Part shown: positions 1 through 37,054 of the stretch, in pieces
How the letters are laid out: every line of letters begins with the position of its first letter
Position numbering within the stretch: position 1 is the first letter of the stretch
Origin: Candidatus Rifleibacteriota bacterium
Lineage (GTDB): Bacteria; Muiribacteriota; Ozemobacteria; Ozemobacterales; Ozemobacteraceae
Length of the DNA stretch: 37,054 nucleotides
NCBI GenBank assembly: GCA_012517355.1
Contig: JAAYVD010000028.1
Location: 1 to 37,054, forward strand
Reading direction: 5' to 3'
Notes under the pieces: model-generated
The model's database searches: none
What the model was told of the DNA's origin: nothing
Seen by the model: only the letters and a program-made list of their open reading frames with translations
Made by a program: the position numbers and the translations under genes

Positions 1-53
1 CGGAAGCGGACGGGCCGGAAGCGGGTGGGTCGGTCCGGGGCCCGGTCACGGTG

Positions 54-896
54 CTAGAAATCGAAGACCTGACCCTCCGCCACCGCGAAGCAGTCGACCG
101 TGGACTTCGCCTTCTTGATGCGTTGGCGGCAAAACTCGACCTGCCGGTCGAGGTCGTCATCGGACCGGTCGGGATCGTGGTGGAACAGGCCCAGTCGCTT
201 GACTCCCGCCTCGATGGCCAGATCGGTGGCCTCGAAGAAGGTCGTGTGGCCCCAGGTGCGGGTGCGTTTGATCTCCGATTCCGTGTACTGGGCATCGTGC
301 AGGACCAGATCGGCCCCGCGGCAGAAACCGAGATACTCCTCGCGAGCCAGTCCCCCGGGATGCTGGTACCCGAGTTCGTTGTCCGTCAGGAACACGAAGG
401 TTTTTCCCTGGTTGGTCAGCCGGCAGCCGTACCCGCCGTTGGGATGGCTCAGCCGCAGGCCGTCGAAATCGTGGAAACCCACCGTCTCCAGGCGCGGGCA
501 GTCCTTGCCGAACACGAACTTCGCCCGCATGTTGCTGAAATCCACCGGGAAATACGGCGGTTCCAGCTGGTGCGCCAGGATGTTCTTGACCGACCGCTGG
601 TTCTTCGGCCCACCGTAGACATGCAGGGTGAAACGGTCGCTGTAGGCGGGAATGAAGAACGGGAACCCGGCGAGGTGGTCCCAATGGCAGTGGGTCAGGA
701 AGAAGAAGATCTCCTTGGATGCGGGCTCCTTCAGCAGGGCGTTGCCCAGCGGACGCATGCCGGATCCGGCGTCGATCACCAGGATCGCCCCCTGATCGCT
801 GCGGATCTCCAGGCAGGTGGTGTTGCCCCCGTAGCGCAAGGTCTGTGGGCCTGGCGAGGGAAGCGACCCCCGACATCCCCACACTTTGATCTTCAT
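54..896 (-). CDS. MBL-fold metallo-hydrolase
   Basis: This is a 280-residue cytoplasmic metallo-beta-lactamase-fold hydrolase. It opens with the family's typical start (KVWGCRGSLPSPGP, residues 4-17) and carries the metal-binding motif H69-C-H71-W-D73-H74. Later ligand candidates are the Asp in FLTDNE, the His in LHDAQY, the WGHTTF motif and the FHHDPD segment near the C terminus. The family includes phosphodiesterase-like enzymes related to PhnP and RNase Z, so a phosphoester substrate is likely, but the exact substrate cannot be read from sequence. There is no signal peptide. The ATG at 896 has a strong GGAGGA Shine-Dalgarno and a TATAAT promoter upstream. It is transcribed divergently from the STAND gene, which may or may not be related in function. 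Family is confident, substrate unknown. Confidence 0.9.
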   Translation of the reverse strand: MKIKVWGCRGSLPSPGPQTLRYGGNTTCLEIRSDQGAILVIDAGSGMRPLGNALLKEPASKEIFFFLTHCHWDHLAGFPFFIPAYSDRFTLHVYGGPKNQRSVKNILAHQLEPPYFPVDFSNMRAKFVFGKDCPRLETVGFHDFDGLRLSHPNGGYGCRLTNQGKTFVFLTDNELGYQHPGGLAREEYLGFCRGADLVLHDAQYTESEIKRTRTWGHTTFFEATDLAIEAGVKRLGLFHHDPDRSDDDLDRQVEFCRQRIKKAKSTVDCFAVAEGQVFDF

Positions 897-951
897 GATT
901 CCTCCACCCAGGTCACGATCTCACCAGGAACTCTCTTTCCCTATCGGCAAG

Positions 952-979
952 ATTATAACGAAATTCCCCCAACTTCCAA
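952..979 (-). promoter_or_regulatory. Promoter of the MBL hydrolase
   Basis: On the minus strand TTGGAA (974-979) and TATAAT (952-957) are separated by 16 bp. The perfect -10 lies about 55 bp upstream of the ATG at 896 in a locally AT-rich patch. Confidence 0.65.
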
Positions 980-1020
980 CAAATAATGTCACCATTCCAC
1001 CCCTCCCAACTGACCCGCCT

Positions 1021-1089
1021 CCCTTCCCACCCGCCACGCCCGAACCCCGCCCCTGCCGCCCCCTTCCCACCCGCCACGCCCGAACCCCG
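1021..1089. repeat. Two identical 29-bp direct repeats, 40-bp period
   Basis: The same 29-bp pyrimidine-rich sequence (starting CCCTTCCCACCCGCC and ending CGAACCCCG) occurs at 1021-1049 and 1061-1089, with 11 bp between. It lies 70-140 bp upstream of the STAND promoter. Only two exact copies are visible; weaker related text continues to about 1145. It could be a binding site pair or simple sequence duplication. The rest of the 897-1203 gap holds only the two divergent promoters. Confidence 0.8.
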
Positions 1090-1158
1090 ACTCCTTCTGC
1101 CCCCTGGCCGACCAGCCTCCCCACCCGGCCCTCCCGAATCCCAACGCTTCACCCTCCC

Positions 1159-1187
1159 TTTACCCACCCCCGATCCTGTGTTATACC
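1159..1187 (+). promoter_or_regulatory. Promoter of the STAND NTPase gene
   Basis: TTTACC (1159-1164) and an extended -10 TGTTATACC (TATACC at 1182-1187) are spaced by 17 bp. The expected transcription start is about 1194, so the leader would be only about 10 nt and would begin at the Shine-Dalgarno (AGGGAG, 1192-1197). Confidence 0.6.
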
Positions 1188-1203
1188 GGTCAGGGAGCAC
1201 GCT

Positions 1204-4200
1204 ATGACCAATCCGCCCGCCGAGAATAATGGGCACCACCTGCTGCAGGTCCGCCTGTATCTCTCCGCCCCGGGTCCCGCGTTGTCGGCGGTCCGCACCG
1301 AGATCGCCCGCCGTGTGCTCCCCCTGCTGCGCCGCAAGTTCGCCCGCCGGGGCATGTCCCTGGTGCTGGTCGACCCTTGCGCCGAAGGCGATCCCGCGCC
1401 CGACCTGCCCCTGGCCGACCGCCTCGACGAGATCGCACGGTGCCGCCCCTTCTTCCTCGGCATCCTCGGACCGGGCGGCGGCGACCCCGCCCCCCGCGAA
1501 GTCCACGCTGCCCTGGCCGCCCGCCACCCCTGGCTCGGCCGGTTCCGACACCGCACCATCGGCGAGATCGAGGCGGAATGCGCCATCCTCCAGGCGCCAC
1601 CGGGGGGCGGGGGAACCCTGTTCTACGCCCTCGGCAGCCACCCCCCGGCGACCGCCGCCACCACCGCCCTGACCGGCAGGGAACCTTCCCAGGACCTCCC
1701 CACCCGCCTCCGCGAGGCCGGCCTCCCCTTCCGCGACGGCCTCGCCTCGCCTTCCGCCCTCGGCGACCAGGTCTACGGCGACCTGCTCCGCCTCCTCGAG
1801 GAGGTCGCCCCCCGTCTCGACCCCGGGCCGCTCCACCACGCCGGCCTCCTGCAGGAGGCCTTCGCCGAGGCCCGCCGCGGCTGCTACCTGGCCAACCCCG
1901 CCCTCTTCCAGCGCCTCGACGACTTCGTCGAGCACGGAGGAGACCACCCCCTCCTGGTCACCGGACCCCTCGGCCGCGGCAAGTCCGCCCTGGTCGCCAA
2001 CTGGGTCGCCCATCACCGCCGCCGACACCCCGACGACCTCGTCTTGACCCATTCCTTCGAGGTCTCCGCCGAGGCCGCCACCGAGACCTTCCTCTACCGC
2101 CGCCTCCTCCATACCCTCGAGCACCGGTTCGACCTGCCCCTGTCCCCGCCCCTGACCGAGGAGTCCCTCCGCCAGGGCATCCTGGAATGGCTGTACCTGG
2201 CGGTGCCCTGGGGCCGCACCGTCCTCGTCCTCGACGGCGTCGATCTCTGGAAGGGAGAACGGGAAGGGACCACCCCCGAATGGCTCACCGCACCCCTCCC
2301 CCCCGGCCTGCGACTGATCATCACCGGCCAGACCGATCACCCCCTCGTCGCCGACCTCGTCCACCGCGGCTGCACCGTCGTCACCCTGCCACCCCTCGAC
2401 CGCCCCGACCGCCAGACCCTCCTGCAGATGAGCGCCGAAGCCCGGGGCCTCACCGACCTGCCCCCCCGCCTCGAGCGCCTCCTTCCCGAGCCCCCCTGCG
2501 CCGATCCCCTGTTCCTGAACCTGCTCCTCGATACCCTCGACATCTTCCCCCCCGCCCCCGGCGATGCCCCACGCCTCCCCCTCGACGTCTCCCCCGCCTA
2601 CGGCCCCGCCGACCTGCTCGACCTGGTGCTGGCCCGCCTCGACGAAACCTGCCTCGCCGACCGCCCCTGGGCCTGCCGCGATGCCCTGACCGCCCTCGCC
2701 TCCTCCCGGGCCGGCCTGGCCGAGGAGGAACTCCTCTCCCTCCTCGGCAACGGCGAAGACCCCCTCCCCACGCCCCTCTGGACGCGCCTCCGCCGCCACC
2801 TCGACCCCCTCCTCCTGCAGACTCCCGGCCGCTGGACCCTCGCCCACCAGGCGGTCGCCGAGGCCGTCACCCGCCGGTACCTGTTCTCCGAACAGCATGT
2901 CTTCGCCCAGCGCGAACGCCTGGTCACCCTCTTCCGGCCCGTCGACCGCGGCCCCAGGCACCTCCAGGAATACGGCTGGCAGCTCGCCGCCCAGCGGTCC
3001 TGGGAAACCCTGGCCCGCTGGCTGTCCGCGCCCGACACCTTCTCCGAGCTCGTCCTCGCCGACCACATCGAGGCCACCCGCCTGTGGCGCCTGCTGGAAC
3101 GCCATTCCCCCTTCCGCTCCCTCGAAGCCTACGCCCGCCCCCTCCTCGAACCCGAACGCCACCTGGCCTTCCTGCCCGCCCTCGCCGCCTTCCTCCGCGA
3201 ATCCGGCCTGCGCGAGAAGGCCCTCGACCTCGACCGCCGCTTCGTCCAGTACCTGCGCGGCCGCCCCATCGGCGAAGAGTCCCTCCCCGCCCTCGACGAC
3301 CTGGCCCAGAACCTGTTCCGGGCCGGCGATTTCGCCGAGGCCGAACCCCTGCTGCTCGAACTGGAGACCCGGTTCCAGGCCACCCGCAACTGGCGCGGCC
3401 TCGCCGGCTGCCGCCACCACCTCGCCATCATCGCCCATTCGCGCGGCGAAACCGAACGCGCCGGGCAGCTGTTCCGCGACGCCATGCGCCTGTTCTCCGA
3501 GGGCGGCGACGGCTTCGGCCTCGAACGCTGCCTGGGCAGCCTCGGCACCGCCCTGTACGGCCAGGGCGACCTGCCCGGCGCCCTCGCCACCTTCCGCCGC
3601 CAGGAACTGGTCGGCCGCTCCCTCGGCCGCCAGGAAGGCCTGGCCGCCGCCCTTCTCGGCCAGGCGATGTGCCACCGCGCCGCCGGCGACCTCGACCAGG
3701 CCCTGACCATGCTGGCCGCCGTCGAGACCCTCTGCCGCGAACTCGGTTCCCGCCGCACTCTCGGCACCTGCCTGAACCTCCAGGCCGCCGTCCATCGCAC
3801 CCGCGGCGACCTGTCCGGAGCCATGGCCAGGTTCCAGGAGGCCGAGGCCCTCTTCGGGGAACGGCAGGAACTGGCCGGTCTCCAGGTCTCGCTCGGCGGC
3901 CAGGCCTCCATCCACCGCTCCCGCGGCCACCTCGACGAGGCCGCCCGCCTGTTCGGCGAACAGGAGCGCATCTGCCGCATGATCGGCAGCCGCGAGGGAC
4001 TGACCATCGCCCTGGGCGGCCAGGCCGCCATCCTGCGCGAACGCGGCCGCCTCGCCGACGCCATGGAAATGACCCGCCAGGCCGAGAAGCTCTGCCGCGA
4101 CCTCTGCTTCCGCGAAGGACTGCAGCGCTCCCTCTGCCTCCAGGCCAACATCCTGCGCGACCAGGGCGACCTCGACGGCGCCCTCGCCCTGCTCCGCGAC

Positions 4201-5946
4201 GCCGAGCGCATCTGCCGCGAGATCGGCCTCAAATCAGGGCTGCAGCGCACCCTCGAACACCTCGCCATGGTCCTCAAGGCCCGCGGCGACCTCGACGGGG
4301 CCCTCGCCCTGCTCAAGGAGCAGGAGCGCCTCTGCCGCCAGCTCGGCCTCAAGATGGGCCTCCAGGCCTCGATGGGCCACCAGGCCCACATCCTCTACTT
4401 CCGCGGCGACGTGGAAGGCGCCATGACCCTGTTCCGCGACCAGGAACGCATCTGCCGCGACCTCGGCCTGCGCGACCGTCTGCAGCAGGCCCTCGGCGGC
4501 CAGGCGGTCATCTTCCGGGCCCGCGGCGACTGGACCCGCGCCTTGCTGCTCCTCGAGGAACAGGAGAAGATCTGCCTCGAAATGGGCCTCAAGGACGGCC
4601 TGCAGATCTCCCTCTACAACCAGGGCATCATCCGCCTCGTGCGCGGCGACCTCGACGGGGCCATGACCATGTTCAAGAAGCAGGAGGCCATCTGCCGCCA
4701 GGCAGGCTACCGCGAGGGGCTGCAGGCCAGCTTCGGCAGCCAGGCCGTCATCCACCGCAACCGCGGCGACATGCTGCGCGCCATGGCCCTGTTCCAGGAA
4801 CAGGAGAAGATCTGCCGTGAATCCGGCTACAAGGAGGGGTTGCAGGTCTCCCTGTGCGGCCAGGCCGCCATCCTGCAGGCCTCCGGCGATTTCGACATCG
4901 CCATGGCCAAGCTGCGGGAAGGCGAACGCATCTGCCGCGAACTGAGCCACAAGGAGGGCCTGCAGCGGGTGTTGTGCAGCCAGTCGCTGATCCTGCGCGC
5001 CCGCGGCGACAACACCGGCGCCATGGCCCTCCTCAAGGAGGTCGAGAAGATCTGCCGCGGCCTCGACTACAAGTCGGGCCTCCAGCGGGCCCTCGAATAC
5101 CAGGCCGCCATCCTGCAGGCCCAGGGCGACCTCGACCAGGCCATGGCCCTCCTCAAGGAACAGGAGGCCATCTGCCGCGAGCTGGGCATCAAGGCCGGCC
5201 TCCAGGCCGCCATCGGCCAGCAGGCCCTGCTCCTCGAGCAGCGGGGCGACCTCGACGGCGCCCTGACCCTGCTCAAGGAACAGGAGCTGATCTGCCGCGA
5301 ACTCGGCCTCAAGGCGGGCCTCGCCCGGGCCATGGCCATGCAGGCCCAGGTCATGGCCCGCAAGTTCGACCGCACCCGCGAAGCCATGGACCTCGTCAAC
5401 GAAGCCTACAAGCTCGCCCGCAGCCACGGCCTGAACACGCTTTCGTCCCAGATCCAGAACGTGCTCAACGCCGTCCAGCCCCCGGGCGGCATTCCGCGCG
5501 GCCGCCTCGAACCCGGCGACTGGAAACGCTTCCAGGCCCAGCTCGCCGAGAAGACCGCCTTCGCCCGCGACCCCGCCGACCCCCGCGCCTCGCTCGAACG
5601 ACTCCACCAGCAGGAACGCCTCTGCCGCGAACTCGACATGCCCACCGAACTGGCCAACAGCCTCGCCGGACAGGCCCTCATCATGCGCGAACTCGGCGAC
5701 GGCGAACGCGCCCTCGAGGTCCTGCGTCAGGAAGAGACCATCTGGCGCCAACAGGGCTCCCGGACCGGCCTGCTCGAATGCCTCGTCAACCAGGCCCTCC
5801 TCCTGGTCCTCGACCTGCACCGCCCCCGCGAAGCCCTCTCCCTGGCCGAGGAGGCCTACCGCCTCGGCGAGAAGCACGACCTCCCCGAACTCCCCCACAC
5901 CGTCCTCGGACAGCTCCTCGACTTCGTCCACACCCAGATCAAGTGA
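1204..5946 (+). CDS. Nephrocystin-3-like STAND NTPase (DUF4062-like / NACHT / TPR array)
   Basis: This is a 1580-residue cytoplasmic signal-transduction NTPase. Residues about 13-150 resemble DUF4062 as in NPHP3/TEP1 proteins (an RLYLSA start, a VLVD strand, then ARCRPFFLGILG), but the usual SST motif is degenerate. An NTPase domain follows with Walker A GPLGRGKSA (about 254-262) and Walker B TVLVLDGVDLW (about 339-349). Next comes a winged-helix-like segment (SRAGLAEEELLSLL) and a His-containing AHQAVAEAVTRRYL. From about residue 740 to 1400 there are roughly 16 TPR-like repeats of exactly 40 residues, then a linker and two more. STAND proteins are inactive until a ligand bound by the repeats triggers NTP-driven oligomerisation; the ligand here is unknown. 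The frame is open upstream to 886, but the ATG at 1204 has the Shine-Dalgarno and promoter. Roles could be regulation, defence or self/non-self sensing. Confidence 0.9.
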   Translation: MTNPPAENNGHHLLQVRLYLSAPGPALSAVRTEIARRVLPLLRRKFARRGMSLVLVDPCAEGDPAPDLPLADRLDEIARCRPFFLGILGPGGGDPAPREVHAALAARHPWLGRFRHRTIGEIEAECAILQAPPGGGGTLFYALGSHPPATAATTALTGREPSQDLPTRLREAGLPFRDGLASPSALGDQVYGDLLRLLEEVAPRLDPGPLHHAGLLQEAFAEARRGCYLANPALFQRLDDFVEHGGDHPLLVTGPLGRGKSALVANWVAHHRRRHPDDLVLTHSFEVSAEAATETFLYRRLLHTLEHRFDLPLSPPLTEESLRQGILEWLYLAVPWGRTVLVLDGVDLWKGEREGTTPEWLTAPLPPGLRLIITGQTDHPLVADLVHRGCTVVTLPPLDRPDRQTLLQMSAEARGLTDLPPRLERLLPEPPCADPLFLNLLLDTLDIFPPAPGDAPRLPLDVSPAYGPADLLDLVLARLDETCLADRPWACRDALTALASSRAGLAEEELLSLLGNGEDPLPTPLWTRLRRHLDPLLLQTPGRWTLAHQAVAEAVTRRYLFSEQHVFAQRERLVTLFRPVDRGPRHLQEYGWQLAAQRSWETLARWLSAPDTFSELVLADHIEATRLWRLLERHSPFRSLEAYARPLLEPERHLAFLPALAAFLRESGLREKALDLDRRFVQYLRGRPIGEESLPALDDLAQNLFRAGDFAEAEPLLLELETRFQATRNWRGLAGCRHHLAIIAHSRGETERAGQLFRDAMRLFSEGGDGFGLERCLGSLGTALYGQGDLPGALATFRRQELVGRSLGRQEGLAAALLGQAMCHRAAGDLDQALTMLAAVETLCRELGSRRTLGTCLNLQAAVHRTRGDLSGAMARFQEAEALFGERQELAGLQVSLGGQASIHRSRGHLDEAARLFGEQERICRMIGSREGLTIALGGQAAILRERGRLADAMEMTRQAEKLCRDLCFREGLQRSLCLQANILRDQGDLDGALALLRDAERICREIGLKSGLQRTLEHLAMVLKARGDLDGALALLKEQERLCRQLGLKMGLQASMGHQAHILYFRGDVEGAMTLFRDQERICRDLGLRDRLQQALGGQAVIFRARGDWTRALLLLEEQEKICLEMGLKDGLQISLYNQGIIRLVRGDLDGAMTMFKKQEAICRQAGYREGLQASFGSQAVIHRNRGDMLRAMALFQEQEKICRESGYKEGLQVSLCGQAAILQASGDFDIAMAKLREGERICRELSHKEGLQRVLCSQSLILRARGDNTGAMALLKEVEKICRGLDYKSGLQRALEYQAAILQAQGDLDQAMALLKEQEAICRELGIKAGLQAAIGQQALLLEQRGDLDGALTLLKEQELICRELGLKAGLARAMAMQAQVMARKFDRTREAMDLVNEAYKLARSHGLNTLSSQIQNVLNAVQPPGGIPRGRLEPGDWKRFQAQLAEKTAFARDPADPRASLERLHQQERLCRELDMPTELANSLAGQALIMRELGDGERALEVLRQEETIWRQQGSRTGLLECLVNQALLLVLDLHRPREALSLAEEAYRLGEKHDLPELPHTVLGQLLDFVHTQIK
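3421..5400 (+). repeat. 120-bp tandem coding repeat (40-residue TPR units)
   Basis: Repeat units start every 120 bp from 3421 (3421, 3541, 3661 and so on to 5221, with a partial unit at 5341), with no indels over about 16 units. Each encodes a variant of QAAILRARGDLDGALALLKE followed by QERICRELGLKEGLQ. Recurrent phrases such as ATCTGCCGC and CGCGGCGACCTCGAC fall at the same place in most units. This is a protein repeat array, not a CRISPR, and is a likely site of copy-number change by recombination. Confidence 0.95.
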
Positions 5947-5978
5947 AGACGGGCGCCATCTGGCCGCTCTTCCGATCT

Positions 5979-6052
5979 GCCCGGCACCATGGCGGAAACA
6001 CCCCGTGGCCGCCCCGGCAGGCGGCGCGGAACGCCGGTGTCGCGCCCCGCAC
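5979..6052 (-). repeat. Dispersed multi-hairpin element, copy R1 (intergenic)
   Basis: A divergent copy of the dispersed element lies between the STAND stop and the next gene. It retains the central arm GCCGCC/GGCGGC (6008-6013 and 6020-6025). On the minus strand its frame reads RDTGVPRRLPGRPRG, matching the peptide of other copies. The match is weaker than for R2 and R4. Confidence 0.6.
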
Positions 6053-6097
6053 AGGAACCCCTCTGGCCGCGTGTTCCCACCAGCCAGGGAGTCCCGG

Positions 6098-6127
6098 TTT
6101 CCAGAACCCTCCCGGACGGGGTATCAT
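6098..6127 (+). promoter_or_regulatory. Promoter giving a possibly leaderless transcript
   Basis: TTTCCA (6098-6103) and TATCAT (6122-6127) are spaced by 18 bp. Transcription would be expected to start about 7 nt past the -10, at or next to the ATG at 6134. No Shine-Dalgarno is present. Confidence 0.5.
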
Positions 6128-6133
6128 GACCGC

Positions 6134-7126
6134 ATGAACGAACCATTGGATGCGATGCAGCGGTTGGCAGAGATCGACCGGCTCCGCGACGAGATCCGGA
6201 CCATGGAGGAAGAGGTCGGGACGCGGGCCAGTCAGGTGGACAAGCGGGGCGGCACCGACGAGGACATGCGCCGGATCGGGGAACTCGACCGCCACGCCGC
6301 CGACCTCCGGCCGGGCCTCACGAAGAAGGTCAAGGAGCTCCGCCAGCTCGCCCCAGAGGCCTTCCAGGCCTGGGTCGGCCGCAACCAGGAGACCCTCCGC
6401 CGCCAGATCATGGCCGAACTCCGGAAGGAACGGCCCGACGTCCAGACCATCGACGAAGGCCTGGCCCGCATCCGCACCGACGCCACCTTCTCCAACGCCG
6501 ACCTGCTGGTCCTCAACCTCGTCGGCCACCTCGACGCCTGGCGCGACCTGCTGGAGGGAAAGGCCCCCTACGCACTGCACCCGCCGTCCTGGGAGACCTT
6601 CGCCACCCTGCCACCCTTCACCCTCGAGCTGCGCGCCGCCCAGCCGCTTCCCGAGGACCTCGCCGGCCGCCACCCCGACATCGTCAAGGTCGCCGAGTGG
6701 AAGGCCTGGCACGCCAGCCTGGTCTTCCTGGCCGAAACCCTCTCCATCCTCGATTTCGGCAAGCCCTGCCGCCTCGAACGGTCGACCGGCTCCCGTACCC
6801 CCGGCCAGCCCTGGGAAAGCTCCTGGACCCTCTCGACCGGCCAGCTGGCCCTCGCCCTGACCTGGGGCGAGAAGGCCGCCGGGGAAGGGGGCGCCCTCGC
6901 CTCGTTCTCGCAGGTGGACGTCCGCGGCCTGCTCCCCGCCGAGAAGATCGATTGGAGCGGCTCGTTCGGCGGCGAGACGAAAGGGCTGGTGATCGGCTTC
7001 ACCGGCTTGCGGGAGGACCGGGGCGAAGCCGTCCGGGCCCTCGCCGCCCGCCTGTTCGCCGAGGTCAGCGACGGCCAGGGTCCCGCCCCCGCCCCGCCCA
7101 ACCCGGCGACCCCGACCGCCCCCTGA
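6134..7126 (+). CDS. Uncharacterised 330-residue protein with N-terminal coiled coil
   Basis: I do not recognise a family. Residues about 5-90 are charged and heptad-rich (RLRDEIRTMEEEV, KKVKELRQLAPEAF), suggesting a helical or coiled-coil region. The middle and C-terminal parts are mixed alpha/beta (VVFLAE-like strands, SWTLSTGQLALALTWGEK, KGLVIGFTGLRED). The tail is Pro/Ala-rich and probably disordered. There is no signal peptide or membrane segment, so it is probably cytoplasmic. The ATG at 6134 is chosen because it is the first in-frame start after the promoter; an ATG at 6126 is out of frame and stops at once. It sits between the STAND gene and an exported protein and has its own promoter, so membership of a STAND module is only positional. 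Confidence 0.7.
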   Translation: MNEPLDAMQRLAEIDRLRDEIRTMEEEVGTRASQVDKRGGTDEDMRRIGELDRHAADLRPGLTKKVKELRQLAPEAFQAWVGRNQETLRRQIMAELRKERPDVQTIDEGLARIRTDATFSNADLLVLNLVGHLDAWRDLLEGKAPYALHPPSWETFATLPPFTLELRAAQPLPEDLAGRHPDIVKVAEWKAWHASLVFLAETLSILDFGKPCRLERSTGSRTPGQPWESSWTLSTGQLALALTWGEKAAGEGGALASFSQVDVRGLLPAEKIDWSGSFGGETKGLVIGFTGLREDRGEAVRALAARLFAEVSDGQGPAPAPPNPATPTAP

Positions 7127-7365
7127 CCACGACGGCCCGGGTCGCCACCCGTCAGGCCGGAACCGTCGTCCCCATCCTGGCCGTCCCGACGGCACCGCGA
7201 CCGGGCGCCCCTCCAGGGAACTCGTCGCGTCGTCGCGGCAGGTTCGGGACGGCCCTGACCCGACAGACCAGCTTCGCCCGCCCCCGCGTCGGTGGACGCG
7301 TTCCGGAAGGCCCCGGGTGACTCCTTTTTCCGCTGCACCAGCCCGTCACCTCCATCGGCTTTCCA

Positions 7366-7374
7366 TGGTAGAAT
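7366..7374 (+). promoter_or_regulatory. Extended -10 promoter of the 278-residue exported protein
   Basis: TGGTAGAAT (TAGAAT at 7369-7374) has the TGN extension. No convincing -35 is seen. The ATG is 51 bp downstream. The gap 7127-7425 otherwise shows no gene, only a faint stretch (about 7130-7180) resembling the dispersed element. Confidence 0.5.
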
Positions 7375-7425
7375 GCCCTCACCCTGGGGTACCCCGAGGG
7401 AAGGTCTGACAAGGAGGATTGCATC

Positions 7426-8262
7426 ATGAGGAATCGGTCTCTTTCCATCCTGGTCCTGGTTGTCCTGGCCGCCGGCCCCGGGTGGGCCCTGGGCTTCTAC
7501 GGCGATGTCGACCCCATCCCCGCGACCGTGGTGTTGGACAAGCTGCAGACCGGCGAACCGGCCGACCAGGTTCTCGAGGTGATCGGGGTCAACTCGGAAG
7601 GCTCGATCTCCGGATCCGCCGAGAGCGGCCAGGTCAAGCTCCTGTTCAAGGACCTCGCGAAAATCGAGTGCGCGAACCATGTCTACCACGTTGAAACGAA
7701 GGACGGAAAGAGGCACCAGATCAAGTTCGGCCGCCTGTCCACCCACTACACCTCCCCCACCTTCGACTGCGTCGTGAAGAACCCCAAGACCGGCCAGGCC
7801 GAGGAACAGATGCTCGATTCCACGCAGATCAAGTCGATCACCTTCGGGGCCCCCGCCGCCGGGGCGGCCCCGGCCCCCACCGGCGATTCGTCCGGAGCCT
7901 CCGGAGCCGTCGACCGCAAAGACCCGAAAGCGGTCGCCGCCGCTGTCCTGAAGGCCATCCGGGCGGCTGACGGCCAGGCCCTGCTGGGCCTGTGCAACGC
8001 CACCAACCGCCGGAAGATCACCCCCGAACAGCTCCCGGAAATCATGAAGGAGCTGCAGCAGGAGGCCGGAAACGTCGAACAGATCGGCGACCTCCGCCAG
8101 GGGCCCTCCTTCGCCACCAAGGGGTCGGTCTGCGCCTTCCTGCGCACCGAAGGGGTCGAGACCTTCGTCATCATGCTGACGAACGAGAACGGCGAGTACG
8201 GGTTCGAGGACATCAACAGCCCCGACACCGCCCAGTGGGAGAAACTTGCCCCCCTGCCCTGA
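7426..8262 (+). CDS. Exported protein of unknown function
   Basis: This 278-residue protein has a clear Sec signal peptide (MRNRSLSILVLVVLAAGPGWA), so it should act outside the cytoplasmic membrane. Residues about 30-145 form an apparently beta-rich domain (VVLDKLQTGEPAD, QVKLLFKDLAKIEC, QIKSITFG). A Gly/Ala/Pro linker follows (about 146-165), then a C-terminal alpha/beta domain beginning DPKAVAAAVLKAIRAAD. That domain resembles NTF2-like/DUF4878-type exported proteins, but this is only an impression. There is no lipobox cysteine in the leader. A strong AAGGAGG lies 8 bp before the ATG. The macro-DUF4062 gene starts 57 bp downstream and may be co-transcribed. Confidence 0.75.
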   Translation: MRNRSLSILVLVVLAAGPGWALGFYGDVDPIPATVVLDKLQTGEPADQVLEVIGVNSEGSISGSAESGQVKLLFKDLAKIECANHVYHVETKDGKRHQIKFGRLSTHYTSPTFDCVVKNPKTGQAEEQMLDSTQIKSITFGAPAAGAAPAPTGDSSGASGAVDRKDPKAVAAAVLKAIRAADGQALLGLCNATNRRKITPEQLPEIMKELQQEAGNVEQIGDLRQGPSFATKGSVCAFLRTEGVETFVIMLTNENGEYGFEDINSPDTAQWEKLAPLP

Positions 8263-8318
8263 CCGCCCCTCCCGCGAGGGTACCCCCCGCGACAAGTCTC
8301 CGTTCCAGGAAAACACCC

Positions 8319-9626
8319 ATGCCCACCAAGGTCTATCACGCGGGAAAGTCGACCATCAGCCTCGAGATCGGCGACCTCTGCCAATCGTCGGCCGAGGTCC
8401 TGGTCAGCTCAGACGACGTGCACCTGTCCATGGGCGGGGGCATCTCCATGGCGATCGCCCGGGCGGCCGGCCCCCAGTTCCCCCTCGACGTGCACAAGCA
8501 CCTGCTCAAGCGGCCGCCCCGCCTGGGCGACGTCATCGTCACCACCAGCGGCAACCTCGGCAGCCGTTACATCTTCCACGGCATCACCTTCGACGAGACC
8601 TTCCAGAACAAGGGCCTCGACCCCCGCATCATCATCCGCCGCATCGTCGAGACCTCCCTCCACCTCATGGAGGAACTCGGCTGCCGATCGATCGCCTTCC
8701 CCTGCATCGGTATGGGCCTGGCCGAGATCCCTCGCGACGAGGTGGCCACCGAAATGGGAACCACGCTGGTGCGGCACCTGCTCGACCATCCGGTCTCGCT
8801 CAGCATCGAAATCTACGTGTTCGACAAGGCCCGCGACTCCCCCCAGTTTTTCCTCGACCGGTTCGAGGACGAGGTGAAGAAGACCCTGGGCGTCGACCAC
8901 GGCGCCGCGGGGTTCGGCAAGCCCACCGACCTGCCCGGGCGCGAGACCCATCGGGGCCAGGCCTCCGAACTCTACAACATCCTCAAGGCCCTCGACGACC
9001 GCCGCCAGGAACTGGAGAACGAACTCCTCGCGACCAATCCCGAGAAGGGCCCCACCAGCCAGCTGGCCTTCGACGCGATCAAGGACGACCTGGCGCAGAT
9101 CGGCCAGATCCGCGACCTGTTCCTCCCCGAGGTGCGCCCCCCCCGCAAACCGGATCCCGACCGCGGCTTCCAGGGCAGCCGCGTATTCGTCAGCTCGACC
9201 GGCGAGCTGACCACCTACCGCCGCATCGCCCGCAGGGAGATCGAGCGGAACGGCGCCACCTTCCTCGGCATGGAGGATTTCGCCGCCGCCTCCCACCTGC
9301 CCATCTTCCACATGCTGAAGATCCTGCGCAGCGCCGACTACTACTTCGGCATCCTCGGCTGGCGATACGGCTCGCTCGACCCCATCAGCAAGCTGTCCTA
9401 CACCCAGATCGAGTACACCTTCGCCGGCCACCACCGCATTCCCCGCTACATGTTCCTGATGAGCCCCGCCGCCCCCATCACCATCCGCATGACCGACGAA
9501 AATCCGGAACTCACGCGGCGTATCCGCGACTTCCGCGACACCGTCGGCCGCCACCAGTTGTTCGCCCAGTTCAAGAACGGCCGCGAGTTCCAACGTCAAC
9601 TCGCCCTCACCATGAGCGCCCGCTGA
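8319..9626 (+). CDS. Macro domain-DUF4062 fusion protein
   Basis: This is a 435-residue cytoplasmic protein. Residues about 10-170 are a macro domain, the fold that binds ADP-ribose and related nucleotides: EIGDL (16-20), the phosphate loop GGGISMAIARAAG (39-51), LGDVIVTTSGNLG, and AFPCIGMGLAEIP. The usual NAAN motif reads SSDD (30-33), so hydrolase activity is doubtful and binding more likely. A helical linker (about 200-270) leads to a DUF4062 domain (about 286-400) with SRVFVSSTGEL, FGILGWRYGSLDP and SYTQIEYTFA, all typical of the family. DUF4062 is often fused to STAND NTPases. Finding a second DUF4062-type protein 2.4 kb from the NPHP3-like STAND gene suggests a shared nucleotide-signalling role. 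The ATG at 8319 is the first that keeps the macro domain; a longer upstream frame overlaps the preceding gene and is not real. Confidence 0.88.
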   Translation: MPTKVYHAGKSTISLEIGDLCQSSAEVLVSSDDVHLSMGGGISMAIARAAGPQFPLDVHKHLLKRPPRLGDVIVTTSGNLGSRYIFHGITFDETFQNKGLDPRIIIRRIVETSLHLMEELGCRSIAFPCIGMGLAEIPRDEVATEMGTTLVRHLLDHPVSLSIEIYVFDKARDSPQFFLDRFEDEVKKTLGVDHGAAGFGKPTDLPGRETHRGQASELYNILKALDDRRQELENELLATNPEKGPTSQLAFDAIKDDLAQIGQIRDLFLPEVRPPRKPDPDRGFQGSRVFVSSTGELTTYRRIARREIERNGATFLGMEDFAAASHLPIFHMLKILRSADYYFGILGWRYGSLDPISKLSYTQIEYTFAGHHRIPRYMFLMSPAAPITIRMTDENPELTRRIRDFRDTVGRHQLFAQFKNGREFQRQLALTMSAR

Positions 9627-9782
9627 AACCCCTGTTCCCCTCTACCGCCCGGCCGCCTCACCCCTCCACCTCCGCTTTCAGGGCAAGACCAGCACTGGCC
9701 GCCTCACCCCAGACCGCTTTCCGGGCCCCCTCTCCCTGTCTCCTGGCCCGCTCCCTCCCATTCCCCACGGTCGCCACCCGCC

Positions 9783-9791
9783 TGCTATACT
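9783..9791 (+). promoter_or_regulatory. Extended -10 promoter of the phosphoesterase gene
   Basis: TGCTATACT (TATACT at 9786-9791) is an extended -10, 31 bp before the ATG. A poor TTCCCC lies 19 bp upstream. Confidence 0.55.
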
Positions 9792-9822
9792 TGAGGAAAC
9801 GGTAAGAGAGGAGCGACACCAC

Positions 9823-10635
9823 ATGCCGACCTCTTCCGGCCCCCTTCCCCCCGGCCATCTTCCCCCCGGCCTGCCCATCGCCGCCGTGGCCGACCTGCAC
9901 GGCCACCTCGACCTGTTCGAACGCCTGCTGGCCGAGATCGACCGGCGCCTGGGCCGCGACTACCTGCTCGTGACCCTGGGCGACTACGTCGACAACGGCC
10001 CCCAGATCCCCCGCCTCCTCGACCGCCTGATCGACCTGAAGCAGGAGCGCCCCGACCGGTTCTTTCCCATCATGGGCAATCACGATCTCGCCTGCCTCCG
10101 CGCCATGGGCTGGCGGAAGGGCCCTCCCGACGAGGCCTGGTACAAGAACTGGGCCGGCCACTTCTGGAACCCCGGCGGCGGCACACCCGCCCAGTACGCG
10201 GCCGACAGCGGCGCCTCGCTCTCCGAGATGATGGACACCGCGCACCGCGCCCACCGTGAGTTCCTGCAGGAGCTGCCCTGGTTCTTCGAATACGGGGAAT
10301 ACTTCTTCGTCCATTGCGGCCTCGAGTCCCGCGAGGTGGCCCCCCAACGCGCGGAACTGGCCCGCCGGGAACCCCTGCCCAACCTGTGGACCCACCCCCA
10401 GCTGCGCGACAAGAAACTGTCGGTCGTCTCCTGGGAGGGCTGGGGTCGCGTCGTCGTCAGCTCCCACACCCGGGGCTCCGTCCTGCGCCGGATGGTGGAC
10501 CCCCTCCCCGGCGACCCCCACTTCGTGACGCCCTACCGCATCACCCTCTCAGCCGAAGTCGATCACACGGGGGTCCTCCACGCGGTCCTCCTCCCCGACC
10601 GCATCTTCCTCCACGAGCGCACCCCCCGCCATTGA
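9823..10635 (+). CDS. Calcineurin-like metallophosphoesterase (PPP family)
   Basis: This 270-residue cytoplasmic phosphoesterase has the full two-metal motif set: D24-L-H26 (ADLHGH), GDYVDNGP (53-60), GNHD (85-88), the His in FFVHCGLES and the His in VVSSHTRGS. The usual GDxVDRG reads GDYVDNG, so the phosphate-contacting Arg is replaced by Asn. The length fits single-domain Ser/Thr protein phosphatase-like or dinucleoside-polyphosphatase (ApaH/PrpE) enzymes; the substrate could be a phosphoprotein or a nucleotide. The first 18 residues are Pro/Gly-rich. A GAGGAG Shine-Dalgarno and an extended -10 promoter support the ATG at 9823. The gene is monocistronic and followed by two strong palindromes. 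Confidence 0.88.
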   Translation: MPTSSGPLPPGHLPPGLPIAAVADLHGHLDLFERLLAEIDRRLGRDYLLVTLGDYVDNGPQIPRLLDRLIDLKQERPDRFFPIMGNHDLACLRAMGWRKGPPDEAWYKNWAGHFWNPGGGTPAQYAADSGASLSEMMDTAHRAHREFLQELPWFFEYGEYFFVHCGLESREVAPQRAELARREPLPNLWTHPQLRDKKLSVVSWEGWGRVVVSSHTRGSVLRRMVDPLPGDPHFVTPYRITLSAEVDHTGVLHAVLLPDRIFLHERTPRH

Positions 10636-10673
10636 CATATTTTTCAAATATGTACCAGGCTAGTTCCTGGTAC
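10635..10673. terminator. Two abutting perfect palindromes after the phosphoesterase
   Basis: Stem 1 is ACATATTT-TTC-AAATATGT (10635-10653). Stem 2 is GTACCAGG-CTAGTT-CCTGGTAC (10652-10673). They share two bases and start at the last base of the stop codon. Neither is followed by a T-run, so this may be a terminator, an RNA processing site or a protein-binding palindrome. Its AT content is unlike its surroundings. Confidence 0.6.
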
Positions 10674-10756
10674 GATTTCCCTCCCTCCCGGTTCCTCTTC
10701 CCGGCGTCCCCTTCTCCGCCGGAATCTGTCCCCACCCCCTGATCCCGCCGCCAACC

Positions 10757-11021
10757 CTCGCCCGTTCTCCCCCTTCCCCGCTTCCCCTATTCCTCTCCTT
10801 GCCCCTTCCTTCCTCTCTCACTCGCCTTCCCCTCTTCCTCTCCTGGCTCCTTCCGTCCTCTGCCTCCCCGTTTCTCCCTCCTTGTCTATCCCCCCCGGAT
10901 CACGCCCGTCGCCGTCCGCTCCAGAACCAACGCTCGCCCGTTCTCCCCCTTCCCCGCTTCCCCCCCTTCCTCTCCTTGCCCCTTCCTTCCTCTCTCACTC
11001 GCCTTCCCCTCTTCCTCTCCT
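10757..11021. repeat. Pyrimidine-rich spacer with a duplicated segment of about 88 bp
   Basis: The 10636-11082 gap holds no credible gene. After the palindromes it is almost pure C/T on the plus strand. The segment at 10757-10844 recurs at 10933-11021 with two substitutions and one indel. Open frames here encode only Pro/Leu/Ser-rich low-complexity peptides. On the minus strand the tract is purine-rich. Confidence 0.85.
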
Positions 11022-11082
11022 TCCCCCATCCTAGCTTCCTTCCCTTCCCCTCCCCCCTCATCCTCTCCGGCTCCCTTCATTC

Positions 11083-11799
11083 CTACTTCCTCTTTCTCCC
11101 CTTCCCCTTCCGGACGCGGCCCTCCGCCACCGCCGCCGCCGCCTTCTCCCGCAGCGCCTCGGCTCGCGCCTGGCTCAGCCCCGCCCCGCGCAGGCTCTCG
11201 ATCAGGATCTCCAACTCCTCCATGTCGACCACGTGCGTCAGCGCTTCTTCACAGGCCGTGAGCGCCCCCTCCAGGTCTCCCAGCCGCAGACTGCAGTCGC
11301 TGAGCGCCACGTAGGTCTGGAACTCCCCCGGCTCCCGCTCCTGCGCCTCCAGCAGGATCCGCTTCGCCTCCGGCACCTGGTTCTGCCGCAGCAGGCACTG
11401 CGCCAGATACAGGTAAGCCTCGTCGAGGCCGGGATCGAGCCGGATCGCCTCCCGCAGCGAGGTCTCCGCCTCGGGCCACCGGCCCAGCTCCATCAGCGCG
11501 TTGGCCTGGTTCAGCCAGGCCTCGGCAAACGCCGGGGCCAGGGTCGTCGCCTTGCGATACCAGATGGCGGCGTCATCGAACAGGTCGAGATCCGAACAGG
11601 CGTCGCCCATGGCGTTGGCAACCCGGGCATTCTCCGGATCGAGACGCAACGCCTCCCGGAACCATTTCATGGCTTCGGTCGGATCGTGGTCGTCCATGAA
11701 GGCCTGACCCAGCTCGAACAACGCTTCCTTGTCTTGGGGATCGGCCTCCAGTCGCTGTTTCCATTGCTGTTTCCGTGCTTCGAATCGGTGCGGGGTCAT
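11083..11799 (-). CDS. TPR-repeat protein
   Basis: This 238-residue protein is built from about five tetratricopeptide repeats, for example ALFELGQAFMDDHDPTEAMK, WFREALRLDPENA, AWLNQANALMELGRWPEAE and AYLYLAQCLLRQNQVPEA. It ends in a basic tail (GRVRKGKGRKRK). There is no signal peptide or catalytic motif, so it is most likely a cytoplasmic scaffold or adaptor. The start at 11799 (MTPHRFEARKQ) is supported by a strong AGGAGG 8 bp upstream; the open frame continues upstream but runs into a repeat element. It lies downstream of DUF1015 on the same strand with a 219-bp gap, so co-transcription is uncertain. No strong promoter was found. Confidence 0.85.
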   Translation of the reverse strand: MTPHRFEARKQQWKQRLEADPQDKEALFELGQAFMDDHDPTEAMKWFREALRLDPENARVANAMGDACSDLDLFDDAAIWYRKATTLAPAFAEAWLNQANALMELGRWPEAETSLREAIRLDPGLDEAYLYLAQCLLRQNQVPEAKRILLEAQEREPGEFQTYVALSDCSLRLGDLEGALTACEEALTHVVDMEELEILIESLRGAGLSQARAEALREKAAAAVAEGRVRKGKGRKRK

Positions 11800-11938
11800 G
11801 GTCAAGTCCTCCTGTGGAATCGATTGGGATGGGATGAAAACAGGTCGGCGGCGATACCGCCGGTCACCGGGAAAGGGACGGGTACGGACGGCGACCGGAA
11901 GGGAACGGGCTCCCTCCCGGTCGCGCGACCGGCCCCGA

Positions 11939-12015
11939 CCGACACGATGTCGGCAACACCCCTTTGCCGCCACGGATGGCGGCGCGAAACCCCAGTTTCG
12001 CGCATCGCAAGGGGG
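11939..12015 (-). repeat. Dispersed multi-hairpin element, copy R2 (intergenic)
   Basis: This is a well-preserved intergenic copy. It has CCGACA-CGA-TGTCGG (11939-11953), then outer arms CCCCTTTGC and GCAAGGGGG that enclose GCCGCCA-CGGA-TGGCGGC and GCGCGAAAC-CCCA-GTTTCGCGC. The minus strand stays open in the same frame as the coding copies (RETGVSRRHPWRQRG, then DIVSVG). It lies three bases before the DUF1015 stop codon complement, in the DUF1015-TPR gap. Confidence 0.85.
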
Positions 12016-12018
12016 CGG

Positions 12019-13257
12019 TCAGTCGAGGGTGTGGATGACCACCCCCGAACGCAGTTTGGGCTCGAACCAGGTCGACTTGGGCGGCATGATCTGCCCGGCG
12101 TCGGCGATGGCCATCAACTGCTCGATCGAGGTCGGGAACATCGAGAAGCTGACCTTGAACTTCCCCTCGTTGACGACCCGCTCCAGCTCCTTCACCCCGC
12201 GGATGCCCCCGATGAAGTCGACCCGCTTGTCAGTGCGCGGATCACCGATGCCCAGGATCGGCCCCAGCAGGTTGGCCTGCAAGATCGAGACGTCGAGCCG
12301 TTTCACCGGGTCCTTGTCGTCGAAGGTGCCGGCCTTGGCCGTCAGCTCGTACCACTCGCCGTCCAGGTACATGCCGAACTTCTGGGCCTTTTTGGGCTTC
12401 TTCTCCGTGGTCTTGACGACCTCGAAACTCTTCTTCACCTTGTCGAGGAACTGCTCCTTGGACAGGCCGTTCAGATCCTTCACGGCCCGGTTGTAGTCCA
12501 TGATGTAGAGATGGTTGTGCGGAAACAGCACCGCCAGGAAGAAGTTGTATTCCTCGTTGCCGGTGTGCTGGGGATTCTGCTCGCGCCGCACCTTGGCGAT
12601 CCGCGAGGCCGCCGCCGACCGGTGGTGACCGTCGGCCACATACAGCACCGGGATCTTCTGGAACTGCGCCTGGATCTTCTTGATCCAGGCCTCGTCCTTC
12701 ACCACCCACAGCACGTGCCGGATGCCGTCGGGAGCGGTGAAGTCATACTCCGGTTTCCCTTTGGTGATCTGCTCCACCAGCGCATCGACTTCCGCCTGTG
12801 CCTTGTAGGTGAGGAAGACCGGGCCGGCGTTGGCGTTGATCACGTCGACGTGCTTGAGGCGGTCCTCCTCCTTGTCCTTGCGGGTCAGTTCGTGCTTCTT
12901 GATCGTGTCATTCCAGTATTCCTCGGCCGCGCAGCAGCACATCAGGCCGGTCTGCGCCCGGCCGTCCATCACCTGGCGATAGATGTACAGACAATTTCCG
13001 GGGTCCTGGACCAGCCACCCCTTTTTCCGGAATTCGGCGAAATTCTCCTTCGCCTTGTCGTAGACCCGCTGGTCGTACAGGTCGATCTTCGGGTCGAGGT
13101 CGATCTCGGGCTTGGTGACATGCAGGAAGGAGTGCGGGTTGCCTTCCGCCATCTTGCGGGCTTCTTCGGAATTGAGGACGTCGTAGGGCAGGGCCGCCAG
13201 TTTGGGGGCGATGTCCTGAGGGGCGCGCAGGCCCCGGAACGGTCGTACGGTGGCCAT
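12019..13257 (-). CDS. DUF1015 family protein
   Basis: This 412-residue protein spans the whole DUF1015 family: RPFRGLRAP (residues 5-13), LPYDVLNSEEAR, NPHSFLHVTKPEID, the central VADGHHRSAAA motif, FFLAVLFPHNHL, and the C-terminal MPPKSTWFEPKLRSG. DUF1015 proteins are cytoplasmic; I recall a relation to the ParB/sulfiredoxin-like and serine-kinase fold through the DGHHR motif, but the reaction is not established. Its genes are often near serine or phosphoserine metabolism, which is not seen here. AAGGAAG precedes the ATG, and a textbook promoter lies inside the end of the upstream phosphatase gene. Family assignment is secure, function is not. Confidence 0.95.
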   Translation of the reverse strand: MATVRPFRGLRAPQDIAPKLAALPYDVLNSEEARKMAEGNPHSFLHVTKPEIDLDPKIDLYDQRVYDKAKENFAEFRKKGWLVQDPGNCLYIYRQVMDGRAQTGLMCCCAAEEYWNDTIKKHELTRKDKEEDRLKHVDVINANAGPVFLTYKAQAEVDALVEQITKGKPEYDFTAPDGIRHVLWVVKDEAWIKKIQAQFQKIPVLYVADGHHRSAAASRIAKVRREQNPQHTGNEEYNFFLAVLFPHNHLYIMDYNRAVKDLNGLSKEQFLDKVKKSFEVVKTTEKKPKKAQKFGMYLDGEWYELTAKAGTFDDKDPVKRLDVSILQANLLGPILGIGDPRTDKRVDFIGGIRGVKELERVVNEGKFKVSFSMFPTSIEQLMAIADAGQIMPPKSTWFEPKLRSGVVIHTLD

Positions 13258-13314
13258 CTCGAGCTTCCTTTCGCTTGGTGATGTGGTCGTCCCTGGCGTT
13301 GGCCGGGCAGCCCC

Positions 13315-13343
13315 ATTCTAAGAACGGTGGCCGGCCTTGTCAA
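13315..13343 (-). promoter_or_regulatory. Consensus promoter of the DUF1015 gene, inside the upstream CDS
   Basis: TTGACA (13338-13343), a 17-bp spacer and TAGAAT (13315-13320) form a near-perfect sigma-70 promoter. It lies wholly within the last codons of the SpoIIE gene; the -10 contains that gene's TAG stop and the -35 overlaps its Val-Asp-Lys codons. The leader would be about 50 nt. Confidence 0.85.
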
Positions 13344-16300
13344 CCCTCCCGGAACCCGCCGACCCGCGCGCCACGGCATCCGGAGCCTGTCCCCGAGCCC
13401 CCCCCTGCCTGCCGACCGGCGGGTCTCCCCCGGCCCCCGGCTTCCCCGCTCCGTCACCCGGCGTCGGCGGACCGGCGGCCGGCTCCCCCGGTACCCCCGG
13501 CTCGAAGTGGGCCACCACGAAGGTCACGTCGTCGTCCCAGTCCCAGCGGGCCGTCGCCTGGTGCACGAACCGGAACATCCGTTCGACCGCCCCGTCGAAG
13601 CCGGCCGCCGCCTCTCCCGACAACGCCTTCTCCAGACGGGGATACCCGATCGACGTGCCGTCGGGCCCCATCGCCTCGACCGCCCCGTCGGTGAACAGCA
13701 CCATGGACCCGCCCGGTCCCACCACCCGGTGCACCTCCTCCACCCGGCTGTTCTTGACGGTGGCCAGCGGCATGCTGGGCAGCAGGAAGCTTTCGCATCC
13801 GCCCCCCGGCGACACCACCAGCACCGGCGTATGTCCGGCATTGGCCACCTGGAACTCCCCGGTGCGGGTGTCGATGCGTATCACCTCGCACGTCATCATC
13901 CGCACACGCCGCAGGAACTCCACGAGATGGCGGTTGAGCCCCGTCAGCAACCCCTTGGGCTCCCGCTCCCCGAACGACAACAGGATCCGGAGACCGGTGC
14001 CGACCATCACCATGACCAGGGCGGCCGCCAGCCCGTGCCCCGACACGTCCCCAATGCAGACATAGACCACGCCTTCGTCTTCCGGGTCCGGGATGATGTC
14101 GAAATAGTCCCCCCCGACCTGCTCCATCATGATCGACCGCCCCTGGATCGACACCCGCTCCCGCCGGAACACCCCCTGCGGCAGGAGCCGGTTCTGCAGG
14201 TGCCCGGCCACGTCGAGTTCCTTCAGGCTCTCCAAAACCAGGGTGAACAGGACCGCCAGCTCCCCCCATTCCCCGATCGCGTTGCGCACCGGAACTGGCG
14301 GCGCCCCCGGCCGCCCCAGCTGCCGGGCGAACACCATCAGGTCGAGGATCGGCTCGAACAAAAACCGCCGCAGAACCTGGGCGAAAAAGCCCAGCACCAC
14401 GGCGAGGCCCAGCAGAATGCCTCCCAGCGAGCGCCGCCGGCCGATCTCCGCGGTCGCCAATTCGCCCACGGGCCGGGCCGCGCCCAGTACATACAGCCCG
14501 AACTCGTCGCTGGTCCGCACGAAAACCCAGCGCCAGGTGCCGTCGGGGAATGCCGCCACCAACTTCCGGCTCTGGCCCCCCATGCGCAGGTCCCCCGCCA
14601 GCCGCTTCACTCCCCGCGGCAAGGCCACCGTCGAAAGGTCCGGCACCTCGAGGGCACGGGCGAGCAGGAACAGATCCACCCCCGCCCCCCGCGGCGCGGT
14701 TCCCCTGCCCGCGACCGAAACGAGTTCGGCCATTCCCCCCGGCCGCCACGGCCGGCGGCCCGAACCACCCGTTTTGCCCATGGCAAGGCCGTCCTGCCAC
14801 ATCTGCCGGATCAACCGCCACGCCGCCGGGAACAGCAGGTCCGTGTCCTTCCAGTGCAGCATCACGAACAGGCCCGCCCGCCCGTCCGGCCCCGGCAGCA
14901 CCTCCAGCATCTCCAGCACCCGGTCCCGCAACGAGCCGATGGCCGCGATCCTGCCCAGATGGTCCCAGATGTAGCCCATCACGTCCTCGGGATCCATCCC
15001 CCCCATCGACGAGGCGAAGGCCCCCACGTCGACTTTCGGCCCCCCCGCCACACCCCCGCCCCACCCGTGTTCTTCGTCCCACCGCCGGCAGATCTGCCGG
15101 GCGATCGCCCCCATCCCCTTCCGCAACATGGCCTCGGATGAAGGCACCGGTCGCTCCCGCCGGTCCGCGCGCAGAAACCCCTCCAGCCATCCCCGCCATC
15201 GCGGATCGGCTGCCGACCAGGGCGCACCCATCAACCCCAGGTAGTAGGCGTTGGTGGAGGCGCCGTCTTCGAGGAACCGGGCCAGGACCGGCACCCGACG
15301 GGCCGGAGGCAACCCGGCCACGAACACGAACACCGACCGGTATCCCTGGTGGCTGGGCAGCAACTGCTCCCCTCCCGGGGTGACCAGGTGGGCGATGGCG
15401 ACGTGATATCTTCGCTCGAGGTCGTCCAGACCCCACAACATCGCTTCGGAAGCCACTTCGGGCCGGTATCGGAACCGCCTCAGGACCTCCCGCATCCGGG
15501 CTTCCTGCCGCCTGACCTCCGCCCGGAAGACCGCCTCGGGACGCTCGGTCTCCTGGGCGAGTCCCCGGAACGTCTCCGGGATCTCCCCCGCCACCCACGC
15601 ATCGATCTCCAGCTCCCCGACCAGCAGGACCCCGAACAAGGGAAGCCCCACCGCCGGAAGCAGATGCAGACCCACGCGGCGGCTGATGGTGGCCACCCAG
15701 ACGGTCTCCCCCGCCACCAGCGCCCGGTAGGTCCCCACCAGCCAGGCCAGGCTGCAGCAGAACCAACCCAGATACCCGATCGGGCCCCACAGGGCCAGGG
15801 GCCAGGGAAGCCGCCCACTGACCCCGAGATCGCCCGCCGCATCGCGCACCACCAGGGTCAGGCCCACCGTCCCTCCCGCGCGCCAGACCCGTTCCTCCGG
15901 CGGCCGCTCCCCCTCAACGTCCTCGCCGGCCGCCGCCCTTCGAAACCGGGCCCGGAACAGGCGGTCCGGCCCCCGGAACGCCTTCATGCCCCGCCGCACC
16001 ACTCCCAGCCAGGCCCGGTCGAGGACCACCGGCCGCATCGCCGACGGATCCGCCAACACCAGGTAGCCGTCGGCCGCCGCCACGGAGCCCGGCGCGCCCC
16101 CCGTTTCCCCCATCCAAGGGACGCCGTCTGCCGGGCCTGGCCCGACAGGTCGGCCGCCGATGCGGCCCCAGGCGCACCAGACGCCATTCCGGCCGAGCGG
16201 CAGCCGGAACCAGGCATGTTCCTTCCGCGCCTCCCCGAAAACCGACAGCGGCAGGTCACCCCACCCGGCGAACCGGACCACCCCCTCCGCCTGGGCGATC

Positions 16301-16878
16301 TCCCCCTGCCGACCGGTGACCAGAACCCGTACCAGGTCGGCCGGGGTCAACACCCCGGACGCAGGCGCCGCCCAGGTGCCTTCCTGCATTCTCCCGGCGA
16401 GGAACGGGACGGGCCCCGCCGCCCCGGCAACCCTCGCGGTCTCCAACCACCGCGGCCCCATCCCCGCCCGGTCGAGGGCACGCCAGACCTGTTGCCGCCA
16501 GGAGTCCAGGCCAAGGCCGCGGGCCCGGCCGCGCAGGTGCGCCCAGACCACCCCCCGCTTGCGATCCTCCCGGCCCAGCTGCCGGGCAACCTCGGCCTGG
16601 TACCGGAGCCGCTCGCGCAGCAGGTCCAACCCGGTCCGCTCCCGGCCCGCGGCGGCCTGCCGCAAACCCACCAGCAGCAGGAAGGCGAGCGGGGCCCAGG
16701 CGCACAGGGCCAACAACCACCACCCGCCCAACCCCAGGCCGCCCGCGCCCGCGCCGCCCGACGTCAGGTTGGCCACCGGCGGAACGGTTGGCCCGGGGGA
16801 ATGGCTCGCCACGGGCGTTTCCCCCCGCCCCTCGGGGCGGCCAGAGGCCCCTGCCGCCGTGGAGTCGATCGGGATCAT
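13318..16878 (-). CDS. Membrane-anchored SpoIIE/PP2C phosphatase A
   Basis: This is a 1186-residue sensor phosphatase. A membrane segment at about 48-68 is followed by a large sensor region, further hydrophobic segments near 365-390 and 405-425, another long extracytoplasmic-like region, and a last membrane segment near 820-840. The C-terminal PP2C domain (about 895-1150) has VGGDYFD (near 919), GDVSGHG (near 942), NAGH, FTDG (near 1061) and WDDDVTF (near 1112), so all metal-binding acidic residues are present. Such enzymes dephosphorylate Ser/Thr-phosphorylated anti-sigma antagonists or similar partners; no partner is encoded here. The start overlaps the stop of phosphatase B (ATGA, 16875-16878), so translation is coupled. 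Residues about 696-721 derive from the dispersed hairpin element. Confidence 0.93.
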   Translation of the reverse strand: MIPIDSTAAGASGRPEGRGETPVASHSPGPTVPPVANLTSGGAGAGGLGLGGWWLLALCAWAPLAFLLLVGLRQAAAGRERTGLDLLRERLRYQAEVARQLGREDRKRGVVWAHLRGRARGLGLDSWRQQVWRALDRAGMGPRWLETARVAGAAGPVPFLAGRMQEGTWAAPASGVLTPADLVRVLVTGRQGEIAQAEGVVRFAGWGDLPLSVFGEARKEHAWFRLPLGRNGVWCAWGRIGGRPVGPGPADGVPWMGETGGAPGSVAAADGYLVLADPSAMRPVVLDRAWLGVVRRGMKAFRGPDRLFRARFRRAAAGEDVEGERPPEERVWRAGGTVGLTLVVRDAAGDLGVSGRLPWPLALWGPIGYLGWFCCSLAWLVGTYRALVAGETVWVATISRRVGLHLLPAVGLPLFGVLLVGELEIDAWVAGEIPETFRGLAQETERPEAVFRAEVRRQEARMREVLRRFRYRPEVASEAMLWGLDDLERRYHVAIAHLVTPGGEQLLPSHQGYRSVFVFVAGLPPARRVPVLARFLEDGASTNAYYLGLMGAPWSAADPRWRGWLEGFLRADRRERPVPSSEAMLRKGMGAIARQICRRWDEEHGWGGGVAGGPKVDVGAFASSMGGMDPEDVMGYIWDHLGRIAAIGSLRDRVLEMLEVLPGPDGRAGLFVMLHWKDTDLLFPAAWRLIRQMWQDGLAMGKTGGSGRRPWRPGGMAELVSVAGRGTAPRGAGVDLFLLARALEVPDLSTVALPRGVKRLAGDLRMGGQSRKLVAAFPDGTWRWVFVRTSDEFGLYVLGAARPVGELATAEIGRRRSLGGILLGLAVVLGFFAQVLRRFLFEPILDLMVFARQLGRPGAPPVPVRNAIGEWGELAVLFTLVLESLKELDVAGHLQNRLLPQGVFRRERVSIQGRSIMMEQVGGDYFDIIPDPEDEGVVYVCIGDVSGHGLAAALVMVMVGTGLRILLSFGEREPKGLLTGLNRHLVEFLRRVRMMTCEVIRIDTRTGEFQVANAGHTPVLVVSPGGGCESFLLPSMPLATVKNSRVEEVHRVVGPGGSMVLFTDGAVEAMGPDGTSIGYPRLEKALSGEAAAGFDGAVERMFRFVHQATARWDWDDDVTFVVAHFEPGVPGEPAAGPPTPGDGAGKPGAGGDPPVGRQGGARGQAPDAVARGSAGSGRVDKAGHRS
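14715..14790 (-). repeat. Dispersed multi-hairpin element, copy R3 (inside phosphatase A)
   Basis: This in-frame copy lies within the second sensor region of phosphatase A. Arms are CCGAA-N5-TTCGG (14715-14729) and GGCCGCC/GGCGGCC (14741-14747 and 14754-14760). The encoded peptide GKTGGSGRRPWRPGG, then ELVSVA, matches the other copies in frame. Confidence 0.7.
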
Positions 16879-19800
16879 GCCCCACCACCCTTCATGGTCA
16901 GGACCAGCAGGGTCCGGTCATCCTCCTGACCGCCGCCAGGCTTGGCGCTGATCCGCCCGGCCAGGGTCCGGACGAAGGCGTCGGTGTCGGGCTGATAACT
17001 GGCTGCCACCAGGCCGGCAAACACCTCGTAGGCATCCTGCCCGGCTTCCACCGGCAACCCCTTGATCCATCCGTTGGAAAAAAAGACCACGACGTCACCC
17101 GGCTGCAGATCGCGACTCTGGCTGGCGTAGTCCCTCGCGGTCGGACTGCCCAGGGGGGGCTGGGAACCCTGCCACCAGGCCGGTCGCCCGTCGCGCAGGT
17201 GCAGGGGCCAGCAGCCGCCGGCGTTCGCCCACGACAGCCGGCGCCCGGCTTCCTCCCAGTTGGCCACCAGCAGCGCGAAATGCCGGCCCTTCCCCCCGAC
17301 CCTGGCCAGGTGCCCGTTCAGACAACCCAGCATGCCCGCGGGATCCCGTTCCCGCTCCCCCACCAGGCGCAGCCCCAGCTTCGCCCTGGCTCCCAGCAGG
17401 GAGGCATCGACCCCGCTCCCCGCAACGTCTCCCAGGCACAGCAGCAACCGGCCCGGCTCCGGCCGCCAGACCTCGCTGAAATCGCCACCCAACAGGCCGG
17501 CCGCCTGGAAGCGGCCCTCCACCCGCACCGCCCCCGCCTCCATCGTCCCCTCGAACACCAGCGTCTTCTGCACCGGCACCGCCGAAACGATCTCCGACAG
17601 GGTGTGGGCCGACCGCTGCAACCCCGCCGCCAACGCCCCGAACTCGTCGGGCTCCGCCACCGGCCCCATCTCGAACTCCCGCCGCCGCAACCGCTCCAGG
17701 GCGCGCTCCAGCCCGCCCAGCCGCCGCGCAAAGAAACCCGCCAGCAGGTAGGCCGCCCCCACCGCGAACCCCAACAGAACCAGCAGGACCCCGACCGCCG
17801 TCGCCCGGAGCCGCTCCGCTCCTGCCAGAACCGGCCCGAGGGGGACCGCCCCCACCAGCAGCCGTTCCGTCAGCCGCTGGCAGGGCAGGACCGTGACCAG
17901 CCAGGACCGCCCCCCACCACTCTCCACCACCCCGTCCGCCGCCTGCTGCGAGCGGTTGGCCCGGTCGCACAAGGCCTGCAGCCGCGTATCCAGCAGCAAC
18001 CGCTCCGGCCGGCTCCACATCGGACCGCCCGCGCCCATCCCCACCAGCCCGACCCGGAACCCGCCCACCGGCCCGCCATCCGCCATCGGCGCGGCCCCCC
18101 GCCGCCGCGCCCCGATCGCCCGCAGGTACACCTGCTTGAGACTGGTCGACCCCACCACCATCGCCACCAGATACCGCCGCCCCCCCGATCCCACTGATCC
18201 GGCGTCGGCCATGCCCCCCGGCCGCGACGGCTGGCCGGCCGGAACGGTCGTGCCCCGCCCCGCGCGGGCGCCGACCGACACGATGTCGGAAGTGCCCCTT
18301 TGCCGCCACGGATGGCGGCGCGAAACGCGCGTTTCGCGCAGCGCAAAGGGGCCCTCCCCCAGCGGTTGGATGAGGACATGGAAATCCCGTCCGAATCCAC
18401 CGAGCGACGCGATCCGCCCCATCTGCCGCGACATCGCCCGCACCTGCCCCTGGGCGAAGGCGTAGTCGACCGCCGGGTCCCCCGTCCGCTCCGGCGTCGG
18501 GAACCCCTGCCGCAGACGCTCGATGTTCCGCACCAGGGCCCCCACCAGCGCCCGGTCCCGCTCCGGGTTCCGCAGCTTCCCCGTCGACCCCCACTCCGCC
18601 GTCCCCGTGGCGTCGAAGACCCAGGCGGCACTCACCACGTCGTCCAGCCGCAACCCCGGCCAGGAGCTTCCCACCAGGGTTTCCGCCAGACCGGCCGGGT
18701 GCGCCGCCCCGCGCGCCACCGCCCGTTCGATCGCCCGCAGCATCTCCTCATACCCATGGTCCACTCCCGCCAACCGGCTCTCCACCTGCCGGTGGGCCTG
18801 CCACCGCATCCGCTCACCGGCCTCCCGGCCGAACCGGTAGGCGCCCGTCGCGAACACGGCCATCGCGGGCAGCGTCACCCCCAGGATGCCCATCCCCACC
18901 ACCGTCTGCAGAGAGACCCGGCCCAGCGTGCCCCGCCACCAGCTCCACCCCAGCCCCAGAACGCCCAGGGCCAGCACTCCCCATCCCGCCCGCTCACCCC
19001 AGGTCAGCAGCGCGAGACGACGGCCGAGGTCAGGGGGAACGCCACCCTGGCGGCGAAGGGCCGCCACCCCCCGCTCCCCCAGCGCCTGAACCTCGATCTC
19101 CTCCCCGGGATGCCGGCCCTCCAGGACCCGCCGAACCGTCTCCACCGCCCCGCGCACCAGCCCGGGATCATGCTCCCGCACCAACCGGTCCAGGTCGTCC
19201 CCCGCGAACCAGTCCAGGGAATGGGAAGCCCGGATCCGTCCGCGGAACTCCTGCAACCGCCGGTCGAACAGCGCCTTCTCCCCGGCTTCGTCCCGCTTGA
19301 CCAGCAACAGAACCTGCCTGACCCCGCCCGGTCCCCCGCCCCCCGTTGCCACCCCGGCCGCCCTCCCCACCGTGCACCAGGCGGCATGCGAATACCGCCC
19401 CCGCCCCTGCAGCGGCACCATCGTCCAGGGGGCCATCGCCACGTCCTCCAGCACCTTGGGATGCTGGAAGAACTGGCGCGACAACCGGTTCAGCCACGCC
19501 CCCGTCTCCCCCTTCCGCGAGGCCACCAGCCCCCGACGGACCTGTTCCGACAAGGCCCGGAACTCACCCGGGAAACCCGGGACCATCACCCGCCGCCCCG
19601 CCCCGTCGAAGAACAAGACCAGGAAAGGATGGTCACCGCTCCGCAACCGGGTGAAGGCCGTCGCCAGAGGCATCCCCCGCCGGTACCGGTCGGCGGCCCG
19701 CCGCAGCAGGTCGCCCCCGTAGGTGGCAGGGAAGGCCGTCCGCCGCAGGTTCAGCAGCATCAGGGTCAGGTCCTCCCGCTCCCGCGCCCGCCAGTCTTCG

Positions 19801-19928
19801 AACCACCCGGTGGCCACCGACCGGCACCACCCGGCCAGCCCCAGCATCGGCAGCACGAGGAACAGCAGCAGGCCGACCGCCAGGTGCCCCGCGGCCCACC
19901 GGTCCAGTCCCCGGGCCTCCCCGGTCAT
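16875..19928 (-). CDS. SpoIIE/PP2C-like protein B with degraded active site
   Basis: This 1017-residue protein has the same plan as phosphatase A: a membrane segment (about 14-36), a periplasmic region, a hydrophobic pair near 310-370, a second sensor region, a membrane segment near 695-720, a HAMP-like linker (FEMGPVAEPDEFGALAAG), and a PP2C-like domain. In that domain LGGDFSEV and EDDRTLL are kept, but GDVxGHG reads GDVAGSG, NAGH reads NAGG, and the metal-binding TDG reads SNG (Asp to Asn). It is therefore probably inactive or altered and may regulate its partner A, whose start overlaps its stop by 4 bp. The ATG at 19928 follows a G-rich ribosome-binding stretch; a TTG at 19988 is a longer alternative. 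Residues about 525-578 hold two copies of the dispersed element. Confidence 0.88.
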   Translation of the reverse strand: MTGEARGLDRWAAGHLAVGLLLFLVLPMLGLAGWCRSVATGWFEDWRAREREDLTLMLLNLRRTAFPATYGGDLLRRAADRYRRGMPLATAFTRLRSGDHPFLVLFFDGAGRRVMVPGFPGEFRALSEQVRRGLVASRKGETGAWLNRLSRQFFQHPKVLEDVAMAPWTMVPLQGRGRYSHAAWCTVGRAAGVATGGGGPGGVRQVLLLVKRDEAGEKALFDRRLQEFRGRIRASHSLDWFAGDDLDRLVREHDPGLVRGAVETVRRVLEGRHPGEEIEVQALGERGVAALRRQGGVPPDLGRRLALLTWGERAGWGVLALGVLGLGWSWWRGTLGRVSLQTVVGMGILGVTLPAMAVFATGAYRFGREAGERMRWQAHRQVESRLAGVDHGYEEMLRAIERAVARGAAHPAGLAETLVGSSWPGLRLDDVVSAAWVFDATGTAEWGSTGKLRNPERDRALVGALVRNIERLRQGFPTPERTGDPAVDYAFAQGQVRAMSRQMGRIASLGGFGRDFHVLIQPLGEGPFALRETRVSRRHPWRQRGTSDIVSVGARAGRGTTVPAGQPSRPGGMADAGSVGSGGRRYLVAMVVGSTSLKQVYLRAIGARRRGAAPMADGGPVGGFRVGLVGMGAGGPMWSRPERLLLDTRLQALCDRANRSQQAADGVVESGGGRSWLVTVLPCQRLTERLLVGAVPLGPVLAGAERLRATAVGVLLVLLGFAVGAAYLLAGFFARRLGGLERALERLRRREFEMGPVAEPDEFGALAAGLQRSAHTLSEIVSAVPVQKTLVFEGTMEAGAVRVEGRFQAAGLLGGDFSEVWRPEPGRLLLCLGDVAGSGVDASLLGARAKLGLRLVGERERDPAGMLGCLNGHLARVGGKGRHFALLVANWEEAGRRLSWANAGGCWPLHLRDGRPAWWQGSQPPLGSPTARDYASQSRDLQPGDVVVFFSNGWIKGLPVEAGQDAYEVFAGLVAASYQPDTDAFVRTLAGRISAKPGGGQEDDRTLLVLTMKGGGA
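18195..18262 (-). repeat. Dispersed element, divergent copy R5 (inside phosphatase B)
   Basis: A second, degenerate copy lies next to R4. It encodes GTTVPAGQPSRPGG then GSVG in the same frame as the other copies. Compared with R4 its hairpin arms are mostly lost, so it is probably older. Confidence 0.5.
18275..18351 (-). repeat. Dispersed multi-hairpin element, copy R4 (inside phosphatase B)
   Basis: This is the best-preserved copy. CCGACA-CGA-TGTCGG (18275-18289) is followed by outer arms CCCCTTTGC (18295-18303) and GCAAAGGGG (18343-18351). These enclose GCCGCCA-CGGA-TGGCGGC (18302-18319) and the 22-bp near-perfect palindrome with arms GCGCGAAACG/CGTTTCGCGC (18318-18339). It is read in frame as RETRVSRRHPWRQRG then DIVSVG, inside the second sensor region of phosphatase B. 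Confidence 0.9.
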
Positions 19929-20277
19929 CGCCCGCCCCCCCCCTTCACCCGGGCCCCGGCATGGTTCCACGGCCGCCTCTGTCGCCAATGGCCATGAAAT
20001 CGGTCGTTCCCCGTGATGCCGGCGGGATCGTCACCATGGATGAGGCAACGCAGGCGCGGCCGGGACCCCGGTCCCCACCGCCCACCAGGCTGCCGGCGGC
20101 TTCGGCCTGCCGGCGGCGGCAGCGCCCGGGCCGCCCTGGATTCCCGACACGATCGGCGCGGTGACCCGCCCGGAATGACCGGCCCCACGTGAAGATTCCC
20201 TCCAATCCATGGCCGGCCCCACCGCCCACCCGAACCGGGCGCATTCTTCGCAACTGCGGTATCATGGGTACCATAGT
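19929..20277. other. Divergent intergenic region between two phosphatase operons
   Basis: This 349-bp gap separates the B-A and C-D phosphatase gene pairs. It has a -10-like TATCAT for the plus-strand pair near its right end. I see no clear promoter for the minus-strand pair and no credible small gene. CCGACACGATCGG near 20135 recalls the first hairpin of the dispersed element, but the rest of the element is absent. Confidence 0.6.
20260..20265 (+). promoter_or_regulatory. Putative -10 of phosphatase operon C-D
   Basis: TATCAT lies 12 bp before the ATG at 20278, the same hexamer as at 6122. No good -35 and no Shine-Dalgarno are seen, so a leader of only about 5 nt is expected. Confidence 0.35.
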
Positions 20278-23118
20278 ATGGCAGAAGAGACCACGGCCGC
20301 CACTCCGAAAGGCACCTGGCGGGAATCCCTCAACATCTCCCTCCAGGTGGTCATTCTCGCCGTTTCCCTCTTTCTCGGAATCGACGCCTGGCTGGGGAAC
20401 CGTCTGGACGACCGCCGGGAGGCCTTCGCCCGGAACTGCCGCCAGACCGTCGAACGCCTCGCCATCCGGACCGACCCCCAGCTGTTCACCCTGACCCGCC
20501 TGCGACCCTTTTTCCGCCCCTGGCCGGGCCCTTCCCTGCCCCGCCTGCGCGACCGGGTCGAATCCCTGAAACGACGGTCAGGCCTCGACCTGCTGGTCTT
20601 CACCTACGACCCGCAAGGGGAGTTGACAGGTTCCTTCCCGGCCGGGGCGCCCAACCTGTGGGTCATGAAACTCCTCTTCAAGGGGCTGACCTCCAGCTCC
20701 GGCAGCGAGTTCGACGACCTCCGGCTGAAACTCGACAAGAAGATCCCCTTCGTCTTCGGCTACGGCAAGGATCTCACCATCCTCCGCCGTGACCGGGGGC
20801 TGGCCATCGATACCTTCAACCGCGCCGAGCGCGGCGTGCTCCTGTGGCAGGCCTGGGACCGCGGCGGCGTGATCCTGCACTGTCCCCTCATCCCCACCGA
20901 GGAACAGGTCTTCGACACCGTCCTGCGAGCCCAGCCGGCTTCCCGGGTCCCGGCCGTGGCCGGGTTCGGCCGCCGGGCCACCGACACCTGGAAACGGGCC
21001 GGGGCCACCGACGATCCCCAGGCCCGCCGCGCCTGGGCCGACCTGCAGCGTGACCAGCACCAGGAGGGACTCGTCGATGGCACCTGGTGGACCTTCCTGG
21101 AGACCACCACCGGCCGCACCGTCTACGCCGCCTTCCCGCCCCCCGTCGACCCCCTGCACCAGCTCCGCCGGATCGTCCACGGGGTGGGAGGCGCCGGCCT
21201 CGTCGCCGCCCTCCTCGTCATCCTCGGCGCCGGCCTGGGCGCCGCCTTCACCCTCCGCCGCATCCTCCTCGGCCTGTTCCTGGCCGCCGCCCTCATCCCC
21301 CTGCTGGGCCTTGCCATCGGCTCGTTCGACGTGGTCCAGGTCTTCCAGGCCGTGCTCGGCACCCGCATCCAGGCCGTCCAGGACGAAGCCATCCGCAACC
21401 TGGTCCAGGAATTCGACGGGTTCCTCGCCTCCTGCTCGGTCCAGGTCCGCCGCACCGCCGCCGACCCCGGCATCCTGGCCAGCGAAGAAGGCTGGCAAAG
21501 GTTTTCCCGGCGACTGCGCGACCAGCACCTCGCCGACCTCCTCCAACTGCGCGACGCCGGCGCACGCCTGCTGTTCTCCTCCGACCACGGCGCCGCCGGC
21601 GACCGCGAGGTGATGGTCCGGGCCATGTGCCGACGCGCCATCGAGCGGTTCCAGCCCGACCGGCTCGACGACGCCTCCTACACCCCCAACGTCTTCGCCG
21701 ACGCCATGGTACGCCGCGACGACATGGGGTTCTCCACCATCCTCAACCACCAGGCCCGCTTCCAGACGATGGAAATGGGGTCCGCCCGGTTCCTCTACTA
21801 CTTCCAGGTCCTCCCCGCCGCCACCGGCCAGGTGGCCTTCTTCGACGTCATCGTCTCCCTGTCCCGCCTCGCCTCCCACTACCTGCGGCTGCGTCAGGGC
21901 CGCCGGCTCACCTTCGACGGAGTCTGGCACCGGTTCTTCGCCCTCCGCATCCCCGACCTCCACTGGACCCTGCCCCCCACCCCCGCCCTCCGGGCCGACA
22001 TCACCCACCTCGCCCTCACCAGCTGGCTGACCGGCCGCCCAACCAGTCTCCGTCTCGAAAGCCGCACCCGATCAGGGTTCGCCGTCGCCATCCCCTGTCC
22101 CGAACTGGCCGACCACAGCCTCGTCGCCTTCTATCCCGACGATCTCGTCCGCGAACGGATCGACACCGTCTGGCAGAAGATCCTGCTCGGCGCCCTGTTT
22201 TTCGTCGGCCTCATCGGCCTCATGGCCCACGGCATCTCCCGCCAGTTCCTCGCCCCCCTCGGGCATCTCGAGGAAGCGGTCGCCGCCCTCGGCCGCCGCC
22301 AGTTCGAGTTCCGCCTGCCCGTCGCCGGCGAGGACGAGATGGCCCGCCTGTTCGGCGCCTTCAACGACATGATGGTCGACTCGAAGGACCTGCAGGTGGC
22401 CCGCACCGTCCAGGAAGGGCTCGTTCCCCAGACCTTCCCCATCCTGCCCGGCTATTCGGTCCACGGCGTCCTGATGACCGCCTCCGACCTCGGCGGGGAC
22501 TGCCTCGACTGCTTCTCCCTGGCCGGCGACCGGACCATCTTCCTGATCGGCGACATCACCGGCCACGGCGTCGGCTCGGCCCTCCTCATGGCCTTCTCCC
22601 GCGCCATCACCTTCCATTGGAGCCAGGGGCAGACCCTCTACCCCGTTTCGCTGACCACCGACCTCGACCGCATGCTCCGCCGCCGCCACGGGTCGCGCCT
22701 CTTCATGGGCGTCATCTGCGGCATCCTCGACTCGGCCAGCCACCAGCTCGATCTCGTCGTCCGCGGCCACGTCTACCCGCTGTTGCTGACCGAGTCTGGA
22801 GCGGCGCGTTGGATCGGTTCCCCCTCCTACCCCCTGGGCATCGGCACCAACCAGCGCGAACCCGATTCCCTGCGCCTCCCCATCCACCCCGGCGACCGCC
22901 TGCTCTGCCTGACCGACGGGTTCATCGAGGCCCGCCGCCCCGACGGGGAGATGGTCGGCTACGAGCGGGTCGCGGAATGGGCCCGCGCCGAACGCCAGGA
23001 AACCGCCCAGGCCTGGCTCGCCGCGCTGCTCGCCCGTCACCAGGCCTTCTGCGGACACCGTCTCGAGGACGACCTCACCATGTTCGCCATCGTCCGCCAG
23101 CCGGGGGGCGACCGATGA
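20278..23118 (+). CDS. Membrane-anchored SpoIIE/PP2C phosphatase C
   Basis: This is a 946-residue sensor phosphatase. There is a membrane segment at about 20-38, an extracytoplasmic region to about 300, two hydrophobic segments (about 300-350), a second sensor region, and a membrane segment near 631-652. A HAMP-type linker (FEFRLPVAGEDEMARLFGAF) leads to a C-terminal PP2C domain. Catalytic motifs are LGGDCLD (near 739), GDITGHG (near 757), LTDGFIEA (near 878) and LEDDLTM (near 930). The acidic metal ligands are intact, so it should be active. The NAGH position reads VRGH. The ATG at 20278 is preferred over an upstream in-frame ATG at 20209 because the -10-like hexamer lies between them. Its stop overlaps the start of gene D (ATGA). 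Confidence 0.93.
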   Translation: MAEETTAATPKGTWRESLNISLQVVILAVSLFLGIDAWLGNRLDDRREAFARNCRQTVERLAIRTDPQLFTLTRLRPFFRPWPGPSLPRLRDRVESLKRRSGLDLLVFTYDPQGELTGSFPAGAPNLWVMKLLFKGLTSSSGSEFDDLRLKLDKKIPFVFGYGKDLTILRRDRGLAIDTFNRAERGVLLWQAWDRGGVILHCPLIPTEEQVFDTVLRAQPASRVPAVAGFGRRATDTWKRAGATDDPQARRAWADLQRDQHQEGLVDGTWWTFLETTTGRTVYAAFPPPVDPLHQLRRIVHGVGGAGLVAALLVILGAGLGAAFTLRRILLGLFLAAALIPLLGLAIGSFDVVQVFQAVLGTRIQAVQDEAIRNLVQEFDGFLASCSVQVRRTAADPGILASEEGWQRFSRRLRDQHLADLLQLRDAGARLLFSSDHGAAGDREVMVRAMCRRAIERFQPDRLDDASYTPNVFADAMVRRDDMGFSTILNHQARFQTMEMGSARFLYYFQVLPAATGQVAFFDVIVSLSRLASHYLRLRQGRRLTFDGVWHRFFALRIPDLHWTLPPTPALRADITHLALTSWLTGRPTSLRLESRTRSGFAVAIPCPELADHSLVAFYPDDLVRERIDTVWQKILLGALFFVGLIGLMAHGISRQFLAPLGHLEEAVAALGRRQFEFRLPVAGEDEMARLFGAFNDMMVDSKDLQVARTVQEGLVPQTFPILPGYSVHGVLMTASDLGGDCLDCFSLAGDRTIFLIGDITGHGVGSALLMAFSRAITFHWSQGQTLYPVSLTTDLDRMLRRRHGSRLFMGVICGILDSASHQLDLVVRGHVYPLLLTESGAARWIGSPSYPLGIGTNQREPDSLRLPIHPGDRLLCLTDGFIEARRPDGEMVGYERVAEWARAERQETAQAWLAALLARHQAFCGHRLEDDLTMFAIVRQPGGDR

Positions 23119-26100
23119 GCCAGAACGCCATCCGGTCCGGGTTCGGCAGCTTGCTGCTGCTGTTCCTCGGCATTCCCTTCCTCCTGTTGGCCATCATCGG
23201 CACCTACACCCTCAGCCGGTTCACCGAGAACGCCACCCGCCAGCGGCTGACCGCCCTCGAAACCCGCCTCGACGGCGGCGTCGCCGCCTCCTCGGCCTCC
23301 TGGTACGTGCTCGACCGCCTGAACCGGTTCACCCGCCTGCTCCGGCGCCACCTCCCAGAGAACCCGCCCCCCGCTCCCCCCGGGTCCGCCACCTCCGGCC
23401 AGGGCCCCGCCATCTCCTCCGAGGCCGCTTCAACACCCGCCATCCGCCCTCCACAGCCTCCCGCGGTGGTTCCCCCCGGCGCGCCCCAAGAGGCCGGCCC
23501 GGACCCCGACTCCTCCGCGACGGCTCCCGGCCAGGCCATCCACGCCACCGTTCAGCACCTCACGGGCTCCCCGGCCGCCACCGGCCGGGCCGGGCCTCCT
23601 CCAGCCCCCGTCGCCGACCCCGACCGCATCCTCGACCGGGCCTATCAGGCCCTCACCCACCGCGAAGGCCTCGCCGTCACCGCCTACGTCTACCGCCACC
23701 GCGAACTGGTCCGCACCTTCCCCGCCGCCGCCCCCCACCGGGCCACCTTCGCCACCATCCTGAAGGACATGCACCTGGACGGCCCCGCCTTCGCCGCCGC
23801 CCAGCGCGCCCACAACCACGCCCTGCTCGACATCTTCGGGCCGGGCAACCGCCTCGAACTCCTGTTCCGGGCCAAAGGCAAACTGCGCCGGTTCACCCAG
23901 GGAACCCACCGGGGCGCCTACCTGATCCAGGAGTTCGCCGACGGCACCGGCGTCTTTTTCGTCCTCTCCCGCCTTCCGTCCTTCGCCACCCGCTTCACCG
24001 CCGTCCGGCCCAGCCTCTCCCCGACCCTCGGGGCGGCCATCCCCGCCGAGGACCGCTGGTTCCCCCCCGCCCACACCGACGCCGGACAGATGCGGGTGGC
24101 CCTCCAGATGACCGTCGCCGAGGGCCGCCCCCAGGTGCAACACGCCGGACTGGAATGGGTCTTCTGCCAGAACCGCGAAGGCATCGTCTGGTGCGCCGCC
24201 CAGCCCCTCCCCGCCTCACCCCTGTCCAGCCCCGTCACCACCCTCGTCACCGTCGGCTACCTGCTGGCCCTCGCCTGTTTCCTGCTCTTCGCCCTCGCCC
24301 AGGGCGGCTTCGCCCCCGGCCTCGCCCTGACCGACCGCCTCGAAGGCCTCAACATCCGCCTCCGCCTCGGCCTCCTGTTCGCCCTCGCCACCGTCCTCCC
24401 CCTCGGCATCGCCATCATCCTCGGCTCCATCGGCCTCGCCGACCGCCGCGAGATGCTGATCGCCGAAGCCGGCCGCGATGGCCTCGCCCGCCTGTCGCAG
24501 GCCGAGGTCGGGTACACCAGGCAGGTCGAGCAGTTCCGCCGCATCTCCCTCGGCCTGCGCTTCTCCCCCCTCGTCCGCGACCTGCGCCTCGACGACCTCG
24601 GCCGCGTCATCGACCGGCTCGTCCGCGCCAACGCCATCCAGCGCTTCGAGATCCGCGACCCCCAAGGCAAGACCATCTTCACCACCGACGACCCCGAGGT
24701 GCACGGGGTCACCCACGCCACCGACATGTTCAGCCGCGTGGCGATCCGCCGCGCCGCACCCAACCGCCTCGGCGCCAACGTCGACAAGGTCTCCGCCGAA
24801 GAACTCCTGGCGGAAGGGTTCGTCGCCCGCGAGGACGTCGGCCTGTCCGCCCTTCTCCGCCAGCCCCGCAAGGTCTGGCTGTTCCGCATGGGCACCAGCC
24901 CCTGCCTCTGGTTCTGGGACGCCTACCCCGAACTGCCCCCCAGCGCCGCCTCCAGCGCCGCGTTCGTCGCCGTCACCCACCAGCTCGAATGGGTCTACGA
25001 GGAATATGTCCGGAAAACCTTCGGCCACGCAGTCGCCACCGCCCCGACCCGCCTCGTCGTCGAACTGGGCCTCGACTCCGCCAACTTCCGCACCCGGCCC
25101 GGCCTCCGCGGCCCAGGCTGGTCCCCTCTTCTCCACGCCGTCACCCGCAGCCAGGAAACCGGCCGCGTCCTGTTCCGCGAACTCGACCTGCCCTCCGGCC
25201 GCTTCTGGGTCACCGTCAAGCCCGAACTCGCCCTCGGCATGTTCGTCTTCGCCGATCTCGTCCCCGTCGCCTCCCGCCTCGCCACCCTCGCCCCCATCAA
25301 GTGGCGCCTCGCCCTCACCAGCCTCCTCGCCCTCGTCGTCTCCTTCCTCGGCGCCACCCTCATCTCCTCGTTCTTCATCGTCCCGATCGGCGACCTGGCC
25401 GACGGCATCGCCGCCATCCGCCAGCGCGACCCCACCTTCCGCATCCCCCGCCGCCGCCCCGACGAGTTCGGCATGCTGGCCGAAGCCTTCAACACCCTCC
25501 TGGGCGAACTCAAGGAACTCGAATACGGCCGCATCGTCCAGGAAAGCCTGCTCCCCCTCGACCCCCCCGCCCCCGCCGGCTACTCCATCGCCTGCCTGCG
25601 CCTGCCCGCCACCGACCTCGCCGGCGACTACCACGATGTCTTCCAGCTCGGCGATGGGCGATGGGCCCTCATCCTGGGCGACGTCACCGGCCACGGCATC
25701 TCGGCCGCCCTCGCCATGGCCATGGCCAAGGCCACCGTCGACTACCAGTCCCTCACCGGCTGGACCGTCCCCACCCAGGTCATGGACAACCTCAACCGGC
25801 TCTTCTACCGCGAACTCAAACCCCGCCAGAAATTCATGACCCTCACCTACGTCGCCCTCGAACCCGCCTCAGGACAGATCATCGCCGAAAACGCCGGCCA
25901 CCCCTACCCCCTCCTCTATCGCCAGCAGACCCGGACGGTGGTCGAACTGCCCCTGCCATCCATGCCCCTGGGCGCCCGCAAGACCCGCAAAGCCACCCCC
26001 CAGGTGGCCGCCATGGAACCGGGCGACGCCATCCTCCTCTATTCCGACGGCATGGTGGAATGCCCCGACGCCGACGGGATCCCCTTCGCCTACCCCCGCC

Positions 26101-26255
26101 TCATCGGCCTGTTCCAACGCCTGATGCAGGAGGATCTGCCCCTCGGGCAGGCCCTTTCCCTCCTCGAACAGGCTCTGCGCCAACACATGGGACCCGGCCC
26201 CTTCCCCGATGACGTCACCCTCCTCCTGCTCCGCCGCGACGTCTCCCCCTCCTGA
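23115..26255 (+). CDS. Membrane-anchored SpoIIE/PP2C phosphatase D
   Basis: This is a 1046-residue sensor phosphatase, translationally coupled to C by a 4-bp overlap. A membrane segment (about 9-34) is followed by an unusually long Pro/Ala-rich region (about 82-165), a sensor domain, two hydrophobic segments (about 374-397 and 414-442), a second sensor domain, a membrane segment (about 729-757) and a HAMP linker. The PP2C domain has LAGDYHD (near 835), GDVTGHG (near 854), ENAGH, YSDGMVE (near 976) and FPDDVTL (near 1031), so all metal-binding residues are present. The doubled sensor layout matches A, B and C, pointing to duplication of an ancestral gene. The ATG at 23115 is fixed by the overlap; the frame is open much further upstream only as an artefact of GC bias. 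Confidence 0.93.
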   Translation: MSQNAIRSGFGSLLLLFLGIPFLLLAIIGTYTLSRFTENATRQRLTALETRLDGGVAASSASWYVLDRLNRFTRLLRRHLPENPPPAPPGSATSGQGPAISSEAASTPAIRPPQPPAVVPPGAPQEAGPDPDSSATAPGQAIHATVQHLTGSPAATGRAGPPPAPVADPDRILDRAYQALTHREGLAVTAYVYRHRELVRTFPAAAPHRATFATILKDMHLDGPAFAAAQRAHNHALLDIFGPGNRLELLFRAKGKLRRFTQGTHRGAYLIQEFADGTGVFFVLSRLPSFATRFTAVRPSLSPTLGAAIPAEDRWFPPAHTDAGQMRVALQMTVAEGRPQVQHAGLEWVFCQNREGIVWCAAQPLPASPLSSPVTTLVTVGYLLALACFLLFALAQGGFAPGLALTDRLEGLNIRLRLGLLFALATVLPLGIAIILGSIGLADRREMLIAEAGRDGLARLSQAEVGYTRQVEQFRRISLGLRFSPLVRDLRLDDLGRVIDRLVRANAIQRFEIRDPQGKTIFTTDDPEVHGVTHATDMFSRVAIRRAAPNRLGANVDKVSAEELLAEGFVAREDVGLSALLRQPRKVWLFRMGTSPCLWFWDAYPELPPSAASSAAFVAVTHQLEWVYEEYVRKTFGHAVATAPTRLVVELGLDSANFRTRPGLRGPGWSPLLHAVTRSQETGRVLFRELDLPSGRFWVTVKPELALGMFVFADLVPVASRLATLAPIKWRLALTSLLALVVSFLGATLISSFFIVPIGDLADGIAAIRQRDPTFRIPRRRPDEFGMLAEAFNTLLGELKELEYGRIVQESLLPLDPPAPAGYSIACLRLPATDLAGDYHDVFQLGDGRWALILGDVTGHGISAALAMAMAKATVDYQSLTGWTVPTQVMDNLNRLFYRELKPRQKFMTLTYVALEPASGQIIAENAGHPYPLLYRQQTRTVVELPLPSMPLGARKTRKATPQVAAMEPGDAILLYSDGMVECPDADGIPFAYPRLIGLFQRLMQEDLPLGQALSLLEQALRQHMGPGPFPDDVTLLLLRRDVSPS

Positions 26256-26412
26256 GAGCACCTCCCCCGGCGCCCTGCTCGCGGACCGGTCACCCGCGCC
26301 ACCGCCCGGCGCGCCTTCCCCACCACCCGCCGGTCCAGCCACCAGGCGTCTCAAAGCCCCTTCCGGCCCATCCCTCCGTCGCCCCACCCGATCAGGGCAG
26401 GCCTGCCGCCCC

Positions 26413-26433
26413 GCCGGGGCCCCTGGCCCCGGC
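26413..26433. terminator. Strong hairpin between convergent genes
   Basis: GCCGGGGCC-CCT-GGCCCCGGC is a 9-bp perfect stem with a 3-nt loop, 10 bp from the stop of the permease gene and 158 bp after phosphatase D. It could act as a bidirectional transcription barrier, although no T-run follows. Confidence 0.55.
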
Positions 26434-26443
26434 CGCCGCGACC

Positions 26444-27877
26444 CTACGCCTCCCCGGTCGCGGATCCGGATGGGGCGGCAGGGTCGGCGGCCGCCGGCTG
26501 GACGGCCATTCCCCGCTCCTCGGGAGTGCCCGGCACCAGCGTGTCCCAAAAGGCCGCGCACAGCCCGGCCACCGCCATGGGGGTCTTCAACAACGCCCAC
26601 AGGATCTGCCCGGCCAGCCCGACCGCGAAAAAGGCCTCCTTCTGCCCCTCGACCCAGCCGGGCAGGCCCATCGCCATCAGGAAGGAGAACCCGACGATCA
26701 TCACGTTCCGCTGGCTGCCCATGTCGGCACGCATCAGGATCTGGATGCCCAGCGCCCCGATGATGCCGAACAGCGCGATGTAGGCCCCACCGATGATCGG
26801 CGCCGGAATGGTCGCCACCAGCGCCCCCAGCTTCCCCACGCAACTGAGCAGGATCAGCACCACCGCGCCGGTCCGCACCACGTACACCGAGGCCACCCCC
26901 GTCAACCCGATCAGGCCGATGTTCTCGGTGTAGGAGGTCGTGCCCACCGCGCCCAGGCACCCGGCCAGGACGCAACCCACCCCCTCCGCCCCGATGCCGC
27001 GGCTGATCATCTGCGGGGTCGGGTCGGCCAAACCCGCCGCATACGAGCAGGAATGGTAGTCCCCTATCGACTCGATCATCACCGCGAAAAACCCCGCCAG
27101 CATCGCTCCGAACGCCAGGAAACTGAACTTCGGCACGCCCCAGGGGAAGATCCCCGGGAACCGGAGCCACGGCGCTTCTTCCACCGGGGCCAGCGAGATG
27201 TACGCCGGGTGGCCCGCCTCCAGCCAGCCCGCCTGCGAGGCGGCCAGGCAGAGGAGATAGGTCGCCACGATCGACAGCAACACCGCGAAGATGTTCAGGT
27301 GCTTCTGCCGGATGAACAACGTGAACACGAAGATGCCCCCCACCACCAGCAGCGACACCCACCAGCACTTGGCGGCGTTCATCTCGACCGCCACCTTGGC
27401 CAGCGAGAACCCGATCGCCATGATCGTCGGCCCGATCACCACCGGGGTGACGAACCGCCGCACCAGGCCGACGATCCCGCTGTACCCGACGATCGCCATC
27501 ACCACGCCCCCGGCGATCAGCCCGCCGCCGATGTACGGCATGATCACCCCGGGATCGCCGCCGCTCTCCGCCGTCTTGTAGGCCGCGATCACCGTCAGCA
27601 CCGGCGGGATGAAGCTGAAACTCGACCCCTGCACGATCGGAAGCCCCGACCCCAGGGCCGGATGCGTCTGGATGAGGGTGGCCACCCCCATCGCCAGGTA
27701 GACGCAGCTGATGAACAGCGCGATCTGGCCCGTGCTCATGCCCATCGCCGGCCCGAAGATCAGCGGCACCAGCGTGGTCGCCCCGAACAGCGTCAGCACA
27801 TGCTGACACCCCGCCAGCACCATGATGGGAAACGGCGGCTGGTCCTGCCACCCGTACACGATCTGCCTGCGACTCAT
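26444..27877 (-). CDS. NCS2-family nucleobase:cation symporter (uracil/xanthine permease)
   Basis: This 477-residue inner-membrane transporter has about 12-14 hydrophobic segments. Family signatures are the QH motif in the first membrane segment (AGCQHVLTLFGATTLVP), the helix start ALGSGLPIVQGSSFSF, VVIGPTIMAIGFSL, IESIGDYHSCS, and the substrate-site block TSYTENIGLIGLTGVAS. NCS2/NAT members import uracil, xanthine, uric acid or similar bases with a proton or sodium. The ENIG context resembles both uracil and purine transporters, so substrate is left open. The C terminus is Ala/Pro-rich. The ATG at 27877 follows AGGAGG by 5 bp and an extended -10 by 28 bp. It is transcribed alone, convergent with phosphatase D. 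Confidence 0.93.
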   Translation of the reverse strand: MSRRQIVYGWQDQPPFPIMVLAGCQHVLTLFGATTLVPLIFGPAMGMSTGQIALFISCVYLAMGVATLIQTHPALGSGLPIVQGSSFSFIPPVLTVIAAYKTAESGGDPGVIMPYIGGGLIAGGVVMAIVGYSGIVGLVRRFVTPVVIGPTIMAIGFSLAKVAVEMNAAKCWWVSLLVVGGIFVFTLFIRQKHLNIFAVLLSIVATYLLCLAASQAGWLEAGHPAYISLAPVEEAPWLRFPGIFPWGVPKFSFLAFGAMLAGFFAVMIESIGDYHSCSYAAGLADPTPQMISRGIGAEGVGCVLAGCLGAVGTTSYTENIGLIGLTGVASVYVVRTGAVVLILLSCVGKLGALVATIPAPIIGGAYIALFGIIGALGIQILMRADMGSQRNVMIVGFSFLMAMGLPGWVEGQKEAFFAVGLAGQILWALLKTPMAVAGLCAAFWDTLVPGTPEERGMAVQPAAADPAAPSGSATGEA

Positions 27878-27905
27878 GGCATCCTCCTCACCTGCGGTTC
27901 GCGGG

Positions 27906-27914
27906 AGTATACCA
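27906..27914 (-). promoter_or_regulatory. Extended -10 promoter of the permease
   Basis: The minus strand reads TGGTATACT (TATACT at 27906-27911). No good -35 is seen; the -35 region falls within dispersed-element copy R6. Confidence 0.6.
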
Positions 27915-27917
27915 GAA

Positions 27918-28002
27918 CCGGCCGACACCATGCCGGAAGGGCCACCCTTCGCTGCCACCGAGGGCGGCACGCCACGCCCGTTCCGCCCACCGCAAGCGGG
28001 GC
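27918..28002 (-). repeat. Dispersed multi-hairpin element, copy R6 (intergenic)
   Basis: This copy sits between the permease promoter and the 244-residue gene. The first arm has changed to CCGGC/GCCGG (27918-27922 and 27932-27936), still able to pair. The region corresponding to the other arms is recognisable (CCCTTCGCTGCCACC, then GGGCGGCACGCC) but imperfect. Confidence 0.65.
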
Positions 28003-28017
28003 CGCCCGCCACCGCCC

Positions 28018-28752
28018 CTACCAGCGCCGCGGAAACCCCATCGCCTGCCACAACCGCCAGGCCGCCGGGCTGCGCACCATCGGGTCGGGGTGCGCCCGCA
28101 CCTTCTCCCAGGCGTTGTGGGCCCACACCACGTCGCGGGCGATGTCGTCGCGCACGTCGGTGAAAAGATCCCGCAGCATCCCCGCCTGCCGGCCCAGGAT
28201 CCGCAGCCGCTGCTCCTTGGACCGGCCGCGCAACCGGTAGTCGCGCAGGATCTCCTGCCCCCAGTCGGCCGACGAGAACCCCGCCGGCAGCCCCTCGTCG
28301 AGCCGGTCCTCGTCGCGTTGCGGCCAGTCGCCCTTCAACATCCCCATCGCCGCCTTCACGCCGGCCAGGTTCATCCGCACCAGCAGCAGGTCGGGCCGCG
28401 CCACCCGGCCGATCTCCTGGCACCGCGACCAGTGGGGAAAAGACTCCCCGACCGGAGGCGGCTGCAGGATCCGCCCGGTCCTCTCGAGATCCTTCAGGGC
28501 GTTCTCCATGTCCTTTTGCACCGACCGGACCAGCACCTGGAGGTCGGAAGCCACCCACACCGGCTCGGGAAAGCCCCCCCAACGGATCCGGAACCCCCAA
28601 TCGGCCGCTCCTGCGCCAACTCCGCCGAGCAGCACCCAGCCAAGAAGGGCGGCGATCAGGGCCGCCGCCCCTCCCCCCCTTCCGACCGGCACGAGGTCGG
28701 ACACACCCCCGTGCCGCCACGGAAGGTGGCGCGAAACGCAGGTTTCGCCCAT
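28018..28752 (-). CDS. Exported protein of unknown function with element-derived N terminus
   Basis: This 244-residue protein has a hydrophobic signal-like segment at about 29-50 (AAALIAALLGWVLLGGVGAG), preceded by 28 residues that come from dispersed-element copy R7 (GETCVSRHLPWRHGG). The mature part is mostly helical and charged (VLVRSVQKDMENALKDLERT, RDVVWAHNAWEKVRAHPDPM), with no family I recognise. The only ATG is inside the element; GTG codons at residues 17 and 21 are alternatives and also lie in the element. It follows the TPR gene by 31 bp and is the last gene of the FecR-TPR operon, so a role in the same envelope process is inferred. Confidence 0.65.
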   Translation of the reverse strand: MGETCVSRHLPWRHGGVSDLVPVGRGGGAAALIAALLGWVLLGGVGAGAADWGFRIRWGGFPEPVWVASDLQVLVRSVQKDMENALKDLERTGRILQPPPVGESFPHWSRCQEIGRVARPDLLLVRMNLAGVKAAMGMLKGDWPQRDEDRLDEGLPAGFSSADWGQEILRDYRLRGRSKEQRLRILGRQAGMLRDLFTDVRDDIARDVVWAHNAWEKVRAHPDPMVRSPAAWRLWQAMGFPRRW

Positions 28753-28765
28753 TGCCGGAGGGCCG
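28682..28765 (-). repeat. Dispersed multi-hairpin element, copy R7 (5' end of a gene)
   Basis: Arms CCGACC/GGTCGG (28682-28687 and 28695-28700) show a compensated change relative to CCGACA/TGTCGG in R2 and R4. GCGAAAC-GCAG-GTTTCGC lies at 28731-28748. The ATG of the 244-residue gene (28750-28752) is within the element. Confidence 0.8.
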
Positions 28766-28783
28766 GCCTTCAGCCGACCGTCC

Positions 28784-30292
28784 TCATTTGTAGACGTTCG
28801 ACAACCCCCGGTTCAGTTCGGCCTGGTGCCGCTTGACCGCGTCCGCGGAATCCGCCGTGCCCTGGCGGGGCCGGTCCGCATGCCCGGTGCCCGGGGTGTA
28901 CCCCGGCTCGGGCGGGGCGATGTTCCGCCGCGGGTCATCCGGCGGGTCGTCCTCGAGTTCCTCCTCCTCGTCCTCGCCAACCTCCTCCTCGCCCGATTCG
29001 AGCGAATCATCCTGCGTCTGGGGGTCGGACACCGCCGGCTGGGCGGTCTGGGTGGCGATGGCGGGATTCTCCTCGAGGGTCCGCTTGTAGATCGCCGCCA
29101 GTTTCTGGTTGGCCAATTCCTGCAGCGGGTTCGGCTCGAAGGCCACCCGGCGGTAATACCCCGCCGCGTCGACCAGCTTCCCGGCCCGCTCCATCACCCC
29201 ACCCAGTTCGAGCTGGACCAGCAGGTCCTTGGGGTTCTTCAGCACCGCCGCATCCAGGACCTCGATGGCCTTGTCGGCCTTCCCGGTGCATTCGAGACAG
29301 GTGGCGAACCGGATGGCCAGCGACACGTTGGCATCGTCCTTGTCATAGAAGCCCTGGAACAGGTCCGCCGCCTTCTGATAGCTGCCGGTCTGGAAGTAAC
29401 TCTCGGCCAGGAACATGCCGGCATACTCGTTTTCCGGTTCCCTCTTGAGAAGCGGCTCGAGCACCTTGATGGCCTCGGGGTACCGGCCCAACTGGTAGGC
29501 CAGCCGGCCCTCCTGCAAAGGAGCCAACGGGCTCCGCCCCTGGGATTTCTTCCAGGCGTCCGCCGCGGCCTGCGCGGCATCGTCCTTCTTCCACTCCAGG
29601 TACAGCTCGATGAGCGCCCGCGCCGGCTCGGGATCGTCGGGAAATTCCCGGACCAGCGTCTTCAGGATTCCTTCCGCCTGCTCCCGCTCCATCAGGTCGA
29701 TGTGCCGGAAGGCCTTCCGCAGCAGGGCCTGCTTGCGTTCCAGGCCCTTCGTCTCGATCCCGTTCCGCTTCATCAGGAACTCCGCCACCTTCCAGAGCTT
29801 CGCCCCCAGCGGCGTGTCCTTCAACTTGACGAACAGGCCGGTCCCTTCCGAGACCCGCTCCTGGACGATGCAGTATTCGCCCTTGACGAAGGTCAGCAGG
29901 TTCGACTTCGGATGCTTGTTCCGGACCTGGTCGAGTTGCGTGCCCGCGCGATCCATGTGGTACACACACCGGTCGATCAGCGACAGGAAATACAGCGCGC
30001 GGGTATCGTTCGGATCCTTCTTCCGCCGTTCGGAAAAATACATGAACGCCGGGGCCAGGTCGTGCTTGCGCGCTTCGGCGCTCAGCGATGGCTCGGCCAG
30101 CAGAATGAACTTGTAATAGGTGGTGACCCCTTCCTGGAACGCCTTGTTCTTCATCAACTCGAGGGCGCGCCCATACAGCGGATGCGGCCCCGCCGCGAAG
30201 GCCGGGAAAGCCGCCGCCCAGACGGCCAGACACGCGATCAGCACCCAACGGGCCAGGGAACGCCCGGTTCGTCCGGTCAGACCGTCCATCAT
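28784..30292 (-). CDS. Exported TPR-repeat protein
   Basis: This 502-residue protein has a Sec signal peptide (VLIACLAVWAAAFPAFA, cleavage near residue 34), then TPR-like helical repeats over about 40-400, for example EGRLAYQLGRYPEAIKVLEP, GMFLAESYFQTGSYQKAADL and LVQLELGGVMERAGKLVDAA. A very acidic, Pro-rich tail (about 425-470, SGEEEVGEDEEEELEDDP) follows. It should act as a periplasmic scaffold. The ATG at 30292 overlaps the FecR stop (ATGA) and has a GGAGGGAGGA ribosome-binding site; a second ATG follows at once. It is the middle gene of a FecR-TPR-unknown operon. Confidence 0.85.
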   Translation of the reverse strand: MMDGLTGRTGRSLARWVLIACLAVWAAAFPAFAAGPHPLYGRALELMKNKAFQEGVTTYYKFILLAEPSLSAEARKHDLAPAFMYFSERRKKDPNDTRALYFLSLIDRCVYHMDRAGTQLDQVRNKHPKSNLLTFVKGEYCIVQERVSEGTGLFVKLKDTPLGAKLWKVAEFLMKRNGIETKGLERKQALLRKAFRHIDLMEREQAEGILKTLVREFPDDPEPARALIELYLEWKKDDAAQAAADAWKKSQGRSPLAPLQEGRLAYQLGRYPEAIKVLEPLLKREPENEYAGMFLAESYFQTGSYQKAADLFQGFYDKDDANVSLAIRFATCLECTGKADKAIEVLDAAVLKNPKDLLVQLELGGVMERAGKLVDAAGYYRRVAFEPNPLQELANQKLAAIYKRTLEENPAIATQTAQPAVSDPQTQDDSLESGEEEVGEDEEEELEDDPPDDPRRNIAPPEPGYTPGTGHADRPRQGTADSADAVKRHQAELNRGLSNVYK

Positions 30293-31197
30293 TGTCCTCC
30301 CTCCTCGTCGGAAACGGGCTCCTTCATCCAGTCCTCACCCTCGACCGCCCCGCCCTCGGCCGGCTTGGCCGCCCCAGCCGGAGGCTCGACCGGCTTCGGG
30401 GTTCCCACGACCGGAACCGGTTCGACGGGAGGGGCGGCTGATGGCTCGGCCGGTGGTTTGGCCTGCGCTTCCCCGTCGAAGCCCCCGGCCGCCTCGCCCG
30501 CCGCCACCACCGCGTCAAAGGCCGACACCAGCTCCGTCATCACGCCGGCCGGAACGTCCGCCGTCCCGGTCAGGCCCGTCCAGCCCGGACGCTCGTCGGT
30601 CAGACGGGCCTGGCGGCCCGAAGCCTCGATGGTCTGGCCTGGCTGCACGGGTTCCTTGATCCCCAGGGCCCGCACCTTCCCGACCTGGACCTGCACGAGG
30701 ACCTTCCCTTCGCGGGTCTCGAAATCGGCCACCCCCTCGCGGGTCAACAGGATCGTGGCCTTCCCGTCGACCTTGAGGGGAAAATACTGGTTGATGTGGC
30801 GGGCCCGACAAGCCCCTTCCTCGAGGACGACCGAGTAGGGCAGCACCTTCAGGCGGGTCTTCGGACCCAGGCGCAGCAAGGATCCGCACCCCAGCCGCAG
30901 CACCGCCCCTTCTGCTTCGCCGGTCCCGACGACCGCCCCGGTCTTGATGCGGGCCCCGGTGGCAAGCGCCGTCGGCGCGGGCTTTCCCTGGCCATCGATC
31001 AGAAAGGCCTTGCCCGCCTCCAGGACCACCAGTCCGTACACGAACTGGTTCATGAACTCGGGAAAACCCGACGGCTTCTTCGTCCCGCCCTTCGCCGCGC
31101 CCGCCGCGCCGGCTCCGGTCACGGGCAGCACCCCGGCCACCAGCCAGAACCCCACGCCCAGGACCAGAACGCCGGTCCTTTTCAGGAAATCCCGCAT
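30289..31197 (-). CDS. FecR-domain exported protein
   Basis: This 302-residue protein has a signal peptide (MRDFLKRTGVLVLGVGFWL...). A FecR-like beta-rich domain spans about 50-185: a threshold strand GARIKTGAVVGTGEAEGAVL, RLGPKTRLKVLP, VVLEEGACRA, and a second repeat-like block ending VQPGQTI. The C-terminal 80 residues are Pro/Ala-rich and probably disordered. FecR domains occur in surface and regulatory proteins beyond iron signalling; there is no sigma factor here, so an envelope structural role is more likely. The ATG at 31197 is chosen because an upstream in-frame ATG (31257) falls in the -10 box. It is the first gene of the operon. Confidence 0.8.
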   Translation of the reverse strand: MRDFLKRTGVLVLGVGFWLVAGVLPVTGAGAAGAAKGGTKKPSGFPEFMNQFVYGLVVLEAGKAFLIDGQGKPAPTALATGARIKTGAVVGTGEAEGAVLRLGCGSLLRLGPKTRLKVLPYSVVLEEGACRARHINQYFPLKVDGKATILLTREGVADFETREGKVLVQVQVGKVRALGIKEPVQPGQTIEASGRQARLTDERPGWTGLTGTADVPAGVMTELVSAFDAVVAAGEAAGGFDGEAQAKPPAEPSAAPPVEPVPVVGTPKPVEPPAGAAKPAEGGAVEGEDWMKEPVSDEEGGQ

Positions 31198-31255
31198 GCG
31201 CCACCTCACTCGTTCCTCGCCGGTCCGGTCGATCCCGATGCGGCGGTCTTCACCC

Positions 31256-31285
31256 ATTATAAGGAATCCCCCTCCCCCGATGCAA
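31256..31285 (-). promoter_or_regulatory. Promoter of the FecR-TPR operon
   Basis: TTGCAT (31280-31285) and a perfect TATAAT (31256-31261) are spaced by 18 bp. The leader is about 52 nt and a TGAGGTG ribosome-binding site sits 6 bp before the ATG. Confidence 0.8.
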
Positions 31286-31364
31286 ACCAACCCACATTCC
31301 ATCAGCAATTCACCCATCGATCGACACCCCAACATCTCGACTGACGCATCCGTTCATCTTCCTG

Positions 31365-31480
31365 GTAGGGTCGAGGACAGGCGCGGTATCTGCCTTTCGG
31401 CAGACCCGTTTCCTGTCCCCGCCACATCAAACCGTGCTCGAGGTTTTCCCTCACACGGCTTTCCGACCACCTTCACCAGG
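31365..31480 (-). ncRNA. Group II intron 3'-end remnant (domains V and VI)
   Basis: Read on the minus strand, 31462-31429 is a 34-nt domain V: AAAGCCGTG, a GAGG/CCTC distal helix with a GAAAA loop, then CACGGTTT. It includes the catalytic AGC triad. It is followed by a domain VI-like hairpin (GGACAGG/CCTGTCC at 31375-31381 and 31412-31418, with an inner TCTGCC/GGCAGA hairpin). The end CGACCCTAC at 31365 looks like an intron 3' splice site. No reverse transcriptase is nearby, so this is a remnant. Its left-over upstream part may reach about 31575. Confidence 0.85.
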
Positions 31481-31578
31481 AGCCTTTCGAAGAGCCCCGC
31501 CGCCGTTCTCCCTTTCCCTGCCATCCTCGAGGTTTCTGTCGAAAGGCTGAAGTCCCCATCGATCCGAAGCTTTTCTGA

Positions 31579-31911
31579 GGAACATGGAGTGCCGCAGGAC
31601 TTGCCCCCACGAACACGGCAGACCGAAGCAGCCCGGAAAACCGCTTCAGAGCTGATGGTGAGATTTGCCGCCCGCTCGGCGGGCGCGTTGACAAGACCCG
31701 CGCCACGCGGGTATTCTGTACAGAAGGGAAGGTCTGGGTGAAGGGCACTGGAGATCCCTCGGAAACAGTTCTCGTCCCCGGTCACAAGGTCGAGGTCTCT
31801 TCTGACGGCCGAGCTTCACCCGCCGGCATTCTCGCCATGAACGGCGATGCCCAGGAGACCTCCCTGGCGGGCGAGCACTGGCTGAAAAGCCCCGAACCCG
31901 CCAACCAATAA
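31579..31911 (+). pseudogene. Truncated FecR-domain gene, C-terminal fragment
   Basis: An open frame without any start codon runs from a TGA at 31576-31578 to the TAA at 31909. It encodes about 110 residues with a FecR-like end: GGRVDKTRATRVFCTEGKVW, then ETVLVPGHKVEVSSDGRASP. The 5' part is missing and the fragment abuts the intron remnant, so insertion or deletion at the intron probably destroyed the gene. The stop is 15 bp before the first pilin gene, suggesting it once headed or preceded that operon. Confidence 0.6.
31688..31717 (+). promoter_or_regulatory. Candidate promoter with internal palindrome for the pilin operon
   Basis: TTGACA (31688-31693) and TATTCT (31712-31717) are spaced by 18 bp. 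The spacer holds ACCCGCG-CCA-CGCGGGT, a perfect inverted repeat that could be an operator. It lies inside the FecR fragment, so it might be chance coding sequence. Confidence 0.4.
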
Positions 31912-31925
31912 GAGGTGGGTGTGGC

Positions 31926-32381
31926 CTGAACAGATCGCCCGGAGCCTCCCTGCGACGGCACCTCCCGGGGATGTCCATCATCGAGGTCGTCCTCGCCCTG
32001 GCCATCCTGGCCATGGCGGCGTTGATTTTCCTCCCGGTTTTCAGCCAGGGAATGGGCTTCACGAAAGAGATTCGTGATTACTCCGTCCTGGTCGGTGTGG
32101 CCGAGCAGCTCACCCACAGCTACATCGTCCGCATCAACAATCTCGCCCCCACCGATCCTCCCATCAACATCTTCGAGGACAACGTCACCGCCTCGGTCAA
32201 GGCCGCCATGAAAAACCCGGTCCTCGACGGCCTGCCGGATTTCAAGGTGCTCTCCACCGTCCGACCTTCCCAGCTCTGCGAAAAGGGCGGCTACGAGATC
32301 GCCATCAGGATGACCTGGGAAAGCGGCGGCCGGCCCAAGGAGTTCTCCCTCCTCACCGTCAAGGCGGTGCGCGGCCTATGA
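31926..32381 (+). CDS. Type IV pilin-like (pseudopilin) protein 1, CTG start
   Basis: This 151-residue protein has a prepilin signature: a basic leader ending in Gly (LRRHLPG) then MSIIEVVLALAILAMAALIF, with Glu at +5. The first ATG (31971) encodes the residue after the cleavage site, so starting there would remove the leader. The only suitable upstream codon is CTG at 31926, 8 bp after GAGGTG, giving a 15-residue leader. The mature part is a short pseudopilin head of the GspI/PilV type (inference). It is cleaved and methylated by a prepilin peptidase not encoded here. Its stop overlaps the next start (ATGA). Confidence 0.8.
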   Translation: MNRSPGASLRRHLPGMSIIEVVLALAILAMAALIFLPVFSQGMGFTKEIRDYSVLVGVAEQLTHSYIVRINNLAPTDPPINIFEDNVTASVKAAMKNPVLDGLPDFKVLSTVRPSQLCEKGGYEIAIRMTWESGGRPKEFSLLTVKAVRGL

Positions 32382-32860
32382 TCCGGCTTCGCCGCCCCTC
32401 CCGGGGGTTCACCGTCACCGAACTCATGGTCGGTGTCGGCCTGTTCGGCCTCCTTCTGGTCCTGCTCAACTTCGCCCTCCGGCTCAACCGTTCCGCCCTG
32501 AATTCCATGGAAAAGACCGACCTGACCGCCAAGCTCCGCAACTCTTCGGTCATCATCGGCCGGGCCCTGTCGCTGGCCACCTGTTTCCTCTACCCCAACA
32601 AGGTCTCGAACGACTATTCCAGCCAGATCATCTTCCGGAATCAGAGGAACGAGGTGCTGACCATCTTCGTCACCGACCAGAAGGTGCTGTCGATGTACAA
32701 CTACACGACCGACACCATGCAGGAGATCACCCCCTTCACCATGAGCTTCAGAAGCCGGTTGGCAAAAGAAAACCTGATGGAATACCAGATCGAGATCAAG
32801 CGCGACCAGTACCATTTCACCATTCAGAACCAGCTCTCCACCTGCAACACCCTGCCCTGA
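32378..32860 (+). CDS. Type IV pilin-like (pseudopilin) protein 2
   Basis: This 160-residue protein has a classic prepilin start: MIRLRRPSRG then FTVTELMVGVGLFGLLLVLL, with Glu at +5. The rest (about 130 residues) looks like a minor pseudopilin of the GspJ/PilW type (inference from position and size). It overlaps gene 1 by 4 bp and is followed 11 bp later by the PilX-like gene, so the three form an operon for a type IV pilus or type II secretion-like fibre tip. Confidence 0.85.
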   Translation: MIRLRRPSRGFTVTELMVGVGLFGLLLVLLNFALRLNRSALNSMEKTDLTAKLRNSSVIIGRALSLATCFLYPNKVSNDYSSQIIFRNQRNEVLTIFVTDQKVLSMYNYTTDTMQEITPFTMSFRSRLAKENLMEYQIEIKRDQYHFTIQNQLSTCNTLP

Positions 32861-32871
32861 AGGAGACGATC

Positions 32872-34368
32872 ATGCGCCCCCAGCTCCGGCCCCCGACGCT
32901 CCAGGGTCGTCGCGCCATCGCCCTGGTGGTGGTCCTGATCGCCGCCTTCTGCATGCTCTCCTTCTTCGCCGCATTCCAGTTCTTCTCGCATTCGGAATAC
33001 CGCCACCTGGAGCGGATCCTCACCAACACCTCCCTCGATTACCTCGTCCGGGCCGGCCTCAACATCGCCGAAGACAAGTTGCAGAAAGATCGCTGGTACG
33101 GCGACACCCGCTGCCGGGGGTCATTCGAAGTCCCTTCCAACCTGCTTCCCCCGACCGCCAGGATCACCATCTACGCCGACGACTACTACGCCTCCGACAC
33201 CCGCAAGATCGGCAACAAAAAATACAAGATGCTCGACCACATCAAGGTCTTCGTGAAGGCGAGCCTCCGCGACCGGTCCATGTACGGGTACGGAAAGTAC
33301 ATCATGACCCCGAACCCCACCGCCTGGGGAAAGTCGACCGAGGGGATCGACATGAGCTTCTCCTCCCTGAACCCGAGCACCCACACCTTCCGCAAGATGG
33401 TCAACGTCAAGCTCCTGCGGGAGGAAGACCTCGAGGAGGTCCCCGGCTTCTCCCGCATCGACCTCGATGCCAGTCGCAAAGCCCTGGGCGACTTCCTCCG
33501 CAAGGAGATGCACCAGCAGGCGTTCAACTTCGCCCGCAACCTGGCCATTTCCCGCAACCTCGCCAAGGGCATCGCCTCCCCCCAACCCACCTACTCGCTC
33601 GCCGCCCTGAAAAGCCTGCTCGCCTCCAAGGGAAGCACCGCCGGCACCGGCTTCAATGAGAACCAGTTGAAGAACTTCTTCATCCTCGAAAGCATGAAGG
33701 ATTTCTTCATGACCACGAATTGGGACATCCCCGATTCCGAGAAGCAGGGCGAACTCCAGAAGGTCCGCATCGAGATCGGTCATTTTCCGCCCGACGAGAT
33801 GACCGCCGACGCGGCCGCCGCCATCCGCATCGTGTTCGGCGGAACCGCCAAACGCGCCCGCGACGGGGTCGATTACTTCAAGGTGGTCCGCGCGGGGCCC
33901 AACGGCTCCGCCTTCGCCGAATTCCTCAAGAAACGCGACATTCCCCTCGCCCCTGACAAATCCCCACAAGACCTCCAGGAGGAATTGTCGCGCGGCATCA
34001 CCGACTTCGACTATTCCTTCATCTGGCAGGCCATCAACGCCAAGGTCGGAACCACCATCGTCCCGGTCTATTTTTCCGGGGGAGCGGCTTCCTTCATCCT
34101 GTATTACACCAACCAGGGCACCCTTTGCGACAGTTGCACCTACAGCCGGGCCGTCGGGCCAATCCCCAAGTTCACCAACTATTACATGGTCAAGGATTCC
34201 ATCTACATGCCCCTCGCCATCGTCTTCAACTTCTTCATGAAGTTCGTCGACGAGTCCTACACCTATTTTCCCGATTCCGTGGTCAAGGACGAAGGAAGCG
34301 TCAACATCCCCGTCCCCCCCGATACCGAAACAGGAGGAGGTGGCGGATGGGGCGGCGTGTCGGGCTGA
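32872..34368 (+). CDS. PilX/GspK-like minor pilin component
   Basis: This 498-residue protein starts with a short basic leader and a hydrophobic helix (RRAIALVVVLIAAFCMLSFF) continuing into SLDYLVRAGLNIAEDKLQ, the layout of PilX/GspK proteins. It has no Glu at +5, as in GspK. The long C-terminal part has no recognisable domain and ends in a Gly-rich tail (TGGGGGWGG). In known systems PilX/GspK proteins sit at the tip of the pseudopilus with the other minor pilins, and the gene order here agrees. AAGGAGA precedes the ATG. Confidence 0.75.
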   Translation: MRPQLRPPTLQGRRAIALVVVLIAAFCMLSFFAAFQFFSHSEYRHLERILTNTSLDYLVRAGLNIAEDKLQKDRWYGDTRCRGSFEVPSNLLPPTARITIYADDYYASDTRKIGNKKYKMLDHIKVFVKASLRDRSMYGYGKYIMTPNPTAWGKSTEGIDMSFSSLNPSTHTFRKMVNVKLLREEDLEEVPGFSRIDLDASRKALGDFLRKEMHQQAFNFARNLAISRNLAKGIASPQPTYSLAALKSLLASKGSTAGTGFNENQLKNFFILESMKDFFMTTNWDIPDSEKQGELQKVRIEIGHFPPDEMTADAAAAIRIVFGGTAKRARDGVDYFKVVRAGPNGSAFAEFLKKRDIPLAPDKSPQDLQEELSRGITDFDYSFIWQAINAKVGTTIVPVYFSGGAASFILYYTNQGTLCDSCTYSRAVGPIPKFTNYYMVKDSIYMPLAIVFNFFMKFVDESYTYFPDSVVKDEGSVNIPVPPDTETGGGGGWGGVSG

Positions 34369-34383
34369 ACGCACCACCATCCT

Positions 34384-34431
34384 CCGCTCAGGACGCTGAA
34401 CCTCATCCGGCAGTGCCTGTGCGGGAAGCAC
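34384..34431 (-). ncRNA. Possible group II intron 5'-end fragment
   Basis: The minus strand reads GTGC...GCACTGCCGGATGAGG then TTCAGCGTCCT, matching the start of the larger intron fragment at 36893 (GCACTTCCTTAATGAGG then TTCAAGTCCT). Only about 48 nt remain, ending near the PilX-like stop. The rest of the 34369-34631 gap holds GC-rich inverted repeats and no gene. Confidence 0.45.
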
Positions 34432-34631
34432 AAGATACCCCGCGCCTCGGTTGCCGGCTCTATCAGCGGGACACCCTCTCGAGATAGCGGACATCCCGCC
34501 CCGATGCGGCAAGGACCGTCGGAAACCCCTTGCCGGGCAATGCCCGCATGGCTCGCGAAAATTCCCGCTCGATCGAACACCCTTCGGGACTCCCTGTGCG
34601 CCCCTTCAGGGAGGTCCCGGCCTGGGGGAAA

Positions 34632-36533
34632 TCAGGGCCCCTGGATCTTCCGCTTGAGGGTCTCCAGGTTCTCGAGGATCTTGGGGTCGCTCTCCGCCGC
34701 CAACCCCTTGTTGATCATGTCCATGGCATCGTCCTCGCGCTTGCTCCGATAATAGATGTCGGCCAGCACCAGGTGCGCCTGCCCATTCCGGGGGTCGATC
34801 TCGAGCGCCTTCTGGGACTGCTCGATCGCCCCGGCGAAATCCCCCATTTGCAGCTTCACCGAGCCCAACAGACCCCGCAGAAGGGCACTGTCGGGGTTGA
34901 CCCGAAGGGCCTCGTCCAACTGGACGGAGGCCTCGGCCGGCTTCCGCTCGGCGATGGCGATCAGCGCCAGGCAGTGCCGGGCCTCCCAGAGACCGGGGGT
35001 CGCCTTCAACGCGTTCCCGAAAGCGGCCTTGGCACCCTCCCGGTCCCCCAGGATGAACAACTGCCGGCCGCCTTCATACTGGACGGCGGTGTTGCCGGGC
35101 GCCTTGGCCAGCTTCTCCTTCACCTTGGCGATCTTCTCCGCCTGCCCGCCGACCGGGCCCTTGGCCGCGGTGGCGGGGTTCAGCGCCTGCGTCTGGCGGG
35201 CGGTCGCCGAAGCCGCCGCCGCCGCGGCCGCCTGGGAAGCCAGCATCGCCTTCTGCCGGGCGGCTTCCTGCTCGGCCTGGTATTTCGCATAGGCGGCATC
35301 ACCCAGCAGGATCTTCTGGACATCCCCCAGCAGGATCTCGGCATCACGCTTCAGGCGCCGGTCTTTGATCGTCGGCAGGACCGGTTCCATGGCGGAGCGC
35401 GCTTTCTGGTGTTCGCCCAGGAAGTAGGCCTGGAAGGCCTTCATGAAGGCCTTCTCTTCCGCCGTCCCCTTCGCCTCGATGTGCTCGGCAACCGCCTGCA
35501 AGGTGCCCTGGTCGTCCCGCCCCAGGAGGGCCTTGTCGGTCAGGACCGATGACCGCAGAAAACGGAACGCGAGGTCGGGACGACCGGCCTCCCTGGCTTC
35601 CAGCGCGGCCTGGAACAGGGCATCGGCCTTGACCGGCGCTGGCGCCCCCTCGGGCAGGGCATCATGCCAGGCCAGCAAACGCTCGAGGGCCTCGGTCGCC
35701 TGACCGGCCTCGCGGGCCAGGTGATACAGCATCTCATGCAGGAAAACCTCGTCAGGCCGCTGGGCCGAGGCCTTCCGCAGGTGCACCGCCGCCTCGCCCT
35801 TGTTCCCCGCCTGCCAGTAATCCAGACCCAGCCAGAGTCGATACTCGAAGAGCCCGGCATGCCGCTGGTCGCCCACCTCCCGGACCGCCCGGAGCTCGTC
35901 CCCGAGGTCCTTCGGGTTCATCTGGTGCAACAGCTTGAGGGTTTCGACGAAACCCGTGGCGGAACCTGGGAACTCCCGGGTCAGACCTTTGAGGAACTCC
36001 AGGGACATCCCGAGTTCGCGGCTGGCGGAGGCGGCCTGGGCCCTCCCCAGAAGGATGCGCTCGCGGACGGCCGAAGCCTGGTGGACCTTGGCCATCTCAC
36101 CCAGGAGTTTCCCGGCGGGATCGGGCTTTCCGGCCGCCAGGTAGGTTTCCGCCAGGAGGAGTTGCAGCCGGGAATCCTTCTTCTGGGCGACCGCCTTTTC
36201 CAGGAATGGCACCGCTTCGGCGGCCCGGCCGCGCCCGACCTGGATCTCTCCCAACAGGCCCTGGACCCGGGCATCATCTTCGGCCGCCAACGCCTCGAGG
36301 CCCGTGTACGCTTCCTCGAACTTCCCGGCCTGGACGGCCTCTTCGGCCGCCCGCACCTTTTCGGCGATGGTGGCCTCACTCGCCCGTGGCGCCGCCGTCT
36401 CCCCCGGACCGGTGGTGGTCCCCTGGCCCGTCGCCGCAGGGGGAATCCGGCCGCGCCTCTGGTTGAAGGCGATGGTCAGCAGCCCGAAGGAAAGAAGGGC
36501 AACCAGGATGAGGGGAAGAACGAGTTGTTTCAC
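34632..36533 (-). CDS. Membrane-anchored TPR protein
   Basis: This 633-residue protein has one N-terminal membrane anchor (KQLVLPLILVALLSFGLLTI), a short disordered linker, then an all-helical region with TPR-like motifs throughout, clearest at the C terminus (QLFILGDREGAKAAFGNALK, LVLADIYYRSKREDDAMDMI). An Ala-rich coiled stretch lies near 445-485 (QAEQEAARQKAMLASQAAAA). It is probably a scaffold facing the periplasm. The GTG at 36533 is chosen because an ATG at 36542 falls on the -10 box of a strong promoter; the GTG would be at the transcript's first base or two. It converges with the pilin operon and may be functionally linked to it. Confidence 0.8.
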   Translation of the reverse strand: MKQLVLPLILVALLSFGLLTIAFNQRRGRIPPAATGQGTTTGPGETAAPRASEATIAEKVRAAEEAVQAGKFEEAYTGLEALAAEDDARVQGLLGEIQVGRGRAAEAVPFLEKAVAQKKDSRLQLLLAETYLAAGKPDPAGKLLGEMAKVHQASAVRERILLGRAQAASASRELGMSLEFLKGLTREFPGSATGFVETLKLLHQMNPKDLGDELRAVREVGDQRHAGLFEYRLWLGLDYWQAGNKGEAAVHLRKASAQRPDEVFLHEMLYHLAREAGQATEALERLLAWHDALPEGAPAPVKADALFQAALEAREAGRPDLAFRFLRSSVLTDKALLGRDDQGTLQAVAEHIEAKGTAEEKAFMKAFQAYFLGEHQKARSAMEPVLPTIKDRRLKRDAEILLGDVQKILLGDAAYAKYQAEQEAARQKAMLASQAAAAAAASATARQTQALNPATAAKGPVGGQAEKIAKVKEKLAKAPGNTAVQYEGGRQLFILGDREGAKAAFGNALKATPGLWEARHCLALIAIAERKPAEASVQLDEALRVNPDSALLRGLLGSVKLQMGDFAGAIEQSQKALEIDPRNGQAHLVLADIYYRSKREDDAMDMINKGLAAESDPKILENLETLKRKIQGP

Positions 36534-36540
36534 AGGGCCC

Positions 36541-36569
36541 ATTCTACTTTCCGAAGAGCCCGGGGTCAA
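36541..36569 (-). promoter_or_regulatory. Consensus promoter giving a leaderless GTG transcript
   Basis: TTGACC (36564-36569), a 17-bp spacer and TAGAAT (36541-36546) lie immediately upstream of the TPR gene. The expected start of transcription (about 36534) coincides with the GTG at 36533. Confidence 0.7.
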
Positions 36570-36589
36570 CGGGCCTCACCCTGCCCCAC

Positions 36590-36893
36590 CCCCCCCCCGG
36601 CGAAGGCCGGTCGGCAGACCTCCCCGGGGAATGCGCTCTTCCTTCCGCGCTTATGCCCGTCGGAAATACGACCCTGCGCTCAGTACAAGTATTGGGAATG
36701 GAAGATACGTGACGTCTCACCCCACATGGGCGCTTCGAATCCGCTTCCTGTTCGTTGGGCCAGCGCTTTGCCTGCGGCTTCCTTCAGATTCCACCTCGCG
36801 GTGGACACCTTGCCATCCGGTTCGTGATTCTCCTTGTCGGGCTCCCAGAGGACTTGAACCTCATTAAGGAAGTGCGCCCAACCGGGCGCACAC
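36590..36893 (-). ncRNA. Group II intron 5' fragment (domain I)
   Basis: The minus strand starts with a GTGYG-type intron end and a GTGCGCCC/GGGCGCAC stem (36872-36891). It continues with blocks I recognise from ORF-bearing group II introns: GGTGTCCACCGCGAGGTGG, AATCTGAAGGAAGCCGCAGG, GTCGTATTTCCGACGGGCAT and CATTCCCCGGGGAGGTCTGC. It breaks off near 36590, next to the TPR promoter. No intron-encoded protein is present, so it cannot splice or move by itself. A short open frame across it (36680-36895) is not a real gene. Confidence 0.75.
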
Positions 36894-36906
36894 ACAAAAA
36901 AACTAC

Positions 36907-37032
36907 CGTCCGTTCCAGGGCTAACGGACCGCGAAGCGGAGCTTCCGCGAGGTGAACGCGTCAGCGTTCACCTCGCCAGCAGAAAGGGTCCAGGGCCATC
37001 GGCCCTGGTGGGGTGAAGGGGCAAAGCCCCTT
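36907..37032. repeat. Cluster of five strong hairpins
   Basis: Five successive inverted repeats fill the window end: GTCCGTT/AACGGAC (36908-36929), CGCGAAGC/GCTTCCGCG (36930-36949), CGAGGTGAACGC-GTCA-GCGTTCACCTCG (36948-36975), CCAGGGCC-ATC-GGCCCTGG (36990-37008) and AAGGGGC-AAA-GCCCCTT (37016-37032). No gene is visible. They may be stacked terminators of a gene beyond the window or a structured RNA. Confidence 0.75.
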
Positions 37033-37054
37033 CGGCAAGCCTTTATGCGGATCA

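What the first reader, a model, noticed from the sequence alone, without database searches (positions are those of the whole stretch)
5979..28765. Dispersed multi-hairpin element with compensating changes, all copies in one orientation
An element of about 75-85 bp occurs at 5979, 11939, 14715, 18275, 27918 and 28682, with a weaker copy at 18195. R4 folds as one 5' hairpin plus an outer 9-bp stem enclosing two inner hairpins. The first arm pairs as CCGACA/TGTCGG, CCGACC/GGTCGG, CCGAA/TTCGG or CCGGC/GCCGG in different copies, so pairing is kept while sequence changes. All copies point the same way regardless of gene strand. I do not recognise the family; it may be a REP-like element spread by an unseen transposase, or a replication-oriented motif.
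Basis: partly seen in the sequence, partly recalled or inferred. Interest (0 to 1): 0.85.

Follow-up and report, generated by a model that had tools for sequence, protein, structure and literature searches.

The report
Thousand-copy multi-hairpin mobile DNA repeat
The repeats are copies of an 81-base DNA element that has spread to roughly a thousand places in the genome of an uncultured bacterium, folds into a set of hairpins that are kept by matching base changes, and stacks head to tail; it works like known short bacterial mobile repeats, but the enzyme that moves it is still unidentified.

Summary
The element is real: an 81-bp unit with a head hairpin, then a 9-bp outer stem around two inner hairpins. 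The window has seven plus-strand copies and one weak minus-strand copy. A 1.17-Mb sample of the 7.1-Mb genome (Candidatus Ozemobacteraceae) holds 254 units (none in two controls), so about 1,000-1,500 in all; rough, because stretches were chosen for hits. Copies sit mostly between genes (104 of 123 arrays), in both orientations, with no link to GC skew or gene strand, so the replication-motif idea fails. The outer stem covaries; the first-arm 'compensation' is mostly two pairing registers of a direct repeat. Of 39 genomes of the phylum only two congeneric ones carry the head. No TIRs, target duplications or Rfam match; the one RAYT gene is flanked by an unrelated palindrome. Best reading: a non-autonomous REP-like mobile element copied through a folded single strand, enzyme unknown. 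New variant of a known kind.

The parts
5977..6057 (+). copy R1 of the 81-bp unit, decayed, intergenic
   Evidence: CM 57.1 bits, E 2.7e-8; no better fold than shuffles
11935..12015 (+). copy R2, fresh, intergenic, 3 bp past the DUF1015 stop codon
   Evidence: CM 101.3 bits; fold z -4.47; gene context
14711..14791 (+). copy R3, decayed, inside the SpoIIE-phosphatase gene 13318-16776 (-), in frame (81 bp = 27 codons)
   Evidence: CM 54.5 bits
16792..16872 (-). weak, decayed copy in the opposite orientation
   Evidence: CM E 0.0018; nhmmer E 0.0005; inverted repeat I1
18190..18270 (+). decayed unit directly upstream of R4, in phase (81 bp)
   Evidence: 52/81 identical to the consensus, background maximum about 41; D4 family; not listed by the CM at E<=1
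18271..18351 (+). copy R4, fresh; with 18190-18270 forms a dimer inside the SpoIIE-phosphatase gene 16875-19928 (-), in frame
   Evidence: CM 104.6 bits; fold z -4.81
18275..18289 (+). head hairpin CCGACA-CGA-TGTCGG (module shared with sister elements)
   Evidence: sequence
18295..18351 (+). outer 9-bp stem CCCCTTTGC/GCAAAGGGG enclosing inner hairpins CGCCACGGATGGCG and GCGCGAAACGCGCGTTTCGCGC
   Evidence: fold; covariation
18352..18357 (+). 3' tail of the CC[G/C]TCC type, the conserved six bases after the last unit of an array
   Evidence: flank profile (0.35 to 1.25 bits per position)
27918..28000 (+). copy R5, decayed, intergenic
   Evidence: CM 44.8 bits, E 3.5e-6; no better fold than shuffles
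28682..28762 (+). copy R6, intergenic
   Evidence: CM 76.0 bits; fold z -2.34

Best explanation
A family of short, non-autonomous mobile DNA elements. Each unit carries a fixed head (CCGACCGACACGANGTCGG + AAGTG, a hairpin), a body whose outer stem must pair but whose sequence is free, and a tail CC[G/C]TCC. Shown: dispersal, mixed orientation, the pairing constraint in fresh copies, head-to-tail in-phase stacking often beside older copies, sister elements with the same head and another body. Inferred: copying goes through a folded single strand recognised by its head; an element's own end resembles the flank that follows it (CCGACC against CC[G/C]TCC), so it serves as a target for the next insertion, which builds arrays in one orientation. 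Inferred with less confidence: the enzyme is a single-strand HUH (Y1, RAYT-like) transposase acting in trans. The effect on the host is probably mostly neutral, with purifying selection pushing copies out of genes and of divergent promoter regions; some in-gene copies survive as in-frame 27-codon insertions.
For: At least 150 strong model hits in the genome, which was the cap of that search; 475 head sites against 2 for the reversed pattern; 254 units in a 1.17-Mb sample, 0 in a Markov and 0 in a reversed control. Fresh copies: 1.7 substitutions per paired column against 6.5 per unpaired column, 55 copies; outer-stem pair 34/88 TA to CG on both sides together, 9 of 11 with C, p 1.7e-6; 73 double-changed cells against 36 shuffled. 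Joints: 68 same orientation, 56 of them with gap exactly 0, 2 opposite; 22 of 68 join units differing by more than 25 bits, younger upstream 11, downstream 11. In 19 of 26 joints the first unit is closer to another unit than to its neighbour, in 2 of these a unit of the same array. The dimer AAGTG-unit + CCATA-unit occurs at three loci with different flanks. Sister types B (60 bp) and C (56 bp). RAYT-like gene and head count go together in the genus: 1 gene/475 heads, 1/26, 0/1.
Against: The RAYT-like genes are flanked by a different palindrome (GGGGACRTGATACSRAA type) and no unit lies in their loci; three genomes cannot prove a link. Both score under NCBIfam's RAYT cut-off (64 against 80 bits). 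No clean empty site was obtained. G.T against A.C mismatches are only 1.4 to 1 (1.04-1.92) and the model favours G.T, so no strand of action is shown. Adjacent units are slightly more alike than re-paired ones (0.846 against 0.830, sd 0.006), so local duplication also adds units. The double change at 34/88 occurs only with the AAGTG spacer among fresh copies, so independent events may be few; the 15 changes on the tree are an upper bound.
Confidence: 0.5

Rival explanations
1. Retro-copying: a structured RNA reverse-transcribed in trans by a group II intron or other reverse transcriptase, a bacterial SINE-like element.
For: Structured unit; reverse-transcriptase genes in all three congeners: 4, 2 and 1 matches; a group II intron fragment in the window.
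Against: G001 has a reverse transcriptase but 1 head site; no unit in the RT loci fetched; no clear preference for G.T over A.C pairs that an RNA template would be expected to give; no strand bias to genes.
Confidence: 0.12
2. Ordinary REP family mobilised by the RAYT of this genome, differing only in size.
For: Copy number, intergenic placement, hairpins, presence of a RAYT-like gene in G000 and G002 and absence in G001.
Against: No GTAG tag; RAYT flanked by another palindrome with 11 sites in 1.34 Mb; head-to-tail, not inverted, pairs.
Confidence: 0.2
3. Minisatellite-like repeat spread by slippage and gene conversion only.
For: Exact 81-bp phase; a few arrays with near-identical neighbours (L093, L059, L103, L105).
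Against: Most runs are single units (135 of 186 runs) with unrelated flanks, which slippage cannot place.
Confidence: 0.05
4. A functional cis-element (terminator or mRNA stabiliser) kept by selection at each site.
For: Depleted between divergent genes: 13 arrays in 43.6 kb, against 69 in 97.5 kb codirectional and 16 in 24.3 kb convergent.
Against: All ages of decay coexist, both orientations relative to codirectional genes (38 same, 31 opposite), absent from all but one of the relatives.
Confidence: 0.08

Closest known systems
GTAG REP / RAYT (REPtron) system
   Same: Hundreds of short, folded, mostly extragenic copies; probably non-autonomous; a RAYT-like gene is present.
   Different: 81 bp with four helices instead of a 20-40 bp palindrome; no GTAG; head-to-tail stacking; RAYT not flanked by the unit.
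CGTC-tagged REPs (PMC3733652, abstract and passages read)
   Same: No dedicated transposase found next to them; the tail CC[G/C]TCC contains CGTC in many copies; short unpaired ends.
   Different: Those have 8-9 bp stems, one hairpin and mostly inverted (HH) dimers; head-to-tail dimers are called negligible there.
Rickettsia palindromic elements (RPE; recalled, and named in a search listing)
   Same: Units present in frame inside genes, as in L-aspartate oxidase here.
   Different: Here only 19 of 123 arrays are in genes; sequence and fold were not compared.
MITEs
   Same: Short, non-autonomous, high copy.
   Different: No terminal inverted repeats beyond a weak GGAC/GTCC consensus at the two flanks, no target duplication.
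BIMEs / REPINs
   Same: Composite arrays that seem to move as wholes.
   Different: Those pair units in inverse orientation; here direct.

Membership tests
GTAG REP | GTAG tetranucleotide at the base of the hairpin | tested here: not met
   Absent from consensus and flank profile
GTAG REP | RAYT gene flanked by the repeat | tested here: not met
   No unit in L041 or L164; other palindrome there
GTAG REP | extragenic, high copy | tested here: met
   104 of 123 arrays intergenic, 80% in-gene expected at random
CGTC REP | terminal CGTC, 8-9 bp stem starting with A-T pairs, HH dimers | tested here: not met
   CGTC occurs in many tails, but stem make-up differs and dimers are head to tail (68 against 2)
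MITE | terminal inverted repeats | tested here: not met
   No paired flanks beyond consensus; IR score 6.42 against 6.65 shuffled, 96 arrays
MITE | target-site duplication | tested here: not met
   Mean 3.6 against 3.0, inside the shuffled range 2.4-3.7, 49 copies
RPE | in-frame presence inside protein genes as the usual state (recalled) | tested here: not met
   19 of 123 arrays in genes
HUH (Y1) single-strand mobile element | cleavage of the folded single strand by a Y1 enzyme | not testable with these tools
   Needs protein and oligonucleotides
Any Rfam family | match to a curated covariance model | tested here: not met
   No match over the units

The most novel reading that the evidence does not exclude
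A distinct class of mobile DNA: a modular multi-hairpin element whose head is the recognition site, whose outer stem may be exchanged as long as it pairs, and whose own end regenerates its target, so that it grows one-way tandem arrays by repeated insertion. The near-joint changes in the outer stem (29 double against 10 and 12 one-sided at pair 34/88) would then reflect copying of one arm from the other during fold-back synthesis.
Probability: 0.2. Interest if true: 0.75.

Novelty: new variant of a known kind. Interest (0 to 1): 0.48.

Why it matters
At about 1.7% of the DNA of contig C34 (50 units in 232 kb) this is a heavy load of a small element, in a phylum (Riflebacteria) where my searches listed no such family. 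Fresh and decayed units lie side by side in known order and phase, so the target choice and the structural needs of a repeat without a linked transposase can be read from sequence and tested in vitro. It also shows how short repeats enter proteins in frame.

Tried and rejected
Replication orientation: no link to GC skew or gene strand. A weak tendency of neighbouring groups to share orientation (36 same, 21 different, p 0.06) is left open.

RAYT as the proven mover: rejected as proof, kept as a lead.

Flanking inverted repeats, i.e. insertion into terminator hairpins: one striking case (L107:1906) but no excess over shuffled pairs. Target duplication: none.

Stop-free in six frames as an adaptation to genes: 21% of dinucleotide shuffles are also stop-free, so not notable.

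Autonomous parent (head ... gene ... tail): half units in the sample looked like decayed or cut fragments, no pair framing a gene was recognised; the rest of the genome was not examined for it.

Empty site at L107:16364 against G001: intergenic DNA too diverged for a boundary. Pfam and PDB comparison used instead: L-aspartate oxidase L089:7803-9665 has about 88 residues more than E. coli-type NadB chains between the FAD and C-terminal parts, where a 60-bp, an 81-bp and a decayed unit lie. The same try on L056 (GlcNAc 2-epimerase-like) gave no PDB match.

Literature: searches (open-licence PMC only) listed no paper on such a repeat in Riflebacteria or Ozemobacter; only two listed papers were opened.

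Full report
Observation. The covariance model built from 45 copies finds six strong copies in the window and one weak minus copy; an eighth, decayed plus copy at 18190 is found by sequence only. Three of the seven quoted copies fold no better than shuffles.

Copy number. One fresh unit as BLAST query gave 101 pieces in its own genome, the model 150 hits, the cap of the search, the worst at E 4.8e-9. The head pattern with up to two mismatches occurs 475 times, the reversed pattern twice. In the 61 stretches used for counting (1,174,298 bp, most of them picked because they hold hits) the model gives 205 matches at E<=0.01 and a profile built from the best 150 gives 254 non-overlapping units; order-1 Markov and reversed controls give none. 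The whole contig C34 has 50 units in 231,733 bp, which would scale to about 1,500; C34 was also chosen for its hits, so I say about a thousand or more.

Where they sit. By my own codon-usage gene calls, 61 units are intergenic, 4 partial, 12 in genes of 77 in 427 kb, where random placement gives 80% in genes. Over the best 150 units, merged into 123 arrays, 104 are intergenic and 19 in genes. Of the 19, 14 lie opposite to the gene, 12 of these counted in frame 2 (11 or 12 depending on how the two arrays of one gene are counted; the list is). Density per intergenic kb is 0.71 between codirectional, 0.66 between convergent and 0.30 between divergent genes (from the counts). Two in-gene arrays are in the window, in neighbouring SpoIIE phosphatase genes. 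In L-aspartate oxidase a 60-bp, an 81-bp and a decayed unit lie in the linker before the C-terminal part.

Structure under constraint. On 146 distinct rows 73 cells show a change on both sides of a pair, against 36 (sd 4.6) after shuffling; sliding the partners by 1-3 columns gives 17-44. That alignment was fitted to the model. The 55 freshest copies align almost without gaps: 1.7 substitutions per paired and 6.5 per unpaired column; of 85 changed pairs 13 are fully compensated and 16 are G.T. The outer stem exists as TTT/AAA, CTT/AAG and TGT/ACA; for pair 34/88 C and G go together, 9 both, 2 and 3 one-sided, p 1.7e-6. A tree gave 15 changes for 15 copies, but an 81-bp tree is poorly resolved and in the fresh set all nine share the AAGTG spacer, so the number of separate events is not known. 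The first arm is different: the base before GTCGG is T, G or C, so that either of two overlapping CCGAC repeats can pair; this is register choice, not covariation.

Sister elements. A 60-bp type B and a 56-bp type C share head, AAGTG and the inner hairpin, but B has an unrelated, fully paired outer stem. B is tandem at 60 bp. In the congener G002 most head sites read are B. An exact search for a B core in the GTDB species collection found only that MAG, named Candidatus Ozemobacteraceae bacterium N1_Bin_METABAT__69_1; records of the window's own genome may be left out there. That G002 is this MAG follows from equal contig numbers and lengths. Of 39 genomes of the phylum only G000 (223 sites) and G002 (18) hold the longer head pattern with up to two mismatches; of 36 genomes the 81-bp model finds it in the same two. 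No exact head match in viral contigs.

Ends and arrays. After the last unit six positions are conserved, CC[G/C]TCC; before the first, weakly GGA[C/T] (68 and 70 clean flanks). No duplication and no flank inverted repeats. Of 70 abutting pairs 68 are head to tail, 56 with gap zero; 22 of these 68 join units that differ by more than 25 bits, the fresher one upstream in 11 and downstream in 11. Neighbours are only slightly more alike than re-paired units. The same dimer type occurs at three loci with different flanks. I read this as insertion of new copies at the ends of old ones, plus some local duplication and movement of whole dimers. The resemblance of the junction CCGACC to the tail CC[G/C]TCC suggests how an end can be taken for a target; that is inference.

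Enzyme. One Y1 transposase gene in G000, one in G002, none in G001, parallel to 475, 26 and 1 head sites. Both are RAYT-like but under the NCBIfam cut-off and are framed by a different palindrome, of which 11 sites were seen in 1.34 Mb of G000, 9 of them in the 20-kb stretch that holds the RAYT gene (L094). Reverse transcriptases occur in all three. In the RAYT system cutting sites are chosen by short complementarities at the hairpin base (PMC8266576, passages read); whether anything like this holds here was not tested.

Known kinds. REPs, CGTC REPs (PMC3733652, abstract and passages read), MITEs and RPEs (recalled) each fail at least one tested defining feature (see the membership table). It works like a REP; it is not filed as one.

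Noticed in passing
window 36634-36805 (-): Group II intron D1-D4 match (RF02001, 102.9 bits) just upstream of the TPR gene 34632-36542; no reverse transcriptase gene was seen beside it in the window.
   Followed up: partly
window 8319-9626 and 9823-10635: Macro domain fused to DUF4062, next to a calcineurin-like phosphoesterase gene.
   Followed up: no
window 13318-26255: Four SpoIIE-type phosphatase genes in a row, two on each strand.
   Followed up: no
window 10769-11031: Polypyrimidine stretch with an 86-nt direct repeat at 86% identity.
   Followed up: no
L094 (G000:C109) 4007-18074: Nine copies of the RAYT's own palindrome (GGGGACATGATACCGAA type) in the 20-kb stretch that holds the RAYT gene, two elsewhere in the 1.34 Mb searched.
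   Followed up: partly
L103:10115, L103:2283 (-), L048:13054: Head-like sites followed by other hairpins or bodies; possibly further sister types.
   Followed up: no
L135:5634-5981: A sub-threshold cspA-like match was the only hit of a permissive Rfam scan of four loci.
   Followed up: no

Follow-up and report, generated by a model that had tools for sequence, protein, structure and literature searches.

How does a DNA palindrome come to be read as part of a sensor protein? The question arises at protein B, which is encoded in a 37,054-nucleotide stretch of DNA (here called the window) from a Candidatus Rifleibacteriota bacterium of an Ozemobacter lineage. A reading of this stretch from the sequence alone had placed two repeat copies, R4 and R5, side by side within protein B, translated without a break in frame, and had likened them to the Rickettsia palindromic elements (RPEs), which add peptides to proteins. 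The answer reached here, with a probability of about 0.9, is that a nonautonomous, selfish palindromic repeat has proliferated in the Ozemobacter lineage and that two adjacent units of it have lengthened protein B.

A palindromic repeat of 81 nucleotides

The repeats in the window belong to a family found as palindromic family D5, the copies of which were scored by nhmmer (Table 1). The 81-nt consensus unit, CCGACCGACACGATGTCGGAAGTGCCCCTTTGCCGCCACGGATGGCGGCGCGAAACGCCAGTTTCGCGCATCGCAAAGGGG, consists of a head hairpin, CCGACCGACACGATGTCGG, and a three-way junction of two stem-loops closed by GCCCCTTTGC/GCAAAGGGGC; its predicted structure is a 6-bp head hairpin with a closed three-way junction. 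Compensatory double changes were counted in 22 cells, compared with 8.1 in shuffled data (at most 15 in 300 shuffles), a number inflated by kinship among the copies; this is evidence that base pairing in the repeat has probably been maintained. How are the units arranged? Spacings of 81 nt (31 cases) or 84 nt (9 cases) dominate between neighbors on the same strand, and the repeat therefore forms arrays head to tail. Its ends are sharp, with CCGACC on the left and CC[GC][AT]CC, after GGGG, on the right. The unit thus begins with, and precedes, similar hexamers, which could mediate tandem growth by recombination. A search of Rfam gave no significant match to the repeat.

Table 1. Protein B and the copies of the repeat located in the window
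Feature	Position	Strand	Description
Protein B	16875..19988	-	Host gene of the insertion; encodes a membrane sensor with a SpoIIE phosphatase (PF07228) at its C terminus
Repeat unit R5	18271..18351	+	Young copy inside protein B; head hairpin at 18271-18289 and three-way-junction body
Repeat unit R4	18190..18270	+	Old, diverged copy inside protein B, in exact tandem register with R5
Copy inside protein A	14712..14788	+	Diverged; host is a SpoIIE sensor (ORF 13318-16878, minus strand)
Intergenic copy	11936..12012	+	Near consensus
Intergenic copy	5981..6052	+	Diverged
Copy at the boundary of genes A and B	16804..16871	-	Weak, 25.7 bits
Intergenic copy	27920..27995	+	Weak, 36.4 bits
Copy at the 5' edge of minus-strand gene 28018-28704	28683..28756	+	57.8 bits

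Two units inside protein B

Positions 18190 to 18351 hold exactly two tandem units, amounting to 162 nt or 54 codons, read from the minus strand. The span first proposed, 18195 to 18351, was right at its end and should have started at 18190. R5 is identical to the family consensus at 78 of 81 bases. R4, which sits exactly one 81-nt period upstream of R5, agrees at 51 of 81, a score reached at none of 381,877 background positions (background maximum, 49). Folded as RNA, R5 reaches -49.0 kcal/mol (z = -3.69), and R4 folds no better than its own shuffles. Read on the minus strand in phase with the protein B open reading frame, both units are free of stops, in the order ...GPFALRETRVSRRHPWRQRGTSDIVSVG then ARAGRGTTVPAGQPSRPGGMADAGSVG. 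The peptide of R5 is ALRETRVSRRHPWRQRGTSDIVSVG, that of R4 is ARAGRGTTVPAGQPSRPGGMADAGSVG, and ...RETRVSRRHPWRQRGTSDIVSVG... is a stretch of the insert. The consensus matches and this stop-free reading confirm that two adjacent copies are present and open in frame.

The same peptide frame had been claimed for two further copies. It is found in the protein A copy, with the peptide AMGKTGGSGRRPWRPGGMAELVSVAG, and the claim holds in part for the copy at 28683-28756, where the frame is the same, the support being partial because this copy lies at the 5' edge of its gene and the start is uncertain. SpoIIE sensor proteins have undergone a very large expansion in the genome from which the window comes, and several stand side by side in the window (A, B, and two on the plus strand).

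The insert occupies a turn between two strands in the second sensor domain. Does it form an exposed loop? An AlphaFold2 model of protein B, built from 8 divergent sequences, has a pLDDT of 57.7 and a pTM of 0.34. In it, the insert (residues 526 to 580, counted from a model-based start at 19928) is mostly coil, with pLDDT values of 22 to 46 (22 to 36 over most of it) that are the lowest in the protein. Strands are predicted near the start of the insert (529 to 535) and after it (585 to 591), along with one short strand at 548 to 551. The model, which had been proposed as a check, agrees with an exposed loop in showing coil there, but its confidence is too low to prove one.

Empty sites in homologous proteins

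As the check proposed with the original reading predicted, homologues without exactly this segment exist: all 15, from three Ozemobacter genomes, lack the 162 nt. Excising exactly 18190 to 18351 leaves ...FHVLIQPLGEGSGGRRYLVAMVV... and makes the alignment gap-free at the site against 12 of the 15, with a one-residue gap against the three closest homologues. Excision also raises the BLASTP score of protein B against one homologue, L010, from 177 to 188 bits. A gap-free alignment after a deletion of exactly 162 nt marks the segment as an insertion, placed in a loop that connects two strands. For protein B itself there is no close orthologue with an empty site, since these homologues are either paralogues or distantly related orthologues and none exceeds about 33% identity.

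Conserved enzymes also carry inserts. The L-aspartate oxidase NadB (contig C71, 92803 to 94665) has an insert with three tandem heads at 94088, 94148, and 94229. Its orthologues in the two congeners, Candidatus Ozemobacter sibiricus BY5 (G001) and an Ozemobacteraceae MAG of a sister species (G002), are 77 to 78% identical over residues 6 to 400 and lack the insert. The NadB insert (C71, 94088 to 94228 and on) is itself a mixed array: one 60-nt and one 81-nt unit, plus a third head. An SDR epimerase (contig C169) contains one unit that is absent in both congeners, and about 5 residues are still extra after its excision. The reciprocal case is a G002 protein, which we take from its motif to be CsaB-like; it has two 60-nt units that are missing both from the O. 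sibiricus orthologue, 85% identical, and from the window genome. The clean empty sites in conserved enzymes, together with this reciprocal case in the sister species, support an RPE-like process. No orthologue of an epimerase-like host gene on contig C127 (785 aa) was found in the genus. Pfam domains of the other host proteins mostly exclude the inserts, the exception being a copy inside the span of a GAF match in a kinase/GAF protein (2246 aa).

Abundance and range

In 1.18 Mb of the window genome, sampled mostly as long contigs chosen among those with matches, there are 148 copies (125 per Mb), and the reversed-sequence control gave 0. Across all 7.1 Mb of the genome (69% GC), the head hairpin alone gave 475 matches when up to 2 mismatches were allowed, and the control gave 2. 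Where do the copies lie? By gene calls from a self-built codon model with repeats masked, genes hold only 25 of the 148 well inside them, while 87% of the DNA is coding, a strong depletion.

No 81-nt unit was found in G001 or in any of 21 further genomes from the order; G002 gives partial matches. At 39 places this sister species has a 60-nt relative of the unit, which shares its head but has a shorter body. At least one 60-nt unit is also present in the window genome, within NadB. An exact 32-nt pattern had no match among contigs of other GTDB species, a collection from which records near the window genome may be missing. The repeat family is lineage specific.

Reading frame and selection

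One of the six frames accounts for 18 of 31 intragenic events (P = 2e-7). Among those on the opposite strand, 18 of 21 are in this preferred frame (P = 1e-6), a bias within one strand that a strand preference does not explain. Stops were rejected as its cause, each frame being open in 93 to 100% of intergenic copies. The rarest three intragenic frames (same0, opp1, and opp2) encode cysteine and a net charge of +5 to +7, compared with +3 for the preferred frame. In G002, most intragenic copies of the 60-nt variant likewise yield a peptide of the preferred frame (...RHPWRPRPTSDLVSVG). Most simply, units insert in any frame and those in harmful frames are then lost; both the frame bias and the placement in loops would then come from selection after insertion, not from targeted insertion.

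Are the added peptides of use to the host? The ratio of synonymous to nonsynonymous codon changes is 13:53 for copies within genes, compared with 67:204 for intergenic ones, which gives no excess of synonymous change in the former, and the repeat peptides show no sign of purifying selection. The inserted peptides are tolerated, not evidently functional, and we infer that protein B still works. It is conceivable, if doubtful, that the repeat is adapted to coding DNA, with genes as an additional habitat in a large genome: its unit lengths of 81 and 84 nt, and of 60 nt in the sister species, are all divisible by three, stops are lacking in almost every one of the six frames, and a single peptide frame persists even where the body has been exchanged. 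If so, the family would represent a lineage of coding-compatible selfish DNA with an evolutionary origin separate from that in Rickettsia.

Origin of the insert

How might protein B have acquired its 54 extra residues? A palindromic 81-nt repeat has very probably multiplied in the genome, most of its copies surviving between genes, and two units lie adjacent in the strand-strand turn of the second sensor domain, where the added residues probably form a disordered loop. The insertion simply lengthened the protein because a unit equals 27 codons and is usually stop-free in any frame. The repeat was presumably moved by an enzyme acting in trans. Among 60 nontandem copies, target-site duplications and flanking direct or inverted repeats do not exceed chance, and no transposase linked to the 81-nt repeat was found; the case for mobility therefore comes from the distribution of the copies only. 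A RAYT was rejected as the mobilizer, the only Y1_Tnp gene found being flanked by different palindromes. That RAYT-like Y1 transposase, L049 (G000:C109:4387-4713), has its own flanking palindromes, GAGTTCCGGGGACATGATACCGAA, unrelated to the 81-nt repeat. Tandem neighbors share 15 derived changes where 7.7 are expected, which fits a contribution of local duplication or gene conversion to the spread.

Could the segment instead be ordinary conserved sensor-domain sequence, its DNA similarity to other copies produced by codon bias at high GC? The open frame and the base composition of the genome would fit, but the 15 homologues lack it, the same DNA is mainly intergenic, on both strands and in several frames, and the reversed-sequence control is empty. 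The alignment and the intergenic copies refute this idea, which retains practically no probability. An expansion in place, with a single inserted unit in protein B that was later duplicated locally or copied by gene conversion, would account for the exact 81-nt period, for the commonness of tandem pairs, and for the excess of changes shared by neighbors. It is nevertheless unlikely, as R4 and R5 are far apart in age, judging by their 51 and 78 matches to the 81-nt consensus, and the unit stands at hundreds of unrelated sites; such growth could add a second unit and cannot account for the first.

What of domestication, with the peptide, or an RNA or DNA hairpin, kept because it modulates the sensor, the mRNA, or the nucleoid, and copies in genes thus selected? 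The strong preference for one frame, its retention in the sister species with a different element body, and the maintained pairing all speak for it. Against it, host proteins are unrelated, copies are strongly depleted from genes, genic copies have no synonymous excess and decay similarly to those outside, and purging of harmful frames predicts the frame bias equally well, the rarest frames being those with cysteine and higher positive charge. Domestication is therefore very unlikely, and the spread of a selfish repeat remains the preferred account of the insert.

Comparison with known palindromic repeats

RPEs (Ogata et al. 2000) are many-copy palindromes of Rickettsia, about 100 to 150 bp long and folding into stem-loops with terminal inverted repeats; some lie in frame in unrelated genes, where they encode a recurrent peptide that is tolerated (PMC10969869, PMC3767692, PMC2229807). 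The Ozemobacter repeat behaves likewise, lying in frame in several unrelated protein genes and being absent from orthologues, and the likeness drawn by the sequence-only reading is thus supported. It differs in host, a GC-rich Riflebacteria genome instead of the Rickettsiales; in size, at 81 nt (84 nt in a variant, 60 nt in the sister species); and in shape, having a three-way junction and a separate head hairpin in place of stem-loops with terminal inverted repeats. It is RPE-like in behavior and not an RPE by taxon or size.

Other families come close as well. GTAG/CGTC REPs are hairpins of 20 to 40 bp with the tag GTAG or CGTC at one end, often paired as head-to-head dimers, and intragenic examples were reported in 2013 from O. 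terrae, Thauera, Thioalkalivibrio, Xanthomonas, and R. conorii (PMC3733652). Single or clustered, these encode up to 82 residues, and the CGTC type has no dedicated transposase (PMC3733652). Like them, the Ozemobacter palindromes are mostly intergenic, with some in frame in conserved genes, but they are multi-arm 81-nt units in head-to-tail arrays rather than short tagged hairpins. Neither GTAG nor CGTC occurs within the consensus unit, CGTC appearing only in the variable 3' flank, and no tyrosine transposase gene flanked by the same repeat, as for RAYT-mobilized REPs, was found in the searched genome. Bacterial MITEs, too, have fused to open reading frames in enterobacteria and Neisseria (PMC2229807), including ERIC/RU-1, RU-2, RU-3, and the 107-bp Correia element; terminal inverted repeats are present in most of them and target duplications in many (PMC2229807, PMC2759123). 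The Ozemobacter repeat resembles them as a small, nonautonomous repeat with frames fused to host genes; it differs in that neither terminal inverted repeats nor target-site duplication was seen in the 60 nontandem copies.

Is such a process notable outside the Rickettsiales, as first suggested? The RPE-like behavior holds, but as a claim of novelty this was too strong, because intragenic REPs had already been reported (PMC3733652). What is new is the repeat family, its three-way-junction structure, and its Riflebacteria setting, not the process itself. No earlier report of the element was found in the literature searched, which had most subscription papers outside its reach. That a selfish palindrome lengthens proteins in RPE-like fashion in a phylum with large genomes, and one that has been little studied, argues against tying the process to genome reduction or intracellular life, and the natural insertions make up a test set for how proteins tolerate new segments.

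Other features of the window

Rfam family RF02001 (group II intron D1-D4-3) is matched over its full length at 36634-36805 on the minus strand (102.9 bits). A TPR protein with about 15 repeats of 120 nt (40 codons) is encoded at 886-5946 on the plus strand, and two pyrimidine-rich direct repeats of 86 nt, 86% identical to each other, lie at 10769-10854 and 10946-11031.

What the first reader, a model, noticed from the sequence alone, without database searches (positions are those of the whole stretch)
28682..28765. Repeat element supplies the start codon and N-terminal peptide of a gene
The only ATG of the 244-residue exported protein lies inside copy R7, so its first 28 residues come from the element and precede the signal-like helix. 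The element may have replaced an original start, extending the protein, or the gene may use a GTG or other codon. Either way the element has changed the gene's 5' end.
Basis: partly seen in the sequence, partly recalled or inferred. Interest (0 to 1): 0.7.

Follow-up and report, generated by a model that had tools for sequence, protein, structure and literature searches.

The report
Mobile repeat inside an export leader
A short, many-copy DNA repeat has landed in frame inside the front end of a bacterial gene for an exported protein, so that every ordinary start codon the gene could use lies in the repeat; the added peptide sits in the throw-away export leader, which probably explains why it is tolerated.

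Summary
Observation largely right. An 83-nt structured repeat (window 28682-28764, minus strand) covers the 5' end of the 244-aa ORF 28018-28752 and holds its first ATG. It contributes 23 2/3 codons (not 28). Every ATG, GTG or TTG compatible with an intact export leader (ATG 28752, GTG 28704, GTG 28692) is inside it. Two orthologues (52-61% identical) lack the repeat and have ordinary short signal peptides.

The family has at least 150 copies in this genome (same family as an Ozemobacteraceae MAG), three diverged matches in one congener, none found in 34 other relatives. Its unit is 81 nt (27 codons), stop-free in all six frames, and it sits in frame in other genes; an ATP-grasp gene carries blocks that orthologues lack.

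Best reading: an in-frame 27-residue insertion into the n-region of a cleaved leader, as with Rickettsia palindromic elements, rather than wholesale replacement of the start. Ten of 191 copies sit directly before a hydrophobic leader core with no start codon between, against 1.5% of random points. Which start is used is unresolved: CTG 28773, just outside the repeat, has a well-placed Shine-Dalgarno sequence and may be the relic of the native start. New member of a known kind.

The parts
28682..28764 (-). Copy R7 of the 83-nt structured repeat (81-nt unit plus shared GG): outer stem enclosing two hairpins, followed by a third hairpin
28018..28752 (-). 244-aa exported-protein ORF from the repeat's ATG; no Pfam or PHROG match; orthologues in G004 and G010
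28750..28752 (-). ATG inside the repeat, first canonical start of the frame; no Shine-Dalgarno sequence at a usable distance (duplex -4.3 kcal/mol, near the genome background)
28702..28704 (-). In-frame GTG (codon 17) inside the repeat
28690..28692 (-). In-frame GTG (codon 21) inside the repeat; GGGGGTG upstream (duplex -12.4) but spacing long; gives an 8-residue n-region
28771..28773 (-). In-frame CTG just outside the repeat, at the place of the likely native start
28781..28785 (-). GAGGA, Shine-Dalgarno-like, 7 nt before CTG 28773
28627..28668 (-). Hydrophobic core AAALIAALLGWVLL (residues 29-42); AGA|AD signal-peptidase-like site after residue 49 (by eye)
   Evidence: cleavage site by inspection
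28784..30292 (-). Upstream TPR protein gene; stop codon 31 nt before ATG 28752
26444..27859 (-). Downstream permease gene (Pfam Xan_ur_permease), start outside the repeat
27918..28003 (-). Weak repeat copy directly downstream of the 244-aa gene (32.5 bits)
18271..18353 (-). Repeat copy in frame inside a SpoIIE-domain ORF (16875-19988); a degenerate tandem neighbour at about 18186-18271
14711..14793 (-). Diverged repeat copy in frame inside a SpoIIE-domain ORF (13318-16878)
11935..12017 (-). Repeat copy between a DUF1015 gene and a TPR gene
5977..6059 (-). Diverged repeat copy between two plus-strand genes

Best explanation
A high-copy, stop-free palindromic repeat with an 81-nt unit inserted in frame into the n-region of the signal peptide of a gene for an exported protein, a few codons after the native start. 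The insertion adds 27 residues ahead of the hydrophobic core. The core and the likely signal-peptidase site are downstream, so the added peptide is removed on export and the mature protein is unchanged; this is why the insertion is tolerated. Because the repeat carries its own ATG and GTGs in that frame, the native start was free to decay: the codon at the right distance from the Shine-Dalgarno sequence now reads CTG. Shown: position, frame, lack of the repeat in two orthologues, absence of any canonical start outside the repeat that keeps the leader, and recurrence of the same layout at other genes. Inferred: direction (insertion rather than loss in relatives), cleavage, ATG-to-CTG decay, and which start is used (a repeat start about 0.65, CTG about 0.3).
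For: Repeat family: at least 150 copies in own genome, the search's scoring cap; unit 81 nt, the spacing of 24 of 41 neighbouring same-strand copies lying under 400 nt apart; ends GG..GG in 109 of 124 copies with GGWC in front; no stop in any of six frames of the consensus. Orthologues lack it: (matches in own, G004 and G010 of 36 genomes), alignment, no repeat hit in their loci. Same layout elsewhere: L154 MNRRPAPP-[repeat]-SRALLLLAF and L168 MTPAAPRPGRAPASPGG-[repeat]-LLLAAAVG with an ATG kept upstream in frame and repeat-free orthologues; L177 MLLPSRSPRPSPGPGRD-[repeat, ending G]-FSLVEILVVM, a prepilin-like leader. In-frame insertion against orthologues: the L129 ATP-grasp protein carries repeat blocks absent from G001 and G003. 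Nine of 10 copies with coding signal on both flanks keep phase. Leader position: 10 of 191 copies against 306 of 20,000 random points. Taking the 81-nt unit out of the window gene leaves CTG AAG GCC GGA AGG..., an 8-residue n-region with net charge +2, like the G004 orthologue's 9 residues.
Against: No empty site at DNA level was found: the two orthologues are 52-61% identical, and the window's flanking genes gave no match in the two orthologue loci, so insertion versus capture of the repeat by rearrangement is not settled. The pre-insertion start is a reconstruction. With net 83 nt instead of 81, ATG 28787 (overlapping the upstream stop) would come into frame but meets TGA at 28772-28770. One of 10 coding-flanked copies (L142) breaks phase. 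ATG 28752 has no good Shine-Dalgarno sequence. In L143 and L117 no clear native start is left close by, so the pattern is not uniform. The leader enrichment rests on a home-made gene caller, and copies are not fully independent.
Confidence: 0.72

Rival explanations
1. The repeat replaced the start: an 83-nt net insertion threw the native ATG (28787, overlapping the upstream TPR gene's stop codon) out of frame, and the gene now depends wholly on the repeat's ATG or GTG.
For: Removing exactly 83 nt would bring ATG 28787 into the gene's frame, and the same arithmetic works for an upstream ATG in L130 (sequences).
Against: In the window that frame meets a TGA after five codons; ATG 28787 has a poor Shine-Dalgarno score (-3.2); the repeat's tandem spacing is 81 nt; L154, L168 and L177 fit 81; L130 also has an ATG upstream in the present frame.
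Confidence: 0.12
2. The gene really starts at CTG 28773 outside the repeat; the repeat then supplies no start at all, only an internal 27-residue insertion (251 aa in all).
For: In frame, GAGGA 7 nt upstream, duplex -8.3 kcal/mol, a value reached by 8.6% of random points and 31% of 226 called ATG starts. It is at the place where the native start is expected.
Against: CTG starts are rare in bacteria (general knowledge, not tested). Three canonical starts follow within 81 nt.
Confidence: 0.28
3. The repeat did not insert into the gene; the gene was brought here next to an existing repeat copy (repeat copies flank it on both sides) and captured it as its new 5' end.
For: A weak copy lies right after the stop codon (27918-28003). 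The gene is found in only 3 of 36 genomes, own included, and the flanking window genes gave no match in the two orthologue loci.
Against: The same layout occurs at unrelated genes, three of which keep an upstream ATG in frame, which insertion explains and capture does not.
Confidence: 0.13
4. The 5' extension is an artefact: the gene is non-functional or starts downstream, and the open frame through the repeat is a trivial result of a GC-rich, stop-free sequence.
For: The repeat is open in all six frames, so an open frame through it is expected by chance; ATG 28752 has no Shine-Dalgarno sequence.
Against: The protein is conserved to 52-61% over about 200 residues with intact frame, both orthologues have a hydrophobic leader core, and no canonical start outside the repeat keeps that core.
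Confidence: 0.08

Closest known systems
Rickettsia palindromic elements (RPE)
   Same: Short palindromic multi-copy repeats found in frame inside protein-coding genes; here orthologues without the insert were found for some carriers.
   Different: 83 nt instead of about 105-150 bp, GC-rich, another phylum, more copies, several reading frames used, often in leaders. Sequence homology to RPE families was not tested. RPE facts are from passages of PMC10969869 and PMC2229807; the original papers were not read (one look-up failed).
Yersinia YPAL/RU-2 and ERIC repeat-ORF fusions (Delihas)
   Same: Repeat ORFs fused in frame to genes; Yersinia locus YPO1552 is described as an exported protein whose signal peptide is partly formed by the repeat (passage in PMC2229807).
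   Different: Those are 127-168 bp elements of enterobacteria; there the fusion is proposed to make a new gene, here an existing gene with repeat-free orthologues was modified.
REP/BIME sequences with RAYT transposase
   Same: Many-copy, hairpin-forming, mostly between genes, tandem units (general knowledge of REPs).
   Different: Larger unit with an outer stem; the one Y1_Tnp gene found in this genome has no copy within 1.5 kb.
Mycobacterial MIRU repeats
   Same: Small repeats whose reading frame meets neighbouring start and stop codons (recalled only; the listing showed no paper on it).
   Different: No sequence or structural comparison was made.

Membership tests
Rickettsia palindromic elements | Short palindromic, hairpin-forming repeat in many copies | tested here: met
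   83 nt, four helices, 93.5% of cells paired, helix 1 with changes on both sides in three pairs; at least 150 copies
Rickettsia palindromic elements | In-frame insertion inside genes whose orthologues lack it | tested here: met
   L129 against G001 and G003; L154 and L168 against relatives
Rickettsia palindromic elements | One conserved peptide frame | tested here: not met
   Sense frames 0 and 1 and two antisense frames are used in genes
Rickettsia palindromic elements | Sequence homology to a described RPE family | not tested
   No RPE sequence was fetched
MITE | Terminal inverted repeats | tested here: not met
   By inspection of the consensus: ends are GGCCCC... and ...CGGTCGG, not inverted copies; short direct GGWCGG/GGTCGG at the two ends instead
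MITE | Target-site duplication seen against an empty site | tested here: inconclusive
   Conserved 5' flank GGWC and shared GG fit a duplicated or preferred target, but no DNA-level empty site was available
REP/RAYT system | Y1 (RAYT) transposase gene flanked by the repeats | tested here: not met
   One Y1_Tnp in the genome, no copy within 1.5 kb
Known Rfam RNA family | Match above the curated gathering score | tested here: not met
   Four sub-threshold matches only, best 25.5 bits against a gathering score of 80

The most novel reading that the evidence does not exclude
The repeat family persists in coding DNA largely by settling in disposable leader peptides (Sec signal peptides, lipoprotein and prepilin leaders): an 81-nt, stop-free unit with its own start codons can land between a native start and the leader core, keep frame, be removed from the mature protein, and even take over initiation when the native start decays.
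Probability: 0.35. Interest if true: 0.62.

Novelty: new member of a known kind. Interest (0 to 1): 0.45.

Why it matters
It gives a protein-coding palindromic repeat family of the RPE type in an uncultured lineage, at higher copy number than the 44 insertions reported for Rickettsia conorii (passage), with a simple testable reason for where copies in genes are tolerated: the part of the protein that is cut off. It also warns gene callers: starts inside repeats, decayed native starts and inflated N termini may be common in such genomes.

Tried and rejected
Rfam: only sub-threshold matches. Pfam and PHROGs for the 244-aa protein: none. Repeat core pattern in viral contigs: no match. RAYT mobiliser: one Y1_Tnp gene, not next to a copy. 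Orthologues of the two window SpoIIE proteins in the genus, to measure insert length: none at E 1e-60. Synteny of the window gene with its orthologues: none found. Frameshift-replacement model (net 83 nt): considered and set below the 81-nt model. Search listings for repeats in Ozemobacter/Riflebacteria and for palindromic elements with signal peptides gave only the Delihas review as relevant; this is a limited search of an open-licence library, not proof of absence. NCBI taxonomy holds no name beginning 'Candidatus Ozemobacteraceae'.

Full report
Observation. The 244-aa ORF 28018-28752 on the minus strand begins at ATG 28752. A covariance model built from 30 own-genome copies (the window copy among them) places a repeat copy at exactly 28682-28764 (80.7 bits). 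The repeat therefore contributes 23 codons and two bases of the 24th, not 28 residues. The frame is open for only a short distance upstream and has no ATG, GTG or TTG there. In-frame GTGs at 28704 and 28692 are inside the repeat as well; the next, at 28635, would remove the hydrophobic core. So every canonical start that keeps an export leader lies in the repeat. One non-canonical codon, CTG 28773, lies just outside it with GAGGA 7 nt upstream.

The repeat. The 30 aligned copies are 83 nt long with 92% mean column identity. The proposed fold is an outer stem enclosing two hairpins, plus a third hairpin; 93.5% of cells pair, and three pairs of the outer stem show changes on both sides (the number of such pairs is not above the shuffled control, the number of such cells is). 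The window copy folds better than all 200 shuffles (z -3.46), though into a somewhat different minimum-energy shape. Ends are GG..GG in 109 of 124 copies, the four bases in front are mostly GGWC, and 24 of 41 neighbouring same-strand copies under 400 nt apart are spaced 81 nt, so the unit is 81 nt, 27 codons. The consensus has no stop in any of the six frames. The own genome has at least 150 copies (150 candidates were scored and all matched). Among 36 genomes searched, only the own genome and G002, a congener, have matches at E 1e-4 or better, three in G002, of which two are 60 and 62 of 83 identical to the consensus; the search scored at most 127 candidates per genome, so weak copies elsewhere may be missed. 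Named hosts of the two orthologues are a Candidatus Ozemobacteraceae MAG (JAGOCE010000090.1) and bacterium CG2_30_54_10; the kinship table puts both genomes in the window genome's family.

The gene. The protein has no Pfam or PHROG match. Orthologues were found in 2 of 35 other genomes (G004, G010), 56% and 48% identical over the whole alignment. Both lack the repeat and have hydrophobic cores after 9 and 18 residues (the G010 start was chosen by me). Strong conservation begins after the core. A signal-peptidase-like AGA|AD site follows residue 49 (by eye), so repeat residues would be in the removed leader.

Other genes. I took 100 stretches around copies, found 202 copies of at least 70 nt in them and the window (218 hits in all, 16 shorter ones dropped) and called genes with a simple codon-usage script, which starts genes too late. 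By that caller 154 of 202 copies are intergenic, 21 lie inside a gene on the same strand, 14 inside on the opposite strand and 13 partly overlap. Orthologue searches and inspection of 5' ends show that L154 and L168 keep an ATG upstream of an in-frame copy, while relatives have short leaders without it; L130 is ambiguous and L143 has lost a clear native start. In L177 the copy sits between an upstream ATG and a prepilin-like G|FSLVEILVVM. In L129 an ATP-grasp protein (Pfam) carries repeat-derived blocks that G001 and G003 lack; the clean one measures 26 residues by alignment to G001, 27 by the repeat. Two SpoIIE-domain ORFs in the window carry copies in frame. Of ten copies with coding signal on both sides (lowest threshold tried), nine keep phase and L142 does not.

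Leader position. Using one script for both, 10 of 191 copies (202 less 11 too near a stretch end) sit before a hydrophobic core in an open, called gene with no canonical start between, against 306 of 20,000 random points (binomial tail 8e-4). 40 of 202 copies have their midpoint in a called gene, against 17,209 of 20,000 random points. Copies are thus depleted in gene bodies but not in leaders. The copies were chosen by search score, tandem copies are not independent and the caller is crude, so this is a lead, not a measured effect.

Which start. Called ATG starts in these stretches have stronger anti-Shine-Dalgarno pairing than random points (-6.17 against -3.84 kcal/mol on average, 226 starts). 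CTG 28773 scores -8.3 (8.6% of random points and 31% of called starts do as well), ATG 28752 -4.3, GTG 28704 -4.8 and GTG 28692 -12.4 with long spacing. Taking out an 81-nt unit gives CTG AAG GCC GGA AGG, an 8-residue n-region of charge +2, close to the G004 orthologue's 9 residues. Since CTG is one base from each canonical start, decay of the native start after insertion is the simplest account, with CTG initiation as rival.

Placement. In mechanism this works like Rickettsia palindromic elements and other repeat-ORF fusions, for which a signal-peptide case (YPO1552) has been described (passages). It is not filed as an RPE: more than one frame is used and homology was not tested. I rate it a new member of a known kind.

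Noticed in passing
window 16875-19988 (-) and 13318-16878 (-): Two SpoIIE-domain ORFs carry repeat-derived peptides in frame in mid-protein (GPFALRETRVSRRHPWRQRGTSDIVSVG and a diverged GLAMGKTGGSGRRPWRPGGMAELVSVAG); no orthologue of either at E 1e-60 in the two congeners.
   Followed up: partly
L177, repeat 2501-2583: A prepilin-like protein whose leader contains a repeat copy; the repeat's last codon supplies the glycine before FSLVEILVVM, the expected prepilin peptidase site.
   Followed up: partly
L129 3298-3773: An ATP-grasp gene with repeat blocks at two places in its frame, absent in G001 and G003 orthologues.
   Followed up: yes
window 27918-28003: A weak repeat copy right after the stop of the 244-aa gene, so that the gene is flanked by copies in the same orientation.
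   Followed up: no
window repeat copies, the six above 30 bits: All six clear copies in the window are on the minus strand whatever the strand of the neighbouring genes.
   Followed up: no
window 3561-5878: A long ORF with about 18 diverged copies of a 120-nt (40-residue) repeat.
   Followed up: no
window 10769-11031: C-rich direct repeat (86 nt, 86% identical, 177 nt apart) of low complexity.
   Followed up: no
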